DNA of 64,000 bases, taken from assembly GCF_016405985.1 (NCBI RefSeq), contig NZ_JAEFCF010000013.1:1-64000 (forward strand), given 5' to 3'. Origin of the DNA: Paracoccus sp. IB05. GTDB lineage: Bacteria > Pseudomonadota > Alphaproteobacteria > Rhodobacterales > Rhodobacteraceae. Shown here in pieces: positions 1 through 64,000 of this stretch. The notes beneath the pieces were generated by a model. It saw nothing but the letters and a program-made list of their open reading frames with translations, was not told the origin of the DNA and searched no databases. Position 1 is the stretch's first letter. Each line of letters begins with the position of its first letter. The translations under genes and the position numbers were made by a program.

Positions 1-2
1 AA

Positions 3-865
3 GGGGATAGGGTCGCGGCCGGCGGCAGCAAATTCAAGGCGGTCAACAACCGTGAGCGTAACGTCAGCAAAGGGAAGATCGCCAGCCGCCTTGCGCATCT
101 GGAAGCCGAAGCTGGTCGCTATATCGGGGAGGCCGAACGGATCGACCGTCAGGAAAGCGGCGAGGCCAGGGCCGAAACTGCCGCCCGCCTGACCGGTCGC
201 TATCCTGGCATCCGGCGCGAGATCGAACGGCTTCCGGCGATGGAGAAGGCCCTGGATGATGCGCCGGACGGCCAGATATCCCTGACCGATCCCGACGCGC
301 GTGCCATGGCTGCCCGCGCGCAGCACCGCGGGCATGCTGGCTATTATGTTCAAAGCGTTGTCGATGCCGCGCCCCATCTGATCGTGACCCACGAGGTCGC
401 CACCCAGGGCCATGACCGGGATCTTCTGACACGGATGGGGAAGCAGGCCAGGGATGTGACGGAACGGGATGAGATGCACATTCCTGCCGATAAGGGCTAC
501 TTCAGCGCCCACGAGATCCTGGCCTGCCATGAGGCAGCTATACTGGACCAACGCATGCAAGGGGGGCGCTCTGAAGGATCGCTGCATAGCGGGAGATGAG
601 CGCCGGGTTTCTCGGTGGGAGCACGAGTATCTTATCGTTGCGTCGAACGCCAGGCGGTGCGGCTCCGCTGCAAAGATGCGGGTTCGCGGGTCAAAGGTTG
701 AGCATCCCTTTCGGCACCCTCAAAGCCTGGATGGCGCACAGCCATGTCCTGACGCGCGGCATGAAAAGAGGGGGGAGCGACATGGCACGCAACGTCCTCG
801 CCCAGATTATCAGACGCATGATCCCGCTGATCGGGTTCGGAGGGCTGATGCACGCGATCCAGAGT
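3..865 (+). pseudogene. IS1182-type transposase, frameshifted and 5'-truncated by window edge
   Basis: From position 3 the reading frame gives a run typical of IS1182/DDE transposases: a basic NNRERN segment, a coiled helix (IASRLAHLEAEAGRYI), then DGQISLTDPDARAMA, the YYVQSVVD and LIVTHEVA strands, and ADKGYFS with its catalytic-core Asp. After HEAA, near 540, the frame is lost. The downstream motif CIAGDERRVSRWEHEY appears in one other frame and the terminal IPFGTLKAWM...HVLTRGMK...MARNVLAQIIRRM segment in a third. At least two frameshifts therefore separate three pieces in the correct order. The first part of the gene is beyond the window edge. It cannot make a functional transposase. Confidence 0.75.
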
Positions 866-922
866 GGATCCGGCGGCGCCGACGCCAGATTTGCGGTCGG
901 AACGCCCGCTTGCGAAGCTGCT

Positions 923-1062
923 TTAAGCTATCATAGCGCGGGCTTCGAACTCCATCGGGCCGCTGTAGTCGGTTTCGAATGCCGCCCATGTGGGTTGTAG
1001 AAGCGCTCGATGTAATCGAAGACGTCGGCACGCAGTTCGTTGCGCGTCCGGCAGACCTTTCT
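923..1062 (-). pseudogene. IS3-type transposase OrfB, C-terminal fragment
   Basis: The minus strand encodes TRNELRADVFDYIERFYNPH, a signature of the end of IS3-family OrfB integrase domains. The expected continuation SPMEFEARAMIA lies in a different frame and ends at the stop at 923, so a frameshift sits between them. Nothing resembling the N-terminal or catalytic part is present next to it. A 13-bp sequence repeated at 1080-1092 and 1098-1110 (18-bp period) lies just upstream. The fragment ends differ from those of the IS3 remnant at 3743-4131, so it probably comes from a different element. Confidence 0.6.
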
Positions 1063-1256
1063 GGCTGTCCGTTCGGCCCGGAAGTCCCGGTCGGCCTGGA
1101 AGTCCCGGTCGAGAATGGTGCCGTCGATCACCGACCATGCGCCGTCATCCTTAAGCTTGCCGCGGCGCCTCGGCCGCGCCCGCAAGGCATTGAGTGTTGC
1201 CGCGCACGAAGTTCTGGACGGTTGCCGCTTGGCTTCTGGACAAAAAAGATTGCCCG

Positions 1257-1607
1257 TCAGACCGTGCGATTGCAGCCTGATCCCTGCCGGTTTTTGCCGT
1301 CAGAACGCCGCTGCGATCCCGGTCGCCCATTACGGGTCTGGTAGCCACCCGAGCTGTCACCGGGAGCATCATTTCCAGTATTGTCCGTTCCGGCAACCAG
1401 ATTACCAGCCGCATCAAAAAACCGCAGACGAAGGCGCAAGCTCTGTGCCTGGGCTGTAGCTTCTTTTGCCTCAATCACAACCGAGGCGCTGATTTTCCCA
1501 CTCACGAAATCCCTGAGGTCAAGGAGGGGAGAAGAGCACTCTGTAGCTGTGGCGGAAGCGGGTGTTGCCGTCGCTCTCCTGCCGTTTCTGGTCACAATGT
1601 TCAGCAC
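1257..1607 (-). pseudogene. Possible phage structural-protein fragment
   Basis: A minus-strand open frame of 116 codons contains a beta-strand-rich, non-shadow-like segment (LRDFVSGKISASVV, then SLRLRLRFFDAAGNLVAG). This resembles secreted or phage-tail beta domains. It lies downstream, in the same direction, of the TipJ-like tail gene. I cannot name a family. It may be the far end of the tail gene or a separate tail gene fragment. The stretch between it and 1770 holds a 17-bp tandem duplication at 1629-1662 and further frame changes. Confidence 0.3.
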
Positions 1608-1769
1608 CCTGGACCGGCACGATGTCTGGTCGCCGGAAGTCAGGAGTCGCCGGAAGTCAGGAACTGAGGGTCCGGAGAATAGTTGGCAGATATGGCGCCC
1701 CAGACCTCCTGAATCCGTCGCTTAGTCTCAGGTGTCCCATCAACAGGTGCCGTGCTTGCATAACCGTGC

Positions 1770-3742
1770 TTACTTCGGACGCCTGAGCAGCCGGAGCAGT
1801 CGGTTGATCGAAGTGGCGAAATCCACAGACGCCAGGAACTCAATGCGGTTGTTCCCGCGCACCGCCTGGATGCGGTCGAGGTGCTCGCCATTCCCGGAAA
1901 CCACCTCCCCCGGGCGCGTGTTCCCGTCAATGAGGCGGGGCGTGACAGTCCCGGCCGTGCGCCCTGTCACGGTGAAGGGATGGCGATACCATTTGCCCGT
2001 GCTGGTCTCCGAAGCTCTGGCCGATCAGATCGGCAGTGCCGGGCGTATGTGTGGCCAGACCGCCCACAACCGCCCGGCCCGCCTCGGCGTCCCAGGCGGC
2101 AGGATTTGTCATCGCGCCGCCGGTAACAAGGTTCAGACGCGTGGTATCGCCCAGCGGGATCGAGAGTGCCTGGAGCGGTGAGGTGGTCTGAGCCGCGCCG
2201 ACGGTATCGGTCTCGCAGTAAAGCACATCCCAATTCGCCCGGAAACCTGGATGCGCGCGGTTTTCACATCATCGCCGGTCGAGAGCGGGATCAGCGCACC
2301 GCCCAAAAGGGGCGCGATGCAGATTGCGTCCTGATCCAGCGCCGCCGGCTGATCGATGCTGACACCACCATTCGCGGCCGGAATGCTGCCAGTGGTCCAG
2401 CTGCCTGACATGCCGGCGCGGTGACCGATCTCAAAACTGGCTGTGCTGACCGGCCCGCAGCCTGCGACGAGGGAATAGAAGATGATCCCCGCCTCACCGG
2501 TGTCTGCGGCACCGAAGCTGACACCCGAAAACCGGGGCGCGGGCGGTTGCATGGTATTCTCGCCGATCTTGGCGCCGATCTCGGCGCCGCCCCGGCCGGG
2601 CCAGGGCGGGGTCTCGGCCGCGTCCGCCAGCTCGTCGATGATATCGGCGGCGGCAACGGCCCGGATGATGGCGCATTGATCGGTGGTCGCTTCGATACTG
2701 GTCACAACGCGGTCAAAGCTGTCCTGCCCCATGATCCCGAAATGCACGATATCATCCGCCGCATCATCCGCCGCCGGCACCGGCCCCGTGCCGGTCAGCG
2801 CCAGCAGCTCCGTTTCCCCGGAAACTGTCCGGACAGAGCGCACAACCGACTGGCCGATGGTGTCAGGCGCCATATGGGGGGGGCGGCTCTCATAGACCCG
2901 GAAGCGCAGGCCGTAATCCGCTCCCTCGGCCATGGTGATGAGATTGTCGAGCCCGAGCAGCTGGCCGTGAACCGAACGGAAACGGGCAAGCTGCTGGGTC
3001 TGACGCAGCACATAATGGTTCAGCGCCACCCTGTCAGCGCGTGTCGCGACCCGCAGGAGGCCCTCCTGCGTGACCTCGATCACGTCCGGGCGATGATCTG
3101 CCTCATGAAAGCGCCGGGTCGCCTCGCGCCAGACGATGGCCGCATTGGTCAGCCCGGGCAGTGACAGCTCCTCGGTCAGGGTGATGTCACCCTCATAGCC
3201 CGGACGGCGCGCGATCCGCCGCGCCTCGCGGAGGTCGTTCTCTTCCTCGTTGAACGGTACGATCCAGGCATGGGGCTTTTCCGTATAGGTGCGGCGCAGG
3301 TTGAAATCCCAGCTGTTGCGCGGGCTGATGTGGTCGACGATCAGGCCCTCGGGCCGGTCGATGACCACACCCCATTTGCGGCCGTCATGGCGGGGGGCAG
3401 CCCGGCCGGCGGCGGCGATCTCGGCCCGCGCCTCGCGCAATGTCGAACCGGCCTGATCGAGCACCCGGTTATAATGCGGCTGTTTAGACTGACAAAACCT
3501 TTGCCAGTCGGCCAGCAGCTCCAGATCGATCTGATCGTCACGCTGGCGGCGGGGATTGAAGGGCGCCCGCAAGGCGAAGCGGTAAAGGCTTGCCGGGTTT
3601 GAGGTGGGGCGCGCGATCCAGCTGCCCGTTCCCTGTTTCCAGTCGAGCGACCGGCGCATCACAAGGGCGCTGAAATTGTCCAGAGCGCCGGACAGCTGAT
3701 GCGTGGCCGTCACCCGCAGCGCGACCATCGCCAGCGGAGGCG
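1770..3742 (-). pseudogene. Phage tail tip (TipJ / lambda gpJ-like) host-specificity protein, frameshifted
   Basis: Reading leftward from about 3742, the frame gives a long tail-tip-protein run: LVMRRSLDWKQGTGSW, FNPRRQRDDQIDLELLAD, DHISPRNSWDFNLRRTY, PGLTNAAIVWREATRRF, then VRTVSGETELLALTGTG and the repetitive beta domains. This matches the TipJ/gpJ family that forms the tip of siphophage tails and sets host range. The frame breaks near 2225, continues in another frame (GDTTRLNLVTGGAMTNPAAW...GLATHTPGTADLI), breaks again near 1970, and continues as TAGTVTPRLIDGNTRPGEVV to a stop at 1770. A 12-bp in-frame tandem duplication lies at 2751-2774. The N-terminal part of the family is absent: an IS3 fragment is joined directly at about 3743. 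Confidence 0.72.
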
Positions 3743-4131
3743 GGTGGACGCATTCATACTTCAGGCAGCGCCAGAGGCGCTCGATGAAGATGTTGTCGAT
3801 GCAGCGTCTTTTGCCGTCCATGGAGATCCGGGTGCCGACGCGCTTCAGCCGATCAGTCCATGCGAAGGACGTGAACTTTGAACCCTGGTCCGTATTCATG
3901 ATCCCCAGAATCCCCAGAAGCCCCGGAAGCCCCGGAGCGCCAAAGCGGTGGATGGCCTCATTCTACGCCTCGACGCAGAAGTCAGCCTCCCCTCGCCATG
4001 GCCCTCGAACCAATGGCGACCCATGGCACGATGTTCGAGATGCGCCAGGCCAGCACCTTGCGGGTGAACCAGTCCATCAACGCCACCAGGTAAAGGAAAC
4101 CACGCCGCATCGGCAGGTAAGAGCTCTTCGC
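3743..4131 (-). pseudogene. IS3-type transposase OrfB fragment, fused in frame to the tail gene
   Basis: Leftward from 4131 the frame reads YLPMRRGFLYLVALMDWFTRKVLAWRISN, the DDE core of IS3-family OrfB. It then shifts, with an internal TAG, through a region matching EADFCVEA-NEAIHRFG. It resumes at 3899 as MNTDQGSKFTSFAW...RVGTRISMDGK...IFIERLWRCLKYEC. The transposase frame breaks off after KYEC and runs straight into the phage tail gene without a stop, making a chimeric frame from 3899 to 2133. A nine-base unit repeated four times (3902-3937) sits at one of the breaks. No terminal inverted repeats could be placed. Confidence 0.7.
3902..3937. repeat. Nine-base tandem repeat, four copies
   Basis: Units TCCCCAGAA, TCCCCAGAA, GCCCCGGAA and GCCCCGGAG follow one another without spacing. 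They lie inside the IS3 remnant where intact transposases have the segment before MNTDQGS, so they look like local duplications acquired during decay. Confidence 0.8.
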
Positions 4132-4261
4132 GTTGATCTGACCGCCCGTGCCCGCCACCGGAGCCGGACCGGGCCTGCTGTCGGGGCGATACGGACATTG
4201 CCAGATGAGCTTGAGGCCTGACATCAGCAGAAGGAGCGACAATATACCCCGCAGCCAGCGG

Positions 4262-5132
4262 TCAGAAAGACAGCGGCTCTCCTCCGTCGTCAGCCCGGCG
4301 AACTTCGGCGGCAGAGCGTACCACAATGGGCCCGGAAACCGGAGCCGCGGGCTCCGGCTCAGGCCCGGGCTCCCGAGGGGGCGGGACCGTTTCGGTGAGG
4401 CGTTCTGCAAGCGCGGTATCCGCCACGCCGATCCATGCGGCGCATTCCGCAGATGTGATGCCTGCTGCAAGCTGCCCCGCCAATGCCGGGGCGAACTCTG
4501 TTCCGCCTGAAGAACCGCTTCCCGTTGGCCCTGAACGGCCGCCTGGCCTTCGATCAGCAACCCGCCGCAGAGAGAGAGAACCTTTGCTGTCCAAACGACG
4601 TTCCTCTCCGGTCTGCATCCTGAATTCCGAGGCGATAAGGTTCATCTGCGCCTCCGGCCTCATGGCTCTCACGAGCATGGCACGCGTGATTTCCAGCGCA
4701 GCCAGATCGGCCCCGCTGGCGCCCGCCGCGGTCAGCCGCACGATGACCGGGCGGTTAAGGCTGGCGCGCAGTCCGAATTCCGCCATCAGCTTCCAGACCG
4801 TGGCAGTGGTACAGTCGGCACGGGTGTCTTCCTCCGCAGACCCCGCGGGATTCATCTTCACCACCAGATCCACCTGCCGGATCCGGGACAGTTCTTCCGC
4901 AATGACATGCGAAAGCCTTCCCGTCTTCCGACATGGAAAACAGATTATGGGTCACGGTATCGAAGATACGATCGCGCGCTGCAGCCAGTTTCCGCCGGAA
5001 AACACAGGCTTCCGCGTGCGTCTGGCCGGGCAGAGAGAGCCGGATCATGCAGATTCCAGTGGAAATCCCCGGAAACCGCCGACGCCAGCAGAACACGTTC
5101 CCGCGCCGCAACAGATGAAGATGTTTGCCCAT
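4262..5132 (-). pseudogene. Site-specific tyrosine-type integrase with DUF6538-like N-terminus, frameshifted
   Basis: The start at 5132 opens MGKHLHLLRRGNVFCWRRRF, the hallmark N-terminus of the DUF6538-containing phage integrases common in Rhodobacteraceae. The frame continues with an arm-type domain (RDRIFDTVTHNLFS). Near 4870 the readable frame changes to MDLVVKMNPAGSAEEDTRAD..ATVWKLMAEFGLRASL and then EITRAMLVRAM, ASEFRMQTGEER, all N-terminal integrase features. The open frame ends at 4262 in a Pro/Glu-rich stretch. The catalytic domain with its R-H-R-Y residues is missing. I infer a dead integrase marking one end of the old prophage. Confidence 0.6.
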
Positions 5133-5402
5133 AAAAGCTCCGGGTCAAGGGCGAACAGGCCAGCACCGTCAGGATATGTGTGACACCCTGATGTGACAGA
5201 TCACAGCAGACATCTGCCTGCTGCATTGACGTTTAAGCAGAAAATACACCAGACAGCTCTGAATATCCCGGCCGGAACTTCCGGATTCAGTCAGAGGCGC
5301 AGGTTTTTCACTTCGACGCACGCTCGCGGCTTCAGGTGACAAGCGCGGTCTCCTTGCCTATAAGGCGCGGCGAAACTGTGCTCCTCCCGCAAGGAATCTG
5401 AC

Positions 5403-6323
5403 ATGACGATCAAGGTTTTTGGCCACAAATCCCCCGATACCGATTCCACCGGTTCGCCGATCATCTGGGCCTGGTATCTCTCGGAGATCAAAGGCACCCC
5501 GGCGAAGCCGTATCTGCTGGGCGAGCCGAATACCGAAGCCGCTTTCGTGCTGAAGCATTGGGATCTCGCGAAGCCCGCGATCATCGCGGATGTTGCTGCC
5601 GGCGATGAGGTTGTGATCGTCGACACCAATAACCCCGCCGAGCTGCCGGCTTCGGTCAATGAGGCCTCGATCATCGGCATCATCGACCACCATATGCTGG
5701 TCGGCGGGCTGAAGACCAAAGCGCCGATCGACATCACCATCCGTCCGCTCGCCTGTACCGCCACGCTGATGCATGATCTGATCGGCGCAGATCTGGCCAG
5801 GGCTCCGAAAGGCATCAGGGGCGCGATGCTGTCCTGCATCCTGTCGGACACGCTGGCATTCCGCTCGCCGACCACCACGCCGCATGACAAGGCTGTGGCA
5901 GAAAAACTCGCCGCTGATCTGGGCGTTTCGATCCCCGATTATGCGAGCCAGCTGTTCGAGGCGAAATCGGACGTCTCCGAATTCTCGGATGAGGTTCTGC
6001 TGCGGATGGACAGCAAGGAATACAATATCGGCGGCAAAGAGCTGCGGGTTTCGGTGCTGGAAACCACCGCACCGAAAGTTCTGCTCGACCGTAAAGCCAG
6101 CCTGATGGCCTCGATGCCCGCTGTGGCTGCGGCAGATGGCGCTGATCAGGTGCTTTTGTTCATCATCGACATTCTGAAAGAGGAAGCCACGCTTCTGGTG
6201 CCGAATGACCAGGTGAAGACGATTGCCGAAGCCTCGTTCGGCGCGAAAGTCGAAGGCGACACGGTCGTGCTGCCCGGCATCATGAGCCGCAAGAAGCAGA
6301 TCCTGCCGTCGCTGAAGGTCTGA
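5403..6323 (+). CDS. ppaC: Manganese-dependent inorganic pyrophosphatase (family II)
   Basis: Hydrolyses cytoplasmic pyrophosphate to two phosphates, pulling biosynthetic reactions forward. The 306-residue protein has the family II (DHH) metal motifs: GHKSPDTDS at 7-15, DTNN at 74-77, DHH at 95-97 and LSDTL with Asp149. The substrate-binding SRKKQ is at 295-299 in the C-terminal DHHA2 domain. Length is normal for the family and no CBS insert is present, so nucleotide regulation is not expected. The start is supported by AAGGA about eight bases upstream. It is the first intact gene to the right of the mobile remnant region and ends at a two-way terminator shared with the convergent Hsp70-like gene. 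Confidence 0.95.
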   Translation: MTIKVFGHKSPDTDSTGSPIIWAWYLSEIKGTPAKPYLLGEPNTEAAFVLKHWDLAKPAIIADVAAGDEVVIVDTNNPAELPASVNEASIIGIIDHHMLVGGLKTKAPIDITIRPLACTATLMHDLIGADLARAPKGIRGAMLSCILSDTLAFRSPTTTPHDKAVAEKLAADLGVSIPDYASQLFEAKSDVSEFSDEVLLRMDSKEYNIGGKELRVSVLETTAPKVLLDRKASLMASMPAVAAADGADQVLLFIIDILKEEATLLVPNDQVKTIAEASFGAKVEGDTVVLPGIMSRKKQILPSLKV

Positions 6324-6354
6324 GACCGCGGGGGCATCCCGGGGGCATCGCGGT

Positions 6355-6388
6355 AAAAAAAGGGCGGCCCTTTGGGTCGCCCTTTTTC
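6355..6388. terminator. Bidirectional terminator between ppaC and the Hsp70-like gene
   Basis: An A-run, an AGGGCGGCC / GGTCGCCCT stem with a short loop, and a T-run follow in order. The hairpin therefore has a U-tract on either strand and fits two convergent genes. Confidence 0.85.
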
Positions 6389-6392
6389 GCAG

Positions 6393-7637
6393 TCACGCGG
6401 CGGCGGCGAGGGCCAGGCCGTCGACCACTGCGGTAAAAGCCTCGGATCGGTGGATGCGGGCTTCGGGCAGGATCCCGGTTGCCAGATCGCTGACCAGCCG
6501 CATCAGGCTCGAGCCGCCGACAAGGATCACCGCGCCGATCTGATCCGCCTCGAGCTCGGACAGGCGCAGCGTCTCGCGGATCGCCTGATCCAGCGCCATA
6601 CGGTAGTCGCGCAGTGCCAGATCCAGCGAGCCGAAGGAGATCGGTGCCGAAAGGCCCGGCTCGACAAATTCCATCGCGATACGGGGCTTTGCCTCGCCAT
6701 TATTGGCCGCGATCTTGCCACGCTCGACCGCGAAGGCCAGTTCATGGCCGAGCTCGTCGCTCAGCACGGTGGCGAGGCGTTCAAGCCGTTTGCGATCCAC
6801 CGCCACGCGCAGCATCGAGGCGACTTCGCGTCTGGTTTCCGGCGTGTAGAGGAAGGGGATCCGCGCCCATGTGGCAAGGTCGGAATAGATCGCATTCGGC
6901 ACCGGCAAAAGCCCCGGCCCCATTTCGCGCCTCAGCTCGCCCCCCTGGCCAAGGCGCGGCATGACATGGGCGAGCGAGACGGAGTGGTCGAAATCGGTGC
7001 CGCCCAGCCGGATACCGTGACTGGCGAGGATATCGACCTTGCCGCCAGCCGCGCGGAAGACGGTGAAATCCGAGGTGCCGCCGCCGATATCAATGATCAG
7101 TCCGGTCTGATCGCCGATCTCTTGCTGGCAGGCCCAGGCGGCGGCTTCGGGTTCGGCCAGAAAACCGACATCGGTGAAGCCGGCGGCGCGGTAACAGGCG
7201 CGCAGATCGGCAAGGGCCTGGGCGTCACGCCCGGGGTCATTGCTGTGGAAATGCACCGGACGGCCCGAAAGCACGCGGTCCGGACATGCACCGAGGCTTT
7301 GGGCCACGCGGGCGCGCAGTTCGACCAGAAAAGCGGTGATGATATTGGCAAGGCTTTGCCTTTTACCGCCGATCATCCTGGTCTCATGCAGCAAGGGCGT
7401 GCCGAGCACCGATTTCAGCGCCCGCATATAGCGGCCTTCATCCCCCGCAATCAGCGCCTCGCCTGCCGCGCGGCCGATGCGCATCGCGCCGCCTCCGGGC
7501 GGGAAGAAGACGGCGGTGGGAAGGGTGTCACTGGCCTCTTCGATGGCGATGCGCTGCACCTGGCCATCGGGTCCGGTTACCGCAACCGCTGTATTCGAGG
7601 TGCCGAAATCAACCGCGAGAACCTCTGCCTGCATCAT
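6393..7637 (-). CDS. Hsp70-family ATPase lacking a substrate lid (YegD-like)
   Basis: Cytoplasmic ATPase of the actin/Hsp70 superfamily. The 414 residues cover the nucleotide-binding domain only: phosphate-1 loop VDFGTSNTAV (9-18), AEPEAAA (161-167), phosphate-2 loop IDIGGGTSD (182-190) and adenosine motif VGGSSL near residue 375. The beta-sandwich and helical lid of DnaK are absent, as in the E. coli YegD group. A chaperone role is therefore not certain, and known members are poorly characterised. It is a single gene, convergent with ppaC, and its 3' end lies at the shared terminator. Confidence 0.85.
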   Translation of the reverse strand: MMQAEVLAVDFGTSNTAVAVTGPDGQVQRIAIEEASDTLPTAVFFPPGGGAMRIGRAAGEALIAGDEGRYMRALKSVLGTPLLHETRMIGGKRQSLANIITAFLVELRARVAQSLGACPDRVLSGRPVHFHSNDPGRDAQALADLRACYRAAGFTDVGFLAEPEAAAWACQQEIGDQTGLIIDIGGGTSDFTVFRAAGGKVDILASHGIRLGGTDFDHSVSLAHVMPRLGQGGELRREMGPGLLPVPNAIYSDLATWARIPFLYTPETRREVASMLRVAVDRKRLERLATVLSDELGHELAFAVERGKIAANNGEAKPRIAMEFVEPGLSAPISFGSLDLALRDYRMALDQAIRETLRLSELEADQIGAVILVGGSSLMRLVSDLATGILPEARIHRSEAFTAVVDGLALAAAA

Positions 7638-7726
7638 CGCCGCCCGTCATGAAAGGGATTGGGGCGCGCGACGTAGCCTAAACCCCGGACCGCCGCAAGC
7701 GGGGGGAGAACAAACGGCCGGATGGC

Positions 7727-7945
7727 TCAGGCGATGATATCCGGGATCAGCCGGTCTTCGATGGTGGCGATCTGGTCCTTCAGCGACAGCTTTTGCTTTT
7801 TCAGCCGCCGGATCGTCAGGATATCCGGACGCCCGTTCTGTTCCAGCGCATAGATCGCCTCGTCGAGGTCACGATGTTCCCGGCGCAGAACCCCGAGTTT
7901 CACGCGCAGCATCTCATCAAAGCTCATTTCAGAGGGGACATTCAT
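7727..7945 (-). CDS. YdcH family protein (DUF465)
   Basis: A 72-residue, charged, almost wholly helical cytoplasmic protein beginning MNVPSEMSFDEMLRVK. The heptad-like pattern (LRREHRDLDEAI, then TIRRLKKQKLSLKDQIATIE) is the DUF465/YdcH signature, predicted to form a small coiled-coil hairpin. An upstream in-frame GTG at 8014 would add 23 residues that do not fit the family length, so I chose the internal ATG. Function is unknown in the family. It is transcribed alone, divergent from hsp20. Confidence 0.8.
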   Translation of the reverse strand: MNVPSEMSFDEMLRVKLGVLRREHRDLDEAIYALEQNGRPDILTIRRLKKQKLSLKDQIATIEDRLIPDIIA

Positions 7946-8169
7946 GGCTGGACGCGGGTCTTTGCTGAAGGTTCTGATCAAATCATAGAGCCGATTGATG
8001 ATTCGGAGAAGCACCGCCCTGCGGAATGCGGAAATTTTCCCGTATTGGCGGTGATTTGCCGGCCTTGCAGCCGGGCGAGGGCCGCCCCATATTCCACACT
8101 ACCGGGGCAGGTCGCCGATGACGGGGCCCGCCGCCGCGAATTGTCGCTTTGTAAAAGGACAGTCCGGGA

Positions 8170-8592
8170 ATGACGAAACTCAGCTTCGGGGCACACCCGT
8201 TCCTTCTTGGGTTTGAACAGCTTGAACGGCTGGTCGAACGCACTGCCAAAAGCGGTGAAGGATATCCCCCCTATAATATCGAGGCCGTGACCGAGAACGC
8301 CTACCGTATCACGCTGGCGGTGGCCGGATTTCGGGAGGAAGACCTTGCGATCACGGTCGAGGACCGCCAGCTGGTGATCCGCGGCCGGGTCTCGGATGGC
8401 GAGAACGGGCAGGAACGTGTTTTCCTGCATCGCGGCATCGCATCGCGCGCCTTCCAGCGCAGTTTCGTGCTGGCGGATGGGGTGGAAGTGGCGGGCGCGC
8501 ATATGGAGCATGGGCTCTTGCATGTCGATCTCAGGCGCCAGGTGCCGGAGACCGTCGTGCAGACGATCAGGATCGGGCAGAGAAAGGGGTAA
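8170..8592 (+). CDS. Small heat-shock protein (Hsp20 / IbpA type)
   Basis: ATP-independent holdase that binds unfolding proteins in the cytoplasm. The 140 residues contain a short N-terminal arm (FLLGFEQLERLVER), the tyrosine-rich entry PPYNIEA and an alpha-crystallin domain (AYRITLAVAGFREEDLAITVE, then AFQRSFVLADGVEV, then GLLHVDLRR). The closing RIGQR corresponds to the C-terminal anchor region. It is followed after four bases by the DUF1150 gene, a pairing that recurs in Rhodobacteraceae, so the two are one operon. No CIRCE element or heat-shock promoter was recognised. Confidence 0.9.
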   Translation: MTKLSFGAHPFLLGFEQLERLVERTAKSGEGYPPYNIEAVTENAYRITLAVAGFREEDLAITVEDRQLVIRGRVSDGENGQERVFLHRGIASRAFQRSFVLADGVEVAGAHMEHGLLHVDLRRQVPETVVQTIRIGQRKG

Positions 8593-8596
8593 GAAG

Positions 8597-8824
8597 ATGA
8601 ATACGCCGTTTGAAGGATTTCCCGAGGGCAAGAGCCGCATCGTCTATGTCAGGCCGGTGGCGGTGGAAGACCTGCCCGAGGAAGTGCGCGAACAGGTCGG
8701 CGATGCCGGCGTGATCTATTCGGTCCATGCGGTGGACGGCCAGCGCCTTGCGCTGGTGGCGGATCGCGCTTTGGCGTTCAACCTGGCCCGCGCGCATGAT
8801 TTCGCGCCGATGTCGGTGCATTGA
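8597..8824 (+). CDS. DUF1150 family protein
   Basis: A 75-residue acidic protein. Residues 12-35 (KSRIVYVRPVAVEDLP, then EEVREQVG) and the ending DRALAFNLARAHDFAPMSVH fit the DUF1150 family, which is mostly restricted to alphaproteobacteria. Its position directly behind hsp20 is typical and suggests a stress-related role, but no activity is known. The start is set by GGGGTAAGAAG upstream and a spacing of four bases from the hsp20 stop. Confidence 0.8.
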   Translation: MNTPFEGFPEGKSRIVYVRPVAVEDLPEEVREQVGDAGVIYSVHAVDGQRLALVADRALAFNLARAHDFAPMSVH

Positions 8825-8888
8825 GGCGCTGATTGCGTCACGGACCGGGCGGGGGCGTTGCTCCGGAGGTTTTCACCAGGATGACAGC

Positions 8889-8930
8889 ATGCAGGCAGGG
8901 CGGCCGGTGGGCATGACCTGCCTGCATTTT
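8889..8930 (+). terminator. Rho-independent terminator of the hsp20-DUF1150 operon
   Basis: An 11-bp perfect stem, ATGCAGGCAGG pairing with CCTGCCTGCAT, is followed at once by TTTT. It lies 65 bases behind the DUF1150 stop. Confidence 0.85.
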
Positions 8931-9195
8931 CCCTGAACTGGTTTCCGGTGGAGCAGGTGGCCCCGGAGCCGTCACGGGATGTTGTGACCCCAGGGGAGCC
9001 AGATCGGACGGGATCTGTGCCGAACGCAAGCAGAGATCCGCTGACTGGTTTTGATTTTGCATCTGGTTTGGGAATGGCAGGTTCTGTCGCACCGGCGGAG
9101 GCGTATTGTCAGCCCTGAAACGACCATTCCGACCGGGCATTCAGCCTTAAATGGCGATTGGGCCGCAGGACCCGCTATCGGTTACGCGCAATGGA
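8931..9195. other. Non-coding spacer
   Basis: This forms part of a 426-base gap between DUF1150 and the convergent sulfate-activation gene. Apart from the two terminators at its edges I see no gene, repeat or structured element. Confidence 0.5.
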
Positions 9196-9228
9196 AACGG
9201 CCGGAAAGGGGTGTCCTTTCCGGCCGTT
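9196..9228 (-). terminator. Terminator of the sulfate-activation gene
   Basis: A 14-bp perfect stem, AACGGCCGGAAAGG pairing with CCTTTCCGGCCGTT around a five-base loop, lies 22 bases beyond the stop. The U-tract is weak, but the stem is very stable. Confidence 0.7.
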
Positions 9229-9250
9229 CCTGATTTTGCGGGGCGATGCC

Positions 9251-10957
9251 TCAGGCCTTGATCAGGCCCATGGCTTCGAGCTTCAGGATCACCTGATGCG
9301 CGCAGTGATCGACCTCGGCACCTTCGGTGTCGACGCGGAGTTCCGGGGTTTCCGGCGCCTCATAGGGGTCGGAGATGCCGGTGAATTCCTTGATCTTGCC
9401 TTCCCGCGCCAGCTTGTAGAGGCCCTTGCGGTCGCGCTTTTCGCATTCCTCGATCGAGGTCGCGACATGGACTTCGATAAAGGCGCCAAAGGCTTCGATC
9501 ATCTCGCGGACCGAGCGGCGGGTCGAGGTATAGGGCGCGATGGGCGCACAGATCGCGATGCCGCCATTCTTGGTGATTTCCGAAGCGACATAGCCAATGC
9601 GCCTGATATTGATGTCGCGATGCTCTTTCGAGAAGCCAAGCTCGGAGGACAGGTGTTTACGCACCACATCGCCATCCAGCAGCGTCACCGGACGCCCGCC
9701 CATTTCCATCAGCTTCACCATCAGCGCATTGGCGATGGTCGACTTGCCTGACCCCGACAACCCGGTGAAGAACACCGTGAAGCCCTGTTTCGAGCGCGGC
9801 GGCGAGGTGCGGCGCAGTTCCTTGACCACTTCGGGGAAGGAGAACCAGTCGGGGATTTCCAGCCCTTCGCGCAACCGGCGGCGCAGTTCCGTGCCCGAAA
9901 TATCGAGGACGGTCGAACCTTCCGGCACTTCGTCCACGGGGAAATACTGGGATTTCTCCTGGACATAGACCATCTGTTTGAAATCGACCATTTCGATGCC
10001 GATCTCGGCCTGGTGCTTTGCGACCAGCTCCTGGGCGTCATAGGGGCCGTAGAAATCCTTGCCCTGGCTGTTCTTGCCGGGACCGGCATGGTCACGACCG
10101 ACGATGAAATGGGTCAGGCCATGGTTCTTGCGGATGATCGCATGCCAGAGCGCTTCACGCGGGCCTGCCATGCGCATCGCAAGGTTCAGAAGGCTGAGAT
10201 GCGTGGTCGATTGCGGGTATTTGTCCAGCACTGCCTCGTAGCAGCGCACGCGGGTGAAATGGTCGACATCGCCCGGCTTGGTCATGCCGACAACCGGCTG
10301 GATCAGCAGATTGGCCTGCGCTTCGCGCGCGGCGCGGAAGGTCAGCTCCTGGTGGGCGCGGTGCAGCGGGTTGCGGGTCTGGAAGGCGACGATCTTGCGC
10401 CAGCCCATTTTGCGGAAGAAGGCGCGCAATTCATTCGGCGTGTCGCGGCGCGATTTGAAATCGTAATGCACCGGTTGCTGGATGCCGGTGAGGGGGCCGC
10501 CCAGATAGACTGCGCCTGCGGTATTGTGCAGGTAGTTCACCGCCGGATGGGCGAGATCGTCGGCGCCGAACACCTTTTCGGCCTCATTCGCCTTGTTCGG
10601 CACCCATTTATCGGTGACCGAAAGGATCGCGAGGATCACCCCTTCCTGATCGCGCAGCGCGATGTCCTGGCCCGGCTCGATCCCTTCGGCGAATTTTTCG
10701 GATACATCCAGCGTGATCGGCATCGGGAAAAGCGTGCCATCGGCGGTGCGCATATTCTCGACCACGCCGTCATAATCGGCCTCGCCCATGAACCCTTTCA
10801 GCGGGTAGAACCCGCCATTCATCAGAAGCTCGAGGTCACAGGTCTGGCGCGGGCTCAGATCCCAGGAGATCAGCGCCGCCGCCTCATGCTTAAGCTTTTG
10901 CGCAGAATCGTAAGAGACGTAAAGCTCGGGGATCGGGGCAAGATTGGGGGACGACAT
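9251..10957 (-). CDS. Bifunctional sulfate adenylyltransferase / adenylylsulfate kinase
   Basis: Cytoplasmic enzyme that makes APS from ATP and sulfate and phosphorylates it to PAPS, the first two steps of assimilatory sulfate activation. Of 568 residues, roughly 1-385 are the ATP sulfurylase with QTRNPLHRAH (193-202) and GRDHAG (287-292). Residues from about 390 are the APS kinase with P-loop GLSGSGKST (399-407), then LLDGDVVRKHL and FSKEHRDINIRRIGYVA. Both active sites look complete, so both activities are expected. The fused, single-chain (not CysDN) form is known from Rhodobacteraceae and other alphaproteobacteria. It stands alone between non-coding spacers. Confidence 0.95.
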   Translation of the reverse strand: MSSPNLAPIPELYVSYDSAQKLKHEAAALISWDLSPRQTCDLELLMNGGFYPLKGFMGEADYDGVVENMRTADGTLFPMPITLDVSEKFAEGIEPGQDIALRDQEGVILAILSVTDKWVPNKANEAEKVFGADDLAHPAVNYLHNTAGAVYLGGPLTGIQQPVHYDFKSRRDTPNELRAFFRKMGWRKIVAFQTRNPLHRAHQELTFRAAREAQANLLIQPVVGMTKPGDVDHFTRVRCYEAVLDKYPQSTTHLSLLNLAMRMAGPREALWHAIIRKNHGLTHFIVGRDHAGPGKNSQGKDFYGPYDAQELVAKHQAEIGIEMVDFKQMVYVQEKSQYFPVDEVPEGSTVLDISGTELRRRLREGLEIPDWFSFPEVVKELRRTSPPRSKQGFTVFFTGLSGSGKSTIANALMVKLMEMGGRPVTLLDGDVVRKHLSSELGFSKEHRDINIRRIGYVASEITKNGGIAICAPIAPYTSTRRSVREMIEAFGAFIEVHVATSIEECEKRDRKGLYKLAREGKIKEFTGISDPYEAPETPELRVDTEGAEVDHCAHQVILKLEAMGLIKA

Positions 10958-11199
10958 TCTGATGCCTTCTTTTCCTTGACGACCTGCGGGGAGACCCCCG
11001 CGCGGCGGATTGCTGTCTTGTTCGGCGCGGGCTTAGACCGTGAATATGACGAAATTCAAGCCAAAGCCCGGCAAACTGGCGGGAATAAGCACAATTGTCG
11101 CGGCCCGGGCCCGGGAGCGGACCACAATTCGCCACGGGTGCCTTCGCGTGGTCCTTCCTTCCTTTCGATCTGCGGGCGCGGACGGGCTGTCGCGCCGTT

Positions 11200-12390
11200 T
11201 CACCCCTGCGCCGGGGCCGGGACGATGCTCGCCATATTAACTTCGCGGATTTTGGCGGCCTCGTCATCATAGACGAAGGGCAGGAACGCATAGCGCCTCC
11301 CGCGTGTGACCGGCGAGACCCGGTGCAAAAGCGAGCAGGAAAACACCACCGCGCCCCCGGGCGGCGCCTTCAGCCCGTCGGGACCATATTCGGGAAAGCT
11401 GACCTCGCCGCCGTCGAAATCGGAATTGAGGTTGACCGAGACCGCAAACCGCCGATGCGCCGTGCCCAGGGTGGTGTTGTCACGATGCGGGCTGAAATGC
11501 CCGCCCTCGGCTGCATCATAGCAAGAGACGATATAGCGCTCCATCCGGGTGGCGTTGAACTGATGCACCTTGCGGATCTCGGGAAGAACGCGGCGGCGGA
11601 TCGCAGTCTGAATCCGCCCGATCACCGCCTGATCGGTAATGTCGCAATCGCGGCGGCTTTTGAATGTCAGGTCATTGACGCCAACGGTTCTGTCCCCGAC
11701 CTGCCGCATGGTGCCCGAAAGCTCGCCGCCCCTTGCCTCATAGGTGGCGATCAGGCTCTCGCAGAGGTCGGGCTCAAACACGCGCGGCAGGCACAGGACC
11801 GGGGCCTGGAGCCGCATACCGGCAAAACGGTCGGGGGCGGGCTGGCTTTCCAGGATGCCAAGGATGCGCGCGATATCCGATCCGTCCTGTTCAAAAGGCA
11901 CAGTCGCAATCATCCGCATCGTGGGATCCATCAACGCCCAGAGGGGCCGCAGCCCGGTCCCCGGCTGCACCGTCTCACGCGGGGCGACGCCATAGAGTTT
12001 TGCGGCGGTCAGATCAGTGTCCCATAAAAAGCGATAGCCGGGCAGGCGGTTTTGCAAACGCCCGTCCTGGTCACGCGGATCGGCGCTGATCCCGAAAAAC
12101 GCGGCGAATCTGTCATCAAAGAGGTCCGTGCGCGCCAGCACCGCCCTGAGGCGGGGGGCGCAATGCGGGCTGGACGTGCTGCCGAAGAAGCACAAAAGCA
12201 GATAACGGCCGGCGACGGTATCAATGGCATAGCCCGGTGACGCGGCAGAGGGCAGGGTGACCCAGGGCGCGGGTTCCCCGGCTGTGATCTGAAGATAGGA
12301 AAGCAAAAGCGGCCTTTGGTCAGGAAAGGGATCGTGCACAATCTGCGGGTGAGTTCCGGCAGTCTGGCCCGAAGCCTCGGAGGTGACCAA
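11200..12390 (-). CDS. Peroxiredoxin-like domain fused to a prolyl-4-hydroxylase-type 2OG-Fe(II) oxygenase
   Basis: The 396-residue protein has two parts. Residues about 30-180 follow a thioredoxin-fold/AhpC-like pattern (GRYLLLCFFGSTSSPHCAP, then FFGISADPRDQ). The Cys sits in SPHCAP rather than the usual PVCT motif, so peroxidase activity is uncertain. Residues about 190-375 are a P4H-like oxygenase: iron ligands His302 and Asp304 in HRD, His356 in LLHRVSPV, and the 2-oxoglutarate-binding Arg shortly after. Similar two-domain proteins occur in alphaproteobacteria, but their substrate is unknown to me. No neighbouring gene shares its direction closely. Confidence is high for the domains and low for the role. 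Confidence 0.82.
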   Translation of the reverse strand: MVTSEASGQTAGTHPQIVHDPFPDQRPLLLSYLQITAGEPAPWVTLPSAASPGYAIDTVAGRYLLLCFFGSTSSPHCAPRLRAVLARTDLFDDRFAAFFGISADPRDQDGRLQNRLPGYRFLWDTDLTAAKLYGVAPRETVQPGTGLRPLWALMDPTMRMIATVPFEQDGSDIARILGILESQPAPDRFAGMRLQAPVLCLPRVFEPDLCESLIATYEARGGELSGTMRQVGDRTVGVNDLTFKSRRDCDITDQAVIGRIQTAIRRRVLPEIRKVHQFNATRMERYIVSCYDAAEGGHFSPHRDNTTLGTAHRRFAVSVNLNSDFDGGEVSFPEYGPDGLKAPPGGAVVFSCSLLHRVSPVTRGRRYAFLPFVYDDEAAKIREVNMASIVPAPAQG

Positions 12391-12470
12391 ATCACAAAAA
12401 TTTGAACTGGCCTGAATGGCTTCCGCCTGTCACATCGGGACGCGACAGGCGGGGCTCAGGACGGGCGTGG

Positions 12471-13412
12471 TCAGGGCTGTTCGGCCAGCCAGCGCTCGGC
12501 ATCAAGCGCCGCCATACAGCCCATGCCGGCCGAGGTCACAGCCTGACGGTAGACATGGTCGGTCAGATCTCCGGCCGCGAAGACGCCGGGGATCGAGGTG
12601 CGGGTGGTGCCCGGCTCGACCTTCACATAGCCGCCGTGATGCAGTTCCAGCTGATCGGCCACCAGCTCGGACGAGGGCGCATGGCCGATGGCGACAAAAA
12701 AGCCCGCGACCGGCAGATCATGGGTGGCGCCGGTCTTCAGGTTCGAGACCCGCACCGCCTCGACGCCCAGCGGGCTTTCGCCCCCCAGCACCTCGGTCAC
12801 TTCACTGTCCCAGATCACCTCGACCTTCGGATGTTTGAACAGCCGGTCCTGCAGGATCTTTTCCGCGCGCAAACTGTCGCGGCGGTGGATCAGCGTGACT
12901 TTCGAGGCGAAATTCGTCAGGAACAGCGCCTCTTCGACGGCTGTATTGCCGCCGCCGATCACCGCGACCTCTTTGCCCCGATAGAAAAAGCCATCACAGG
13001 TCGCACAGGCCGAGACGCCAAAGCCCTTGAACTTCTCCTCAGACGGCAGGCCCAGCCATTTCGCCTGCGCACCCGTCGCCAGGATGACGGCATCGGCGGT
13101 ATAGGTGGTGCCGCTGTCCGCAACAGCGGTGAAGGGGCGGTTTTTCAGATCAAGCGAGGTGATGTAATCGGCGATGATCTCGGCGCCCATCTCGCGGGCA
13201 TGGTCTTCCATCTCGATCATCAGATTGGGGCCCTGGACGGTTTTCAGACCGGGCCAGTTCTCGACATCGGTGGTGATGGTCAGCTGCCCGCCGGGTTGCA
13301 GGCCCTGGATCAGCAAGGGTTGCAACATGGCGCGCGCGGCATAGACCGCAGCCGTATAGCCGGCCGGGCCGGAGCCGATGATCAGAACTTTGGTATGCCG
13401 CGTCTCAGCCAT
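12471..13412 (-). CDS. trxB: Thioredoxin reductase
   Basis: FAD enzyme that uses NADPH to reduce thioredoxin. The 313-residue protein has the FAD-binding GSGPAGY (13-19), the redox pair CATC (136-139) and the NADPH-binding [10 protein letters not shown]. It closes with the FAD motif [10 protein letters not shown] and the [19 protein letters not shown] helix. I chose the ATG at 13412 ([13 protein letters not shown]) because the 73 codons open upstream have no family match. It is divergent from an Lrp/AsnC gene 254 bases away, an arrangement seen in other Rhodobacteraceae, so the regulator may act in the shared region. Confidence 0.95.
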
Positions 13413-13666
13413 GTCGGTCCTTCCCCGCCACCCGGTCGGGGCGGCCTGATGTCGCTTTCGGCGCGCGCCGTTCCGGCCGCGCCTGTTCAGGAAGGATATA
13501 GACAAGGCGGGACCGGGCCGGAAGCCCCCCGGAAATCGCGGCTGCGAAATGCCGGTATGCAGGGCGCGCCTCGCAATCCTGAGTGTGTTGGGGGCGTTAC
13601 CATTGAAACATTGTTGCGCAAAAACAGGCAAAAGCCTATTGAGGCGACGGAACTAAGGAGTAACCC

Positions 13667-14167
13667 ATGGCGAGCCACAAGCTTGACGAAACCGACCGGC
13701 AGATCCTGGCGGAGCTGCAGTCAGACGGTCGGATGACCAATGTCGAGCTGGCGAGCCGGGTGGGCATCTCTGCGCCGCCCTGTCTGCGGCGTGTGCGCAC
13801 CCTTGAAGAACAGGGCTATATCAGCGGCTATCACGCCGATATCGACGCAAGGGCACTTGGGTTCGAGGTCGCGGTCTTTGCCATGGTGCGGCTGTCCTCG
13901 CAGGCCGAAAGCGATCTCTCGGCCTTTGAGGAACGCTGCCGCGCCTGGCCGCTGGTGCGCGAGTGCCATATGCTGAACGGCGAGATTGATTTCATCCTGA
14001 AATGCGTCTCGCCGGATCTCTCGACCTTCCAGACCTTTCTGACGACGGAACTGCTGACGGCGCCGAATGTGGCCAATGTCAAAACCAGCCTGGTGATCCG
14101 CAATGCCAAGGATGAGCCCGGTGTGCCCTTTGGGGTGCTCGAGGCGCGTCTGGCGCGCAATGCCTGA
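13667..14167 (+). CDS. Lrp/AsnC family transcriptional regulator
   Basis: DNA-binding regulator of 166 residues. The N-terminus holds the helix-turn-helix (LDETDRQILAELQSDGRMTN, then VELASRVGISAPPCLRRV). A RAM/AsnC ligand-binding domain begins near residue 70 (EVAVFAMVRLSSQAESDLSAF, then CHMLNGEIDFILKC). The start is well supported by AAGGAG nine bases upstream. The effector is probably an amino acid by family precedent, but nothing in the sequence names it. Autoregulation and control of divergent trxB are inferences from position. Confidence 0.9.
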   Translation: MASHKLDETDRQILAELQSDGRMTNVELASRVGISAPPCLRRVRTLEEQGYISGYHADIDARALGFEVAVFAMVRLSSQAESDLSAFEERCRAWPLVRECHMLNGEIDFILKCVSPDLSTFQTFLTTELLTAPNVANVKTSLVIRNAKDEPGVPFGVLEARLARNA

Positions 14168-14477
14168 GACGGCCCCGGGCGGCTGCTGCGGGGCGATATA
14201 ATTTTCGCGGTCGCTTAGGGAACCGGATGACGGGTATTCGGGTTGGATCAGTATCGCCAGGGGCGATACGGTCTGGTCATGAGTGCGCCATTACGGATGT
14301 GATATCAGCGAGTTTGCCTGCGGGGGCCGGTCATCTGAACCGGCCCTGGCAGGAGGTGTTTCGAAGCGGGAAACAGGCGCGGTGTTTTGCGGCACGGCCT
14401 GAACCGTCAGGGTGACGTGATCCCTGGGATCTCGTGACAGTGAGGGATCTCGTGAAAGTTAGGGTGAACCGGGTGCC
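14168..14477. other. Non-coding spacer with small repeats
   Basis: No gene is visible. Two local structures stand out: an 8-bp perfect hairpin, GTATCGCC / GGCGATAC, at 14251-14269, and a 12-base direct repeat, GGGATCTCGTGA, at 14426-14437 and 14444-14455 (18-base period). Their role is unknown. Confidence 0.5.
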
Positions 14478-14509
14478 GGGTTAAAGGGGCGTCAGGGTTA
14501 ACTGGCCCG

Positions 14510-14700
14510 CTGAAATGAAAAACGGCCCCGTATTCTGTGCCAGAGGAGCACCGGGGCCGTTCTTACTCACCGCGTCTCCCGTGTCGTGAGCGGCGACCGG
14601 GAGAGATCTGGAACAGCGCAGCGGTCTGGACCGTTTCGAGCTCCGGATCATAGTCAGGGACTTTGACCTGACACTATTCGTGCGTCGGTTGCGCCCCATT
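14510..14700 (-). ncRNA. Candidate structured small RNA or long 3' untranslated region
   Basis: The minus strand here has several potential stems: TCAGG/CCTGA, CGGTC/GACCG, and two mutually exclusive pairings (TCTCCCG/CGGGAGA versus CTCAC/GTGAG). It ends in a strong terminator hairpin at 14521-14561 followed by TTTTT. A TTGACA hexamer reads leftward at 14700-14705, but no good -10 follows at 17 bases. It could be an independent small RNA or the trailing part of the transcript of the 79-residue gene to its right. It matches no RNA family I can name. Confidence 0.35.
14521..14561 (-). terminator. Leftward rho-independent terminator
   Basis: The arms AACGGCCCCG and CGGGGCCGTT pair perfectly around a 21-base loop, and on the minus strand a TTTTT tract follows. 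No protein gene ends nearby on that strand; the closest is the 79-residue gene 317 bases upstream. Confidence 0.7.
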
Positions 14701-14877
14701 GTCAAACATTTGCCGTTGTTGCAGGGCTGAGATCGAAGAAATCCGCCTGAATCCCTGGTATTGTTTCGAATTCGCTGTTGTTGAGCCGCCGCAACCGCCG
14801 CAATTCAGACTTTCACGCGGCATTTGGGCCGGTGGATGACCGAATCCCTGTCGCCCCGATTCGTGCTTAACGTGCGG

Positions 14878-15117
14878 TCAGCGTGCCGCGATGCCACCCG
14901 CAGGGCCATTGCGGCGGAAAAGCGGGGTGGTCGGGCGATGCGAGCTGCCGGTGATCACCTCGACCGGTTTATGAGTCGCTGTGGCAGATTTTGCGGCGCG
15001 CATCCAGGGAAAGGCCGGAAGCGGTTGCCCCGAGGCCGCGATCACGCTTTGCAGCCAGCGGCGTTGGGTCTTGGCTTTTGTGGTTTCGGACTTCGGCGGG
15101 AACATCTTGCTTGCCAT
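14878..15117 (-). CDS. Small basic protein with RRWLQSVIAAS motif
   Basis: A 79-residue, strongly basic protein of unknown function. The core TQRRWLQSVIAASGQPLPAF followed by PWMRA resembles a family of short uncharacterised proteins that I recall from Rhodobacteraceae genomes, which usually carry RRWLQS, PWARG and a basic tail. The ATG at 15117 has GAGGAG eight bases upstream, while an in-frame start 63 bases earlier lacks a comparable site. The last 30 residues are not typical and may be a divergent tail. It lies alone, upstream of the leftward terminator at 14521-14561. Confidence 0.6.
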   Translation of the reverse strand: MASKMFPPKSETTKAKTQRRWLQSVIAASGQPLPAFPWMRAAKSATATHKPVEVITGSSHRPTTPLFRRNGPAGGIAAR

Positions 15118-15315
15118 GCTGCGTCTCCTCGATACTGCGCTCGGTTTAGCGATGGCCGGGTCTGATGCCCTGGGTTTCATCGCGTCTTGCCGGCAGAATC
15201 GCTGAACAATGCGGCGTTGTTTTGGCCGATGGATCTGAAATTGTGGTCATTTCCAGGCGGGATGAAATGCGCCAAAATCGGGCGCATTGTTTCCGGATCG
15301 CCATCGCCTGCCCGG

Positions 15316-16074
15316 TCAAAGCCGGATAGAGGCGATCAGCCGGCCATAATCAGCCTCGCCGGCATGGGTCGTGCGGCGGTAGGAAAAGAAGCGATCCGGG
15401 TCGGCATAGGTGCAGTGCCCGACCCATTCGGCATGGCCGATCCCGGCGCCGCGCAGCCGGTGCAACCCATAGGCCGGCAGGTCGAACTGGTAGCGCCCGT
15501 TCTGGCCATTGGCGAAGAAACGGGCATTCTCCGGATCCTCGGCGAGGAAATTCTGCAGGAAGTCTTCCGTGACCTCATAGGCCGCCTGGCTGATGGTCGG
15601 GCCGATTGCGGCGCGGATCCGCGCGCGGCTGGCCCCGATTGCCTCCATCGCGTCAACCGTCGCCTCAAGCACGCCGGTCATGGCGCCGCGCCAGCCGGCA
15701 TGGGCCGCGCCGATCACGCCGGATTCCGGGTCGGAAAACAGCACCGGCTGGCAATCGGCGGTCAGCACCGACAGCGCGACGCCCGGCAGACGGGTCACCA
15801 TCGCATCGGCTTTCGGGCGCTCGACCGGGTCGCCGGGGGGCGCGGTCACGGTCACCACATCGGGCGAATGGACCTGATGCACCGAGAGCAGCCCATCGGC
15901 GCCGACCCCCATCGCTTCGGCCACGCGGGCGCGGTTGATCGCCACGATCTCGGCCTGGTCGGTGGAGCCGAAGCCGCAATTCAGCCCGGCGAAGATCCCC
16001 GAAGAGGCGCCGCCCTTGCGGGTAAAGAAGCCGTGGCGCTGCGGGATCGCCCCGGAGGTGATGATTTCAAGCAT
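15316..16074 (-). CDS. pgeF: Polyphenol oxidase family / peptidoglycan editing factor
   Basis: The 252-residue protein belongs to the YfiH/laccase-domain family. The metal ligands are visible: His69 in VHQVHS, Cys108 in LTADCQP and His125 in AAHAGWRG. Family members have purine-nucleoside or multicopper-like activities, and E. coli PgeF corrects mis-incorporated serine in peptidoglycan precursors. Its ATG overlaps the end of the upstream MidA-like gene by eight bases, making it the third gene of an lgt-midA-pgeF operon. This order is common in Rhodobacteraceae. Confidence 0.9.
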   Translation of the reverse strand: MLEIITSGAIPQRHGFFTRKGGASSGIFAGLNCGFGSTDQAEIVAINRARVAEAMGVGADGLLSVHQVHSPDVVTVTAPPGDPVERPKADAMVTRLPGVALSVLTADCQPVLFSDPESGVIGAAHAGWRGAMTGVLEATVDAMEAIGASRARIRAAIGPTISQAAYEVTEDFLQNFLAEDPENARFFANGQNGRYQFDLPAYGLHRLRGAGIGHAEWVGHCTYADPDRFFSYRRTTHAGEADYGRLIASIRL

Positions 16075-17173
16075 CGTTTCTGCCTCCCCTGGCAGCGCTT
16101 TGGGCCATGATACTCCCGACCGGAAATCCCGCAGGGGGCGGCGTTCCGGGCGGATGGATGGCGAGGGCTTTGAACAAGGTCCCCATTTCTGCGGGATCGG
16201 TCAAGCGGTGTGCGGCGGCAAGCGGGTCATTGCGTGCAGCAGCCGGATGGGCGGCAAGTTGCTGAGCCCGGGGCCCGATGCCAAGCGCGGTCAAAAGCGC
16301 GCCCTGGGTCGTATAAGAGGCTGCGGCGGGCAAAGCTGCCCGGGCCAGCGCCCCGAAATCGACATGGGCGGTCAGATCCGCCTCGCCGGGTGTGGCAAAG
16401 GGGTCGACCCAGGCATGGTCGCGCATGGCCTGGAATGTATCGCCAAGGCTCTGCCAGCCCCCATAATCGACGATCAGCGCCAGCCCGCCATGGCGACGGA
16501 TGCGGCCCGAGATTTCCGCCATGATCGGAGCGGCGGCGGGACAGATCTCGACGAGGCTGCCTTCGGAGATATCCTGACGGTGATCAAGCGCGGCCAGCGG
16601 GCCAGGCGGTGCGCGGCCGGGGGTCAGCGCTTCACCCGAAAGGCCGATCATGGTTTCCGCCCAGCCACCGCTCTGGCGGGTGAACTGACGGATCGGCAAT
16701 GCGTCGAAAAACTCATTGGCCAGCAGGAACAGCGGCGCCTGAGGCAGATCCTGCACCAGAGGCAGCCAGCGCGGCTGATGCCCGGCAAGGGTCTTCGCCT
16801 GTATGCCGCGAAGTGTCGCGGAGGCCTCGATCAGCACCAGATCGGCGGCGGCGTGGAAACCCGGCACGCGGGCGGTGGCGCGCAGCACATCGGCCATCAG
16901 CGTGCCACGCCCCGGCCCGCATTCGGCCAGGGTAAAGCGTGCAGGCGCGCCCTGATCCTGCCAGGATTGCGCGAGGCACAGGCCCAGCAATTCGCCAAAC
17001 ATCTGACTGATCTCGGGGGCGGTGGTGAAATCTCCGGCCTGGCCGAAAGGGTCACGGGTGGCGTAATAGCCAAAGCGCGGATGCAGGAGGCAGTCGGCCA
17101 TATATTCGGCAAGGCTGACCGGCCCGCTGGCGCGGATGCGGGCGGCGATCAGCTCTGCCAGCGGGGTTGTCAC
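16067..17173 (-). CDS. NDUFAF7/MidA-type class I SAM-dependent methyltransferase
   Basis: A 368-residue protein of the DUF185 family (mitochondrial MidA/NDUFAF7, an arginine methyltransferase needed for complex I assembly). It shows the conserved [20 protein letters not shown] and [16 protein letters not shown] stretch, the SAM motif [17 protein letters not shown], and [14 protein letters not shown] bacterial role in NADH dehydrogenase assembly is inference. I chose the GTG at 17173 because it overlaps the lgt stop as GTGA. Upstream in-frame starts would add residues unlike the family. Confidence 0.88.
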
Positions 17174-18075
17174 GGCGTGACCGTCTGTGCTCCGGGCCGG
17201 CGGAAGACGAACCACAGCCCGATCAGGATCATCGGCAGCGACAGGGCCTGGCCCATGGTCAGCCCCCAGCCGTTGATATGGAAGGCAAGGCCCAGCAGGT
17301 TATCCGGCCCGACGAATTGCGCGTCGGGCTGGCGGACAAATTCGACGAGGAACCGCGCGAGCCCATAGCCGGCGATGAACACGCCCATGATCCGGCCCGG
17401 AAAGCGCAGCCAGCCGCGTTTCCAGACCAGCCAGAAGATCAGCGCGCCCAGCAGCAGCCCTTCAAGCGCCGCCTCGTAAAGCTGGCTCGGGTGGCGGGCG
17501 CAAAGCGTGACCAGGCCGGGGCAGGTCTGTGCCGCCTCACCGGGGAAGATCACGCCCCAGGGCAGATCGGTCTGCCGGCCCCAGAGCTCGGCATTGATGA
17601 AATTCGCAAGCCGCCCGAACAAAAGGCCCGGCGTTACGGCATAGGCGAAAAGGTCCCCGACCGAGAGGGGGGCCAGGCCCTCGCGCCGGGCAAAGATCAG
17701 CCCTGCCACCGCCACGCCAAGGAAACCGCCATGGAAGGACATGCCACCATCCCAGAGCCTGAGCGCCGCCATCGGGTCGGCCATGAAATTTTCGGGCGAG
17801 AGGTAGCGCCCGGGCTGGTAGAACAGCACATAGCCCAGCCGCCCGCCGATGATCACGCCAAGGATCACCCAGGTCAGCAGGCGTTCTACCTGTTCCGACG
17901 TCATGGGTGCTGCGCCCGGCGCCCAGAGCCGCGCGGTCCTGACCGCCCTGGTCACCAGAAACCAGCCCAGCAGCAGCCCGGCAATATAGGCGACCGCATA
18001 CCAGCGCAGGGCGAAACTCATGCCAAACAGCTCGACCGAAAAAATGTCAGGGGAGAGATTTGGGAAAGGGATCAT
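17170..18075 (-). CDS. lgt: Prolipoprotein diacylglyceryl transferase
   Basis: Inner-membrane enzyme that transfers diacylglycerol from phosphatidylglycerol to the lipobox Cys of prolipoproteins. It has 301 residues with seven or so membrane segments. Diagnostic stretches are [29 protein letters not shown] followed by LPWGVIFP, and [10 protein letters not shown]. The Lgt signature region and its catalytic Arg/His residues are present. The ATG at 18075 is preceded by AGGAG, while the ATG ten codons upstream is not. It is the first gene of the lgt-midA-pgeF operon. Confidence 0.95.
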
Positions 18076-18286
18076 CCTGCGCTCCTGCTGGCGGCCGGGG
18101 CGCAACGGCCTGGCCCGAGATGCTTGTCATGTGACGCTTTTGCGTGAGACGCTTGTCTTGCGGGCAGGGGATGAAGTCAACTGCAAGGGCCGCGCCGCAT
18201 CGATGGCCTCAACACTTGTGAACGGGCGTGCGGGCGCGCATATAGGGTCAAAGCGACCCGGATCCCCCCGGGGCCGACGACAAGGG

Positions 18287-18556
18287 ATGGCCGAGATGCA
18301 GAGCCGCAACAAATTCCTCGACGATATGAGCCAGCTCATGACCAATGCCATGGGCGTGGCCCAGGGCGCGCGGACCGAAGCCGAAACCGCGATGAAAAGC
18401 ATGGTCGACCGCTGGATGGCCGGGCGCGACTTCGTGACCCGCGAGGAATTCGACGCGGTGCGGCTGATGGCGCAAAAGGCGCGCGAGGAGAATGAGGCGC
18501 TCTCGGCCCGGATCGCAGCGCTTGAGGCGGTGACGGGCGGCGCAAAGGCGAAGTAG
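18287..18556 (+). CDS. Ubiquinone biosynthesis accessory factor UbiK-like (BMFP domain)
   Basis: An 89-residue helical protein. The N-terminal amphipathic segment (NKFLDDMSQLMTNAMGVAQG) precedes a C-terminal coiled coil (VTREEFDAVRLMAQKA, REENEALSARIAALEA). This is the BMFP/YqiC layout. In E. coli, UbiK helps the UbiJ-dependent hydroxylation complex at the membrane. The alphaproteobacterial role is inferred. A second ATG nine bases in (MQSRN) is an alternative start. The gene is divergent from lgt and ends in a shared terminator. Confidence 0.8.
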   Translation: MAEMQSRNKFLDDMSQLMTNAMGVAQGARTEAETAMKSMVDRWMAGRDFVTREEFDAVRLMAQKAREENEALSARIAALEAVTGGAKAK

Positions 18557-18602
18557 TCCGGGTTTCCCGTCAAACCTGTGATGCCCTTTAAGTATGGGAA
18601 AT

Positions 18603-18637
18603 AACCAAAGGCACCGGATCGCTCCGGTGCCTTGGTT
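18603..18637. terminator. Bidirectional terminator
   Basis: A long hairpin, AACCAAAGGCACCGGA pairing with TCCGGTGCCTTGGTT around a four-base loop (one bulged base), lies between two convergent genes. Confidence 0.8.
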
Positions 18638-18654
18638 ATTTCAGGCAGGCCGCG

Positions 18655-19116
18655 TCAGGGGCGGATCTGATCCATCAGCGCGCGCCAGTCCAGATAGGCT
18701 TTTTCCTGATCGGGCAGCGGTGTCAGATCGCCACCAGCCTCAATGAGCGTCGCAATCGTGCGCGCTTTCAGCTCTGGCTCTTCGCTGCAGGCGAGCGTGC
18801 TGTTGTCCAGGAGATCAAAGGCCGGCGTCTCGTATTTCGCGATGATCCCGTCGGTATCAAGCTTCAGCTCGCCATAGGCCAAAAGGTCAAAGCCGTCGGT
18901 CAGCAGTGAATGTTCCTCATCCGAAAGGCTCGCCTCCGGGCAGTTCTGGCTGAGGACGAGGGTGTTTTGCATATCCGAAAGCAGCCGGTCAGCCGCGACC
19001 GGATCCTGCGCGATCCCCGACATATCGGGCAGCGTGATATAGACTTTGCCATCGGCGAGCGCCGCGGTAGCGCCAAGGCCGAGCGTGACAGCGGCGGTCA
19101 GGAAGATGCGTTTCAT
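18655..19116 (-). CDS. Putative periplasmic protein of unknown function
   Basis: A 153-residue protein with a clear signal peptide (MKRIFLTAAVTLGLG, then ATAALADGK), so it should be exported. The mature part is acidic, with one pair of cysteines (NCPEA and LACSEE) that could form a disulfide, and ends DWRALMDQIRP. I recognise no domain. The ATG at 19116 was chosen over an in-frame start 35 codons upstream because the signal peptide begins there and GAGG lies about 11 bases before it. It is convergent with the UbiK-like gene. Confidence 0.7.
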   Translation of the reverse strand: MKRIFLTAAVTLGLGATAALADGKVYITLPDMSGIAQDPVAADRLLSDMQNTLVLSQNCPEASLSDEEHSLLTDGFDLLAYGELKLDTDGIIAKYETPAFDLLDNSTLACSEEPELKARTIATLIEAGGDLTPLPDQEKAYLDWRALMDQIRP

Positions 19117-19329
19117 CTGAGTAACCTCACAGAGTTGCCAGCCGACTATTGCGCCGCGCGGGGCGCTGCGAACAGGCCGGGTTTCCTGACCCGCCGGCTT
19201 TCCCCGCCGGTCTGTCTTCACAACTCTGCGATCTCTGCACAGATCCGGTGCGGGAATCGCTGTTTTCGCAAGGCCGGGGCACCTCTATCTGTGAGGGGAA
19301 ACATTTTTGTGAGAAGGGAGAGCGATCTC

Positions 19330-19815
19330 ATGACGACCCCGATCCATCCCGCGACCCGCGTGGGCCATGTGCATCTCAAGGTCTCGGATCTTGACCGTGC
19401 GATTGGCTTTTACTCCGGCGTGCTGGGCTTTGAAGTCACCCAACGGTACGGCGCCCAGGCGGCATTTTTGTCGGCAGGCGGCTATCACCACCATATCGGG
19501 CTGAACACCTGGGAATCGCTTGGCGGCACGCGCCCGGCCCCGGGGACGGTGGGGCTGTACCATTCGGCCTTTCTCTATCCCGACCGCAAGGCGCTGGCCA
19601 ATGCGCTTAAACGCCTGGCCGAGGCGGGCTATCCGCTGACCGGCGCCTCGGATCATGGGGTGAGCGAGGCGCTTTACCTTGATGACCCCGATGGCAATGG
19701 CGTCGAGCTTTACTGGGACCGCCCCGAAGCCGACTGGCCGCGTGATGAGAAGGGCGGGCTGATGATGGTCACCCGCCGCCTTGATCTCGGGAAACTGCTG
19801 GCGGAAGCTGACTGA
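19330..19815 (+). CDS. VOC-family (glyoxalase / extradiol-dioxygenase fold) protein
   Basis: A 161-residue metal-binding VOC protein. It begins HPATRVGHVHLKVSDLDRAI with GFYSGVLGFEV, continues YHHHIGLNTW and LYHSAFLYPD, and ends LDDPDGNGVELYWDRP. The His in VGHVHLKV and the Glu in GVELYWD are the expected metal ligands. The overall pattern is like the first half of CatE-type catechol dioxygenases, but the protein is a single unit, so the substrate is open. GGGAGAG lies upstream of the ATG. It is a single gene, convergent with the TIGR02186 gene three bases away. Confidence 0.85.
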   Translation: MTTPIHPATRVGHVHLKVSDLDRAIGFYSGVLGFEVTQRYGAQAAFLSAGGYHHHIGLNTWESLGGTRPAPGTVGLYHSAFLYPDRKALANALKRLAEAGYPLTGASDHGVSEALYLDDPDGNGVELYWDRPEADWPRDEKGGLMMVTRRLDLGKLLAEAD

Positions 19816-19818
19816 GCC

Positions 19819-20670
19819 CTAGCGCCGGATCAGCCGGGTCGCGGCCGAGGCGGCCCAGCCGGCAAAGGCGGCAATCGCCAGCGACAACAGGCCGTAAAGC
19901 AAGGGCTGCTCGCGCGAGAGGTTGAAGACCATGCGCTCCAGCCCTTCTTTGCGCACCCGGATCCAGCGCTCGTGGTTTGCAATGACCTTGCCGTCGCGCA
20001 AGAGGAACATCCGCACCCGGTAGACGCCTTCGGTCAGGTTCGAGGGCAAAGTGAGATCGGCGCGAAACAGCGTCTGTTCTGACAGCTGGACACGGTTTTC
20101 CAGCATCCGGTAGCGCCCCTCATTGGTGCGCACCCGGATCATCGAGCGGATGAACTCACCCTCGGCCAGCAGGATCGGGAAAAGCGGCATCGTATCCGGG
20201 TCGCCGCCCCGGGCGACCCAGGCTTCGGTCGCGGCATCCGCAGCTTCAAGATGCACCAGCTGGTCGATGGAAATCGCATGTTTGCGATTCTCCTCGGCGC
20301 TCAGGATCTCGTCGAGCTTGCCGGTGGTGGCCACGGCGTAGAAGCTGGGCGCGCTGGAGATATTGACGGAGTCGCGATTGATCCAGATTCCGGCGGTGCG
20401 TTCCTTGCGCCTGACGGTGACCGGGCCGGAGGGGCCCTCGGCGGTCACGATCACATCAAGCCGCCCCTGCGGCGCCGGCGCGTCGCGCCGGACGGCGCCA
20501 TAGACGAGGATCTCGTCGCCATCGAAATTCGCGGTGATCGAGACGCGGTTCTGGCTCAGGCCAGAAACGATTGTCTCGGCCGGGGTGTCTGGGACGCCAT
20601 CCTGTGCGGCGTCCTGCGCCATAGCGGGACCTGCGAGGATCAGCATGGCGATCAGGGCAAGCCGCCTCAT
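19819..20670 (-). CDS. TIGR02186 family membrane-anchored protein
   Basis: The 283-residue protein has an N-terminal signal peptide (ALIAMLILAGPAMAQD), an extracytoplasmic beta-rich domain (SQNRVSITANFDGDEILVYG, RTAGIWINRDSVNISSAPSF) and one C-terminal membrane helix (LLYGLLSLAIAAFAGWAA). This layout and the neighbouring exporter define TIGR02186, known only from genome context in alphaproteobacteria. Its start overlaps the exporter stop by four bases, so the two are translationally coupled. I infer that it assists the TSUP exporter on the periplasmic side. Confidence 0.85.
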   Translation of the reverse strand: MRRLALIAMLILAGPAMAQDAAQDGVPDTPAETIVSGLSQNRVSITANFDGDEILVYGAVRRDAPAPQGRLDVIVTAEGPSGPVTVRRKERTAGIWINRDSVNISSAPSFYAVATTGKLDEILSAEENRKHAISIDQLVHLEAADAATEAWVARGGDPDTMPLFPILLAEGEFIRSMIRVRTNEGRYRMLENRVQLSEQTLFRADLTLPSNLTEGVYRVRMFLLRDGKVIANHERWIRVRKEGLERMVFNLSREQPLLYGLLSLAIAAFAGWAASAATRLIRR

Positions 20671-21587
20671 GGCAGCACCCCGGGCATCACCGAATAAAGC
20701 TCGACCGGGCGCAGCAGCAGATCAACCGCAATCCTGAGCGCCACCGCGACGACGAGCAGCGACAAAAGGACGCGCAGCTGTTCGGCCTTGAGATAGACGC
20801 CCACCCGGCTGCCGATCTGCGCCCCGATCACGCCGCCGAAGATCAGCACCAGCGCCAGCATCATATCGACGGTCTGCGAGGTGACCGAATGCATGATGGT
20901 GGTAAAGGCCGAGACGAAGATGATCTGGAAAAGCGAGGTGCCGATCACGACCTTGGTGGGCATGCCCAGCAGGTAGATCATCGCCGGCACCAGGATGAAG
21001 CCGCCGCCCACCCCCATGATCGCGGCCAGAAAGCCGGTGAAAGCGCCGATCGCCATCGGCGGGATCACCGAAATATAAAGCCCCGAGGCGCGGAATTTCA
21101 TCTTGAACGGCAGGCCATGCGCCCAGGAATGGGTATGGGCGCGGCGGATCTGTACCTTGCCGCCCCGCGTCCGCAAAAGCGCGCGCAGGCTTTCCTGCAA
21201 CATCGTCGCGCCGATAAAGCCCAGGAAAACGACATAAGAGATCTGCACGAACAGATCGACCTGGCCCAGTGATTGCATCAGCGCAAAGACCCAGATCCCG
21301 ATGGCAGAGCCGATGAAACCGCCCGCAAGCAGCACGGCTCCCATGCGGAAATCGACCGCCTTGCGCTTCATCTGCGCCAGCACACCCGAGACCGAAGAGG
21401 CCACCACCTGGTTTGCGCCGGTCGCCACCGCCACAGCGGGCGGCACGCCGATGAAGAACAACAGGGGGGTGATCAGAAAGCCGCCGCCAACCCCGAACAT
21501 TCCCGAAAGAAAGCCCACGATGCCGCCGATCCCGAAGAGCAGGAAAATATTGACCGAGACCTCGGCGATGGGGAGGTAGAGCTGCAT
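20667..21587 (-). CDS. Sulfite exporter TauE/SafE (TSUP) family permease
   Basis: A 306-residue inner-membrane protein with about eight helices in two repeated halves. Each half starts with the TSUP glycine motif: GIVGFLSGMFGVGGGFLITP, and later GFLAAIMGVGGGFILVPAM. Family members export sulfite, sulfoacetate or other sulfur-containing organic anions. The substrate here is not defined. It is the upstream partner of the TIGR02186 gene and overlaps it by four bases. Assimilatory sulfate activation genes 10 kb away are not evidence of direct linkage. Confidence 0.88.
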   Translation of the reverse strand: MQLYLPIAEVSVNIFLLFGIGGIVGFLSGMFGVGGGFLITPLLFFIGVPPAVAVATGANQVVASSVSGVLAQMKRKAVDFRMGAVLLAGGFIGSAIGIWVFALMQSLGQVDLFVQISYVVFLGFIGATMLQESLRALLRTRGGKVQIRRAHTHSWAHGLPFKMKFRASGLYISVIPPMAIGAFTGFLAAIMGVGGGFILVPAMIYLLGMPTKVVIGTSLFQIIFVSAFTTIMHSVTSQTVDMMLALVLIFGGVIGAQIGSRVGVYLKAEQLRVLLSLLVVAVALRIAVDLLLRPVELYSVMPGVLP

Positions 21588-21672
21588 TGCAAAAGGGGCC
21601 AGGCCGGATCAGCAGGGGAAGTCCTGGCTCAGGTTTGCCCGGCTGCGCCCGGAAGTCAAACCGGCTTTCGCT

Positions 21673-22467
21673 TCACGCGAGATCACGAAGGTATCGGCGC
21701 AGGATCCGTTCCAGTTTTGCCGCACCATGGGGCGCCATGGCTTTGGTGTGATCATGGCTGATCGCCTCGTCCGAGAGGCCTGCGGCCATATTGGTGATGG
21801 TTGAGATTGCCGCAACCTCGAGGCCGAAAAACCGCGCGAGGATCACCTCGGGCACGGTGGACATGCCGACCGCATCGCCGCCGAGCAGTTTGAGCATGCG
21901 AATCTCGGCCGGGGTCTCGAAAGAGGGGCCGGAATACCAGCAATAGACCCCTTCCTTAAGCGGGATCGATTCGGCCTCGGCCGCCCGGGTGAGCGCCTGG
22001 CGCAGCCGGGGGGAATGGGCGTTTGTCATGGGGACGAAGCGGGCATCGGTCGGCTCGCCGATCAGCGGATTGCGGCCATTATAGTTGATGTGATCGGAAA
22101 GGAGCATCAGATCCCCGGGCGGAATGTCGGGGCGCAGGCTGCCGGCGGCATTCGTCACGATGAGATCGGTTGCGCCAAGATCGCGCAGGGTTTCGAGGGC
22201 TGCGCGCATCGCGGCGGCGTTGCCGTTCTCGTAGTAATGTTCGCGCGCGCCGAAGACCGCGACGCGGATGCCGTCCAGCGTGCCGATATGGAGATGCGGA
22301 TCATGGCCCGAGACGGTGACATGCGGGAAGCCGGGCAGATCGGCATAGGGGATTGCAGGGCCATCAACGGCCTTTGCCAGATGCCCGAGACCCGAGCCGA
22401 GGATCAGACCGAGGCGGATGGGGGCGGTGCCTGCGCGGGTGCGGATAATGTCGGTCGCTTTGGTCAT
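21673..22467 (-). CDS. Purine nucleoside phosphorylase (trimeric PNP family)
   Basis: Cleaves purine nucleosides with phosphate to free base and ribose-1-phosphate. The 264 residues show GLILGSGLG for phosphate binding, REHYYENG, TNAAGSLRPD, YSGPSFETPAEI, and GMSTVPEVILARFFGLEVA with the conserved Asn near ISTITNMAAGLS. This is the low-molecular-mass trimeric class. It lies 100 bases behind the nucleoside ABC permease genes on the same strand, so imported nucleosides are probably its substrates. Confidence 0.92.
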   Translation of the reverse strand: MTKATDIIRTRAGTAPIRLGLILGSGLGHLAKAVDGPAIPYADLPGFPHVTVSGHDPHLHIGTLDGIRVAVFGAREHYYENGNAAAMRAALETLRDLGATDLIVTNAAGSLRPDIPPGDLMLLSDHINYNGRNPLIGEPTDARFVPMTNAHSPRLRQALTRAAEAESIPLKEGVYCWYSGPSFETPAEIRMLKLLGGDAVGMSTVPEVILARFFGLEVAAISTITNMAAGLSDEAISHDHTKAMAPHGAAKLERILRRYLRDLA

Positions 22468-22496
22468 TGGGGTGTTCCGTGGTGGCCGGGAAAGCC

Positions 22497-22540
22497 GGGG
22501 GCGCTTCGCCCCCCGGACCCCCCGAGGATATTTCAGGACA
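22497..22540. repeat. GC-rich intergenic repeat, copy 1
   Basis: A hairpin, GGGGGCG-CTT-CGCCCCC, is followed by CCGGACCCCCCGAGGATATT. A related block, GGGTCCGGGGGGTCTTAACC on the minus strand, recurs near 26270-26300 in the same operon. Such blocks are frequent in Rhodobacteraceae intergenic DNA, as far as I recall. Their function is unknown. Confidence 0.55.
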
Positions 22541-22567
22541 GAAAATGAGATTGGCGCGTGCCGGAGG

Positions 22568-23572
22568 TCAGCGTTCTTTCACATAGGGCTCGCCCCCGGC
22601 GCGGGGCGGAGTGGCTTTGCCGATGAAGCCCGCGAGGACGAGGACGGTCAGGATATAGGGCAGGGCATCGAGGATCGGGCCCGGGACGCGGGTCTGGACG
22701 ATGGCCGTCACGATATCGGGGCGCAGCGCCAGGGCCTGGAAAAAGCCGAAGAGCAGGCAGGCCCAGAGCGCGGCAACCGGGCGCCATTTCGCGAAGATCA
22801 GGGCCGCAAGCGCGATATAGCCGCGTCCGGCAGTCATGTCGCGCCCGAACCCGGCCTGAAGCGCGGTGGACATGTAAGCGCCGGCAAGGCCGCAGAGGAT
22901 GCCGGTGATGATCAGCGCCGAATAACGCAGCCGGATGACCGAGACGCCCGCGGTATCGACGGCCGCCGGGTTCTCGCCCACCGCGCGCAGGCGGAGCCCG
23001 TAACGGGTGCGATACATGAGCCACCAGGTCAGCGGCACGATGGCGAAGGCGAGATAGACGAGACCGGCATGGCCCGAGAGGACCTCGGCGTAGAAGGGGC
23101 CGATGCCGGGCACATTGCGCAATGTATCGGTGAAGGGCAGCGTGACCGGGCTGAACCGCGCATCGCCGGCCAGTTGCGGTGTGCGCCCGCCCTGGCCGAA
23201 GATACTCTGCGCGGCCAGAGAAGTCAGCCCGGCGGCGATGAAGTTCAGCGCGAAACCCGAGATCAGCTGATTGCCCCGGAAGGTGATCGAGGCGACACCA
23301 TGCAGCATCGAGAAGGCCAGCGAGGCGAGGATACCGGCGAGCAGCCCCCAGATCACCGGCGCCAGGATCCCGAGCGCGCCCCGGTCCGGCATGGCGGCGA
23401 CCAGCGCCGCCACGGCGGCCGAGGTCATCGCGGCGGCCAGCATCTTGCCTTCGAGGCCGATGTCGAAAATCCCGGCGCGTTCGGACCAGAGCCCGGCAAG
23501 GCAGGCCAGGAGCAGCGGCGTTGAAAGCCGCACGGTCGAATCGAGAAGCTGGAGGACCGAGGCGTAATCCAT
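22568..23572 (-). CDS. Nucleoside ABC transporter permease (NupQ/YufQ-like)
   Basis: A 334-residue inner-membrane permease of the branched-chain/nucleoside class. The diagnostic loop LWSERAGIFDIGLEGKML lies near residue 30. It is followed by about eight helices and the conserved TRYGLRLRAVGENPAAVDTA stretch that contacts the ATPase. The protein ends GEPYVKER. It abuts the next permease gene (stop and start share bases at 23572). With the ATPase and the BmpA-type binding protein it forms a four-component importer for nucleosides. Confidence 0.9.
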   Translation of the reverse strand: MDYASVLQLLDSTVRLSTPLLLACLAGLWSERAGIFDIGLEGKMLAAAMTSAAVAALVAAMPDRGALGILAPVIWGLLAGILASLAFSMLHGVASITFRGNQLISGFALNFIAAGLTSLAAQSIFGQGGRTPQLAGDARFSPVTLPFTDTLRNVPGIGPFYAEVLSGHAGLVYLAFAIVPLTWWLMYRTRYGLRLRAVGENPAAVDTAGVSVIRLRYSALIITGILCGLAGAYMSTALQAGFGRDMTAGRGYIALAALIFAKWRPVAALWACLLFGFFQALALRPDIVTAIVQTRVPGPILDALPYILTVLVLAGFIGKATPPRAGGEPYVKER

Positions 23573-24678
23573 CAGGCAGCCTTTGCTTTGGACGGGCGGC
23601 GGGGCAGGCGGGCGAAGACACGTTCCAGCCCCATGCGGACCATCATATCCAGCGCTCCGGTGAAGAGGATCACGAGGCCCTGGATCACCACCCGCATCTC
23701 GATGGGAATGGCAGTCATAAAGCCAAGTTCGGATCCGCCCTGGAAGATGAAGCCGAAGAGGAACGCCGCCAGCACCACGCCAAGCGGATGGTTTCGCCCC
23801 ATCAGCGCCACGGCAATGCCGATGAACCCGGCGCCGGCGGCGGAATTGCCGAGGAGGCGGCCGGCGTCTCCCATCACATTGTTGACCGACATAAGGCCTG
23901 CAAGCGCGCCCGAGATCAGGAGCGCGGTCATCGTGGTCTTTACCGGGCCGATCCCGGCGTAACGCGCGGCGCCTTCGGATTTGCCCAAAGCGCGGATGCG
24001 ATACCCGGTGCGGCTGTGCCAGAGGAGGAGCCAGATCACCAGGGCCGCCGCAAGCGCGAGGAACAGCGTGACATTGGCCGGCACGCTGCGCGGGAAGAGA
24101 AGATCAAGCCCGGGGATCTGGTTAAATCGCGGCAGGGCAAGTTCAGCCGGGAAACGGGCACTGGACGGGTCTTGCGCGCCCATGGGTCGCAGCACATCGA
24201 CCAGCATGAACATCAGAAGGCTTGCCGCGATATAGTTGAACATGATCGTGGTGATCACGATATGGCTGCCGCGCTTCGCCTGGAGCCAGGCGGGAATCGC
24301 GATCCAGGCGGCGCCAAAGGCTGCCGCCGCGAGCGAGGCGCCGAACAGCGCCAGCGTCCAGTGCGGCCAGGGGATACAGAGGCAGGCCAGCGCCACCCCG
24401 AGCCCGCCAAGCTGCGCCTGGCCCTCGCCGCCGATATTGAAGAGACCGGCATGAAAGCCCACGGTAACGGCGAGGCCGGTGAAGATGAAGCTCGTGGTGT
24501 AAAACAGCGTATGGCCCCAGCCGGAGGCGGTCATCAATGCCCCCTGGACCATGGTGGTCAGCGCAAACCAGGGGCTCTCGCCGATTGAGAGGATCACCAG
24601 CGCAGTCACGAATGCCGCAAGTGTCAGCGAGATCAGCGGCACGAGGACCAGATCGGCCCATTTCGGCAAGGGCTGCAT
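23572..24678 (-). CDS. Nucleoside ABC transporter permease (NupP/YufP-like)
   Basis: A 368-residue inner-membrane permease. It starts with a signal-anchor-like helix (LVLVPLISLTLAAFVTALVI). It carries the loop HAGLFNIGGEGQAQLGGLGV and the ATPase-contact stretch SRTGYRIRALGKSEGAARYA with GI. The start codon shares a base with the ATPase stop at 24678 and the end abuts the second permease, so translation is coupled along the operon. Substrate assignment rests on the PNP and BmpA-type neighbours. Confidence 0.9.
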   Translation of the reverse strand: MQPLPKWADLVLVPLISLTLAAFVTALVILSIGESPWFALTTMVQGALMTASGWGHTLFYTTSFIFTGLAVTVGFHAGLFNIGGEGQAQLGGLGVALACLCIPWPHWTLALFGASLAAAAFGAAWIAIPAWLQAKRGSHIVITTIMFNYIAASLLMFMLVDVLRPMGAQDPSSARFPAELALPRFNQIPGLDLLFPRSVPANVTLFLALAAALVIWLLLWHSRTGYRIRALGKSEGAARYAGIGPVKTTMTALLISGALAGLMSVNNVMGDAGRLLGNSAAGAGFIGIAVALMGRNHPLGVVLAAFLFGFIFQGGSELGFMTAIPIEMRVVIQGLVILFTGALDMMVRMGLERVFARLPRRPSKAKAA

Positions 24679-26324
24679 CAGGGGGCCTCTGCCGTTGGTC
24701 CGGGCGGGGTCTGTTCTGGAATTCGGGCGGGGGCAATGCCGGCCATCAGGCAGCCGATATCGCCCTCGGATGTGGTTGCCGGGTCTCGCTCCCCCATGAT
24801 GCGGCCGTCGAACATGACGGCGATACGGTCGGAAAGGCTCATGATTTCATCAAGCTCGACCGAGACCAGCAGGATCGCCTTGCCCTGGTCGCGCAGCGCG
24901 ATGATCTGTTTATGGATGAATTCGATGGCACCGATATCGACGCCGCGCGTGGGCTGGCCGATCAGCAGGATATCGGGATCCTGTTCGAATTCGCGGGCAA
25001 TGACGAGCTTTTGCTGATTGCCGCCGGAAAAGCTTTTGGCGGCCAGGGTGTGGATCGGGGGGCGGATATCCCAGGTCTGCATCTTGCGGGCCGTGTCATC
25101 GCGGATCGCCTGATTGTCGGTGAGAAAACCGCGCGCCCAGGCCGGGTCGTCATCATAACCGAGGGCGGTATTCTCCCAGGCGGTGAAGTCGAGGATCAGC
25201 CCCGCATTCTGGCGGTCTTCGGGGACATGGCCGATCCCGGCCTGGCGCCGGCTTTTGCCATCTGCGCCGCGCCCGCTCAGGGGCAGGTCCCGGCCTTTCA
25301 GGGTGAGGCGGCCGGAAACCTTTTCGCCGGGACGGGTCATGCCGCCAAGAATTGACAGGAGTTCCGATTGACCGTTGCCGGCCACGCCCGCGATGCCGAG
25401 GATCTCGCCGGCGCGCAGCGTCAGGCTGACGGATTTCAGCCGCTCGACCCCGTGTTCATCCTGGAGCGTGAGGTTTTCGGCGCTGAGGAGGATCGGGCCG
25501 GGCCGGGCCGGCGCCTTGACGGTTTCCAGCAGCACCTTGCGCCCGACCATCAGCTCGGCGAGCCGGGCGGGGCTGGTCGTGGCGGTGCGGAGCGTGCCGA
25601 CAAGGCGGCCGCGCCGCATGACCGAGACAGTGTCGGTGGCCTCCATGATCTCGCGCAGCTTATGGGTGATCAGGAGGATGGTTTTGCCCTGGTCGCGCAA
25701 GCCTTTGAGGATGCGGAAGAGGTGATTGGCCTCTGGCGGGGTGAGGACGCCGGTGGGTTCGTCGAGGATCAGGATATCGGCGTTGCGCCAGAGGGCTTTC
25801 AGGATTTCGACCCGCTGCTGATGGCCGACCGAGAGGTCTTCGACCAGGGCGTCGGGATCGACCTCGAGCCCGTATTCGCGCGCAAGGGCGGTGAGGCTGT
25901 CGCGGGCACGCCGGAGCGAGCGGCCCAGAAGCGGGCCATCTTCGGCGCCGAGGATGACGTTTTCGAGCACGGTGAAATTCTGCACCAGCTTGAAATGCTG
26001 AAAGACCATACCGATGCCGGCGCGGATCGCACTCAGGCTGTCGGGAAGGGCAGTCGGGCGGCCATGGACCAGTATTTCGCCCTGATCGGCGCGGTAAAAG
26101 CCGTAAAGGATCGACATCAGCGTCGATTTGCCGGCGCCGTTTTCGCCGATGATGCCGTGGATCGTGCCTTTCGGGACGGAAAAGCTGACCTCGTCATTGG
26201 CGCGGACCGGGCCGAAGCTTTTCGAGATGCCACGCAGCTCGATGGCCGGGGGATCTGTGACAGAGGCCGGGGGGTTAAGACCCCCCGGACCCCCCGCGTG
26301 GCGCCCGCCTGCGTCGCCCGGCAT
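24678..26324 (-). CDS. Nucleoside ABC transporter ATP-binding protein, two ABC domains
   Basis: A 548-residue duplicated ATPase. The first domain has Walker A GENGAGKST, signature LSVGHQQRVEILKALW and Walker B ILILDEPTGVLTP. The second has a degenerate Walker A (GVAGNGQSELL), signature SFSGGNQQKLVIAREF and LLIGQPTRGVDIGA, as usual for the NupO/RbsA group. The N-terminal 20 or so residues are Gly/Pro-rich and come from a GC-rich repeat; no other ATG, GTG or TTG lies between the repeat and the ABC domain, so I keep the start at 26324. It is preceded by the binding protein with a 14-base gap. Confidence 0.88.
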   Translation of the reverse strand: MPGDAGGRHAGGPGGLNPPASVTDPPAIELRGISKSFGPVRANDEVSFSVPKGTIHGIIGENGAGKSTLMSILYGFYRADQGEILVHGRPTALPDSLSAIRAGIGMVFQHFKLVQNFTVLENVILGAEDGPLLGRSLRRARDSLTALAREYGLEVDPDALVEDLSVGHQQRVEILKALWRNADILILDEPTGVLTPPEANHLFRILKGLRDQGKTILLITHKLREIMEATDTVSVMRRGRLVGTLRTATTSPARLAELMVGRKVLLETVKAPARPGPILLSAENLTLQDEHGVERLKSVSLTLRAGEILGIAGVAGNGQSELLSILGGMTRPGEKVSGRLTLKGRDLPLSGRGADGKSRRQAGIGHVPEDRQNAGLILDFTAWENTALGYDDDPAWARGFLTDNQAIRDDTARKMQTWDIRPPIHTLAAKSFSGGNQQKLVIAREFEQDPDILLIGQPTRGVDIGAIEFIHKQIIALRDQGKAILLVSVELDEIMSLSDRIAVMFDGRIMGERDPATTSEGDIGCLMAGIAPARIPEQTPPGPTAEAP

Positions 26325-26338
26325 CTGCCCTGGCCTGT

Positions 26339-27355
26339 TCAGAACGGCGCCGCAGGGCAGGTATTGTCCGAGCGGTAGTCGTGGACTTTCAGCTCGCCCG
26401 CGATGATTGCCGCCGCTGCGGCATCGACGCTTGCCTTCATTTCAGGCGTGATCAGCGCGGCGTTGTTATCGTCCAGAGCATAGCCGACACCATCTTCCTT
26501 AAGCCCCAGAAGCTGCGGCGTCAGATCCAGCGCCTCGCCCTGTATGAACGAATTATAGACCGCCACATCGACGCGTTTGAGCATTGAGGTCAGCACCTTG
26601 CCGGGATGGAGGTGGTTCTGATTCGAATCGACGCCGACCGAAAGGATGCCCTCATCCGCTGCGGCCTGCAAAACCCCGAGCCCGGTCTGGCCTGCGGCGG
26701 CGAAGATAACATCGGCGCCCTGGGCTTTCAGGGCGCGGGCCTGTTCCGAGCCCTTGACCGGGTCATTCCAGGCATCCGGAGTATCGCCGGTCATCGAAGA
26801 GACGAATTTGATATCCGGGTTCACCGCCTTCGCCCCTTGCGCAAAGCCGCAGCCGAAGGCCCGGATCAGCGGGACATTCATGCCGCCGACAAAGCCTACC
26901 GTGCCGGTTTTCGAGGCCTGGGCCGCGAGCATTCCGGTCAGATAAGAGCCCTCTTCCTCGCGGAAATTGATCGAGAGCACATTCGGGTGCACCGCCGGAT
27001 CGACCCAGCCGTCGATGGTGACGAATTTCGTATCGGGGAAATCGGGGGCGACGCGGGCGATCGGGTCTGACATGCCGAACCCGGTTGTCACCACCGGATT
27101 GGCGCCATTCTCGGCCATGCGGCGCAGCGATTGTTCGCGCTGGGTCTCTTCGCGCATCTCGAATTCCTGGTAGGTGCCGCCGGTTTCGGCCTTCCAGCGC
27201 TCGGCGCCATTATAGGCGGCCTCGTTGAAGCTTTTGTCGAATTTGCCGCCAAGGTCGAAGATCAGGGCGGGTTCTGCCAGGGAGGCGCTGCCGGCTGCTC
27301 CGGTGACAAGCGCGAGCACTGCCGTTGCCTGGGCAAGACGGGTTGCAAGGGTCAT
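26339..27355 (-). CDS. BMP-family (PnrA/BmpA) nucleoside-binding protein
   Basis: The periplasmic substrate-binding component. The 338 residues begin with a signal peptide (MTLATRLAQATAVLALVTGA). The lipobox Cys typical of Gram-positive BMP proteins is absent, so it is soluble. Family stretches are ALIFDLGGKFDKSFNEAAYN, PDFPDTKFVTIDGWVD, NFREEEGSYLTGMLAAQASK and VGVDSNQNHLHPGKVLTSML. PnrA binds purine nucleosides, consistent with the PNP gene at the operon end. It is the first gene of the operon. Confidence 0.9.
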   Translation of the reverse strand: MTLATRLAQATAVLALVTGAAGSASLAEPALIFDLGGKFDKSFNEAAYNGAERWKAETGGTYQEFEMREETQREQSLRRMAENGANPVVTTGFGMSDPIARVAPDFPDTKFVTIDGWVDPAVHPNVLSINFREEEGSYLTGMLAAQASKTGTVGFVGGMNVPLIRAFGCGFAQGAKAVNPDIKFVSSMTGDTPDAWNDPVKGSEQARALKAQGADVIFAAAGQTGLGVLQAAADEGILSVGVDSNQNHLHPGKVLTSMLKRVDVAVYNSFIQGEALDLTPQLLGLKEDGVGYALDDNNAALITPEMKASVDAAAAAIIAGELKVHDYRSDNTCPAAPF

Positions 27356-27524
27356 GATTTTCTCCCGGTTGAAACAACGCTTTTTGCGAACAGCTTTCCC
27401 CGGTCCGGCCGGAGCGCCGCCTGATTGCTTCTATCTTAGCTCTGGAGCCTGGCCATGGGTCAAGGTGATTTTCTGGCCCCCGCGCTTACCCGGCGTTTAC
27501 CCGGCCCTTGTCTGGTGGCGGGCG

Positions 27525-27989
27525 TCAGCCCCCGCGTGCGAGAACCAGCGCATCGACGTGGTTTCCCCCGGCGCCGTGGTAATAGTTCCGGCGGCGGCCT
27601 GCCTCGTGAAAGCCGGCGCGGGTGTAAAGGGCGATGGCCTGGGCATTGTCGGCTGCGACCTCGAGAAACAGCGAGGTGGCGTTGCGGGTGCCGGCCTCGG
27701 CCAGAAACCCCGCGACGAGGCATTCGCCAAGACCCTGACGGCGGTGCCGGGGATGGACGGCCAGCGTCAGAAGTTCGGCCTCGCCCGCAATGGCCGCGCC
27801 GATCAGAAAGCCCGCGGGCTCCTGATCCCGCGCTTCAGTCAGAAGGAAGACATGGGGCCGGGAGAGAAGCCCGGCGATTTCCCCCGCGCTCCAGGGGCGC
27901 GGTATGGTGAAAGAGGCCGCATGGATCCGCGCGAGGCTTTCGGCCAGGGCGGTGGGCGTGTCTGGGGCGACGGGCTCAGCCATCCGCAT
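27525..27989 (-). CDS. rimI: Ribosomal-protein-alanine N-acetyltransferase-like GNAT protein
   Basis: A GNAT acetyltransferase of about 154 residues. Visible motifs are the beta-strand GFLIGAAIAGEAELLTLAVH and the acetyl-CoA-binding pattern RHRRQGLGECLVAGFL (R/QxxGxG/A). The closing ALYTRAGFHEAGRRRNYY is typical of RimI. RimI acetylates the N-terminus of ribosomal protein S18 in E. coli. The start overlaps the tsaB end, and tsaB-rimI pairing is widespread, so the assignment is supported by context. A start at 27983 or further upstream is also possible. Confidence 0.85.
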   Translation of the reverse strand: MRMAEPVAPDTPTALAESLARIHAASFTIPRPWSAGEIAGLLSRPHVFLLTEARDQEPAGFLIGAAIAGEAELLTLAVHPRHRRQGLGECLVAGFLAEAGTRNATSLFLEVAADNAQAIALYTRAGFHEAGRRRNYYHGAGGNHVDALVLARGG

Positions 27990-28710
27990 CAAGGGGGGCG
28001 TGATCCGCGCTTGCCGGGTGGTCGGCATCCAGAATCACCGGCGGCGGGTCAGAGGGCGGCGCGGCATCGGGAGGCCGGACATAAAGCGGGGCCGGTCGTG
28101 CGGTCTGTGCCAGGCCACAGGCGAATTTCCACACTGCAACCTGTGCCAGCCGGCCGGGAATATTCTCCAGCTCGCAGGTCAGGGCGCGGCCCGCGAAAGG
28201 CGCTGCGATCTCGTCGGCGCGGTGGCCGGTGACCTGCATCCGCCCCGGCATCGCAAGGTCGGCGGGCGGGCAGGCGGGGTCGATCAGCCGGGGGGCGGCC
28301 TGGGCCGCGCCATAGCGGAAAGGCTGGACATAGGCCTCGCCACGCGGGGCGGGGAGGCTCACAAGCTCGGCCGGATGGGAATGGGGATGGGCGGGGTCGC
28401 GCATCATCTCGAAACTGGTGACGCCGGTCTGCGGCAGATCAAGCCCAAGCGCCAGCCCGCGCGCGGCGGCGACCGCAATGCGTATTCCGGTGAAATTTCC
28501 CGGGCCAACCCCCACCGCCAGCGCGGCCAGATGCGCCCAGGGCAGGCCGGCCTCGGCCAGAAGCTCTTCGAGCATCGGCATCAGCCGCTCGGCCTGGCCT
28601 TTCTGCATCGGTTCAAAGCGGGTAAAAAGACCCTGCGGCGTAACCAGAGCGGCCGCGCAATGCGCGGCCGATGTGTCGAAAGCCAACAGAGGAAAACGCG
28701 CCTCAGCCAT
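27976..28710 (-). CDS. tsaB: tRNA threonylcarbamoyladenosine biosynthesis protein TsaB
   Basis: An ASKHA-fold partner of TsaD and TsaE in making t6A37 on ANN-decoding tRNAs. The 244-residue protein opens LLAFDTSAAHCAAAL and carries AERLMPMLEELLAEAGLPW, then VGVGPGNFTGIRIAVAAARG, the diagnostic TsaB stretch. The C-terminal third is Pro/Ala-rich and variable. It is translated together with rimI (14-base overlap). Confidence 0.92.
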   Translation of the reverse strand: MAEARFPLLAFDTSAAHCAAALVTPQGLFTRFEPMQKGQAERLMPMLEELLAEAGLPWAHLAALAVGVGPGNFTGIRIAVAAARGLALGLDLPQTGVTSFEMMRDPAHPHSHPAELVSLPAPRGEAYVQPFRYGAAQAAPRLIDPACPPADLAMPGRMQVTGHRADEIAAPFAGRALTCELENIPGRLAQVAVWKFACGLAQTARPAPLYVRPPDAAPPSDPPPVILDADHPASADHAPLDADG

Positions 28711-28731
28711 CAGGGGAATGCCGGACGCGGA

Positions 28732-29295
28732 TCAGGCCGCGACCGGGCGGACCTCGGTGACTTCCGGGATGTAATGGCGCAGCAGGTTCTCGATCCCCAT
28801 TTTCAGCGTGAGGGTCGAGGAAGGGCAGCCGGCGCAGGCGCCCTGCATATGCAGATAGACAATGCCGCGATCAAAGCCGTGGAACGTGATGTCGCCGCCG
28901 TCCTGGGCCACTGCCGGGCGCACGCGCGTGTCCAGCAATTCTTTGATCTGGCTCACGATACCTTCATCGGCGCTGTCGAAATTGGCTGCATGACCATCGC
29001 CCGGACCTTCGCCGTCGATCACGGCCTGGCCGGACTGGAAATGCTCCATGATCGCGCCAAGGATCTGCGGCTTGATATGGGGCCATTCGATCTGATCGGC
29101 CTTGGTGACGGTCACGAAATCAGACCCGAGGAAAACCCCGGTCACGCCGCCCGCCGCAAAGATACGCCGCGCCAGCGGCGATTTGGCCGCCGCTTCGGCA
29201 TTGGGGAAATCCGCGGTGCCAAGTTCCAGCACGGTTAGGCCGGGCAGGAATTTCAGCGTCGCCGGATTCGGAGTGGATTCGGTCTGGATGAACAT
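28732..29295 (-). CDS. NifU-family iron-sulfur scaffold / carrier (Nfu type)
   Basis: A 187-residue protein. The N-terminal Nfu_N domain opens MFIQTESTPNPATLKFLPG and contains RIFAAGGVTGVFLGSDFVTV. The C-terminal NifU domain has the Fe-S ligand pair in GACAGCPSSTLTLKMGIENL. Such proteins carry 4Fe-4S clusters to apo-enzymes. It lies upstream of tsaB-rimI on the same strand, 22 bases away, and may be cotranscribed. Confidence 0.9.
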   Translation of the reverse strand: MFIQTESTPNPATLKFLPGLTVLELGTADFPNAEAAAKSPLARRIFAAGGVTGVFLGSDFVTVTKADQIEWPHIKPQILGAIMEHFQSGQAVIDGEGPGDGHAANFDSADEGIVSQIKELLDTRVRPAVAQDGGDITFHGFDRGIVYLHMQGACAGCPSSTLTLKMGIENLLRHYIPEVTEVRPVAA

Positions 29296-29439
29296 GGTGC
29301 TTCTCCGACTGTATCAGCCGGATATGGGGCCGGCGGGGCCACAAGTCAACCGCGCGCCGGCGTGTAAAACCCCTGCTTAGCGCGGAATGCGGCAATGGGG
29401 GCGTGCCCGGGGCCAGATCGCCCGCTTGGCAGCATTGTT

Positions 29440-29604
29440 TCAGGCGCGGTCCGAGCCGAAATAGGCATACATCTCGTCCAGCGCATTGAGGGGCGCCAGC
29501 TGCACCGGGGCCGGTTTCCGGCTGGGGGTGGTATAATAGCTCTGGGCCGGATCCTGCGGCACGAGGACGGCTTTCAGAAGATCGACGGGGCGTTGCACAG
29601 ACAT
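29440..29604 (-). CDS. Small uncharacterised protein (54 residues)
   Basis: A short gene reading MSVQRPVDLLKAVLVPQ, then AQSYYTTPSRKPAPVQLAPL and NALDEMYAYFGSDRA, with a stop at 29440. The ATG at 29604 has AAAGGA eight bases upstream. An in-frame ATG nine bases before it (MHDM) overlaps that site and is less likely. The sequence is balanced, not repetitive, with a plausible terminal helix (LNALDEMYAYF), so I judge it coding. Similar short proteins exist in Rhodobacteraceae as far as I recall. No function is known. Confidence 0.6.
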   Translation of the reverse strand: MSVQRPVDLLKAVLVPQDPAQSYYTTPSRKPAPVQLAPLNALDEMYAYFGSDRA

Positions 29605-29754
29605 GTCGTGCATCCTTTGGTAAATGTCGCCTCCCGCCGGAAATATAGGTCAATGCTGCGATGCAGAAAACCCGCCGCTTCCGCAGGGCGGGGTTGCATC
29701 TGCGGCATGTCTTCCCTTACGGCAGCCGCCAGATACGGATCAGATAAGCCCGGC

Positions 29755-30177
29755 TCAGATAAATCCGGTCTGGCCGAGCACCACCCAGACAAGATAAAGC
29801 GCGGTCGCAATCAGCGTCGCCCCGACCGCAAGCGAGCCGAGATCCTTGGCATCGCGGGCAAATTCAGACCAGTCCGGCGAAAGATGGTCGACCAGCACCT
29901 CAAGCGCGGTGTTCAGCGCCTCGACGGCAGTCAGCACCAGCAGGAAAATCGCGAAGCCGAGCAGTTTGACGAACCCGACCCCCCAGAGCGCGAGGCCGGC
30001 AAGCACGATCAGCCCGATGGTCAGCTCCTGGCGAAAGGCGCTTTCGCGCAAAAGCCGGCGGAACCCGGCGGCGGAATAGGTCGCCGCCGCCAGAAGATGG
30101 GCTAAGCCCGATTTGCGCGGCGGCTTCTGGTGCGGCGGCGTTCCGGCGCCGCCCTGCGGTATCTGCTGGCTGGTCAT
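29755..30177 (-). CDS. dgkA: Diacylglycerol kinase (DgkA family)
   Basis: Small inner-membrane kinase that recycles diacylglycerol to phosphatidic acid. The 140-residue protein has a 20-residue hydrophilic N-terminal extension and then the DgkA core: LRESAFRQELTIGLIVLAG, two helices, and the signature TAVEALNTALEVLVD, then FARDAKDLGSLAV with a third helix. Trimer formation and the Glu residues of the active site are as known for E. coli DgkA. It is divergent from mntP. Confidence 0.9.
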   Translation of the reverse strand: MTSQQIPQGGAGTPPHQKPPRKSGLAHLLAAATYSAAGFRRLLRESAFRQELTIGLIVLAGLALWGVGFVKLLGFAIFLLVLTAVEALNTALEVLVDHLSPDWSEFARDAKDLGSLAVGATLIATALYLVWVVLGQTGFI

Positions 30178-30344
30178 ACGTAGTCGCCTTTCGATGTGAC
30201 TTAACGCCCCGGGGCTTTCGCCGGATGCTGGCTTTTATGCCCGCGATTGTCCACCCGCTGCGACGGGCATGGCGGCCCAGATGCAAATGAGTTTCATTGT
30301 AACATAATGATTTTGCTTTACTTTTTATCATGACGCACCTATCT
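30178..30344. other. Divergent promoter region of dgkA and mntP
   Basis: This is part of a 355-base gene-free gap, and the rest is the manganese riboswitch. It holds an AT-rich island at 30281-30330, unusual for this genome, and the palindrome described separately. No small open frame with a ribosome site was found. Confidence 0.5.
30286..30298. promoter_or_regulatory. Palindrome upstream of mntP, possible Fur/Mur-type operator
   Basis: AATGA-GTT-TCATT is an exact inverted repeat in the AT-rich stretch ATGCAAATGAGTTTCATTGT. The TGCAAAT-like core resembles Mur/Fur-family sites of alphaproteobacteria. It lies about 60 bases before the riboswitch. Binding is an inference. Confidence 0.35.
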
Positions 30345-30468
30345 GGCCCGCATCGGGGAGTAGCGACTGCCAGGTCATGGCAGGGGCGTATCAACACTCT
30401 CGCCCGCAGGGAGATCCCGGGCGTGGTGCGTCCGGCCCGGGTCACCTGGGTCATGCAAGACCGTGCTC
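30345..30468 (+). ncRNA. yybP-ykoY (manganese) riboswitch upstream of mntP
   Basis: The conserved GGGGAGTAGC (30355-30364) is followed by a short stem (CTGCC/GGCAG), the second conserved loop GTATCAACACTC, a GC-rich arm (CCCGGGC/GGCCCGGG), and the terminal GCAAGACC. These are the recognisable elements of the yybP-ykoY family, which binds Mn2+ and switches on manganese exporters. It ends about 65 bases before the mntP start. I see no obvious terminator hairpin with a U-tract, so control of ribosome access is as likely as control of transcription. Confidence 0.85.
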
Positions 30469-30532
30469 TGGGCCTCAGGCCCGTTCACAATCCCGGCGTC
30501 ACGCTGCCGGATCCAAAGGACAGGAGACCCGC

Positions 30533-31090
30533 ATGTCCCCCTTCACCATCGGCATTCTTGCCGTCTCGATGTCTGTTGATGCTTTTATCGCTTCGCTCGG
30601 GCGCGGCGCGGGCGAACAGCGGCCGGGGCTGATGCGCGCCGTAAAGACGGGCGCGATTTTCGGCGCGGTCGAGATGGTCACGCCGCTGATCGGCTGGGGG
30701 CTTGGCATGGCGGCGAGCACCTGGGTTCAGGCGGTGGATCACTGGATCGCCTTCGCGCTTCTGGGGGCGGTGGGGGCGCATATGCTGTTCCAGGCGCTGT
30801 CACGCGGGGCAGATGAGGCACCGCCGGCCCAGGGGCTGCGCGCGACCGTGCTGACCGCGATCGGCACCTCGATTGACGCGATGGCGGTGGGCGTGTCGCT
30901 GGCGCTGCTGGAGGCGAATATCTTTGTCATTGCCGCAGCCATCGGCTTCACCACGATGGTGATGAGCGCCTCGGGCCTCCTCGCCGGTCGCTGGCTCGGC
31001 CGCAGTTTTGGCCGGGTGATGGAGACGCTTGGCGGCCTTGCCCTGATCGCGATGGGCGGGCTGATCCTTTTCGAACATCTGACAGGCTGA
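30533..31090 (+). CDS. mntP: Manganese efflux pump MntP
   Basis: A 185-residue inner-membrane exporter with six helices. It carries the paired aspartate motifs of the family: MSVDAFIASLGRG near the N-terminus and TSIDAMAVGVSLALLEANIF in the second half. These form the metal path, and the protein protects the cell from excess Mn2+. The ATG at 30533 has AGGAGA eight bases upstream. The riboswitch in its leader fits direct induction by manganese. Confidence 0.95.
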   Translation: MSPFTIGILAVSMSVDAFIASLGRGAGEQRPGLMRAVKTGAIFGAVEMVTPLIGWGLGMAASTWVQAVDHWIAFALLGAVGAHMLFQALSRGADEAPPAQGLRATVLTAIGTSIDAMAVGVSLALLEANIFVIAAAIGFTTMVMSASGLLAGRWLGRSFGRVMETLGGLALIAMGGLILFEHLTG

Positions 31091-31130
31091 GCCCCGCCCT
31101 GCGCGCTGAGTTCTGACGCTTGCCAAAATG

Positions 31131-31156
31131 AAAAACGGGCCCCGGGGGCCCGTTTT
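31131..31156. terminator. Bidirectional terminator between mntP and the protease gene
   Basis: The perfect hairpin AAAACGGGCCCC / GGGGCCCGTTTT has A and T runs on its two sides and lies between convergent genes. Confidence 0.85.
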
Positions 31157-31181
31157 GCGCCTGGGAGCTGAGCCTTGCGGC

Positions 31182-33086
31182 TCAGCGGTAGCATTGCACC
31201 GGTACCACGGCGGCGGCAAAGGCGTCTGGCAGTTCGCCTGAAAGATCACCGCGTATGCCTTCGCCCTGGGGCCGCGAGATGCGTTCCCTGGCAAGGAAGG
31301 TCAGAAGCGGCCCCGAAGGCACCGCGAAATTCATATTCTGCGGCAGGGTGCCGGTTTCCTCGAGCATGGCGATGTCATCAACGCGGCTCACCACCACACC
31401 GATCACCGCGCCCTTTTTGTTCAGAAGCGGGCCGCCCGAATTGCCGGGCTGCACCGGTGCCGTGATCATCACCCGGTTTGACGACCCGTCTGCGCCGCGC
31501 AGCGCCGAGACATTGCCCGAGGTGACAGTCAGCCCCTGATCGAGGCTGGTCGAATAGGGGTAGCCGAGCGTGGTGACCGTCTCGCCCAGTTTCGGAACCT
31601 CCAGCGCCGAGAGCTTCAGCCAGGCGCCGGTGTCGATCGCGCCGCCCAGCACCGCCACATCCAGCGTGGTATCGGCGGCCAGCACTTCCAGCGCGCTGCC
31701 GTCGGCCATGCCGATGGCAGAACAGCCCTCGATCACATGGGCGGCGGTGACCAGCGTGGTCGGCGCGATATAGAACCCGGTGCCCGAACTTTTCAGCGTG
31801 CCATTGACTTTCGGGCGCGGGGTTTCGGCTACGGCTGCGACCTTTGGCGCACCAGCTGGCGCGGCGGGCTGTCCTTCGGGGGCGCGGATCGGGGCCGGGC
31901 CGCCGGGCGCAGTGCCAAGTTCCGCCGGGCCGGCGGCAATGGCGGTGCCGGGATCGGGCGCATCGGGCAGACCCGGGGCCGGGGTGCCCAGCCCGCCGGG
32001 GGCGGGCCCTGCATCTGCCGTTGCGGTTCCGGGTGTGGAGGTTCCGGGCGTGGCGGTTCCGGGTGCGGGGGTGCCAAGGATCCCATTGGCCGGCGCATCG
32101 CTTGCGGGCGGCAGATCTTCGACCAGATCGCCCGGAATGTCTTTCGGCAGGGTCGGCTGCGATGCTTCGGGCGGCAATGTGGGGATTGACTCCGGTGTGG
32201 TTGGCGAGGTCACGGCGGATTTGCCGGGGCGCTCCACCTGATCCTCGGCGCGCGGCGCGGCCGCAGCCGCTGCGGTGGGCGGTGCAGCCCCTGCGGTGCC
32301 ATTGATCACCTGGTCGATCACGCCGCCCGGCGTCCAGATCAGCGAGGCCGCGCTGGCATTGCCCGTCACCGTGGTCCCGGCCAGCAGATTGACACGGAAA
32401 TATCCCTCTTCCGTGGTTACGAAATTCATCGTGCTCCACAGCCCGTCATGCAGATCAGAGCGGATATAGGCGGTCATCTTATTGTCGAGATCGACCCAGC
32501 TGATCATCGTCTGGTCATTGGAGAACTGATAGGGCTTGGTGTCCGCCCGGGCCTTGCCGAGAAACCAGTCATGATCGGATTTCGCATCGGCCAGTTTGCC
32601 TTCGCGGATGATCAGCGAGATGCTTTTGTCCTTTGAGAGATATTCCATCTCTTTGGCATCTTTGACCTCTTCGATCAGCCCGAACGGGAAGAGGTAAGAG
32701 GTATTGGCGATGGGCGAATAATTCAGCTGCCAGTCGTTCCTGACCCGTTCATCTTCAAGAAACATCACGAGGTCTTTGATATCGCTGAACTTGGGCACCG
32801 TCTCGCGCCCCGCAGTGCGGGTCGCGTATTTCACAAAGGCCTGCTGGGATTGATCGGTCCAGATCCCGTCCACCACGCCGAAGAAATCGCCGGTCCAGGC
32901 CAGCGAAGCCTGAAGCGTCGCGGTGTCCTCGCGGCTCAGCTTCGTGGCATCGAAGGGGTGTTCCAGCCAGGACTGCGCGCGCGCCATTCCCGGCAGGTGA
33001 ACCAACATCAAGATTGGCAGAAGGGCTGCGATCAGCAGAAACCGGAGTGACATCAGGGACAAGCGCATCGCAAAGCACTCCGGCAA
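31182..33086 (-). CDS. Secreted trypsin-like serine protease with N-terminal extension
   Basis: A 634-residue protein. The signal peptide is LRFLLIAALLPILMLVHLPG. An N-terminal domain of about 230 residues has no family I can name (LEHPFDATKLSREDTATLQA onward, with a peptidoglycan-binding-like start). A Pro/Ala/Gly linker of about 150 residues contains repeated GTATPG-type units. The C-terminal S1-like domain has the triad His450 (TAAHV), Asp476 (TTLDVAVL) and Ser550 (QPGNSGGPL). It lacks a PDZ domain, unlike DegP. A periplasmic or cell-wall-associated role is inferred. The start near 33086 could be a few codons later. Confidence 0.85.
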   Translation of the reverse strand: MPECFAMRLSLMSLRFLLIAALLPILMLVHLPGMARAQSWLEHPFDATKLSREDTATLQASLAWTGDFFGVVDGIWTDQSQQAFVKYATRTAGRETVPKFSDIKDLVMFLEDERVRNDWQLNYSPIANTSYLFPFGLIEEVKDAKEMEYLSKDKSISLIIREGKLADAKSDHDWFLGKARADTKPYQFSNDQTMISWVDLDNKMTAYIRSDLHDGLWSTMNFVTTEEGYFRVNLLAGTTVTGNASAASLIWTPGGVIDQVINGTAGAAPPTAAAAAAPRAEDQVERPGKSAVTSPTTPESIPTLPPEASQPTLPKDIPGDLVEDLPPASDAPANGILGTPAPGTATPGTSTPGTATADAGPAPGGLGTPAPGLPDAPDPGTAIAAGPAELGTAPGGPAPIRAPEGQPAAPAGAPKVAAVAETPRPKVNGTLKSSGTGFYIAPTTLVTAAHVIEGCSAIGMADGSALEVLAADTTLDVAVLGGAIDTGAWLKLSALEVPKLGETVTTLGYPYSTSLDQGLTVTSGNVSALRGADGSSNRVMITAPVQPGNSGGPLLNKKGAVIGVVVSRVDDIAMLEETGTLPQNMNFAVPSGPLLTFLARERISRPQGEGIRGDLSGELPDAFAAAVVPVQCYR

Positions 33087-33246
33087 CGGGCTGAGGGGGT
33101 ATTTTCACACCATGCTGCCCTGAAACCGGCGCAAAGCAAAGGCGTTTCAGCGCCTTTTGCGGTCATGATCTCCTGATGTGATCATGCAGAGCGGGGCGTT
33201 TCCAGGGGCAATCCTGCGCCTCAGGCCCATCCGGATCGCGAATCGC

Positions 33247-33702
33247 TCAGGTGATCTTCTCAAGCGTTTCTTTCGACATATCGCCGGGCACGATGGTGAT
33301 CGGGGTCGGCAGGCTGCCCGAATTGCGGCTCATCGCAGTGACCAGCGGCCCCGGGCCGGATTTGTCGGTTCCCGCGCCCAGCACCAGGACGCCGGTTTCC
33401 GGATCTTCGCGCATCTGGGCAAGGATCTCGGTCACCGCATCGCCTTCGCGGATCACCAGTTCAGGGGTTACGCCCTGTTTGTCGCGCATCCATTTGGCAA
33501 AGACCTCGAAATGCGCCTCGATCCGCTCGCGCGCTTCGGCCCGCATCAGATCTGCGACGCCCATCCAGTGCTGGAACTCCTCGGGCGGGATGATCGAAAG
33601 GATCGTCACGCCGCCACCGGTATGGGCGGCCCGGAGCGCCGCATAACGCATGGCATTGAGGCATTCGCGGCTGTCATCCAGCACAACCAGGAATTTCCGC
33701 AT
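33247..33702 (-). CDS. Universal stress protein (UspA family)
   Basis: A 151-residue cytoplasmic alpha/beta protein. It starts MRKFLVVLDDSRECLNAMRY and contains the nucleotide-binding loop VLVLGAGTDKSGPGPLV, close to the GXXGXXXXXXXXXG(S/T) pattern of ATP-binding Usp proteins. It ends with the PITIVPGDMS strand. It is a single gene with no evident operon partner. Confidence 0.88.
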   Translation of the reverse strand: MRKFLVVLDDSRECLNAMRYAALRAAHTGGGVTILSIIPPEEFQHWMGVADLMRAEARERIEAHFEVFAKWMRDKQGVTPELVIREGDAVTEILAQMREDPETGVLVLGAGTDKSGPGPLVTAMSRNSGSLPTPITIVPGDMSKETLEKIT

Positions 33703-33810
33703 CCGATATTCTCCTGCTTGGATGGATCAATTCTGGAACGGCGGCGGGGGAAATGGCAAGCGTCTCTGTCGTGATTGTCGGGTAAGGCCGTGATAAAGCC
33801 GGAGGGCGTC

Positions 33811-34269
33811 TCAGCCCTCGCGCATCAGGAAATGCCCGGTGCCCTGGGCAAAAAGCCGTTGCGGGTCCTCTTGCCAGGCTTCGACATGGACCGAGGCATA
33901 GCGGCGGCCTGAGCGGTTGATGCGGGCGCGGGCAAAAGCATCGCGCGGCTGGCCCGGGCGCAGGTAATCCACCGTGATATCGATGGTTTTCGGCAAAGCG
34001 GGCAGGGTGTCTGCTGTAAGGGAAGCCGGCAGGATACGGCCCTGGTGCAGCGCGTTCCAGACGAGGCCGGTGATTGCGGTCACCTCAAGAAAGGCCGCCG
34101 TGACCCCGCCGTGCAGCGCCGGGATCAGCGGATTGCCGATCAGATCAGCGCGGTAGGGCAGCACAGCGGTCAGTTCCGCCCCGGCAGTGTCGAACCGGAT
34201 GCCGAGAAAGCCCAGATAGGGGATCCGGGCCACGACTGTCTCAAGGAGCGGCGCATATTCACTGGTCAT
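33811..34269 (-). CDS. PaaI-family hotdog thioesterase, copy A
   Basis: A 152-residue single hotdog domain. [20 protein letters not shown] contains the characteristic HGG motif, followed by the dimer helix; [19 protein letters not shown] is the second conserved strand. Such proteins hydrolyse acyl-CoA thioesters. The start overlaps the next thioesterase gene by four bases, so the two form an operon. Confidence 0.85.
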
Positions 34270-34745
34270 CGCGGATCATCCGGCAGGGTGCGGGCCACGT
34301 CATCGCCCCTTTCGAAGGTAAAGGCACCCGTGGCCATGGCGACCGGGCGTGTGCTGTCCTCATCGCAGGCGGTGACGCGCACGAAGGCGACCGAACGGGT
34401 GACATGGTGGCATTCGGCACGGGCGCGGATCGTCTGGCCCGGCGTTGCGGGGCGCATATAGTCGATCCGCAGATCCAGCGTCGCGGTCGAGCGCGGCCCG
34501 GCCGGATGCGCCATTACGGCCGCCCCCGAAGCCGTATCCATCAGCGCCGAAACCGCGCCGCCATGGATCACCCCGGTTGCCGGATCGCCGATCAGCCGTT
34601 TGTCCCAGGGCATGGAAATCACCGCTATTCCGCCGCCGATCTCCTCCAGGCGGAGCCTCAGCGCCTTTGCATGAGGCAGCGCCTCGATAAAACGGTGCGC
34701 GATGGCGAGTGTGTCGGAAGCAGTGGGGGGGGCGGTCTCTTGCAT
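34266..34745 (-). CDS. PaaI-family hotdog thioesterase, copy B
   Basis: A 159-residue hotdog protein with [20 protein letters not shown] and [20 protein letters not shown]. It is related to copy A, but the two are far from identical, so this is an old pairing of paralogues that may work as a heteromer. I chose the ATG at 34745 ([10 protein letters not shown]) rather than an in-frame ATG 12 codons earlier. It is divergent from the MerR gene. Confidence 0.82.
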
Positions 34746-34912
34746 GGGCCGTATCAAACCGCTCTGGCCGGGGCGTTGCAAGGGCCGGGGGGAGCGTTCG
34801 GCCCCGCGATGACGCAGCGTCAGTGATTTTCGCGGTGCCGTCGTGCCCCTTCCCCCGGAAGGCTTGCCATTTCGGCCTGGTGCACCCTACGATCTGCCGG
34901 GCGGAGGGCCTA

Positions 34913-35311
34913 ATGCCGGATCAGATTCGGATCAGTTTCAAGGAGATGTGCGCGACATTCGACGTCACGCCGCGCACGCTCCGCTATTACGAATATATCG
35001 AATTGCTGGCCCCGGAACGCGAGGGCCGCGCGCGGTTTTACACAGCGCGCGAGGTCGCACGGATGAAGCTGATCCTGCGCGGGCGGCGGTTCGGCTTTTC
35101 GCTGGAAGAGATCCGGCAATGGCTGCTGATCTATGGTCGCAAGGGCGAGCGGTCGCAGCTGGAGGCCTGGCTCGGCATGGCCGACCGTCAGTTGCTGGAG
35201 CTGGCGCGGCAGCGCGAGGCGCTTGACCGGACCATCTCTGATCTGCATGCGCTGCGCGAAACGGCGGTCGCGGAAATGGCGCGGGATGAGGGCGCAGAAG
35301 CAGAAGACTGA
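34913..35311 (+). CDS. MerR-family transcriptional regulator
   Basis: A 132-residue regulator. The winged helix-turn-helix is ISFKEMCATFDVTPRTLRYY with EYIELLAPEREGRARFYTAR, then GFSLEEIRQWLLIYG, followed by a dimer coiled coil (QLLELARQREALDRTISDLH). It has no Cys-rich metal loop, so it is not a metal-sensing member. Divergence from the two thioesterase genes suggests it controls them, possibly in response to an acyl-CoA or organic acid. Confidence 0.85.
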   Translation: MPDQIRISFKEMCATFDVTPRTLRYYEYIELLAPEREGRARFYTAREVARMKLILRGRRFGFSLEEIRQWLLIYGRKGERSQLEAWLGMADRQLLELARQREALDRTISDLHALRETAVAEMARDEGAEAED

Positions 35312-35348
35312 GAGGCGCAGGGGGGGGGCGGCATGATCCCCCGGATCA

Positions 35349-36203
35349 TCACCCCCGGCCCCCCTCCGTAAGGCCAAGCGCCTTGCGCAACCAGCCTCGC
35401 GCGGGGTCTGCGGGCAGCCCGCCCAGAAAACCGTGATCGAGCCCGTCAGCCAGCACCAGCCTGCCCTGTAATGCGCGTGCCAGGGCTTCGCCGTCGCGCA
35501 AAACCGGGTCGATGCCTGCGCCCAGGATGGTCAGGCCCGGAGGGCGGGGGAAGCCCGGTGCCAGAGGGTCATGGCGCGGATCCCCGGCAATCAGCGCCTG
35601 CGGATCCAGGTGGCGGTGATAGGAGGCCAGCGATTTCGGCCCCAGGCCATCGGCCTCATGTGCTGCATTTTGTGGGGCAGGCGGCATGCCCGGCCCGGCC
35701 CCCGGATAAAAGAGCGTGACATCGGCAATGCGGGCGCGTTCTGCCTCTGTCAGCCCGGCAAAGGCCCAGAGCGCCACCAGGCCGCCCGCACTGTCGCCCA
35801 TCAGCCGCAGCTGCCGCGCGCCTGTCAGCTGCCGCCGCAGGCTTGCGACCGCATCCTGGGCCTGGGCGGGAAACGGATGTTCGGGCGCGAGGCGCCAGGC
35901 GACCGAGACCACCCGCGCGCCGGTCTCCTGCGCGATCCAGGCGGTCACGATACGATGGGTCCAGGGCGAGCCGGTGATAAAGCCGCCGCCATGGAAATAG
36001 ACAATCGGCGCGGCCTCGTCTCCGGCGCCGGCTGCCAGGGGCGTGAAGACCAGCCCGCCCGGGCAGCCCCCCTCCGGGGCGAGGTCATGCAGCGTCACGG
36101 CCTCGGGCAGGACCGGCGCCAGCACCTCTGGCCGCCGGTCCCGCCAGGCCCGCAGCGCCGCAACCGGGCCGTTGATCCAGTCAGGATCAGAATGCGTCGT
36201 CAT
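35349..36203 (-). CDS. Alpha/beta hydrolase of the hormone-sensitive-lipase type
   Basis: A 284-residue esterase. The oxyanion-hole motif HGGGF is near residue 75, the nucleophile lies in GDSAGG and the catalytic His in GLDHGFLG. Asp is probably in GIDPVL. It acts on short esters. The ATG at 36203 (MTTHSDPDW) is chosen because the 64 codons open upstream do not resemble the family. It converges on the MerR gene with a 37-base gap. Confidence 0.85.
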   Translation of the reverse strand: MTTHSDPDWINGPVAALRAWRDRRPEVLAPVLPEAVTLHDLAPEGGCPGGLVFTPLAAGAGDEAAPIVYFHGGGFITGSPWTHRIVTAWIAQETGARVVSVAWRLAPEHPFPAQAQDAVASLRRQLTGARQLRLMGDSAGGLVALWAFAGLTEAERARIADVTLFYPGAGPGMPPAPQNAAHEADGLGPKSLASYHRHLDPQALIAGDPRHDPLAPGFPRPPGLTILGAGIDPVLRDGEALARALQGRLVLADGLDHGFLGGLPADPARGWLRKALGLTEGGRG

Positions 36204-36530
36204 GATCTGCCTTTCCTGTCCCCTGGCCCCAGGCACGGCTGTGCCGGAGGCCTTTGTGGAACGTAGCACGCGCACGGGGGTTCGACAGCCTGACTTTGCC
36301 GCATGGCCATGGCGCCGCTTCGCCCGGTCAGCGGGCTGTTCTGAGCCGGGAAGGCCCGACTGGTGGCCCGACTGGGAGGCTGACCGGTGGGGCAAGGCAG
36401 GCGGGCGGGACTTGCAACGGAAACCGGGGCAGGGCGCGACAGAGGGTCACGCAGCCGCTGCTGGCCTGCTTTTTCCGATTGAAAGACTCGGGGAAAAGGA
36501 CCAGGCAAGACGGGTTCAGGGAAGTTCATC
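36204..36530. other. Regulatory gap before the di-haem/imelysin operon
   Basis: A gene-free stretch of 327 bases. It contains CCGGTGGGGCAAGGCA at 36384-36399, repeated exactly upstream of exbB at 40387-40402, followed in both places by a nearby GGACTTGCA. No -35/-10 pair was convincing. Confidence 0.4.
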
Positions 36531-38102
36531 ATGTTACGCCTCCGGTTCGCGCCTGCCTTTACTCTCCTCCTGATGACCGCCGTCCTGCCTGCCGGCGCGC
36601 AGGAGGCCGCGGCGCCGGATCCGGACGATCACCTGCGGGATGCCAGAAATCTGGACGACCGGCATCTGCCGGTGATTGCCCGCACCAAAGCCGAAACCGC
36701 CCGGATCGCCGGGGTCATCGCGCCCACCACCGATTTCACCAGAGCCGAAGGGTTCGAGCTGATGCAGGGCGGCGCCGCGACCGTGCGCGTCAGGCCCAAT
36801 GCGGATGCATTTTCCATCCTGTCAGGCAATATGCCCTTTGAGCGCGAGATGGATTTCAAGCTCGGCAATGCGCTGTTTCGCAAGACCTGGGTCTCGGCGC
36901 CCTCTTCGACAAAGGCATCGGACGGGCTGGGGCCGCTTTACAATGCGCGGGGCTGTCAGGATTGCCATCTGAAAGACGGGCGTGGCCATCCGCCCGCCAC
37001 GCCCGATGAGGCGCGGGTCTCGATGTTTCTGCGCCTGTCCATACCGGGGGGCGAGACGCCGATGGGGATTGCCGGATGGATCGCTGCGCTGCCGGACCCG
37101 GTCTATGGCGGGCAGCTGCAGGATTTCGCGGTGCCCGGGCTGCCGGCCGAGGGCCGGATGGATATTGCCTGGACCGAGACCCCGGTGACGCTTGCGGATG
37201 GCCTGACCGTGTCGCTGCGCAAGCCCGCTTACACCATCTCGAACCCCGGCTTTGGCGCCTTTCACAAGGATCTGATGATCTCGCCCCGTGTCGCGCCGCA
37301 GATGATCGGCCTCGGGCTGCTGGAGGCGATTCCGGCCGCCGATATCATCGCGCTGGCCGATCCTGACGATGCCGATGGCGACGGGATCTCGGGGCGCATC
37401 TCGATCGTGCCCTCGCAGGAATTTGCCGTGGCCATGCTGGGGCGCTTTGGCCTCAAGGCCGGCACGCCGACCATCCGCCAGCAATCCGCCGATGCGTTTT
37501 CCGGCGATATGGGTCTGTCGACGGTGCTGGTCCCCGACCCCTGGGGGGATTGCACCCCGGCGCAGACCGCTTGCCGCGAGGCGCCGCATGGCCAGGAGCC
37601 GGGTGTGCGGGACGGGCTGGAGGTCGATGCGCAAAGCCTTGATCTTGTGACTTTCTATGCGCGCAACCTCGCCGTGCCCGAGCGTCGGAATATCGACAGC
37701 CCCCAGGTCCTGCGTGGCAAAGAGGTGTTTTACGGGCTGAACTGCATCGGCTGCCACAACCCGAAATTCGTGACCCACCGCCTGAAGGATCAGCCCGAGC
37801 AAAGCTTCCAGCTGATCTGGCCCTATACCGATCTCTTGCTGCATGACATGGGCGAGGGGCTGGCCGATGACCGCCCCGAGGGCCGCGCGACCGGGCGCGA
37901 ATGGCGTACGCCGCCGCTTTGGGGGATCGGGCTGACCGAACAGGTTTCCGGCCATACGAATTTCCTCCATGATGGCCGGGCGCGCTCGCTGCTCGAGGCC
38001 GTGCTCTGGCATGGCGGCGAGGCCAGGGCGCAGCGTGATGCCGTGATTGCCCTGCCGACCGAAGACCGTGAAGCCCTGATCGCCTTTCTGGAGAGCCTGT
38101 GA
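36531..38102 (+). CDS. Periplasmic di-haem c-type cytochrome (di-haem oxidoreductase, DUF1111 family)
   Basis: A 523-residue exported protein (signal peptide RFAPAFTLLLMTAVLPAGA). It has two haem-binding CxxCH motifs: CQDCH at 142-146 and CIGCH at 405-409. Family members accompany imelysin and DUF1513 proteins in many proteobacteria, often under iron control. The electron donor and substrate are unknown. It overlaps the imelysin gene by four bases, so both are translated from one transcript. Confidence 0.88.
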   Translation: MLRLRFAPAFTLLLMTAVLPAGAQEAAAPDPDDHLRDARNLDDRHLPVIARTKAETARIAGVIAPTTDFTRAEGFELMQGGAATVRVRPNADAFSILSGNMPFEREMDFKLGNALFRKTWVSAPSSTKASDGLGPLYNARGCQDCHLKDGRGHPPATPDEARVSMFLRLSIPGGETPMGIAGWIAALPDPVYGGQLQDFAVPGLPAEGRMDIAWTETPVTLADGLTVSLRKPAYTISNPGFGAFHKDLMISPRVAPQMIGLGLLEAIPAADIIALADPDDADGDGISGRISIVPSQEFAVAMLGRFGLKAGTPTIRQQSADAFSGDMGLSTVLVPDPWGDCTPAQTACREAPHGQEPGVRDGLEVDAQSLDLVTFYARNLAVPERRNIDSPQVLRGKEVFYGLNCIGCHNPKFVTHRLKDQPEQSFQLIWPYTDLLLHDMGEGLADDRPEGRATGREWRTPPLWGIGLTEQVSGHTNFLHDGRARSLLEAVLWHGGEARAQRDAVIALPTEDREALIAFLESL

Positions 38103-39112
38103 TGTCGCGTTTTCGCCCTTTTGGTTTTGCTCTGGCCCTGATCTGTGGCACCGGCCCCGCTATGGCCGATCTGAAACAGGCGGTCGATGCCGTCATGCTG
38201 CCGGGGTTTGCCACTTTCGCCAAAGCGACCGCCGCGCTTGAGACACAGACCGAGAGCCATTTCACCGAGACCGGCGGCCAATGTGACCCGACCACCTTGC
38301 GCCCTGCGTTCAACAAGGCGTTTGACGCCTGGATGGCGCTGTCCTGGCTGCATTTCGGCCCTTCGGAAGAGGGCGGCACGGCGCTGGCGATCCGGTTCTG
38401 GCCCGATCCGAAAGGGCTTGGCGCCAAGGCGCAGCGCGGGCTTTTACTGGGCGACCCGGCGAGCCTCGAGCCTGAGCTTTTCGCGAAACAATCGGTGGCG
38501 GCACGCGGGCTTACGGGGCTGGAACGCCTGTTATACCCTGGCGAGCCGCCCGGCGCCGATCCCTGTCCGCTGCTCCGGGCCACGGTGAAAGACCTCGCGC
38601 GGCTGGCGTCGGTTCTGGATGCAGGCTGGACCGGGGATCAGGGCTTTGCGCAGCTGCTGCTGAGCGCGGGCAGCGACGGCAACACCCGGTTCCTCACCCG
38701 GACCGAGGCGATGCAGGCGGTCTTTACCCAGCTGATGGGGGGGCTTGAATTCATTGCCGATCAACGCCTTGGCCGCCCGCTTGGCGAAGAGGACAAGCCG
38801 CGACCGGAACGCGCAGAGGCCCGCGCCTCGGGACGGGCAACCCGCAATTTCCTTTTGGAATTGCAGGCCATCCGCCGTCTGACGGCCGCGCTTGAACCCG
38901 ATGCGGCCGGCACAATCGCCGCGATGGACCGCGCGATCGTCGCGGCCGGCAAGCTGGACGAGCCGCAGCTGGCGGGGGTTTCCGATCCCGAGCGGCGCGA
39001 GAAGATCCTTGAGGTGCAGCGCCTCGTGCGCTCTGCCCGCACCATCGCACTTTCCGAAATGGCGCCGGTGCTGGGCGTCGGGCTTGGCTTCAATTCGCAG
39101 GACGGAGACTGA
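38099..39112 (+). CDS. Imelysin family protein
   Basis: A 337-residue exported protein with signal peptide FRPFGFALALICGTGPAMA. The imelysin fold is recognisable from NKAFDAWMALSWLHFGPSEE, then FAKQSVAARGLTGLERLLY near residue 140 and IAMDRAIVAAGKLD near the end. EfeO- and IrpA-related proteins bind iron or act in its uptake. The family is peptidase-like, but activity is doubtful. It lies between the di-haem and DUF1513 genes. Confidence 0.88.
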   Translation: MMSRFRPFGFALALICGTGPAMADLKQAVDAVMLPGFATFAKATAALETQTESHFTETGGQCDPTTLRPAFNKAFDAWMALSWLHFGPSEEGGTALAIRFWPDPKGLGAKAQRGLLLGDPASLEPELFAKQSVAARGLTGLERLLYPGEPPGADPCPLLRATVKDLARLASVLDAGWTGDQGFAQLLLSAGSDGNTRFLTRTEAMQAVFTQLMGGLEFIADQRLGRPLGEEDKPRPERAEARASGRATRNFLLELQAIRRLTAALEPDAAGTIAAMDRAIVAAGKLDEPQLAGVSDPERREKILEVQRLVRSARTIALSEMAPVLGVGLGFNSQDGD

Positions 39113-39117
39113 CAGAA

Positions 39118-40176
39118 ATGGCCACAAGGCGCGGATTTCTGGCGGGGCTGGCCTCGCTGTCGCTTCCCGGGCTCGGCTGGGCGGATGTCGGCAGCCCCGC
39201 CTGGCTTGCCGCCGGGAAAGAGGGCGAGGATTATGTCCTTCACGGGCTGCGATCCGATGGCGAAAGCCTGTTTTCCATCCCTTTGCCGGCGCGCGGCCAT
39301 GCGGCGGCGGCGCATCCGGCGCGGCCCGAAGCGGTGGCTTTTGCCCGCCGCCCCGGTGTCTTTGCCATCGTGCTTGACTGTTTCACCGGCGCCATCCGGC
39401 ATCGGCTGACCCCGCCCGAGGGGCGGCAATTCAACGGCCATGGCGCTTTTTCCGCCGATGGGGCGCTCCTAATGACGTCGGAAGTGGTGGCCGAAGGTTC
39501 GGAAGGGCGGATCGGAATCTGGGAGACGGAGACTTATCGCCGGATCGGCGAATGGCAGACCGGCGGCATCGGCCCGCATGATATGAAACGCCTCGCGGAC
39601 GGGCGGCTGATCGTCGCGAATGGCGGTATTCAGACCGACCCTTCCGACCGCAGCACGCTGAATCTCGACACGATGCGCTCTAACCTCGCGCTGCTCTCGC
39701 CCGAAGGCGAGATCCTCGAGATCGCAGAGCTGGAGCCTGAGCTGCATCAGAATTCACTGCGCCATCTTGCACTTGTGGGCGAGGGCGTCGCGGTCGCGCT
39801 GCAATGGCAGGGCGAGCTGTCTGATCCGGTGCCGCTTTTGGCCCGCTGGGAGCCGGGGCGCGCGATCACCCTGTTTGAGGCCGCGCCGGAAGAGATCTAC
39901 ACCATGAAGGGCTATGCGGGATCGATCGCGGCCAATCAGGGGATGATCGCAATTTCATCCCCCAGAGGCGGCGCTGTGATGGTGTTTGGCGAAGACGGCA
40001 CGCCGCTTGCCACGCATCGGCGGGCCGATATTTGCGGCCTTGCGGCGCTGGATCAGGGATTCGTCGCCTCGGATGGCGGGGGCGGGATCTGGGCGCTTGG
40101 CGGGGCACAGGCTCCCCTGCGCGCGCTGCGGCACGGCGCCACCTCCTGGGACAATCACATGGTGCCAATCGGCTGA
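39118..40176 (+). CDS. DUF1513 family protein (predicted beta-propeller), Tat-exported
   Basis: A 352-residue protein. The N-terminus is a twin-arginine signal (ATRRGFLAGLASLSLPGLG). The mature part has repeated beta-rich blades, including RHRLTPPEGRQFNGHGAFS, FNGHGAFSADGALLMTSE and HDMKRLADGRLIVANGGIQT. Tat export suggests folding with a cofactor before export. Its place after the di-haem and imelysin genes, six bases behind, is the family's usual context. Confidence 0.85.
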   Translation: MATRRGFLAGLASLSLPGLGWADVGSPAWLAAGKEGEDYVLHGLRSDGESLFSIPLPARGHAAAAHPARPEAVAFARRPGVFAIVLDCFTGAIRHRLTPPEGRQFNGHGAFSADGALLMTSEVVAEGSEGRIGIWETETYRRIGEWQTGGIGPHDMKRLADGRLIVANGGIQTDPSDRSTLNLDTMRSNLALLSPEGEILEIAELEPELHQNSLRHLALVGEGVAVALQWQGELSDPVPLLARWEPGRAITLFEAAPEEIYTMKGYAGSIAANQGMIAISSPRGGAVMVFGEDGTPLATHRRADICGLAALDQGFVASDGGGGIWALGGAQAPLRALRHGATSWDNHMVPIG

Positions 40177-40676
40177 TTTGCCGGGGGTTTCGCCTTTCGC
40201 GCGGGTTTCGCTGCACAGCAGCAGCCCAGGGTCTGTGCGGGGGGCGGTTATACTTGACAATTCCACCTGGTATTTCTAAAGCCATTCCTGACCGATCAGG
40301 TCGGAATCTGCTGCCTCGCAAGCGCCCCTCTTTCGGAGTGCCAGCCAAACGGTAGCGGGCTGAACAGGTGGAATTCAGGTGGCGGCCCGGTGGGGCAAGG
40401 CAACCGGATGGTTCGGATCTCCCTTTCGGAATTCGGGTCTGCGGTTGCAGGACTTGCACGTCATGGGCCCGTCAGGGCGATTGTGGAACGGATTTCTCGG
40501 ATGATCTTCCCAGGGCGAGACCAGATTGACCGGGTTCTGATATCCACGGCCAGGGTGGCTGAAAAACCGATGGTGGCAAAGGCTGTGCGGGTTGCGCTTT
40601 GTGCTTTGGCTGTCACGGGCAGGCCGTCTTCACCCGTCCCCCTTTGCACGAAATGAGACTTCAAGTGGTTGAACCG
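40177..40676. other. Spacer upstream of exbB-exbD-tonB
   Basis: About 500 bases without a gene. Features I can point to are a promoter-like TTGACA-N17-TAAAGC at 40254-40282 and the 16-base element CCGGTGGGGCAAGGCA at 40387-40402. If the promoter is real, the leader is nearly 400 bases long. Confidence 0.4.
40254..40282 (+). promoter_or_regulatory. Candidate sigma-70 promoter for exbB-exbD-tonB
   Basis: TTGACA and TAAAGC are separated by 17 bases in an AT-enriched patch. It is 395 bases upstream of exbB. The -10 is only a moderate match. Confidence 0.4.
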
Positions 40677-41738
40677 ATGCGCGCGGCACTTCTTTCCCTT
40701 CTGATCCTCTCCGGTGGCATGGCTGTCGCGCAGGAAAATACGGCGCCGGTCGTGCCCGATGCGGCGCCGGCGCAATCCGCCGCGCCGGTGACCGAAGGCA
40801 GTGCGGTGCCGCCTCTGGTGCCAGATGCCGCGCCCGATGCCCCGGTTGCGCCCGTGACCGAAGAGACCGGTGCCATCGCAACGCCGGACACCGGTGCCGC
40901 GACCCCGGCTGTCACGCCGGCAACCGGCGCTGAGACGACCACGAATCCGGCCGCTGACCCCGCCCCCCCTGCTGCCACCGGCGAGGCGGTTCAGCCCGCC
41001 GCAGGCCCGGCCGAAGCCGCTCCGGCACCGGCACCGGCTCCGACTCTGGCGGCGGCACTGCCGGTGCATTCGGTCGAACTCGAATCGCTGTTCTGGGATG
41101 CTCATGTCATCGTGCAGGCGGTGATGATCGGCCTTGCGATTGCGGCTTTCGTGGCGCTGGTGATCCTGATCCACAAACTGTTTGAATTCGGCTTTGCCTT
41201 TGCCTCAATGCGCAAAACCGCGCGTCTGCTGGCCAGCGCTTCAAGCCTCCACGCGGTTGCCGAAGCGGTGGCCGGTCGCAAAGGCCCCTCGGTCGATATG
41301 ATCCGCGCCGCGGACGAGGAATTGCGCCTCGCCGAGGCCGAGCCCGCGCTGATCCCCGGCACCCGTGACCGCACCGATACCGCGATGTCCCGCATCGAAG
41401 CCGGCGCCGCTGCGCGGCTGCGGTCGGGCACCGGGATCCTGGCCTCCATCGGCTCGCTTTCGCCCTTTGTCGGGCTGTTCGGCACCGTGTTCGGGATCAT
41501 GAACAGCTTTCTCGCCATCGCGCAGTCGAACACCACAAACCTCGCCGTCGTCGCGCCCGGCATCGCCGAAGCGCTGCTGGCGACCGCCATCGGCCTTGCG
41601 GCGGCGATCCCGGCGGTGCTGATCTATAACGTGCTGTCCCGCAAACTCGCGAAATACCGCCTGCAGCTGAATGATGTGGCCGCCGCTGCGGCCCGGCTGC
41701 AAAGCCGGTCGCTTGACCGCCTGAGCGCGAGGGTCTGA
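40677..41738 (+). CDS. exbB: ExbB/TolQ/MotA-family proton channel protein with long N-terminal extension
   Basis: A 353-residue inner-membrane protein. After a signal-anchor (MRAALLSLLILSGGMAVAQ), about 100 residues are Ala/Pro/Thr-rich and likely periplasmic. The ExbB core follows with three helices: AVMIGLAIAAFVALVILIHK, SPFVGLFGTVFGIMNSFLAI and IAEALLATAIGLAAAIPAVL. With ExbD it forms the proton channel that energises TonB. The ATG at 40677 is chosen from the hydrophobic start, and an in-frame ATG at 40653 is possible. ExbD follows four bases later. Confidence 0.9.
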   Translation: MRAALLSLLILSGGMAVAQENTAPVVPDAAPAQSAAPVTEGSAVPPLVPDAAPDAPVAPVTEETGAIATPDTGAATPAVTPATGAETTTNPAADPAPPAATGEAVQPAAGPAEAAPAPAPAPTLAAALPVHSVELESLFWDAHVIVQAVMIGLAIAAFVALVILIHKLFEFGFAFASMRKTARLLASASSLHAVAEAVAGRKGPSVDMIRAADEELRLAEAEPALIPGTRDRTDTAMSRIEAGAAARLRSGTGILASIGSLSPFVGLFGTVFGIMNSFLAIAQSNTTNLAVVAPGIAEALLATAIGLAAAIPAVLIYNVLSRKLAKYRLQLNDVAAAAARLQSRSLDRLSARV

Positions 41739-41741
41739 GCC

Positions 41742-42197
41742 ATGGGGACCTCTGTTGGTGGCGGATCGGAAGACGAAGATGCCGAAGTTTCGGAAATCAA
41801 CGTCACGCCTTTTATCGACGTTATGCTGGTTCTGCTGATCGTCTTCATGGTGGCCGCGCCGCTGTCGACCGTTGACGTGCCGATCAATCTGCCGGGCAGC
41901 ACCTCAACCCCGGCCGAGCGTCCGGACGAGCCGCTCTGGCTGTCTCTGGGTCTGGACCGGGTGTTGTCTTTGGGCAATGACCCGGTGCCGGGCGGAGGTC
42001 TGCGCGCGGCGCTGGATGCCGCAACGGATGGCAATCGCGAGACCACGATCTTTTTCCGCGCCGACAAGGATCTGCCTTACGGCGCGACGATGGAAATTCT
42101 CGATGAACTCCGGAATGCCGGTTATCTGAAAGTGGCGCTGGTGGGGCTGGAAGGCGCCCCCGCTGCCGCCGCTCCTGCGCAAGGATCTCAGCCATGA
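41742..42197 (+). CDS. exbD: ExbD/TolR-family biopolymer transport protein
   Basis: A 151-residue protein with a short acidic cytoplasmic start and one helix, INVTPFIDVMLVLLIVFMVA, in which Asp26 is the protonatable channel residue. The periplasmic domain includes LGLDRVLSLGNDPVPGGGL and ETTIFFRADKDLPYG. The stop overlaps the tonB start by four bases. Confidence 0.92.
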   Translation: MGTSVGGGSEDEDAEVSEINVTPFIDVMLVLLIVFMVAAPLSTVDVPINLPGSTSTPAERPDEPLWLSLGLDRVLSLGNDPVPGGGLRAALDAATDGNRETTIFFRADKDLPYGATMEILDELRNAGYLKVALVGLEGAPAAAAPAQGSQP

Positions 42198-43060
42198 CCC
42201 AGGAATTGCCCTCTTTCACCCGGGCCCGCTGCCCCGTTCTGCCCTCGCATGTCGGTGCGGGCAAGAGCCGGGCGATGGGCTGGCTGGCCTCGACCTCGAT
42301 CGCGGCCCTGCTGGTTTCGGCCATTGGGGCACTGGCGATGACCTGGGACAGCGCCGGCATGTCGGCGGGTGAGCAAGAGGCGGCGATCCTGATCAATCTG
42401 CCACCGTCCCAGGCCATCGAAGCGATTTCCGAGCCAACCCCGGATGTCACCGACCAGATTGCGTCGGAAGAGATGAAGACGCCGGATATTGAGGATGTGC
42501 CCGATACGCCGGAGCTGACCGAAGCCCCGGATGTGCCGGACGACACCCCCGAGATCGAAGAGATCGTCGAGGATATGGCCCCCGAGGTCGATCAGGAACC
42601 GCCGCCGAAGCCGGTGGTCGAAGTGCCGAAGCCGAAGGAAAAGCCGAAGAAGAAAGAAAAGCCGAAAGCGGTCAAAAAGGCCGAAAAGCCGAAAGAGCCC
42701 GCGAAGGAAAAGCCGAAGAAAAAGGCCTCCGAGTCGCAGGCCGAGGCGAAGGCTTCGAAACAGAAGGCAAGCGCGGCAAGTTCTGCAGGCAGCGGTCAGG
42801 CGTCGGCAAAGAAATACGGCGCCTCGGTGATGAAAAAGGTGAGCCGCACCCGCAAAAAATCGGGGGGGGATCGCGGCATGGCGGTTGTTTCCTTTACCAT
42901 TGCGGATAATGGCAGTCTCGCCAGAGCGAGCATTTCCAGAAGCTCGGGCTCTGCGAAACTGGATGATGTGGCGCTGGATCACATCCGCCGGTCGGCGCCG
43001 TTTGACCCGCCGCCCGCCGGTGCCGGGCGCACCTATTCCTTCAAATTCGAGGGCCGGTAG
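42194..43060 (+). CDS. tonB: TonB-family energy-transducing protein
   Basis: A 288-residue protein. A single N-terminal helix (MGWLASTSIAALLVSAIGAL) anchors it. The middle is an acidic then Pro/Lys-rich span (PKPKEKPKKKEKPKAVKK) that reaches across the periplasm. The C-terminal TonB domain is GMAVVSFTIADNGSLARAS, then LDHIRRSAPFDPPPAGAG. It couples the ExbBD proton channel to outer-membrane receptors. No receptor gene lies in the window. The operon ends in a terminator at 43092. Confidence 0.9.
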   Translation: MTQELPSFTRARCPVLPSHVGAGKSRAMGWLASTSIAALLVSAIGALAMTWDSAGMSAGEQEAAILINLPPSQAIEAISEPTPDVTDQIASEEMKTPDIEDVPDTPELTEAPDVPDDTPEIEEIVEDMAPEVDQEPPPKPVVEVPKPKEKPKKKEKPKAVKKAEKPKEPAKEKPKKKASESQAEAKASKQKASAASSAGSGQASAKKYGASVMKKVSRTRKKSGGDRGMAVVSFTIADNGSLARASISRSSGSAKLDDVALDHIRRSAPFDPPPAGAGRTYSFKFEGR

Positions 43061-43091
43061 CACCCCGTCATCTTTGTCGCAGAAGGCAGAG

Positions 43092-43121
43092 CACCCGGAA
43101 CTGCGAGGCTCCGGGTGTTTT
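43092..43121 (+). terminator. Terminator of exbB-exbD-tonB
   Basis: An 8-bp stem, CACCCGGA / TCCGGGTG, is followed by TTTT. It lies 31 bases after the tonB stop. Confidence 0.75.
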
Positions 43122-43125
43122 GCTG

Positions 43126-43542
43126 TCAGGGCTCCAGCACCATCTGGGTCTGGGTGATCTGTGCCGCCAGTTTTCCATCGCCGCGCCGGACCGAGGTTTG
43201 CCAGACCTGGGTGCGGCGCCCCTGGTGGAGCGGCTCGGATATGGCGCGCAGGACTTCGCCCAGCACCAGCGGGCGGAAGAAATTCGTCTTGCTCTCGACG
43301 GTGGTGGTGCTTTGATCGGGGCGGATCGCGGTGACAGTGCCAAGCCCGCCGAGGATATCCGCCAGTGCCATGATCGCGCCGCCATGCAGCACACCATTGC
43401 GGTTCAGAAGGTCCGGCCGCACCGTCAGCTCGGCCTCGACCCGTGTGGCAGTGGCCAGGATCACCCTGAGGCCGATCATCCCGGCAAAGGCGGAAATATC
43501 ATTGGCCTGTGGCGGGCCGGGGGGCAGGCTATGCTCTGTCAT
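43126..43542 (-). CDS. PaaI-family hotdog thioesterase, copy C
   Basis: A 138-residue hotdog protein with NRNGVLHGGAIMALADILGG and TTVESKTNFFRPLVLGEVLR. It differs from the pair at 33.8-34.7 kb, having a longer HGG-containing helix typical of YdiI/EntH-like members. It is a single gene that converges on tonB. Confidence 0.85.
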   Translation of the reverse strand: MTEHSLPPGPPQANDISAFAGMIGLRVILATATRVEAELTVRPDLLNRNGVLHGGAIMALADILGGLGTVTAIRPDQSTTTVESKTNFFRPLVLGEVLRAISEPLHQGRRTQVWQTSVRRGDGKLAAQITQTQMVLEP

Positions 43543-43640
43543 GATCCAGGATCCTGTGCGGCGCCTGCCTCTGTGACAATGCGGACGCTTTTGCCGATGC
43601 GGGGGATAGCAGCATGGCCGCCCGGCAGGGGCAAGGGGCC

Positions 43641-44645
43641 TCAGCCCGCGCTTGAGGCGCGGATCACCAGGTCGACGGGGGTAAGGGTGACCGGCGGCGG
43701 CGCGGTCTTTGTCTCAAGCCAGCTGATCAGCTCTGCCGCCATCCGGCGACCAAACCCGGCGATGTCGCAGCGCACCGAACTGAGCGGTGGAAAGGCGTCG
43801 CGGCATTCCTCGATATCGTCAAAGCCGACAAGGCGGAAATCAGAGCCGACCTTACGGCCAAGGGCCGCCAGGCCGTTCGTCAGCCCAAGTGCCACGAGGT
43901 CGTTGAAACACAATGCGGCATCGACACCGGGGCTTGCATCAAGGATCCGCGCCAGCTCGCGCCCCTGTGCGCGCGACGGGCGGCCGGGCAGGATCAGCGG
44001 CGCGATCCCGGCATCGCGCATCACCTGGAGATAGCCCGACATCCGCTCCTGCGTGACCTGGCGCCCCTCGATCCCGCCGGCAAAAGCGATGCGCCTGGCC
44101 CCGGTTGCCAGCAGATGTTCAGTCGCAAGCCGGCTGCCGCGTTCATAATCGGGGGCGGCAAACGGGAAGCTCGCAGTCTCTGCATATGCCTTGCGCAGGA
44201 CCTGCAATGCCGGGATGCCGGCGCGGGCAATCGTGCCGAAGGTTGCCTCTTCCGCGCCATAGGCCGGCGAGATGATCAGCGCCGAGACCCCGTGTTCCAG
44301 CATCGCCGCCACCACCTGGGCCTGCAGGCCTGGATCTTCGTCGGTATTGGCGAGCACCGTCGCATAGCCCCGCGCGGATAAAGCCATCTGCGCCGAGGTG
44401 GCGAATTCGGTGAAAAACGGGTTCCTCAGATCGTTGATCACCAGCCCCACCAGCCCCGCATTCGACTGTCTGAGCATCGCGGCGGAACGGTTATAGACAT
44501 AGCCGAGATCGGCCATGGCGCGCCGCACCTCCTCGCGGGTCTGGTCACGCACCAGCGGGCTGTTCTGAAGCACCAGGCTGACGGTCGATTTCGACACGCC
44601 TGCCAGGCGTGCGACATCAATGATCGTCGGCCTCTTCTCCATCAC
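43641..44645 (-). CDS. LacI-family transcriptional regulator, distal in the sugar-uptake operon
   Basis: A 334-residue repressor. The helix-turn-helix is TIIDVARLAGVSKSTVSLVL near the start, followed by the hinge VRRAMADLGYVYNRSAAML. The periplasmic-binding-like sensor domain runs from residue 65. It is the last gene of the leftward operon, one base from the DUF993 gene, so it is expected to sense the operon's substrate or an intermediate. Confidence 0.9.
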   Translation of the reverse strand: MMEKRPTIIDVARLAGVSKSTVSLVLQNSPLVRDQTREEVRRAMADLGYVYNRSAAMLRQSNAGLVGLVINDLRNPFFTEFATSAQMALSARGYATVLANTDEDPGLQAQVVAAMLEHGVSALIISPAYGAEEATFGTIARAGIPALQVLRKAYAETASFPFAAPDYERGSRLATEHLLATGARRIAFAGGIEGRQVTQERMSGYLQVMRDAGIAPLILPGRPSRAQGRELARILDASPGVDAALCFNDLVALGLTNGLAALGRKVGSDFRLVGFDDIEECRDAFPPLSSVRCDIAGFGRRMAAELISWLETKTAPPPVTLTPVDLVIRASSAG

Positions 44646-44646
44646 A

Positions 44647-45816
44647 TCAGCCCTGTTCTATGCCATGCAGGCGGCACAAAAGCGCCATGCGCTCTGTCGC
44701 CAGATCCGGCTGTGCCAGAAGACCGGCCTGATCCGCAAGCCGGAAGACTTCGGCAAAATGGGCAATGCTGCGTGAGGACTGAAAGCCCGCGGGCATGATG
44801 AAACCGGGCTGATGGCCGTTCACCCAGGCGAGAAAGGCGATACCGGCCTTGTAGTAACGGGTTGGCGCGCGGAAAATCTCACGGCTGAGCGGCTCTGTCG
44901 GGGTCAGCAGGCGGTGATATTCCGCGTGATCGCCTTCCGCCAGCGCTTCCAGCGCCTGGGCCGCTGCGGGGGCGATGGCGGCGAAAATGCCGAGAAGCGC
45001 ATGGGAATGATGGGTGCCGTCGCCCTCGATCAGCCGGGCATAGTTGAAATCATCCCCGGTATAGAGGCGGACACCTGGCGGCAGGCGGGCGCGAAACGCT
45101 TCTTCATGCGCCTGATCCAAAAGGGAAATCTTTATCCCGTCGACCTTGCCGGGGTTTTCTGCAATCAGGCCGATCACGAAATCCGAGGCCTCGGCCACTG
45201 TCGCGCATCCCCAATAGCCCGCGAGTCCAGGGTCGAACATCTCGCCCAGCCAGTGCAGGATCACCGGCTCTGCCGCCTGGTCGATCAGCCGGCGGTAGAT
45301 GCGGTGATAGATGTCAGGCGTGGCGCCGAGTGCGGGGAGCGCCTTTGTCGCCATCAGGATCGCCTGCGACCCCGTTGCCTCCAGCGCCTCGCATTGCTCA
45401 GTATAGGCACCGAGGATCGCATCCGGCGTGGTCAGATCAGCCAGCGCCTTGTGATCGGTACCGGCACCCGAGGCCACGCGCGGGCGCAGCGGATGCGCTT
45501 TCGCCTCGCGCATGGTGCGGGTGATCAGCTCTTTCGCGGTCAGCCAGTCCACCCCCATGCCGCGCTGTGCGGTGTCCATCGCTTCGGCGAGGCCGAGCCC
45601 CTGATCCCAGAGGAAATGACGGAATTTCAGCGTGCTGTCCCAGTCGATAGCGGGGCGGCCCTCCCAGGGGTCGCGCTCGGCGAGCGGGGCCGAGACCACA
45701 TGTGCGGCGGCAAAGGCGGTGCGCGCGAGCGGGCGGCGCGGCGCGCGCGGGATCAGCGGCGCGCCGGTGAGGCGGTAGCGCGCCAGCCCTCCGGCAGGGG
45801 TGGGAAGGGTGATCAT
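44647..45816 (-). CDS. DUF993 family protein (dihydrodipicolinate-synthase-like TIM barrel)
   Basis: A 389-residue enzyme-like protein. Family stretches are KFRHFLWDQGLGLAEAMDTA, PVILHWLGEMFDPGLAGYWG and VDGIKISLLDQAHEEAFRAR. The Lys in KVDGIKISLL is at the place of the Schiff-base Lys of the DapA superfamily, which suggests an aldolase or lyase. Substrate unknown. The start at 45816 overlaps the stop of the Dabb gene (ATGA). In this operon it could cleave a keto-sugar intermediate, which is inference only. Confidence 0.8.
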   Translation of the reverse strand: MITLPTPAGGLARYRLTGAPLIPRAPRRPLARTAFAAAHVVSAPLAERDPWEGRPAIDWDSTLKFRHFLWDQGLGLAEAMDTAQRGMGVDWLTAKELITRTMREAKAHPLRPRVASGAGTDHKALADLTTPDAILGAYTEQCEALEATGSQAILMATKALPALGATPDIYHRIYRRLIDQAAEPVILHWLGEMFDPGLAGYWGCATVAEASDFVIGLIAENPGKVDGIKISLLDQAHEEAFRARLPPGVRLYTGDDFNYARLIEGDGTHHSHALLGIFAAIAPAAAQALEALAEGDHAEYHRLLTPTEPLSREIFRAPTRYYKAGIAFLAWVNGHQPGFIMPAGFQSSRSIAHFAEVFRLADQAGLLAQPDLATERMALLCRLHGIEQG

Positions 45817-46133
45817 GCGCCTGCTCCGCAATCGAGGTCGAAGACGAGGATGCCGTCGAGCCCGCCAATGGCCGCCGCGACCAGCCTTGCGCCAAGGGCC
45901 CGGTGATCAGGATGGGCCTGATAGGCGGCCAGCGCCGCCCAATTGTCAAAATCGATGGTGAAGCCATGCAGATAGCCGCGCTCGATCTGTTCGGGGCTTT
46001 CCGAGCGACCGGCATGGATCGCGCCGATCCCGGCGACCTGGTCGCGGATCGGATGCAAAGCGGCAAACAGCGCGGCGATCTCTGCTTCGCTTATGGTTTC
46101 GCGAAAGCGGATCAGGACGATATGGCGGATCAT
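45813..46133 (-). CDS. Dabb (stress-responsive alpha-beta barrel) domain protein
   Basis: A 106-residue dimeric ferredoxin-like protein that opens MIRHIVLIRFRETISEAEIA and has the family strand YLHGFTIDFDNWAALAAYQA with AHPDHRAL. Such proteins occur as small enzymes or as accessories in catabolic clusters. It overlaps both neighbours (GMC gene and DUF993), so all are translationally coupled. Confidence 0.85.
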   Translation of the reverse strand: MIRHIVLIRFRETISEAEIAALFAALHPIRDQVAGIGAIHAGRSESPEQIERGYLHGFTIDFDNWAALAAYQAHPDHRALGARLVAAAIGGLDGILVFDLDCGAGA

Positions 46134-47728
46134 GGGGTGGCTCCTTGCAATCCGTGGGAGGCGCGGATCATGTCGGCGGCTTTCTCGGCGATCATGATGG
46201 TGGCGGCATTGGTGTTTGATGAGACCAGGCGCGGCATCACCGAGGCATCGACCACCCTGAGTGCTTCGATCCCGTTGAAGCGAAGCTGCGGGTCGACGAC
46301 GGCTTCTGGGTCGGTGCCCATGCGGCAGGTGCCCGCCGGGTGGTGGTCGGTTTTGGCATTGCGGCAGGCATAGTCGAAGTAATCCCGGTCGCTTGTGACC
46401 CCCGGCCCCGGCAGACGCTCGGCCAGCACGAAGGGTTTCAGCGCCGCCTGGGCCATCATCTCACGCGCGAGCTTCAGCCCCTCGACCGACATCCGGCGGT
46501 CATAGGGGTCGGCCCAGTAATTCGGATCGATCAGCGGTGCGGCCAGCGGATCGGCCGAGGCCAGCCGCACCGTCCCGCGCGAGCGCGGGCGCAGGAAGGC
46601 GGAATTCAGCGTGACGCCGCCCTGGGGCATGGCCGCAACCCCGGCCTCGATCCCCGAGCCAAGACCGAGATGGAACTGGATATCGGGCGAGCGCGCCGCC
46701 GGATCGGCATACCAGAAGCCGCCGGTCTCGAACAAAGACGAGGCGACGGGGCCGCGTTTCGTCAGGAGATATTGCAGCCCGGCCAGGGCCGACCAGAGCG
46801 GTTTTGCATAGCGGTCATAGGTATGCGGGCCGCTGCATTCGGCGATGACAAAGAGGTCGAGATGGTCCTGGAGATCGGCGCCGACACCGGGCTGATCCAG
46901 CGCCACCGGGATCCCGAGGCTTTGCAGATGATCTGCCGGCCCGACCCCCGAAAGCTGCAACAGCCGGGGCGAGCCGATGGCGCCGGAACTGAGGATCACC
47001 TCGCGGTCGGCGCGCAGGGCGCCGCTTGCGGTCTCGACCCCCACTGCGCGGCCGCGCGCGATCATCAGGCGCAGCACCTGGATCCCGGTCCGCACGGTGA
47101 GATTGGCCCGCCCCCGTGCCGGGCGCAGATAGGCGGTCGAGGTCGAAGATCGCCGCACATTGCGCTGCGTCAGCTGATAATAGCCCACGCCGTCCTGGAC
47201 CTCGCCGGTCATATCGGGGTTGAACGGGATGCCCATTTCCGCGCAGGCGCGAAACCATGCCTCGCAGATCGGCAGGGGGGCTGCGGGTTTCGATACGCCG
47301 AGCGGGCCGCCCTTGCCATGCCAGCGATTGTCAAAGCTGTCATTGTCTTCGGCCCGGCGAAAATACGGCAGCACATCCTCGTAAGCCCAGCCCTCACAAC
47401 CGAGCTGACGCCATTCATCGTAATCCAGCGCATTGCCGCGCGTGTAGATCTGCGCATTGATCGACGAGCCACCGCCCAGCACCCTGCCTTGTGTATACCG
47501 GATCTGCATCCCGTTCATGTGGCGCTGCGGCACGGTCTGCCAGCCCCAGGACCCGATGCCTTTGGTCATCTTCGCAAAGCCCGCCGGCAGATGGTAAAAC
47601 GGATGCCGGTCGCGGGGGCCCGCCTCGAGCAGCAAGACCCGGGTCGCCGGATCCTCTGACAGACGTGCCGCCATCACCGCCCCCGCCGAGCCGCCGCCGA
47701 TGATGATGAAATCGAAATTTTCTGACAT
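46130..47728 (-). CDS. GMC-family FAD oxidoreductase, choline-dehydrogenase-like (copy 1)
   Basis: A 532-residue flavoenzyme. The FAD motif is IIIGGGSAGAVMAARLSEDP. GMC signature 1 is near GRVLGGGSSINAQIYTRGNA. The C-terminal active site contains HPAGTCRMG with the catalytic His and VVDASVMPRLVSSNTNAATI. No signal peptide is present, so it acts in the cytoplasm. It oxidises a primary or secondary alcohol of a sugar, polyol or terpenoid-like substrate. The second GMC in the operon differs greatly in sequence. Confidence 0.88.
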   Translation of the reverse strand: MSENFDFIIIGGGSAGAVMAARLSEDPATRVLLLEAGPRDRHPFYHLPAGFAKMTKGIGSWGWQTVPQRHMNGMQIRYTQGRVLGGGSSINAQIYTRGNALDYDEWRQLGCEGWAYEDVLPYFRRAEDNDSFDNRWHGKGGPLGVSKPAAPLPICEAWFRACAEMGIPFNPDMTGEVQDGVGYYQLTQRNVRRSSTSTAYLRPARGRANLTVRTGIQVLRLMIARGRAVGVETASGALRADREVILSSGAIGSPRLLQLSGVGPADHLQSLGIPVALDQPGVGADLQDHLDLFVIAECSGPHTYDRYAKPLWSALAGLQYLLTKRGPVASSLFETGGFWYADPAARSPDIQFHLGLGSGIEAGVAAMPQGGVTLNSAFLRPRSRGTVRLASADPLAAPLIDPNYWADPYDRRMSVEGLKLAREMMAQAALKPFVLAERLPGPGVTSDRDYFDYACRNAKTDHHPAGTCRMGTDPEAVVDPQLRFNGIEALRVVDASVMPRLVSSNTNAATIMIAEKAADMIRASHGLQGATP

Positions 47729-47752
47729 ATCAGACCTCTGAAGGCGGGGTTC

Positions 47753-48508
47753 TTACAGACGGGGCAGGGAAAGGCCGCCATCGACGGCGATCACCGATCC
47801 GGTGGCAAAGCGCAGCTGTCCGGTCACGATGGGCAAAAGGGCCGCCGCGATATCCGCGGGCGCCCCCCAGCGGGCGGCAGGGACAAGCCCCGCATTGATG
47901 CGGGCCGTGTATTTGTCGCGCACCCCTTCGGTCATAGGCGTGGCGATGATACCGGGGCGCAGCTCGAACACGCCGATCTCTTCGGGGGCGAGGCGCAGCG
48001 CGAAATTCCTTGCCATCATCGAGGCGCCAGCCTTCGAAATGCAATATTCCGCACGTTCGGGGCTGGCCATTTCCGCCGAGACCGAGGTGATGAAACAGAG
48101 GCTGCGATAGTCTTTCGCGCGCCGTTTCAGCATCCGCCGCGCCACTTCCTGGGCGAGGAAAAACGCGCCGCGCAGATTGACCTCATGGCAGCGGTCAAAG
48201 CTCTCCGGGCGCATATCAAGAAGGTCGCCGCGTGTGATCGCCGGCACCCCGGCATTCGAGATGAATGTGGTCAGGGCGCCCCCGGCCTCGACCTCGTCCA
48301 TCAGCGCCGGGATGGTTGCAATATCGCGCAGGTCATGACGCAGATAGCGGGTGCCGGCGGGCAAAGCCGCCAGCGCCTCCTGCACCGGACGCGAGGTCTC
48401 GGGCGCCTCGGCTGCGAGCGTCAGGCGAAAGCCCGCCTGGCCAAGTGCGGTTGCAATGCCAAGGCCGATGCCCTGCTGCCCGCCGGTGATCAGCGCGTGA
48501 CAGCTCAT
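47753..48508 (-). CDS. Short-chain dehydrogenase/reductase
   Basis: A 251-residue classical SDR. It has the cofactor motif TGGQQGIG at 8-15, NAG at the fourth strand, catalytic Ser in FITSVSAEMAS and YCISKAG (YxxxK). The closing GSVIAVDGGLSLPRL is typical. It probably oxidises or reduces a keto/hydroxy intermediate of the pathway. Its start overlaps the next GMC gene stop by four bases. Confidence 0.88.
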   Translation of the reverse strand: MSCHALITGGQQGIGLGIATALGQAGFRLTLAAEAPETSRPVQEALAALPAGTRYLRHDLRDIATIPALMDEVEAGGALTTFISNAGVPAITRGDLLDMRPESFDRCHEVNLRGAFFLAQEVARRMLKRRAKDYRSLCFITSVSAEMASPERAEYCISKAGASMMARNFALRLAPEEIGVFELRPGIIATPMTEGVRDKYTARINAGLVPAARWGAPADIAAALLPIVTGQLRFATGSVIAVDGGLSLPRL

Positions 48509-49995
48509 GCCGCCCGCCTTTCCGTCAGATGCGCGCCAAGCCGCAGCGCCAGCGCCGCGATGGTCAGCGATGGGTTCACCGCCGCCGAGGTCGGCAGGAC
48601 CGAGGCATCCGCGATATAGAGATTGTCGAAGTCATGCGCCTTCAGGTCGGGATCGACCACCGAACCGCGCGGATCTGCCCCCATCCGGCAGGTGCCGCAT
48701 TGATGGCTGGGGGTGCGTTTCCCGAACTCTTTGGTGAAGACAATCGGCCAGCCGGCGCGGCGCAAAGCGGTTTTCAGACGCTGGCTCAAAAGGCCGTGAG
48801 CAGCCATGTTTGATCGTTCCCATTGCAGATGGATTTGCCCGCCACGCCATATCACCCGCGATTCCGGTTTCGGCAGATCCTCTGACATCGTCATCATATG
48901 GACGGAATGATCGGCGATGAAGCCGGCCAGCCGGCGCGGCAGCCCGCTTTCCGCCGCGAGGATCGGCCCGGTCACGCGCCCCAGCATCTGGATATTGCCC
49001 AATGGGGTGCCGCCCTGGCCGCCGGTCAGATACCAGTCATTGAGCTGGATGGTCTTTGCATAGACCGAGGTATTGCGGCGCAAAGGGTTGAAGCCGATCA
49101 CCGCCGAAAGATTGTGGTTCATGAAATTGCGCCCGACCTGGTCGGAGCTGTTGGCAAGCCCCGCCGGGCTGGCGCTGTCCGCTGAGGCGAGCAGCAGTGC
49201 CGCCGAGACCACCGCCCCGGCGCAAAGGCAGATCAGCGGCGCCGAAAGGGTCAGTCTCTGGGCCTGGTGCGTCAGTTCGACCCCGGTGACCTTGCGGTTT
49301 GCGGCCAGCAGCCGCGTCACCCTGGCGCCGGTCATCAGGGTGACATTGGGGTATTTCAACGCCTCTGCCAGCGCGCAGGTCTCGGCATCCATCTTGCCGC
49401 CACGGGTATTGGGAAAAGCATCCCATGTGGTGGCGCCGCCTTGGAGCCATGTCCCGATATCAACGCCGAGAGGCAGCGCGGCGGGGTGCAGCCCCTGGGC
49501 CTGAAACGCCCGGCGCAGCGCGGTAATGGTCGGCTCGTCGGGGACCGGCGGGAAGGGCAGGGGGGCAGAGCGCGGCGGCTCGGTCGGGTCCTGGTCTGCC
49601 GCGCCCCTGACCTGATAGAGTGCCTCGGCCATGGAATAGTAACGTTCCAAATTTTGATAGGCAAAAGGCCAGCCGGGCGTCAGCCCCTCCATATGCCGCA
49701 AGGGCGCGAAATCGACCTCGCGGTAGCGCATCAGCACCGCGCCGTAGAATTTGGAATTGCCGCCGGGATGATAATAGTTGCCGGGGTTGAACCTGCCCCC
49801 GGCCGCGTCAACCCACATCTCATCGGGGCGGAAATACCCGTGGCGAAAGATCGCCTCGGGGTCACGCGCCTCGGGGCAATCCTTTAAAGCCTCGCCCCGC
49901 TCGAGGATCAGCACCCGGGCCCCCGAAGGCGCCAGGGCGCTTGCGAGTGTCGCGCCGCCGATCCCGGCCCCGATGATGATGATATCGGGGCTCAT
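48505..49995 (-). CDS. GMC-family FAD oxidoreductase (copy 2)
   Basis: A 496-residue flavoenzyme. The FAD motif is IIIIGAGIGGATLASALAPS. The active-site segment is TPSHQCGTCRMGADPRG, and the end is IADASVLPTSAAVNPSLTIA. It belongs to the group that includes glucoside 3-dehydrogenases and gluconate or other sugar dehydrogenase subunits. No Tat signal is visible. The start overlaps the ABC ATPase stop by four bases, so oxidation follows import directly in the transcript order. Confidence 0.88.
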   Translation of the reverse strand: MSPDIIIIGAGIGGATLASALAPSGARVLILERGEALKDCPEARDPEAIFRHGYFRPDEMWVDAAGGRFNPGNYYHPGGNSKFYGAVLMRYREVDFAPLRHMEGLTPGWPFAYQNLERYYSMAEALYQVRGAADQDPTEPPRSAPLPFPPVPDEPTITALRRAFQAQGLHPAALPLGVDIGTWLQGGATTWDAFPNTRGGKMDAETCALAEALKYPNVTLMTGARVTRLLAANRKVTGVELTHQAQRLTLSAPLICLCAGAVVSAALLLASADSASPAGLANSSDQVGRNFMNHNLSAVIGFNPLRRNTSVYAKTIQLNDWYLTGGQGGTPLGNIQMLGRVTGPILAAESGLPRRLAGFIADHSVHMMTMSEDLPKPESRVIWRGGQIHLQWERSNMAAHGLLSQRLKTALRRAGWPIVFTKEFGKRTPSHQCGTCRMGADPRGSVVDPDLKAHDFDNLYIADASVLPTSAAVNPSLTIAALALRLGAHLTERRAA

Positions 49996-51104
49996 ACCTG
50001 AATCCGATCTCCGGTTTTCGGATCAAAGGCCACTGCCTTTTCCATATTCACCGCGAAGTCAAAGGCCTGATGGGCGTGGACATCAGCATCCGCACGCATC
50101 CGCGCGATCACATCCTTGCCCGAAAGGGTCATGGTCACGAAGGTGTCGGCGCCGGCGGGTTCGGTCACGGTGACCATATTGTGCAAGGGCTGCACATTAT
50201 GCGAATTGCGGTCGGCGCCTTCCGGGTCGGTGATCGCCTCGGGGCGGATGCCAAGAAGGATATCGCGCCCGTCCCAGGCCGTATAATTGCCCGAGGAAAA
50301 CCCAAGGCGCAGCGGTTTGCCGGCGGCGTCGGTGATTTCGGCCCAGGCACGGCCCTGGTCCACCGCCAGTTTTGCGGGGATGATGTTCATCGCCGGAGAG
50401 CCCATGAAAGTTGCGACAAACAGGTTCGCCGGGCTGTCATAAATCTCTTTCGGGGTGCCGAGCTGTTGCACATAGCCCTTGTTCATCACCGCGATCCGGG
50501 TCGAAAGCGTCATCGCTTCGATCTGGTCATGGGTGACATAGACGATGGTGCGTTTCAGTTTGTGATGCAGCTTTTTGATCTCGGTCCGCATGTCGACCCG
50601 CAGTTTCGCGTCAAGGTTCGAAAGCGGCTCGTCAAAGAGGAACACATCCGGGTCGCGCACCAGGGCGCGGCCCATGGCAACCCGCTGGCGCTGGCCACCG
50701 GAAAGCTGGCCGGGTTTGCGGTCGATGAGATGGTCGATCTGCAAGAGCTTTGCCACATCGGCCAGCGCGCGGTCGCGTTCGGGCTTTGGCGTGCCGTGCA
50801 TCTCCAGCCCGAAGGTGATGTTCTGGCCGACCGTCATATTCGGATAGAGCGCATAGCTCTGGAACACCATCGCGATATTGCGCTTTGACGGGTGGACGCC
50901 ATTGACCACCCGGTCTTTGATCGCGATCTCGCCGCCCGAGATGCTCTCAAGCCCCGCGATCATGTTCAGAAGGGTGGATTTGCCGCAGCCCGAGGGGCCG
51001 ACCAGGACAAGAAACTCGCCCTCTTCAACCGAGATGTCGACGGTGTGCAGCACTTTGACCGCGCCGTAGCTTTTGGTGACGTTTTTGATGTCGAGAAAGC
51101 CCAT
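49992..51104 (-). CDS. Sugar ABC transporter ATP-binding protein (UgpC/MsmK type)
   Basis: A 370-residue CUT1 ATPase. It has Walker A GPSGCGKSTLL, signature LSGGQRQRVAMGRAL and Walker B VFLFDEPLSNLD, then the H-loop THDQIEAMTL. The C-terminal 120 residues form the TOBE/OB regulatory domain (RDILLGIRPEAITDPEGA). It works with the two permeases that precede it on the same transcript. Confidence 0.92.
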   Translation of the reverse strand: MGFLDIKNVTKSYGAVKVLHTVDISVEEGEFLVLVGPSGCGKSTLLNMIAGLESISGGEIAIKDRVVNGVHPSKRNIAMVFQSYALYPNMTVGQNITFGLEMHGTPKPERDRALADVAKLLQIDHLIDRKPGQLSGGQRQRVAMGRALVRDPDVFLFDEPLSNLDAKLRVDMRTEIKKLHHKLKRTIVYVTHDQIEAMTLSTRIAVMNKGYVQQLGTPKEIYDSPANLFVATFMGSPAMNIIPAKLAVDQGRAWAEITDAAGKPLRLGFSSGNYTAWDGRDILLGIRPEAITDPEGADRNSHNVQPLHNMVTVTEPAGADTFVTMTLSGKDVIARMRADADVHAHQAFDFAVNMEKAVAFDPKTGDRIQV

Positions 51105-51108
51105 GGCA

Positions 51109-51987
51109 TCAACCTTTGACAGAGCCCGCCATCAGGCCACGCACAAAGTAGCGGCCCGCGACGATATAGACGATGAGGGTGGGGATGGCGGCAAGGATCG
51201 CGGCGGCGAAATGGACGTTGTATTCCTTCACGCCGGTCGAGCTTTGCACGAGGTTGTTCAGCGCGACAGTCATCGGCTGGGTGGTGCCGCCGAAAGAGGC
51301 GCCGAACAGGAAGTCGTTCCAGATATTGGTGAATTGCCAGATCACACAGACCACGGCGATCGGGCCCGAGACCGGCAGCATGATGCGCCAGAAGATGCGG
51401 AAGAACCCGGCCCCGTCGATCTGGGCTGCGCGGACCAGCTCGGTCGGGAAGGCCGCGTAGTAGTTGCGGAAATAAAGCGTTGAGAAGCCGAGGCCATAGA
51501 CGACATGGACGAGGATCAGGCCGGGAACCGATCCGGCCAGCCCCAGCATCCCCAGCACCCGCGCCATGGGGATCAGCACGATCTGGAACGGGATGAAGCA
51601 GGAAAACAGCATCAGCCCGAAGATGATCGTATCGCCCTTAAAGCGCCATTTCGTCAGGATATAGCCATTGATCGCGCCGAGGATGGTCGAGATCGCGACC
51701 GCCGGCACCACCATCAGGATCGAGGTCAGGAAGTAGGGTTTAAGCCCTGTCGCCTGCACGCCGATCTGGGCGGTGGACCAGGCCGAGCGCCAGGGATCGA
51801 GCGTCCATTCATTCGGCAGCGACATCATATTGCCGCCGGTGATCTCGGAGAGAGGTTTGACCGAATTGATCCCCATCACATAGAGCGGCAGCAGATAGAA
51901 CAGCGCGAACAAGAGCAGGATCAGATAGATGAAAGTGCGGGTGATGCGCCCGGTCGAGACGGCGGTGTCCTGGGTCGCGACGCTCAT
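51109..51987 (-). CDS. Sugar ABC transporter permease, CUT1 second subunit (MalG-like)
   Basis: A 292-residue inner-membrane protein with about six helices. The EAA loop reads YYAAFPTELVRAAQIDGAGF, and SSTGVKEYNVHFAAAILAAI and the ending VRGLMAGSVKG are typical of MalG-type permeases. It overlaps the partner permease by four bases. Confidence 0.92.
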   Translation of the reverse strand: MSVATQDTAVSTGRITRTFIYLILLLFALFYLLPLYVMGINSVKPLSEITGGNMMSLPNEWTLDPWRSAWSTAQIGVQATGLKPYFLTSILMVVPAVAISTILGAINGYILTKWRFKGDTIIFGLMLFSCFIPFQIVLIPMARVLGMLGLAGSVPGLILVHVVYGLGFSTLYFRNYYAAFPTELVRAAQIDGAGFFRIFWRIMLPVSGPIAVVCVIWQFTNIWNDFLFGASFGGTTQPMTVALNNLVQSSTGVKEYNVHFAAAILAAIPTLIVYIVAGRYFVRGLMAGSVKG

Positions 51988-52880
51988 TCCTTCTTCTCCT
52001 TCAGTTCGGAGTAGAGATAGGGGATCATGATCGCGGCGATGGTCATCAGCATGATTACGGCCGAAGAGGCGCCGACGCCCATCTCTTTGCGGGTGAAGGT
52101 ATAGGAATACATGAAGGTTGCGGGCATCTCGGTGGCGCGGCCGGGGCCGCCGCCGGTCAGGGCGATGACAAGGTCGTAGGACTTGATCGCCAGATGGGCG
52201 AGGATGACGAAGGCCGACAGAAAGGCCGGGCGCAAAAGCGGGATCACGATGCGGCGGTAGAGCTGCCAGTTCGAGGCCCCGTCGATCTGTGCCGCTTTCA
52301 GGATTTCATTGTCGATGCCGCGCAGGCCGGCCAGAAACATCGCCATTACAAAGCCCGAGCTCTGCCAGACCGCCGCGATCACGATTGTATAGATCGCCAT
52401 GCTGTTCGACTTGATCCAGGTGAAGGAAAAGCTCTCCCATCCCCATTGATGCATGACATGTTCCAGCCCGATGCCGGGGTCGAGGAACCATTTCCAGGCG
52501 GTGCCGGTGACGATGAACGAGAGCGCCATCGGATAGAGGTAGATCGGGCGCAAAACGCCTTCACCGCGGATCTTCTGGTCGAGGAAGATCGCCAGCATCA
52601 GCCCGATGGCCGTGCAGATCACGATGTAAAGCGTGGCGAAGATCGCGATGTTTTTCAGCGCGACATGCCAGTGGGGCAGCGAGAACAGCCGGACATAGTT
52701 GGAAAATCCGACGAAATCCCAGCTCGGCAGCATTTTGGAACTGGTGAAAGACAACACCACCGTGAAGAGGATGAAGCCGTAGACGAAAAACAAGGTCACC
52801 GCGACGGATGGGGCGAGAACCAGCTTCGGCAGCCAGTCCTGCAATCTCGTGCGGAAATCGGCCTCGGATGCAGATGCCAT
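51984..52880 (-). CDS. Sugar ABC transporter permease, CUT1 first subunit (MalF-like)
   Basis: A 298-residue permease. The first helix is APSVAVTLFFVYGFILFTVV. The EAA loop is GIDNEILKAAQIDGASNWQL. It pairs with the MalG-like subunit for import of a sugar or polyol. A double palindrome lies between it and the upstream binding-protein gene. Confidence 0.92.
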   Translation of the reverse strand: MASASEADFRTRLQDWLPKLVLAPSVAVTLFFVYGFILFTVVLSFTSSKMLPSWDFVGFSNYVRLFSLPHWHVALKNIAIFATLYIVICTAIGLMLAIFLDQKIRGEGVLRPIYLYPMALSFIVTGTAWKWFLDPGIGLEHVMHQWGWESFSFTWIKSNSMAIYTIVIAAVWQSSGFVMAMFLAGLRGIDNEILKAAQIDGASNWQLYRRIVIPLLRPAFLSAFVILAHLAIKSYDLVIALTGGGPGRATEMPATFMYSYTFTRKEMGVGASSAVIMLMTIAAIMIPYLYSELKEKKE

Positions 52881-52929
52881 TTCCCCTCCCTATTCCCCGG
52901 TTGCGGGGCGATCGCGCCAGGGGCGCGAC

Positions 52930-52974
52930 AAAAATTTACGTAAATTTTTGAGCAAATTCCTGTTCAGGAATTTG
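52930..52974. repeat. Two adjacent perfect palindromes between binding-protein and permease genes
   Basis: AAAAATTTACGTAAATTTTT (52930-52949) is a 20-base perfect palindrome. CAAATTCCTG-TT-CAGGAATTTG (52953-52974) is a 10-bp hairpin with a two-base loop. They lie 48-92 bases past the binding-protein stop. They may set higher expression of that gene by stabilising or partly terminating its transcript. Confidence 0.75.
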
Positions 52975-53021
52975 TGGCGCGGGCGGTGTCCGCCCGCACC
53001 GGGATCGAAACGCGGGCGAGA

Positions 53022-54275
53022 TTACTGCGCGGCCGCGACCGCGTCCTTCAGGGCAGTGGCGGCAGAGGCACCATCGGTATATTCGCCATTGAAGACGGCG
53101 GTGATCACATCATAGGTCGCGTTTTTCACCGCAGCCGGCGCACCATAGCCATGCGCCATGGACCCGAACAGCGTGCCGTTGGTATTGGCTTCGGCGAGAT
53201 CCTTGATGCCCTTCTTGCCGCAATCATCGAAATCGGTATCCGGCACATCGGTGCGCGCCGGGACCGAGCCCTTGACCACGTTGAAGGCCGACTGGAAGGT
53301 CGGGCTTTCAATGGCCGAGGCCATCGCCAGCTGCGCTTTGACCTTTTCCTCGCCCTTTACCTTGAACATCGCGAACTGGTCGGCATTAAAGGTCACCGCA
53401 CCCTGCGTGCCGGGGAAGCGGATACAGATAAAGCCTTCTCCTGGCTTTTGTCCGGCTTTCAGGAATTCGCCCTTGGCCCAGTCGCCCATGACCTGCATGC
53501 CCGCTTCGCCATTGATCACCATGGCTGACGCCAGGTTCCAGTCGCGGCCCGAGAAATTGTCATCGACATAGCTGCGCAGCTTGATCAGCTGATCGAAAGC
53601 CGCTGCCATCTTCTCGCCGCCAAGCGCTTCGGGGTCGAGATCGATAAAGGCCGCCTTGTAGAAATCATTGCCCTGGGCCAGCACGAGGCTGTCGAAAATC
53701 GTCGCATCCTGCCAGGGCTGGCCACCATGGGCCAGAGGCGTGATGCCGTTTTCCTTCATCTTGTCGAGAACCGCGATCAGCTCGTCCCAATTGGTCGGCT
53801 CGCCGAGACCGGTCTTGTCCAGCGCCGCTTTCGAGATCCAGACCCAGTTGGTCGAATGCACATTGACCGGCGCCGCGATCCAGTGGCCGTCATGTTTGGA
53901 AAACGCCTGGAGTGCCGCCGGGATCACCTTGTCCCAGCCCTCGGGGCCCGCGACCGCGTCGAGATTGCCGAGCACGCCCTGTTCGGCCCAGTCGGTGATG
54001 TCAAAGCCCAGCATCTGCACGGCAGTCGGCGGGTCGCCTGCGGTCACACGCGCTGAAAGCGCGGTCATCGCCGCCTCGCCACCGCCGCCTGCGACCGGCA
54101 TGTCGACCCAGCCGATGCCCTGCTTCGCAAGATCCTCTTTCAGCACGTTCAGCGCCGCCGCCTCACCGCCTGCGGTCCACCAATGCAGCACTTCCACATC
54201 TTCCGCCGCCGCCATTGAGGCGAGGCCGAAGGTCAGAGCCAGCGCCGAGACCATCCCCTTTGTCATCTTCCTCAT
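53022..54275 (-). CDS. Sugar ABC transporter periplasmic binding protein
   Basis: A 417-residue exported protein of the extracellular-solute-binding family 1. The signal peptide is [20 protein letters not shown]. The mature start [20 protein letters not shown] and [20 protein letters not shown] fit UgpB/MsmE-type sugar binders. The Trp-rich sugar-stacking start (HWW) supports a carbohydrate ligand. The ATG at 54275 follows GGGAGG, and an upstream extension of 31 codons is not family-like. It is the first gene of the ten-gene operon and divergent from a LacI regulator. Confidence 0.92.
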
Positions 54276-54315
54276 CGCATCCTCCCAGATGTTAAGCCCC
54301 TTGCGGGAACGGATT

Positions 54316-54331
54316 ATTGAAACGTTACAAT
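54316..54331. promoter_or_regulatory. Operator-like palindrome of LacI type
   Basis: ATTGAAACGTTACAAT has 7 of 8 base pairs in dyad symmetry around AACGTT. It is 41 bases upstream of the binding-protein start, within the 259-base divergent region, and fits a LacI/GalR-family site. Confidence 0.55.
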
Positions 54332-54534
54332 ATGGCTGCCCGTCAACTGTTTCTTTCTGCCGCTCCATATTGCTGCAATGCAGAAAAATAAGCGTGTTTT
54401 GCGCTATGATGCGGAAATACCGCGAAGTTTCCCAGGTTCAGTTCTTCTGTTGTATCGTTGCATTTTTTTGTCATACTCCGGGCCCACGCCACGGCAACAC
54501 GCCCCGGCGTGTCCGCCCCCGCACATGCCCCGGA

Positions 54535-55593
54535 GTGAAGCCCCTGACCGACCGTCCATCCACTCCTGCCGATCCGCTGTTGCGCCGCGCCGGTGGCCGG
54601 GCAAAAGCCCGCCCGACCCTGCGCACCATTGCGGCCGAGACCGGGCTGGCGGTCACCACCGTGTCGCGGGCTCTGGCGCTGGACCCGCAGATCAAGGCCT
54701 CGACGCGTGATCTGGTCAGGGCAGCGGCAGACCGGCTTGGCTATGTGCCTGATCGCGCGGCACAAAGACTGCGCACCGGGCGCACGCGGGTGGTGCAGCT
54801 GGTGCTGAACCTCGACCATGAATTCCTCGGCTTCACCCATGAGCTGATCGGCGGCCTGTCTGATGCGCTGACGGGCACCGGCTATTCCGTGACGATCTTC
54901 CCCGATATCCTCGGCAGCGACCGGCTGTCCTCGGTCCGCCGTATCGTCGAGGCGCGGCTGGGCGACGGCGTCATCTTCAACCGGACCGAGCCCTTTGACC
55001 CGCGGGTGCGCTACCTGCTGGAACAGGGTTTTCCCTTTGTCAGCCATGGCCGCACCGAGTTTTCCACCCCCCACCCCTGGGTCGATTACGACAACGAAGC
55101 CTTCGCCCGTATCGCGGTCGAGCGACTGATCGCCCGGGGCCGCAAACGCCTGATGATCGTGCTGCCACCGGCGAATTTCTCTTTCGCGCAGCATCTTCGC
55201 TGGGGGGCTGTGGCGGCGGCAAAGGCGGCGGGCATCAGCTGCGAGATTCCCGAAGCGATCAGCCTCGACACTTCCGCGGCTGAGACCATGGCCTGGCTGC
55301 GCCAGCGCCTGTCGCAGCCGGACCGCCCCGATGGTATCATCGGCGTGGGCGAGGTCTCGGCCATGGCCGCGCTGGCCGCGATCAGCGATTGCGGGCTGGT
55401 GCCCGGGCGCGAGATCGATGTCGTGGCCAAGCGCGCCTCGGCGATTTTCGATCTGATGCGGCCCCGGATCGACACGATGGTCGAAGATCTCCGCCTTGCC
55501 GGGCGCAGCATGGGCGAGATGCTCTTGCGCGCGATGGCGGGCGAGGAGCCATCGCGCCTTCAGGTCCTGCATCAGCCGCTGGTCGATTTCTGA
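54535..55593 (+). CDS. LacI-family transcriptional regulator, divergent from the sugar operon
   Basis: A 352-residue repressor with helix-turn-helix TLRTIAAETGLAVTTVSRAL at residues about 22-42, the hinge DRLGYVPDRAAQRL, and a sensor domain. I placed the start at GTG 54535, the last start that keeps the whole HTH; the open frame continues far upstream but only as an antisense-like run. No strong ribosome site precedes it, so the start is uncertain. It probably binds ATTGAAACGTTACAAT and controls the operon starting at 54275. Confidence 0.82.
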   Translation: MKPLTDRPSTPADPLLRRAGGRAKARPTLRTIAAETGLAVTTVSRALALDPQIKASTRDLVRAAADRLGYVPDRAAQRLRTGRTRVVQLVLNLDHEFLGFTHELIGGLSDALTGTGYSVTIFPDILGSDRLSSVRRIVEARLGDGVIFNRTEPFDPRVRYLLEQGFPFVSHGRTEFSTPHPWVDYDNEAFARIAVERLIARGRKRLMIVLPPANFSFAQHLRWGAVAAAKAAGISCEIPEAISLDTSAAETMAWLRQRLSQPDRPDGIIGVGEVSAMAALAAISDCGLVPGREIDVVAKRASAIFDLMRPRIDTMVEDLRLAGRSMGEMLLRAMAGEEPSRLQVLHQPLVDF

Positions 55594-55598
55594 CCGCA

Positions 55599-57116
55599 TC
55601 AGCGCACCCAGTTCGCCCGCGTGCGGCCAATGCGCATGACCACCGATTTCGGTTCCAGATATTCCTCAAGCCCGTAGCGGCCGTTTTCACGGCCCAGGCC
55701 CGATTGTTTCATGCCGCCGAAGGTGACTTCGGGGAAGCCATCCATCCAGGTATTTGTCCAGATCGTGCCGGCTTCGACGCGGCGGGCGAAGGCGAGACAG
55801 ATATGGACATTCTCGCTCCAGACCCCGGCAGAGAGCCCATAGCTGCCGTCATTTGCCAGCGCGATGGCCTCGTCGAGCGTGCGGAAGGTCTGGACGGCGA
55901 GAACCGGACCGAAGACCTCTTCGCGGGCGATGGCCATGTCGGGGGTGACGCCGGTGACGATGGTCGGGCCGTAGAAATCGCCGCTGAGCCCCGGGATGGA
56001 GATTGCTTCGCCACCCATCGCAAGCTGCGCGCCGGCTTTGATCGCCTCTTTCACATAGAGGTCGATCTTGCCCAGATGCGCGGGCGAGACGATGGCGCCG
56101 ACCTGGGTTGCCTCGTCCAGCGGGTCGCCAAAGGCGACACGCCGCGAGAGTTCGGCAACTTTGGCGGTAAAGGTTCCGGCGATGTCTTCATGTACAATGA
56201 TCCGGCTGCCGGAATTGCAGCATTCGCCGGCGTTGAAATACACACCAAAGGCTACGGCATCGGCGGCAGCGTCGAGATCGGCATCGGGGAAGATCACCTG
56301 CGGGTTCTTGCCGCCCAGCTCCAGCGCGACCTTTTTGAGCGTAGCTGAGGCCGCCGCCTGGATCGACCGCCCCACCAGCGTCGAGCCGGTGAAGCTGATC
56401 ATATTCACCTCCGGGTGCGAAGCCATCAGGCTGCCCACCGGCTCGCCATGGCCCAGCACGATATTGACCACCCCCGGCGGCAGGCCCGCCTCGATCAGGA
56501 TCTCACCGAGGATCACTGTGGTCGAAGGGGTGATTTCGGACGGTTTCACCACGCAAGAGCAGCCCGCAGCCAGCGCGAAGGGGAGCTTTTGACCAAGGAT
56601 CCAGAACGGGAAGTTCCAGGGCGTGATGATCGAGACCACGCCGATCGGTTCTTTCAGCACCATGGCCAGCATATCGGGGCCAAGGCTGTTATGGCTGTCC
56701 CCATGCAGCGTGCGCGCCAGCGCTGCTGCATAGCGCCAGAGATCGGCGGCGCCCGAGACCTCGCCCCGCGCCTGGGCGATGGGCTTGCCGGTCTCGAGAC
56801 ATTCGAGCAGCGTCATCTCGTCGACGCGCGTGGCGATCAGATCGGCGACGCGGATCAGGACTGCGGCGCGGTCTTTACCGGAAAGCCGCGACCAGCGTCC
56901 GTCGTCAAACGCCGCCCGGGCCGCCCGGATCGCGGCCTCGGTTTCCGCATGGCCGCCCTTGGCATGGCGGCTGACGAGGGTGCCATGGGCGGGGGAGTGG
57001 CGCTCGAATTGATCCGCGCTCTCATGCCAGGTGCCGTCGATCAGGTGGCGGCCATGAAAGGGCAGGGCGGAAAGGTCGGCTGTTCGCACGGCGGGGATCA
57101 GGGTCAGGTCTTGCAT
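55599..57116 (-). CDS. NAD(P)-dependent aldehyde dehydrogenase
   Basis: A 505-residue enzyme of the ALDH superfamily. The catalytic Glu266 is in VALELGGKNPQ and Cys300 in YFNAGECCNSGSR. The NAD-binding region holds TPWNFPFWILGQKLPFALAA. It probably oxidises a CoA-independent aldehyde, and the C-terminus ends GLEEYLEPKSVVMRIG. The start overlaps nothing; it lies one base past the enoyl-CoA hydratase stop. The closest families oxidise betaine, gamma-aminobutyraldehyde or related aldehydes, and the substrate is not decided. Confidence 0.88.
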   Translation of the reverse strand: MQDLTLIPAVRTADLSALPFHGRHLIDGTWHESADQFERHSPAHGTLVSRHAKGGHAETEAAIRAARAAFDDGRWSRLSGKDRAAVLIRVADLIATRVDEMTLLECLETGKPIAQARGEVSGAADLWRYAAALARTLHGDSHNSLGPDMLAMVLKEPIGVVSIITPWNFPFWILGQKLPFALAAGCSCVVKPSEITPSTTVILGEILIEAGLPPGVVNIVLGHGEPVGSLMASHPEVNMISFTGSTLVGRSIQAAASATLKKVALELGGKNPQVIFPDADLDAAADAVAFGVYFNAGECCNSGSRIIVHEDIAGTFTAKVAELSRRVAFGDPLDEATQVGAIVSPAHLGKIDLYVKEAIKAGAQLAMGGEAISIPGLSGDFYGPTIVTGVTPDMAIAREEVFGPVLAVQTFRTLDEAIALANDGSYGLSAGVWSENVHICLAFARRVEAGTIWTNTWMDGFPEVTFGGMKQSGLGRENGRYGLEEYLEPKSVVMRIGRTRANWVR

Positions 57117-57117
57117 A

Positions 57118-57882
57118 TCATTGCCCGCTGAAAATGGGTTTGCGTTTTTCTGCGAAAGAGGCGACGCCTTCGCTGCGGTCCTCACTGGCGGCGATGGCGG
57201 CAGAGCCGAGCGCCTCGATCAGCGCGCCCTTGTCTTCGCCGCGACCGGCGAGGATCATCTGTTTCGCGACCTCGGTCGCGCGGGGAGACAGCGTTACGGC
57301 GCGGGCGGCTATTTCCAGCGCGGTTGCGCGCGGATCATGTGCGATTTCTGCAATAAACCCCAGGTTATGGGCCCGTTCAGCAGCGATCCTTCGTCCGAAA
57401 AGTGACATTTCCCGCAAGACCGGTTCCGGCAGCAACCGCGCGAGCCGCTGTGTTCCCGACCAGCCTGGCACAATGCCGATGCCGGTTTCCGGCAGGGCAA
57501 TCGTGGCGCCCGGCGCCATCACGCGGATGTCGCAGGCGGCCGCCAGCTCCAGTCCGCCGCCAAAGGCGTGGCCCTCCATCACGGCAATCGTCGGCTGCGC
57601 CAGTCGCGCCAGCCGGTCGAATAACCGATGTCCGCCACGCACCCAATGGCGGGCGAAATCGCGAGGGCTCAGCGCGCCCCAGCCGGTGATGTCGGCGCCC
57701 GAGCAAAAGCATTTCCCCGGCGTCGCGGTGACCAGCACCACGCGGGCCTCACTATGTTCGATCACATCGAGATGGGTGGCGAATTGCGCCAGCATATCTG
57801 CGGTGAAACAATTCAGCTTTGCCGGATTGTCGAGCCGGATTTCGGCCAGGGGGCCATTGAGGGTCAGATGGACCGCGCTCAT
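57118..57882 (-). CDS. Enoyl-CoA hydratase/isomerase family protein
   Basis: A 254-residue crotonase-fold protein. ADITGWGALSPRDFARHWVR and AVMEGHAFGGGLELAAACDI carry the oxyanion-hole backbone. PETGIGIVPGWSGTQRLARL contains one Glu typical of hydratases. The second catalytic acid aligns near there, but I could not fix it. The ATG overlaps the CoA-transferase stop (ATGA). It could hydrate or cleave a CoA-linked intermediate. Confidence 0.88.
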   Translation of the reverse strand: MSAVHLTLNGPLAEIRLDNPAKLNCFTADMLAQFATHLDVIEHSEARVVLVTATPGKCFCSGADITGWGALSPRDFARHWVRGGHRLFDRLARLAQPTIAVMEGHAFGGGLELAAACDIRVMAPGATIALPETGIGIVPGWSGTQRLARLLPEPVLREMSLFGRRIAAERAHNLGFIAEIAHDPRATALEIAARAVTLSPRATEVAKQMILAGRGEDKGALIEALGSAAIAASEDRSEGVASFAEKRKPIFSGQ

Positions 57883-59450
57883 GGCTGCCATCCCATCGGC
57901 CCGGTGCCAAGGAGCGAGAGCGGCATCCGTTTCGCATTTTCCGCGATGCGGACGCGGCCTTTGCTCGCTGCGGTGATGTCGCGGGCGGGGTCTATCCCGG
58001 GCATGATCTCGGTGGCCGCAAGGCCTGTGGCGGTCAGCCGGATCACGCAGCGCTCGGTGATGTATAACACCTCCTGCCCCTGTTCGCGGGCGCGCGCGCC
58101 AGAAAAGGTTACATGTTCGACTTTCTCAACCATCTTGGTGAATTTGCCCGGTTTTGCGATAGAAATGCCGGATTCTGTCAAGTCGACCCCCGCACCCGCC
58201 TCGAACCAGCCCGAGAAGACGATCTTCTTCGCATGCGCCGTGATGTCGACAAACCCGCCACAGCCCGCCGTCAGATAGGGCTTTTTGCCCAGTTTCGAGA
58301 CATTGACATTGCCCTCGGTGTCCACCTCGAGGAAGGACAGGAACGACATGTCGAACCCCCCGCCCTGGAAGTAGATGAATTGCTGCGGCGAGGGGACATA
58401 GCCAAAGGCATTCGAGGCGCAGCCAAAGGCGAAGCCGGTCAGGGGCATGCCGCCCACCGCACCTTGTTCGATCGCCCAGGTCACTGCCTGGGGATGACCT
58501 TCTTCCAGCAGGATACGCGGCACCATGGCGGAAATGCCGAAACCGAGATTGGCGGTCTGGCCGCCCTTCAGCTCCATCGCGGCGCGGCGTGCGATGACTT
58601 TTTCGATTCCGTGTTCGGCTCGGGCAAAGCTTTCCCAGGGGCGCAGGATCTGGCCGGAAATCGCCGGGTCGTAATCGGTTTCCGTGGTCTGGCGCTGATG
58701 CGGATCCAGCACCACCAGATCCACCAGATGCCCCGGCACCCGGACATCATGCGGGCGCAGAGACCCCGCAGTGGTCATCCGCGAGACCTGGGCGATCACC
58801 AGACCGCCATTGTTGCGGGTGGCAATCGCCTGTTCCAGGCCGCCGAGATAGGCGCCCTCATATTCATAGGTAAGGTTGCCATTTGTGTCGGACGTGGTGG
58901 CGCGCAGCACGCAAACATCGGGAAAAATGTTCGGAAAGTGCAACCAGGTCTCGCCGCCAAATTCGGCGCGGCGGACAATCGGCTGGCTTGCGGCACGCGC
59001 ATTCATCGCGCAGCCCTCGCGGATCGGATCGACAAAAGTGTCCAGGCCCACTTTGGTCAGCACGCCGGGACGGCGCGCGGCGGCTTCGCGATGCATGTCG
59101 AACATAATCCCCGAGGGGATATTCCAGGCCGCGACCCGGTCTTCGGTGATCATCTTCCAGATCTCCGGCATCGGCAGGTTCGACCCGCCGGAGGGGTAAG
59201 ACCCCGCCAGCACACGCGCAATCAACCCGTCCTGCGCGATCCAGTCGATCCCTTTGACGCCATACATATCGCCCGCCGCGATCGGGTGCAGCATGGTGAG
59301 CCCGCGCGGATGTCCCTCCAGCCCGAAGCGCTCTCCAAGGGCCTTCAGCACGAAATCCGGGCAGCCAAGCGCCGAGGAAGAGGAGACGGTGACAGTGGCG
59401 CCGTCTTTGATACGGGCGACGGCTTCGGCGGCGGTGGCGAGCTTTGACAT
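57879..59450 (-). CDS. Acyl-CoA:acetate/3-ketoacid CoA-transferase (family I, fused subunits)
   Basis: A 523-residue enzyme carrying both alpha and beta halves of family I CoA-transferases. The N-terminal half starts ATAAEAVARIKDGATVTVSS. The catalytic Glu is in AVTWAIEQGAVGGMPLTG at about residue 330. The beta half holds FIYFQGGGFDMSFLSFLEVD and ends in the MGWQP tail. It likely activates or deactivates an acid with acetyl-CoA or a 3-keto acid. It is the second gene in a four-gene leftward set. Confidence 0.9.
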   Translation of the reverse strand: MSKLATAAEAVARIKDGATVTVSSSSALGCPDFVLKALGERFGLEGHPRGLTMLHPIAAGDMYGVKGIDWIAQDGLIARVLAGSYPSGGSNLPMPEIWKMITEDRVAAWNIPSGIMFDMHREAAARRPGVLTKVGLDTFVDPIREGCAMNARAASQPIVRRAEFGGETWLHFPNIFPDVCVLRATTSDTNGNLTYEYEGAYLGGLEQAIATRNNGGLVIAQVSRMTTAGSLRPHDVRVPGHLVDLVVLDPHQRQTTETDYDPAISGQILRPWESFARAEHGIEKVIARRAAMELKGGQTANLGFGISAMVPRILLEEGHPQAVTWAIEQGAVGGMPLTGFAFGCASNAFGYVPSPQQFIYFQGGGFDMSFLSFLEVDTEGNVNVSKLGKKPYLTAGCGGFVDITAHAKKIVFSGWFEAGAGVDLTESGISIAKPGKFTKMVEKVEHVTFSGARAREQGQEVLYITERCVIRLTATGLAATEIMPGIDPARDITAASKGRVRIAENAKRMPLSLLGTGPMGWQP

Positions 59451-59453
59451 GGT

Positions 59454-60455
59454 TCAGAGGTCCGGGAAGGTGATGGTCTGGCGCTGGCCACTCGTGGCGG
59501 CCTCGCGGATGGCGAGCGCGATGGCGAGGGATTTCACGCCGTCCTCGCCGGTGGCGGCGGGGCGGCCCTCACCGCGGGTGGCGGCGATGAATTCGGCGGT
59601 GCCGGTGGTGTAGAGAGCGGTGGCGGGGAAGGCGATCTCTTCGCGGCCCAGAGCTCTCACCAGCTCCACCCGGCCCTGCGGCTTTTGCGTCATCACGCCG
59701 GGTGCGAAAATCGAGCCTTCGGTGCCATGCACCTCCAGCCCGGAGCCGGCGAAGGGATGGGTAAAGCTCTCATGGCTTTGCACCATGGCGCCCGATTGCA
59801 TCTGCCAGACCGACATGGCGGAATCTTCGACCCCCTGACCCATGCCCGAGGCCGACATGCCGGCAACGACCGAGATGGGGTCCTCATTAAGCAAAAATCG
59901 CACCGTATCAGCGTCATGCACGGTGATATCCGGGATCACCCCGCCCCCTGCCGCAGGATTGTCGATCCGCCAGCCCCGGAGATGCGGCGGCAGATGCACC
60001 GCATGGAACAGGCGCATCGACAGCACCCGCCCGATCCGGCCCGAGGCGATCAGCGCCCGTATGGCGCGATGGCTGCCCGAACAGCGCAGATGGTGGTTGG
60101 TGGCGAAAGTGACCCCGACCGCGCGCGCCGCCCGGACCATTTCTGCCGCGTCAGCAACCGTCATGGCGAGCGGCTTTTCGCACAGCACATGTTTGCCGGC
60201 CGCAATCGCCGCCATGGCCTGGCCGTGGTGTTGTTCATTGGTGGTCGAGATATAGACCGCATCGGTCTGCGGATCGGCAAGCGCGGTGGCGAGGTCGGTA
60301 TCGGCATGGGGGATCGCGTGGCGCGCGGCATAGTCGCGGCCGCGCCTGACCGAAGAACTGACCAGGCGCCGGACCTCGCCGCCGGGCTGGGCGCGAAAGG
60401 CCGGGATCATATATTCGGCGGCAATCGTGCTTGCCCCAACCACCGTCCAGCGCAT
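59454..60455 (-). CDS. Gfo/Idh/MocA family oxidoreductase
   Basis: A 333-residue NAD(P)-dependent sugar/cyclitol dehydrogenase. The Rossmann start is MRWTVVGASTIAAEYMIPAF. The catalytic-Lys motif is CEKPLAMTVADAAEM, and His in PDITVHDADTVRFLL fits the second half of the active site. Members act on inositol, glucose or amino-sugars. The gene is the first of the leftward set with the CoA-transferase, hydratase and aldehyde dehydrogenase. Confidence 0.88.
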   Translation of the reverse strand: MRWTVVGASTIAAEYMIPAFRAQPGGEVRRLVSSSVRRGRDYAARHAIPHADTDLATALADPQTDAVYISTTNEQHHGQAMAAIAAGKHVLCEKPLAMTVADAAEMVRAARAVGVTFATNHHLRCSGSHRAIRALIASGRIGRVLSMRLFHAVHLPPHLRGWRIDNPAAGGGVIPDITVHDADTVRFLLNEDPISVVAGMSASGMGQGVEDSAMSVWQMQSGAMVQSHESFTHPFAGSGLEVHGTEGSIFAPGVMTQKPQGRVELVRALGREEIAFPATALYTTGTAEFIAATRGEGRPAATGEDGVKSLAIALAIREAATSGQRQTITFPDL

Positions 60456-60515
60456 ACCAGCCTCCGCTCCGGATTGCGGGCCCTGTGTCGGCGATGCCTC
60501 AGATGAGAATCAACC

Positions 60516-60546
60516 TGGACCGTTCCAATTAATATGGAACGTTCTA
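60516..60546. promoter_or_regulatory. Two tandem LacI-type operator-like palindromes
   Basis: TGGACCGTTCCA (60516-60527) and TGGAACGTTCTA (60535-60546) are near-palindromes with the same central CGTT and centres 19 bases apart. They lie 61-91 bases upstream of the Gfo/Idh/MocA start. The spacing puts them on roughly the same face of the DNA helix. The cognate LacI protein is not determined. Confidence 0.6.
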
Positions 60547-60660
60547 AATTCTCTGTCAATCTCGCTGAACCGGCCTGGAGTTCCGGTCTTGTTACAAAAA
60601 CTTCACGGGGGTGTTTCGCATCGCCGGGATATAACGCGGGCATATGCCCTGGGGATTGAT

Positions 60661-61521
60661 GTGACCGAAGCCGCAACGCCCATGCCCGTCCTTTCGCCGG
60701 ACACCAGCTGCGAGGACGCCTTTGGTCAGCTGATCATCGGCTGCTGCGCCGCGCTCGACCGCCAGCTGGCGGTTTTTCTGGAAACCGAAGACGAAAGCGG
60801 CCCGCATAAGGCCCGGGTCGCGCTGCGCCGGCTGACGACGGCGCTGGACGCTTTCGCGCCGATCCTCAGGCGCAAACAGGCGGGGCAGGTGCGGTCAGCC
60901 GCAAAACGGCTGTTCCGGGCCCTTGGCGAGGTGCGCGATGCCGATGTCTTCCTCGCCTCGCATCCGGGCGACAGCGGAGCGCTCGGGCGCCGTACGCTGG
61001 AGATCCGCCGCAAGACCCGCAAGATGTTGCGCGACAGCAAGGCGGTCGGTTTCGCGCCTGGGCTTTTGAAGCTTTACGGCTCGCAGGAGCTGTTCAAACA
61101 GAACCGCCGCAGCCAGATCGTACGGGCCGCGCCGGTGCGCCTGCTCGCCGGGCTGGTGATGGGGGATGCCTGGCGCGTCGCGCGCAGCCATGGCGATGAC
61201 CCCGCGAAGATGGAAGAGGTCGCGCGGCATGATTTCCGCAAGGATCTGAAGACTTTGCGCTATCTGGGCGAGTTCTTCCAGGACTTCTGGCCGGTGGAAG
61301 GCTGGCAGCTGTTCCTGGCCCGGATGCAGGAATTGCAGGATGAGCTGGGCCTGCTGAATGACCTTGCCAATGCGCGGCAAAAGGGGCGCGAGGGCGAGCG
61401 CACAGAGGTCACCGCGGCGCTGAAACGCGCCACCGGGCTTTGGGCCGCGCTCAGCACGATGCCGCCATTCTGGCTGCCGGTTGCGCCCCCGGCTGCGGCT
61501 GATCCGGAACCCGATCTCTGA
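60661..61521 (+). CDS. CHAD domain protein
   Basis: A 286-residue helical protein. The CHAD family is recognised by GPHKARVALRRLTTALDAFA and, later, ARHDFRKDLKTLRYLGEFFQ, with conserved His and basic residues. CHAD proteins bind polyphosphate in several bacteria. I chose GTG at 60661 with GGGGATT upstream, because the open frame upstream is not family-like. It is divergent from the Gfo gene. Confidence 0.82.
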   Translation: MTEAATPMPVLSPDTSCEDAFGQLIIGCCAALDRQLAVFLETEDESGPHKARVALRRLTTALDAFAPILRRKQAGQVRSAAKRLFRALGEVRDADVFLASHPGDSGALGRRTLEIRRKTRKMLRDSKAVGFAPGLLKLYGSQELFKQNRRSQIVRAAPVRLLAGLVMGDAWRVARSHGDDPAKMEEVARHDFRKDLKTLRYLGEFFQDFWPVEGWQLFLARMQELQDELGLLNDLANARQKGREGERTEVTAALKRATGLWAALSTMPPFWLPVAPPAAADPEPDL

Positions 61522-61528
61522 CCCGGGG

Positions 61529-62302
61529 TCAGGCGTTCAGAAAGACGCGGACCGTTTCTTCGAATTCACGCGGCTTTTCGGCATGCAGCCAATGGCCGGC
61601 GCCGGGCAGTTTCGCGAAACGCGCATGCGGGAACAGCGCGCGGATCGTTTCGCGATGTTCGGGGCGGACGTAATGGCTTTCGGCGCCGGTCAGGAAAAGG
61701 GTCGGGCCGTCGAAATGGCCTTCCGTCCCCGGCCAGCCGATGATCTTTGCCATATCGCGTTCGAGGACATCGAGGTTGAGCCGCCAGACCGGCCCGCCTG
61801 CCGCCTTAAGATCCAGCGATTGCAGGAAAAACGCCCGCAAGGCCGGGTCATCGACAAGGGCCTGGAGCCGCCGGTCGGCCTCGCCGCGCGAGGTCAGGCC
61901 GGTCAGATCCAGCCCCCGCATCGCGTGGATATGCGGGCTTTGATCGTGCGTATAGGCGACCGGCGCGATATCGGCGACGATCAGGCGGCGGATCAGCGCG
62001 GCTTTGGTCAGGGCCAGCTGCATCGCCGCCTTGCCGCCCATGGAATGACCCAGAAGATCGACCTTACCGCCAAGGCTTTCGATCACTTCGGCCAGATCCC
62101 CGGCCATCGACGGGTAATCCTGGATCCCGGCGCGCGGGCTTTCGCCATGGTTGCGCATATCCACCGCCACCACATCGCGCCGGTCGGCCAGCCGGCGTGC
62201 AATCGCGCCCCAGTTGCGCGCCGAGCCAAACAGGCCATGCACAATCAGGAGCGGCACAGAGCCATCGGGGGCTGAAGCGGGGTGACGGACTGTTGCAAGC
62301 AT
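61529..62302 (-). CDS. Alpha/beta hydrolase (YbfF-like esterase)
   Basis: A 257-residue esterase. It has the start LLIVHGLFGSARNWGAI, nucleophile elbow GHSMGG, the acid in the usual place near TGAESHYVRPEH and the His in GAGHWLHAEKP. YbfF and its relatives hydrolyse short acyl-CoA or esters. The ATG at 62302 follows GGAAA, and an ATG at 62314 is also possible. It converges with the CHAD gene with a seven-base gap. Confidence 0.88.
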   Translation of the reverse strand: MLATVRHPASAPDGSVPLLIVHGLFGSARNWGAIARRLADRRDVVAVDMRNHGESPRAGIQDYPSMAGDLAEVIESLGGKVDLLGHSMGGKAAMQLALTKAALIRRLIVADIAPVAYTHDQSPHIHAMRGLDLTGLTSRGEADRRLQALVDDPALRAFFLQSLDLKAAGGPVWRLNLDVLERDMAKIIGWPGTEGHFDGPTLFLTGAESHYVRPEHRETIRALFPHARFAKLPGAGHWLHAEKPREFEETVRVFLNA

Positions 62303-62397
62303 GAACGTTTCCATATCGAAACGAATTGTCCCGAACCAGAGCTGTTGCGAAAACCTCAGGTAAAACGGATAATTTCCGCAGATTGTGAGGACAGATC

Positions 62398-62766
62398 ATG
62401 AGCGCGGTCACCATCCGCCAGATGGCCGGCAGGGTCGAAGAGCTGCTCGTCGAGCGGGTCGGCGCGCGTGGGCGCGATTTCGATCAGAAGCTGCGTCATG
62501 CCGGGCGCAGATTGCCGCGCCGCGTTCGCAAATCGGCTGCGGCGCTCGCCCAGGCAGCGAATATGACCCAAAACCCAAGGCTGCATGCGCAGATTGATGA
62601 GGGCTCTGTCGCCCGCGATTACGATATCTGTCTGCGCTACCTCTCGCCGCTGGCGCGGGGAGAAGGGCGCCGGGGGCGTGGCAGTGTGCTTACCTCGATT
62701 GCCTTCTCTCTGATTGTGGTTGCAGCGGGGTTTGTGGGCTTTCTGATGTGGCGCGGGCTGATCTGA
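62398..62766 (+). CDS. Small membrane-anchored protein of unknown function
   Basis: A 122-residue protein. The first 75 residues are strongly basic and helical (MAGRVEELLVERVGARGRDF), and the C-terminus is one membrane helix (IAFSLIVVAAGFVGFLMWRG). I recall similar short proteins from Rhodobacteraceae, with no known function. Its last 77 bases overlap the end of the DUF817 gene on the other strand. Confidence 0.6.
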   Translation: MSAVTIRQMAGRVEELLVERVGARGRDFDQKLRHAGRRLPRRVRKSAAALAQAANMTQNPRLHAQIDEGSVARDYDICLRYLSPLARGEGRRGRGSVLTSIAFSLIVVAAGFVGFLMWRGLI

Positions 62767-63637
62767 TCGCATCCCGGTTTGTGGCGCGGGGCAGCGGGCG
62801 CCCGGGCGGGTAAAGCGCCTCGCGGCTGACCAGCGAGACCGTCACAAAGGCCACATAAAGCAACAGATACCAGGACCCGATCTTGGCAAAGCTGACGAGG
62901 TGGTCCGGTCGCTGCCCGGCATAAAGCCATGTGCCGGTCAGGGTTCCGATATTCTCGGCGATCCACAATGCCAGCGATGACAGGAATGCGGCAAGCGGCA
63001 GCGGCATCCACCAGTCCCGGTCCGAGATGCGAAACCAGATCCGGGTGCGGCCGAACAAAAGCACCGTAGCGGCAAACAGGATGATACGGATATCGGGCAG
63101 GACGTGATGGCTGAAGAAATTTACATAGATCGCGCCCGCCAGGATCCAGGTCAGCCAGAGCCGTGGATAGGGGGCAAAGCGCATCTCGAAAATGCGGATC
63201 ACCCGGACCATATAGCTGCCCACCGCCGCATACATGAAGCCCGAGAACAGCGGCACGCCCATCAGCTTCAGCAGCCCCGGCTCGGGATAGGCCCATGACC
63301 CGGCGCCGACCTTGAACCATTCCATCGCGGTGCCGGTCAGGTGGAAGAGGAGGATAACGCGCGCCTCGTCCCAGGTCTCGAGCCTCGTCCAGAGAAACAG
63401 GGCCTGGATGGCAATCGCGAAGAGAAACAGGAAATCGTAGCGCGCCAGCGCCCAGTCGGGCTGCCAGACCGCGCGGGTGATCAGGATCGCCACCAGCAAC
63501 AAACCACCAAACAGGCAGGCCCAGCCCTGTTTCAGCACGAACATCACCAGCTCTGCGAGGCCATAGGGCAGGGCGGCACGCACCCTTCTGCCCAAATGGC
63601 GTTCAAGGCTGCGGGTGGTTCGGGGCTGCGGCGACAT
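62690..63637 (-). CDS. DUF817 family membrane protein
   Basis: A 315-residue inner-membrane protein with about seven helices: ACLFGGLLLVAILITRAVWQ, YDFLFLFAIAIQALFLW, and LLFHLTGTAMEWFKVGAGSW with YPEPGLLKLMGVPLFSGFMY in the middle. The family is widespread in alphaproteobacteria and of unknown function. I placed the start at the ATG at 63637 (MSPQPRTTRSLERHLG), 20 codons into the open frame, because the preceding residues are unlike the family. The C-terminal 25 residues are Arg/Ser-rich and overlap the gene on the other strand. Confidence 0.82.
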   Translation of the reverse strand: MSPQPRTTRSLERHLGRRVRAALPYGLAELVMFVLKQGWACLFGGLLLVAILITRAVWQPDWALARYDFLFLFAIAIQALFLWTRLETWDEARVILLFHLTGTAMEWFKVGAGSWAYPEPGLLKLMGVPLFSGFMYAAVGSYMVRVIRIFEMRFAPYPRLWLTWILAGAIYVNFFSHHVLPDIRIILFAATVLLFGRTRIWFRISDRDWWMPLPLAAFLSSLALWIAENIGTLTGTWLYAGQRPDHLVSFAKIGSWYLLLYVAFVTVSLVSREALYPPGRPLPRATNRDAIRSARATSESPQTPLQPQSERRQSR

Positions 63638-63738
63638 GATACCTGATACGAGAGGGCAGAACCGCCGCAGGATCCGCTGGCACAAGACGCTCCGCAAGGG
63701 GGGGATTTCCGCCGCGCGGCCTGGCGCAGGACAGAAGA

Positions 63739-63759
63739 AGGCCGGGTGGACCCCGGCCT
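63739..63759 (-). terminator. Possible terminator of the phytase-like gene
   Basis: AGGCCGGG / CCCGGCCT forms an 8-bp stem with a five-base loop, 25 bases past the stop. The U-tract is poor. Confidence 0.5.
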
Positions 63760-63783
63760 ATTGTCAGTGAAAGAAGGGTCTGA

Positions 63784-64000
63784 TCAGAACTTGCCGGCGT
63801 TCCAGAACAGGGTCTCGCCCGAACTGTCATCAACGCCGTCATTGTCGGTGACGATCCAGGCATTGCCCTCGTGATCGAATGCCAGACCCTCGACCTTGTC
63901 GACCACATAGCCATTGGTCCGCGATTTCAGCTCAGGGATCAGGTCGCGGACCTCTTCCTTGGCGACAACCGGCAGGGTCTCGCCCAGTTTCACCGGCTTC
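63784..64000 (-). CDS. Esterase-like activity of phytase family protein, C-terminal part
   Basis: The gene enters from beyond the right window edge and the last 71 residues are visible. The segment KVEGLAFDHEGNAWIVTDND is typical of the phytase-like beta-propeller family (esterase-like activity of phytase), exported proteins in Rhodobacteraceae. The end LFWNAGKF is also typical. The start and any signal peptide cannot be seen. Confidence 0.7.
   Translation of the reverse strand, partial: KPVKLGETLPVVAKEEVRDLIPELKSRTNGYVVDKVEGLAFDHEGNAWIVTDNDGVDDSSGETLFWNAGKF

Follow-up and report, generated by a model that had tools for sequence, protein, structure and literature searches.

A candidate aerobic regulon for 1,5-anhydro-sugars in Paracoccus sp. 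IB05 with a proposed CoA-linked ring opening and a DUF993 lyase candidate

The window analyzed here is a stretch of 64,000 nucleotides from Paracoccus sp. IB05 (contig NZ_JAEFCF010000013.1, positions 1 to 64,000), and the features of the gene cluster it contains are listed in Table 1. All genes that a preliminary description of this DNA had named for two leftward sets were recovered by family matches. The first set is the ten-gene run from SBP through lacI1, and the second comprises AFR, CoA-transferase, crotonase, and ALDH. This description had also stated that almost every gene of the ten-gene run is joined to the next by a 4-base overlap. Here, we found such overlaps at five of the nine junctions and gaps of 1, 4, 24, and 141 bases at the others, so that this wording was too strong. 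Both lacI genes are present, but lacI2 is located on the plus strand and runs divergently from the SBP gene. Its frame is open from 53668, the extent given is that scanned, and the start codon is not fixed. A long minus-strand frame over lacI2 (54343-55599) gave no family match. For three genes, starts likelier than those of the longest frames were adopted (SBP, ATG 54275; DUF993, ATG 45816; ALDH, ATG 57116). The start codons of DUF993 and ALDH were verified in the sequence.

Table 1. Genes and predicted operator sites of the cluster (positions of the window)
Feature	Position	Strand	Family match or proposed role
lacI1	43641..44645	-	PF00356; predicted regulator of catabolic genes
DUF993	44647..45816	-	PF06187, E 2.1e-165; DHDPS/NAL-fold lyase candidate
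Dabb alpha-beta barrel	45813..46133	-	PF07876; perhaps accessory
GMC1	46130..47728	-	PF00732/PF05199; proposed C6 alcohol oxidation
SDR	47753..48508	-	PRK12745 group
GMC2	48505..49995	-	FAD glucose-dehydrogenase/pyranose-oxidase-like; proposed 1,5-anhydroglucitol 2-dehydrogenase
UgpC/MalK-type ATPase	49992..51104	-	PF00005, OB_MalK
Permease 2	51109..51987	-	PF00528
Permease 1	51984..52880	-	PF00528
Sugar-binding protein (SBP), CUT1-type importer	53022..54275	-	PF01547
Operator O2 (TTGAAACGTTACAA)	54317..54330		before SBP gene
lacI2	54511..55593	+	PF00356, PF13377; predicted regulator of transporter module
Aldehyde dehydrogenase (ALDH)	55599..57116	-	PF00171, E 1.1e-164
Crotonase-family enoyl-CoA hydratase/dehydratase	57118..57891	-	PF00378; perhaps ATG at 57882
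Family I CoA-transferase (YdiF/FadX-like, 523 aa)	57879..59450	-	PF01144
AFR homologue (Gfo/Idh/MocA, 333 aa)	59454..60455	-	predicted 1,5-anhydro-D-fructose reductase, product 1,5-anhydro-D-mannitol
Two O1-like sites	60515..60547 (60515-60528; 60534-60547)		before AFR

Conservation was assessed in 80 named loci, which had been picked for a DUF993 relative and in which a match anywhere in the locus was counted. When we considered the loci that reach far enough for the gene in question, GMC1 and SDR were each absent from 0/74, lacI1 from 0/77, and GMC2 from 1/74. SBP was missing in 4/68 and the ATPase in 5/73 loci, and Dabb was without a match of at least 45% identity in 28 of 78 testable loci. 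The cluster genes co-occur with DUF993 more often than expected by chance. The CoA-transferase gene was found upstream of DUF993 in 33 of the 40 genomes asked (two of the 33 are cut by the contig end), and in the remaining seven the contig stops 0.3-11.3 kb upstream, before the CoA-transferase position. A LacI-type operator, O1, is found at most 83 bp before AFR in all 20 newly fetched loci, and it lies between lacI1 and DUF993 in each of eight rearranged (divergent) loci; the background was 25 in 4000 random 300-mers. In the window, the site at 60534-60547 has two mismatches to O1 and the O1-like site at 60515-60528 was spotted by eye. The same predicted operator is thus found before both catalytic sets, which argues for a single regulon. 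Co-conservation of the two sets had been proposed in the preliminary description as a test of their connection, and from the CoA-transferase linkage (33/40) and the joint presence of AFR and O1 (20/20) it can be seen that they are conserved together. The CoA arm looks like a part of the oxidative unit.

In two relatives, decay has affected nine catabolic and regulatory genes together, and the importer survives. In five loci the CoA-transferase and crotonase genes adjoin GMC2-SDR-GMC1-DUF993 and the transporter is absent. O2 was found before the importer in all 37 distinct loci having lacI2 and in none of the 46 loci without it. Transporter and lacI2 form a separable module, and both gene sets look like one conserved regulon, in which LacI1 would control the catabolic genes via O1 and LacI2 the importer via O2. 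ALDH had no match in L060, L084, L092, and L104, although the flanking genes on both sides are present, and in L104 no AFR match was detected in the 3.5 kb preceding the CoA-transferase. These gaps suggest that ALDH and AFR are dispensable at the locus. A glycerate kinase gene is present in 44 of the 76 loci with enough downstream sequence. It is missing from the window at the position where relatives carry it, and the MOFRL gene of the same genome is located on another contig and is 41.6% identical to the operon kinase.

The Gfo/Idh/MocA protein yielded 366.9 bits to 4KOA and 366.4 bits to 2GLX, and the next family, glucose-fructose oxidoreductase, followed at 97.6 bits. It shares 62% identity with 4KOA over 205 aa, and the AFR of the matching Sinorhizobium meliloti cluster equals 4KOA across all 205 residues compared. 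S33, R38, K94, D176, and H180 are kept in 19/19 sequences; we take K94, D176, and H180 to be the catalytic lysine, aspartate, and histidine and S33 and R38 to belong to the cofactor site. The protein is therefore predicted to be a 1,5-anhydro-D-fructose reductase, an enzyme that uses NADPH to reduce 1,5-anhydro-D-fructose (AF) to 1,5-anhydro-D-mannitol (AM). Because of this homology, the substrate class is probably that of the 1,5-anhydro-sugars. We retain the earlier proposal that the genes look made for the oxidative breakdown of a sugar-like alcohol, but cyclitols and keto-sugars in general have become less likely. The preliminary description knew of no pathway with exactly this gene set; part of the pathway is described, since AFR and the use of 1,5-anhydrofructose by Rhizobiaceae are covered in a 2025 review (PMC12441222). 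AFR relatives also occur in other settings: L175 pairs a GMC2 relative with an AFR relative and the rest of the cluster is absent, and L187 groups an AFR-like gene, whose product is only 41.9% identical to the window protein, with a PF00701 aldolase-family gene, ALDH, and GMC. Around an AFR homologue in L184, nothing more than a crotonase match at 29% and a partial ATPase match at 25% was found.

According to the same review, Rhizobiaceae convert AM to mannose via hydroxylation at C1 by a P450-like enzyme not yet identified, a claim credited there to the 2006 AFR paper (PMC12441222). If this applied here, AFR would form AM, an unlinked P450-like enzyme would produce mannose, and the remaining cluster would serve mannose or another compound. 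At least one P450 was indeed found in 41/41 cluster genomes tested, and one lies roughly 9-22 kb from the cluster in G461, G472, G482, and G488 (contig of the same number). However, the single P450 found in the genome of the window is on another contig, and no P450 is among the listed cluster genes of L170, L172, L173, and L174 in the PLSDB gene tables, which are incomplete. Moreover, this route would assign no function to the CoA-transferase, crotonase, ALDH, two GMC enzymes, DUF993, and glycerate kinase, although most of these genes share the conservation and the decay of AFR. We regard this explanation as unlikely.

SBP is 75.6% identical over 390 aa to 4R2B, presumably a glucose-bound structure, with a solved "glucose-binding protein" among its other matches. 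The ATPase exceeded the cut-off of PRK11650 (460 vs. 432 bits). Judging from the locus order, SMc04396 is presumably the S. meliloti counterpart of SBP. SMc04396 was reported to be dextrin-induced (PMC4960864), which is compatible with AF from starch and with glucose and thus not decisive. GMC2 is nearest in the PDB to glucose dehydrogenase 6a2u (E 4e-30), with H431 in 89/89 and N474 in 88/89 sequences. Another glucose-like sugar or glucoside might be the true substrate, with GMC2 forming a 2-keto-aldose that AFR reduces to the manno sugar. Related GMC2 and importer pairs do occur in quite different clusters, the importer alone survives in the two relatives with decayed genes, and AFR was reported in the 2006 study to reduce osones too. 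Such a route is not needed for glucose and would not account for the CoA arm, and we consider this reading very improbable.

GMC1 reached 558 bits with the choline dehydrogenase model PRK02106, under its cut-off of 605; its nearest PDB entries are 8b7s and 9lq0, and H462 and N505 are kept in 88/90 and 90/90 sequences. The SDR exceeded the cut-off of NF009386 (301.8 vs. 250 bits) and carries S142/Y155/K159 in 89/89. The Dabb protein is perhaps accessory and mutarotase-like, which is a guess. The CoA-transferase matched YdiF (2ahu) with E 1.4e-89, and E328 is conserved in 20/20. The best PDB match of the crotonase was 3-hydroxypropionyl-CoA dehydratase 5zai, and both glutamates aligned to it (E115, E135) are kept in 21/21 sequences, as in a 3-hydroxyacyl-CoA dehydratase with two catalytic glutamates. 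A different use of these enzymes is conceivable, in which GMC2 or SDR oxidizes C3 and the ring ether is beta-eliminated, with CoA chemistry and DUF993 coming into play once the chain has been opened. GMC2 resembles sugar dehydrogenases most closely, the SDR would gain a job, and oxidation-elimination-hydration-reduction is described for levoglucosan (PMC7676230). In contrast, enzyme families of known 3-keto routes (e.g., PF01261 barrels) are absent from the genes of the window and the route offers no simple glycerate source. We hold the 3-keto route to be improbable as well, but since substrate class and DUF993 role are common to it and our main explanation, the odds of the two overlap.

The structure model of DUF993 (pLDDT 94) was compared with Foldseek. 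Among the 50 matches listed, 4DNH came first (TM 0.83 by target), followed by DHDPS/NAL structures, with E-values from 3.9e-9. K229 (K234 in the longer frame) is present in 118/118 sequences and lies within model strand E225-230. As modeled, DUF993 has a DHDPS/aldolase TIM-barrel fold with an invariant strand-6 lysine, and these data are in line with its former designation as a TIM-barrel lyase candidate. At rank 26 we found 2v8z, which we take to be YagE, a KDG aldolase. DHDPS family motifs are GXXGE and a tyrosine after strand 4. Neither was seen by eye in the consensus or the window sequence of DUF993, so that we assigned the protein neither to DHDPS nor to KDG aldolase. No significant match resulted when DUF993 and the DHDPS-family protein of L187 were compared by profile. 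Other DUF993 genes adjoin enolase-superfamily genes in L153, L157, and L171 (over the Pfam cut-off) and in L145 (below it). It is the gene context that suggests KDG aldolase activity. A search by the name DUF993 retrieved no paper from the literature collection used.

From these observations, we infer an aerobic growth regulon for 1,5-anhydro-D-glucitol (AG) and AF. The importer would take up the glucose-like ring, GMC2 would convert AG to AF by oxidation at C2, and AF would be reduced to AM by the AFR homologue. GMC1 and ALDH would then convert C6 to the acid and the CoA-transferase would form the C6 thioester, from which the crotonase may eliminate the beta hydroxyl at C4 together with the alpha hydrogen at C5 to give an enol ether. 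Addition of water at C5, a step to which we assign no cluster gene, would yield a hemiketal; its collapse would break the ether bond, so that the ring would open, CoA would be handed on, and KDG would result. DUF993 would cleave KDG via its strand-6 lysine to pyruvate and D-glyceraldehyde. Oxidation of the latter may give glycerate, which would be phosphorylated by the kinase whose gene adjoins the cluster in many relatives.

For the outline, an anhydro-sugar regulon with CoA-linked ring opening and DUF993 as C-C lyase, we estimate a probability of about 0.55. It is favored because of the AFR homology, the likeness of SBP to 4R2B, the CoA-transferase linkage, AFR with O1 in 20/20 loci, and the joint decay. 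The five transporter-less loci, the L175 pairing, the crotonase glutamates, the DUF993 fold and lysine, its enolase-superfamily neighbors, the L187 grouping, and the glycerate kinase in relatives point in the same direction. The full route from AG/AF via AM, C6 oxidation, and ether opening to KDG and its cleavage is tentative and may well differ in its details. CoA-dependent breaking of a sugar ring ether, with DUF993 as a new class of lysine aldolase, is likewise a possibility on which we would not rely. Against our own scheme, we count that the SDR receives no step and that addition of water at C5 of the enol-ether thioester is contrary to the usual polarity of crotonases. We also count the DHDPS motifs not seen by eye in DUF993, its profile comparison with L187, the lack of a glycerate kinase at the expected place in the window, L184, the divergence of L187, the ALDH and AFR gaps, and the conflict with the published C1 hydroxylation to mannose.

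In patients with glycogen storage disease Ib or G6PC3 deficiency, neutrophils accumulate 1,5-anhydroglucitol 6-phosphate. The 2025 review calls an aerobic 1,5-anhydroglucitol pathway undescribed (PMC12441222). If our reading is true, the cluster would provide such a pathway, one step of which is already known, and a first function for DUF993. It looks like a switch-controlled kit with which some soil and marine bacteria use 1,5-anhydro-sugars (ring-locked relatives of glucose) aerobically. The analysis offers a compact candidate gene set with likely regulators and operators, gives DUF993 a testable function, and recasts the P450 of the published rhizobial route as a direct two-hypothesis question.

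When compared with known systems, DUF993 shares its model fold and the strand-6 lysine with the DHDPS/N-acetylneuraminate lyase superfamily (class I aldolases), but it is longer and GXXGE and the catalytic tyrosine were not seen by eye. The importer resembles glucose-type ABC importers (4R2B, 5DVF, 2B3B) in its SBP, but it is embedded in a catabolic cluster. Levoglucosan catabolism of Bacillus smithii employs four enzymes, has glucose as product, and is not known to include a CoA step. There, too, an anhydro-sugar is opened via oxidation, elimination, and hydration (PMC7676230). The same substrate class is used in the gut, where 1,5-anhydroglucitol and 1,5-anhydromannitol are broken down anaerobically with a PTS and glycyl radical enzymes (PMC12441222). 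In contrast, the cluster genes of the window include neither a phosphotransferase nor a glycyl radical enzyme and depend on FAD, NAD(P), and CoA. AF catabolism of Sinorhizobium morelense and S. meliloti (2GLX, 4KOA) has the AFR homologue in common with the window. Whereas the rhizobial route ends in mannose via C1 hydroxylation according to PMC12441222, the fourteen other linked genes of the window suggest oxidation at C6, chemistry on CoA, and a step of aldolase type.

The preliminary description had placed two leftward gene sets in the window, which is part of a 5.29 Mb draft genome, and both are present. The ten-gene run encodes a binding protein (SBP), two permeases, an ATPase, GMC2, an SDR, GMC1, a Dabb protein, DUF993 and the regulator LacI1, and the second set encodes a Gfo/Idh/MocA protein homologous to 1,5-anhydro-D-fructose reductase (AFR), a family I CoA-transferase, a crotonase and an aldehyde dehydrogenase (ALDH). 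Two LacI regulators were found as described; the second gene (lacI2) is on the + strand and divergent from the SBP gene. The 4-base overlaps, which had been ascribed to almost every junction of the ten-gene run, occur at 5 of 9. An antisense frame was rejected as a gene as it had no family match. The 4HBT thioesterase was rejected as a cluster part: among the 80 named loci (see below), a match was found in two, both Pseudogemmobacter; it is also present in four other same-genus loci checked (L030-L033) and seems to be a genus-specific neighbour.

Features discussed in the text; positions refer to the window unless another locus is named
Feature	Location	Strand	Remark
ExbB-like and ExbD-like frames, TonB gene	within 40599-43542	+	Exb frames identified by eye
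4HBT thioesterase	43126-43542	-	directly beside lacI1
Antisense frame	54343-55599		
CHAD-domain protein	60427-61521	+	listed frame
GMC2 and AFR relatives (B. diazoefficiens pNK6a)	L175:13500-16175		side by side, no other cluster genes
AFR-like gene (42%) with PF00701 aldolase-family gene, ALDH, GMC and DUF1349	L187:6727-12511		

The gene order of the window recurs elsewhere. In the 80 named loci, the 80 out of 88 whose DUF993 most resembles that of the window and to which our counts refer, we found the order SBP-permease-permease-ATPase-GMC2-SDR-GMC1-(Dabb)-DUF993-lacI1 together with a close DUF993; the closest one among these best 80 is that of Pseudogemmobacter bohemicus (87%). At a threshold of 45% identity for gene presence, none of the testable named loci lacked GMC1 (0/74), SDR (0/74) or lacI1 (0/77), and absence was rare for GMC2 (1/74), SBP (4/68) and ATPase (5/73) and more frequent for Dabb (28/78). 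The CoA-transferase was searched for in 40 of the 80 named-locus genomes, and was detected in 39 of them with E <= 1e-100. In 31/40 genomes the gene is complete, shares the strand of DUF993 and is situated 6.5 to 12.6 kb upstream of it; in 2/40, a partial gene is located upstream of DUF993 at the contig end. In the remaining seven (L038, L043, L046, L047, L054, L063, L069), the contig stops 0.3-11.3 kb upstream, which makes the position of the gene unreadable. Peteryoungia desertarenae has no lacI2; its fourteen genes are all co-directional, with a glycerate kinase gene after them. In the type B arrangement of Rhizobium, S. meliloti and others, DUF993 is divergent from the rest of the cluster, which reads lacI1-AFR-CoA-transferase-crotonase-ALDH-(lacI2)-SBP-permeases-ATPase-GMC2-SDR-GMC1-glycerate kinase. 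CoA-transferase and crotonase adjoin a GMC2-to-DUF993 run without the transporter in five loci (L072, L087, L103, L104, L109). The completeness of the set is countered by four loci (L060, L084, L092, L104) without an ALDH match between crotonase and SBP or GMC2, and by L104, in which no AFR match was found in the 3.5 kb before its CoA-transferase. Another ALDH may substitute at these four loci.

In two same-genus genomes (loci L032 and L033), AFR, CoA-transferase, crotonase, ALDH, GMC2, SDR, GMC1, DUF993 and lacI1 are present as remnants, which are covered to 0-92% and carry frameshifting indels in 12 of 18 cases. Thus, the catabolic genes were lost together. Sequencing errors might also break genes, but the large missing stretches speak against this explanation. 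The four importer genes are whole in both genomes (no indel, 2.6-7.3% mismatches). Dabb, which lies between decayed neighbours, is likewise free of indels (7.8-8.4% mismatches). The LacI2 protein is 98% identical; its DNA alignment shows a single indel, in L033. The importer and lacI2 seem to be useful alone, perhaps for glucose; the SBP has no other close relative in its own genome, where the next one shares 26% identity.

Scanning the regions that precede AFR, SBP and DUF993 for palindromes yielded two recurrent LacI-type sites. O2 (TTGTAACGTTTCAA) was found before the SBP gene (<=2 mismatches, 300 bp) in 40/40 loci where lacI2 is adjacent and in 0/47 of the others; when identical promoters were left out, these counts were 37/37 and 0/46. 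O1 (TTGGAACGTTCCAA) lies before AFR in the five type A loci readable at that stage (window, L072, L087, L103, L170) and between lacI1 and DUF993 in 8/8 type B loci, where it precedes lacI1 and is not immediately before AFR. Chance levels, taken from random 300-base pieces of the loci, were 25/4000 (O1) and 35/4000 (O2). These sites were defined on sequences already seen in the scan, and the following check alone is out of sample. In 20 further stretches before the CoA-transferase, 3 of them (L190, L193, L201) on contigs that, judged by their length, are without a DUF993 gene, the predicted AFR (61-84% identical) was found in 20/20, and O1 (<=1 mismatch) within 83 bp of AFR, also in 20/20. O1 is absent before the AFR relatives of L175, L184 and L187, which lie outside these clusters. 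The distribution of O1 therefore links the AFR/CoA set with DUF993 and lacI1 through a common site type, and that of O2 shows a second type that accompanies lacI2 and the importer. O1 is the predicted binding site of LacI1, and O2 that of LacI2. The CHAD-domain protein probably starts further in than its listed frame, which extends over the O1 sites and the start of AFR. The possibility that the two sets are unrelated neighbours was rejected, since the placement of the CoA-transferase, the joint decay in L032 and L033 and the 20/20 stretches with AFR and O1 bear out their co-conservation. Taken together, the gene set is real and conserved, and it is very likely co-regulated.

The Gfo/Idh/MocA protein of the window scored 367 and 366 bits against two solved AFRs and 98 bits against the next family. 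Over the 205 compared residues, 4KOA is identical to the AFR encoded in the S. meliloti cluster and shares 62% identity with the window protein; at full length, the window and S. meliloti proteins are 56.5% identical. Because this protein is an AFR homologue, we consider 1,5-anhydro-sugars the substrate class of the cluster, with a probability of roughly 80%. Cyclitols, which had been suggested before, found no support and were rejected: inositol-pathway product names are absent from the clusters of four loci (L170, L172, L173, L174), and the inositol dehydrogenase model gave 122.8 bits at a cut-off of 355. The window SBP shares 75.6% identity with 4R2B, which presumably holds glucose. Judged by locus order, SMc04396 is probably the SBP gene of the S. 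meliloti cluster. SMc04396 is reported to be dextrin-induced (PMC4960864).

Among solved structures, the DUF993 model (pLDDT 94) is nearest to 4DNH, an S. meliloti protein of no known function; DHDPS and N-acetylneuraminate lyases come next. Strand 6 carries a lysine, K229 (K234 in the longer frame), which is present in 118/118 sequences. Two DHDPS features, the GXXGE motif and a tyrosine, were looked for but not seen, and for this reason DUF993 was not filed as DHDPS or 2-keto-3-deoxygluconate (KDG) aldolase; a profile comparison with a DHDPS-family protein gave no match. DUF993 is a candidate C-C lyase and probably functions as such. In a second context (about 50% identical; L018, L022, L023, L161), DUF993 is accompanied by CoA-transferase and SDR in 4/4 loci and by crotonase and Dabb in three; an acyl-CoA dehydrogenase, a PF01261 barrel and a glycerate kinase were confirmed beside it in L022. 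A third context, without CoA genes, has enolase-superfamily neighbours in L145 (under the Pfam cut-off) and in L153, L157 and L171 (over it), Gfo/Idh/MocA matches in L145, L153 and L171, and an annotated sugar isomerase in L171.

GMC2 is nearest to FAD-glucose dehydrogenase and then to fructose dehydrogenase, and pyranose oxidases also match. Its pairing with AFR in L175 suggests consecutive steps; many transposase genes lie near this pair, and the plasmid is typed as conjugative. GMC1 is choline-dehydrogenase-like with a score under the model cut-off, the CoA-transferase is YdiF-like, and the crotonase, nearest to 3-hydroxypropionyl-CoA dehydratase, keeps both glutamates. Glycerate kinase was found in 44 of the 76 type A loci whose downstream sequence is long enough, and in each of 45 cases it lies directly after lacI1, about 2.2 kb past the DUF993 start. 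The window has none after lacI1, and a 41.6% relative is located elsewhere in the genome.

These enzymes could convert 1,5-anhydro-D-glucitol (AG) or 1,5-anhydro-D-fructose (AF) via 1,5-anhydro-D-mannitol (AM) to a C6 acid. In its CoA ester, the C4 hydroxyl would be a beta-hydroxyl and C5 the alpha carbon bearing the ring oxygen. Loss of water would give an enol ether, and water added at C5 a hemiketal, which would open to a 2-keto-3-deoxyhexonate. The chain derived from AM would be D-erythro at C4 and C5, which is D-KDG, and that from AG L-threo. The reduction of AF to the manno alcohol, otherwise hard to understand, would thereby make sense. Cleavage of D-KDG by a lysine aldolase would release pyruvate and D-glyceraldehyde, and the last steps would fall to ALDH and glycerate kinase. 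We hold this full route only tentatively: neither SDR nor Dabb has a firm place in it, the hydration is unusual chemistry for a crotonase, and some loci lack ALDH. A competing route, given in a passage of a 2025 review, has AM hydroxylated at C1 to mannose in aerobic Rhizobiaceae by a P450-like enzyme, there called not yet identified (PMC12441222). An absence of P450 genes from the cluster genomes was not borne out: 41/41 have at least one, in four of the 41 roughly 9-22 kb from the cluster.

DUF993 matches were found in 16/60 relatives, two of them the decayed copies described above, and, in several contexts, in 36/398 genomes of the phylum. AFR (E <= 1e-70) is present in 5/385 genomes of the class, including that of the window. 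The other four are L185, with type B genes from lacI1 through GMC2 on a contig that stops short of the place of DUF993; L184, whose AFR has no more than weak matches around it; L186, on a 3.3 kb contig; and L187, maybe an alternative anhydro-sugar cluster. A sister cluster in L176, L177 and L178 (Thalassospira, Paracoccus and Rhizobium etli plasmids) has a related importer and a GMC2-like enzyme (53-57%) as well as histidinol dehydrogenase, a ThDP enzyme and aspartate ammonia-lyase. In the literature searched, judged mostly from listings, we recognised no description of this gene set, and a sentence on fungi in the 2025 review notes the lack of any description of an analogous oxidative route for AG (PMC12441222). 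The cluster is partly known already through AFR: according to a passage of the same review, a specific reductase of aerobic Rhizobiaceae converts AF to AM (PMC12441222).
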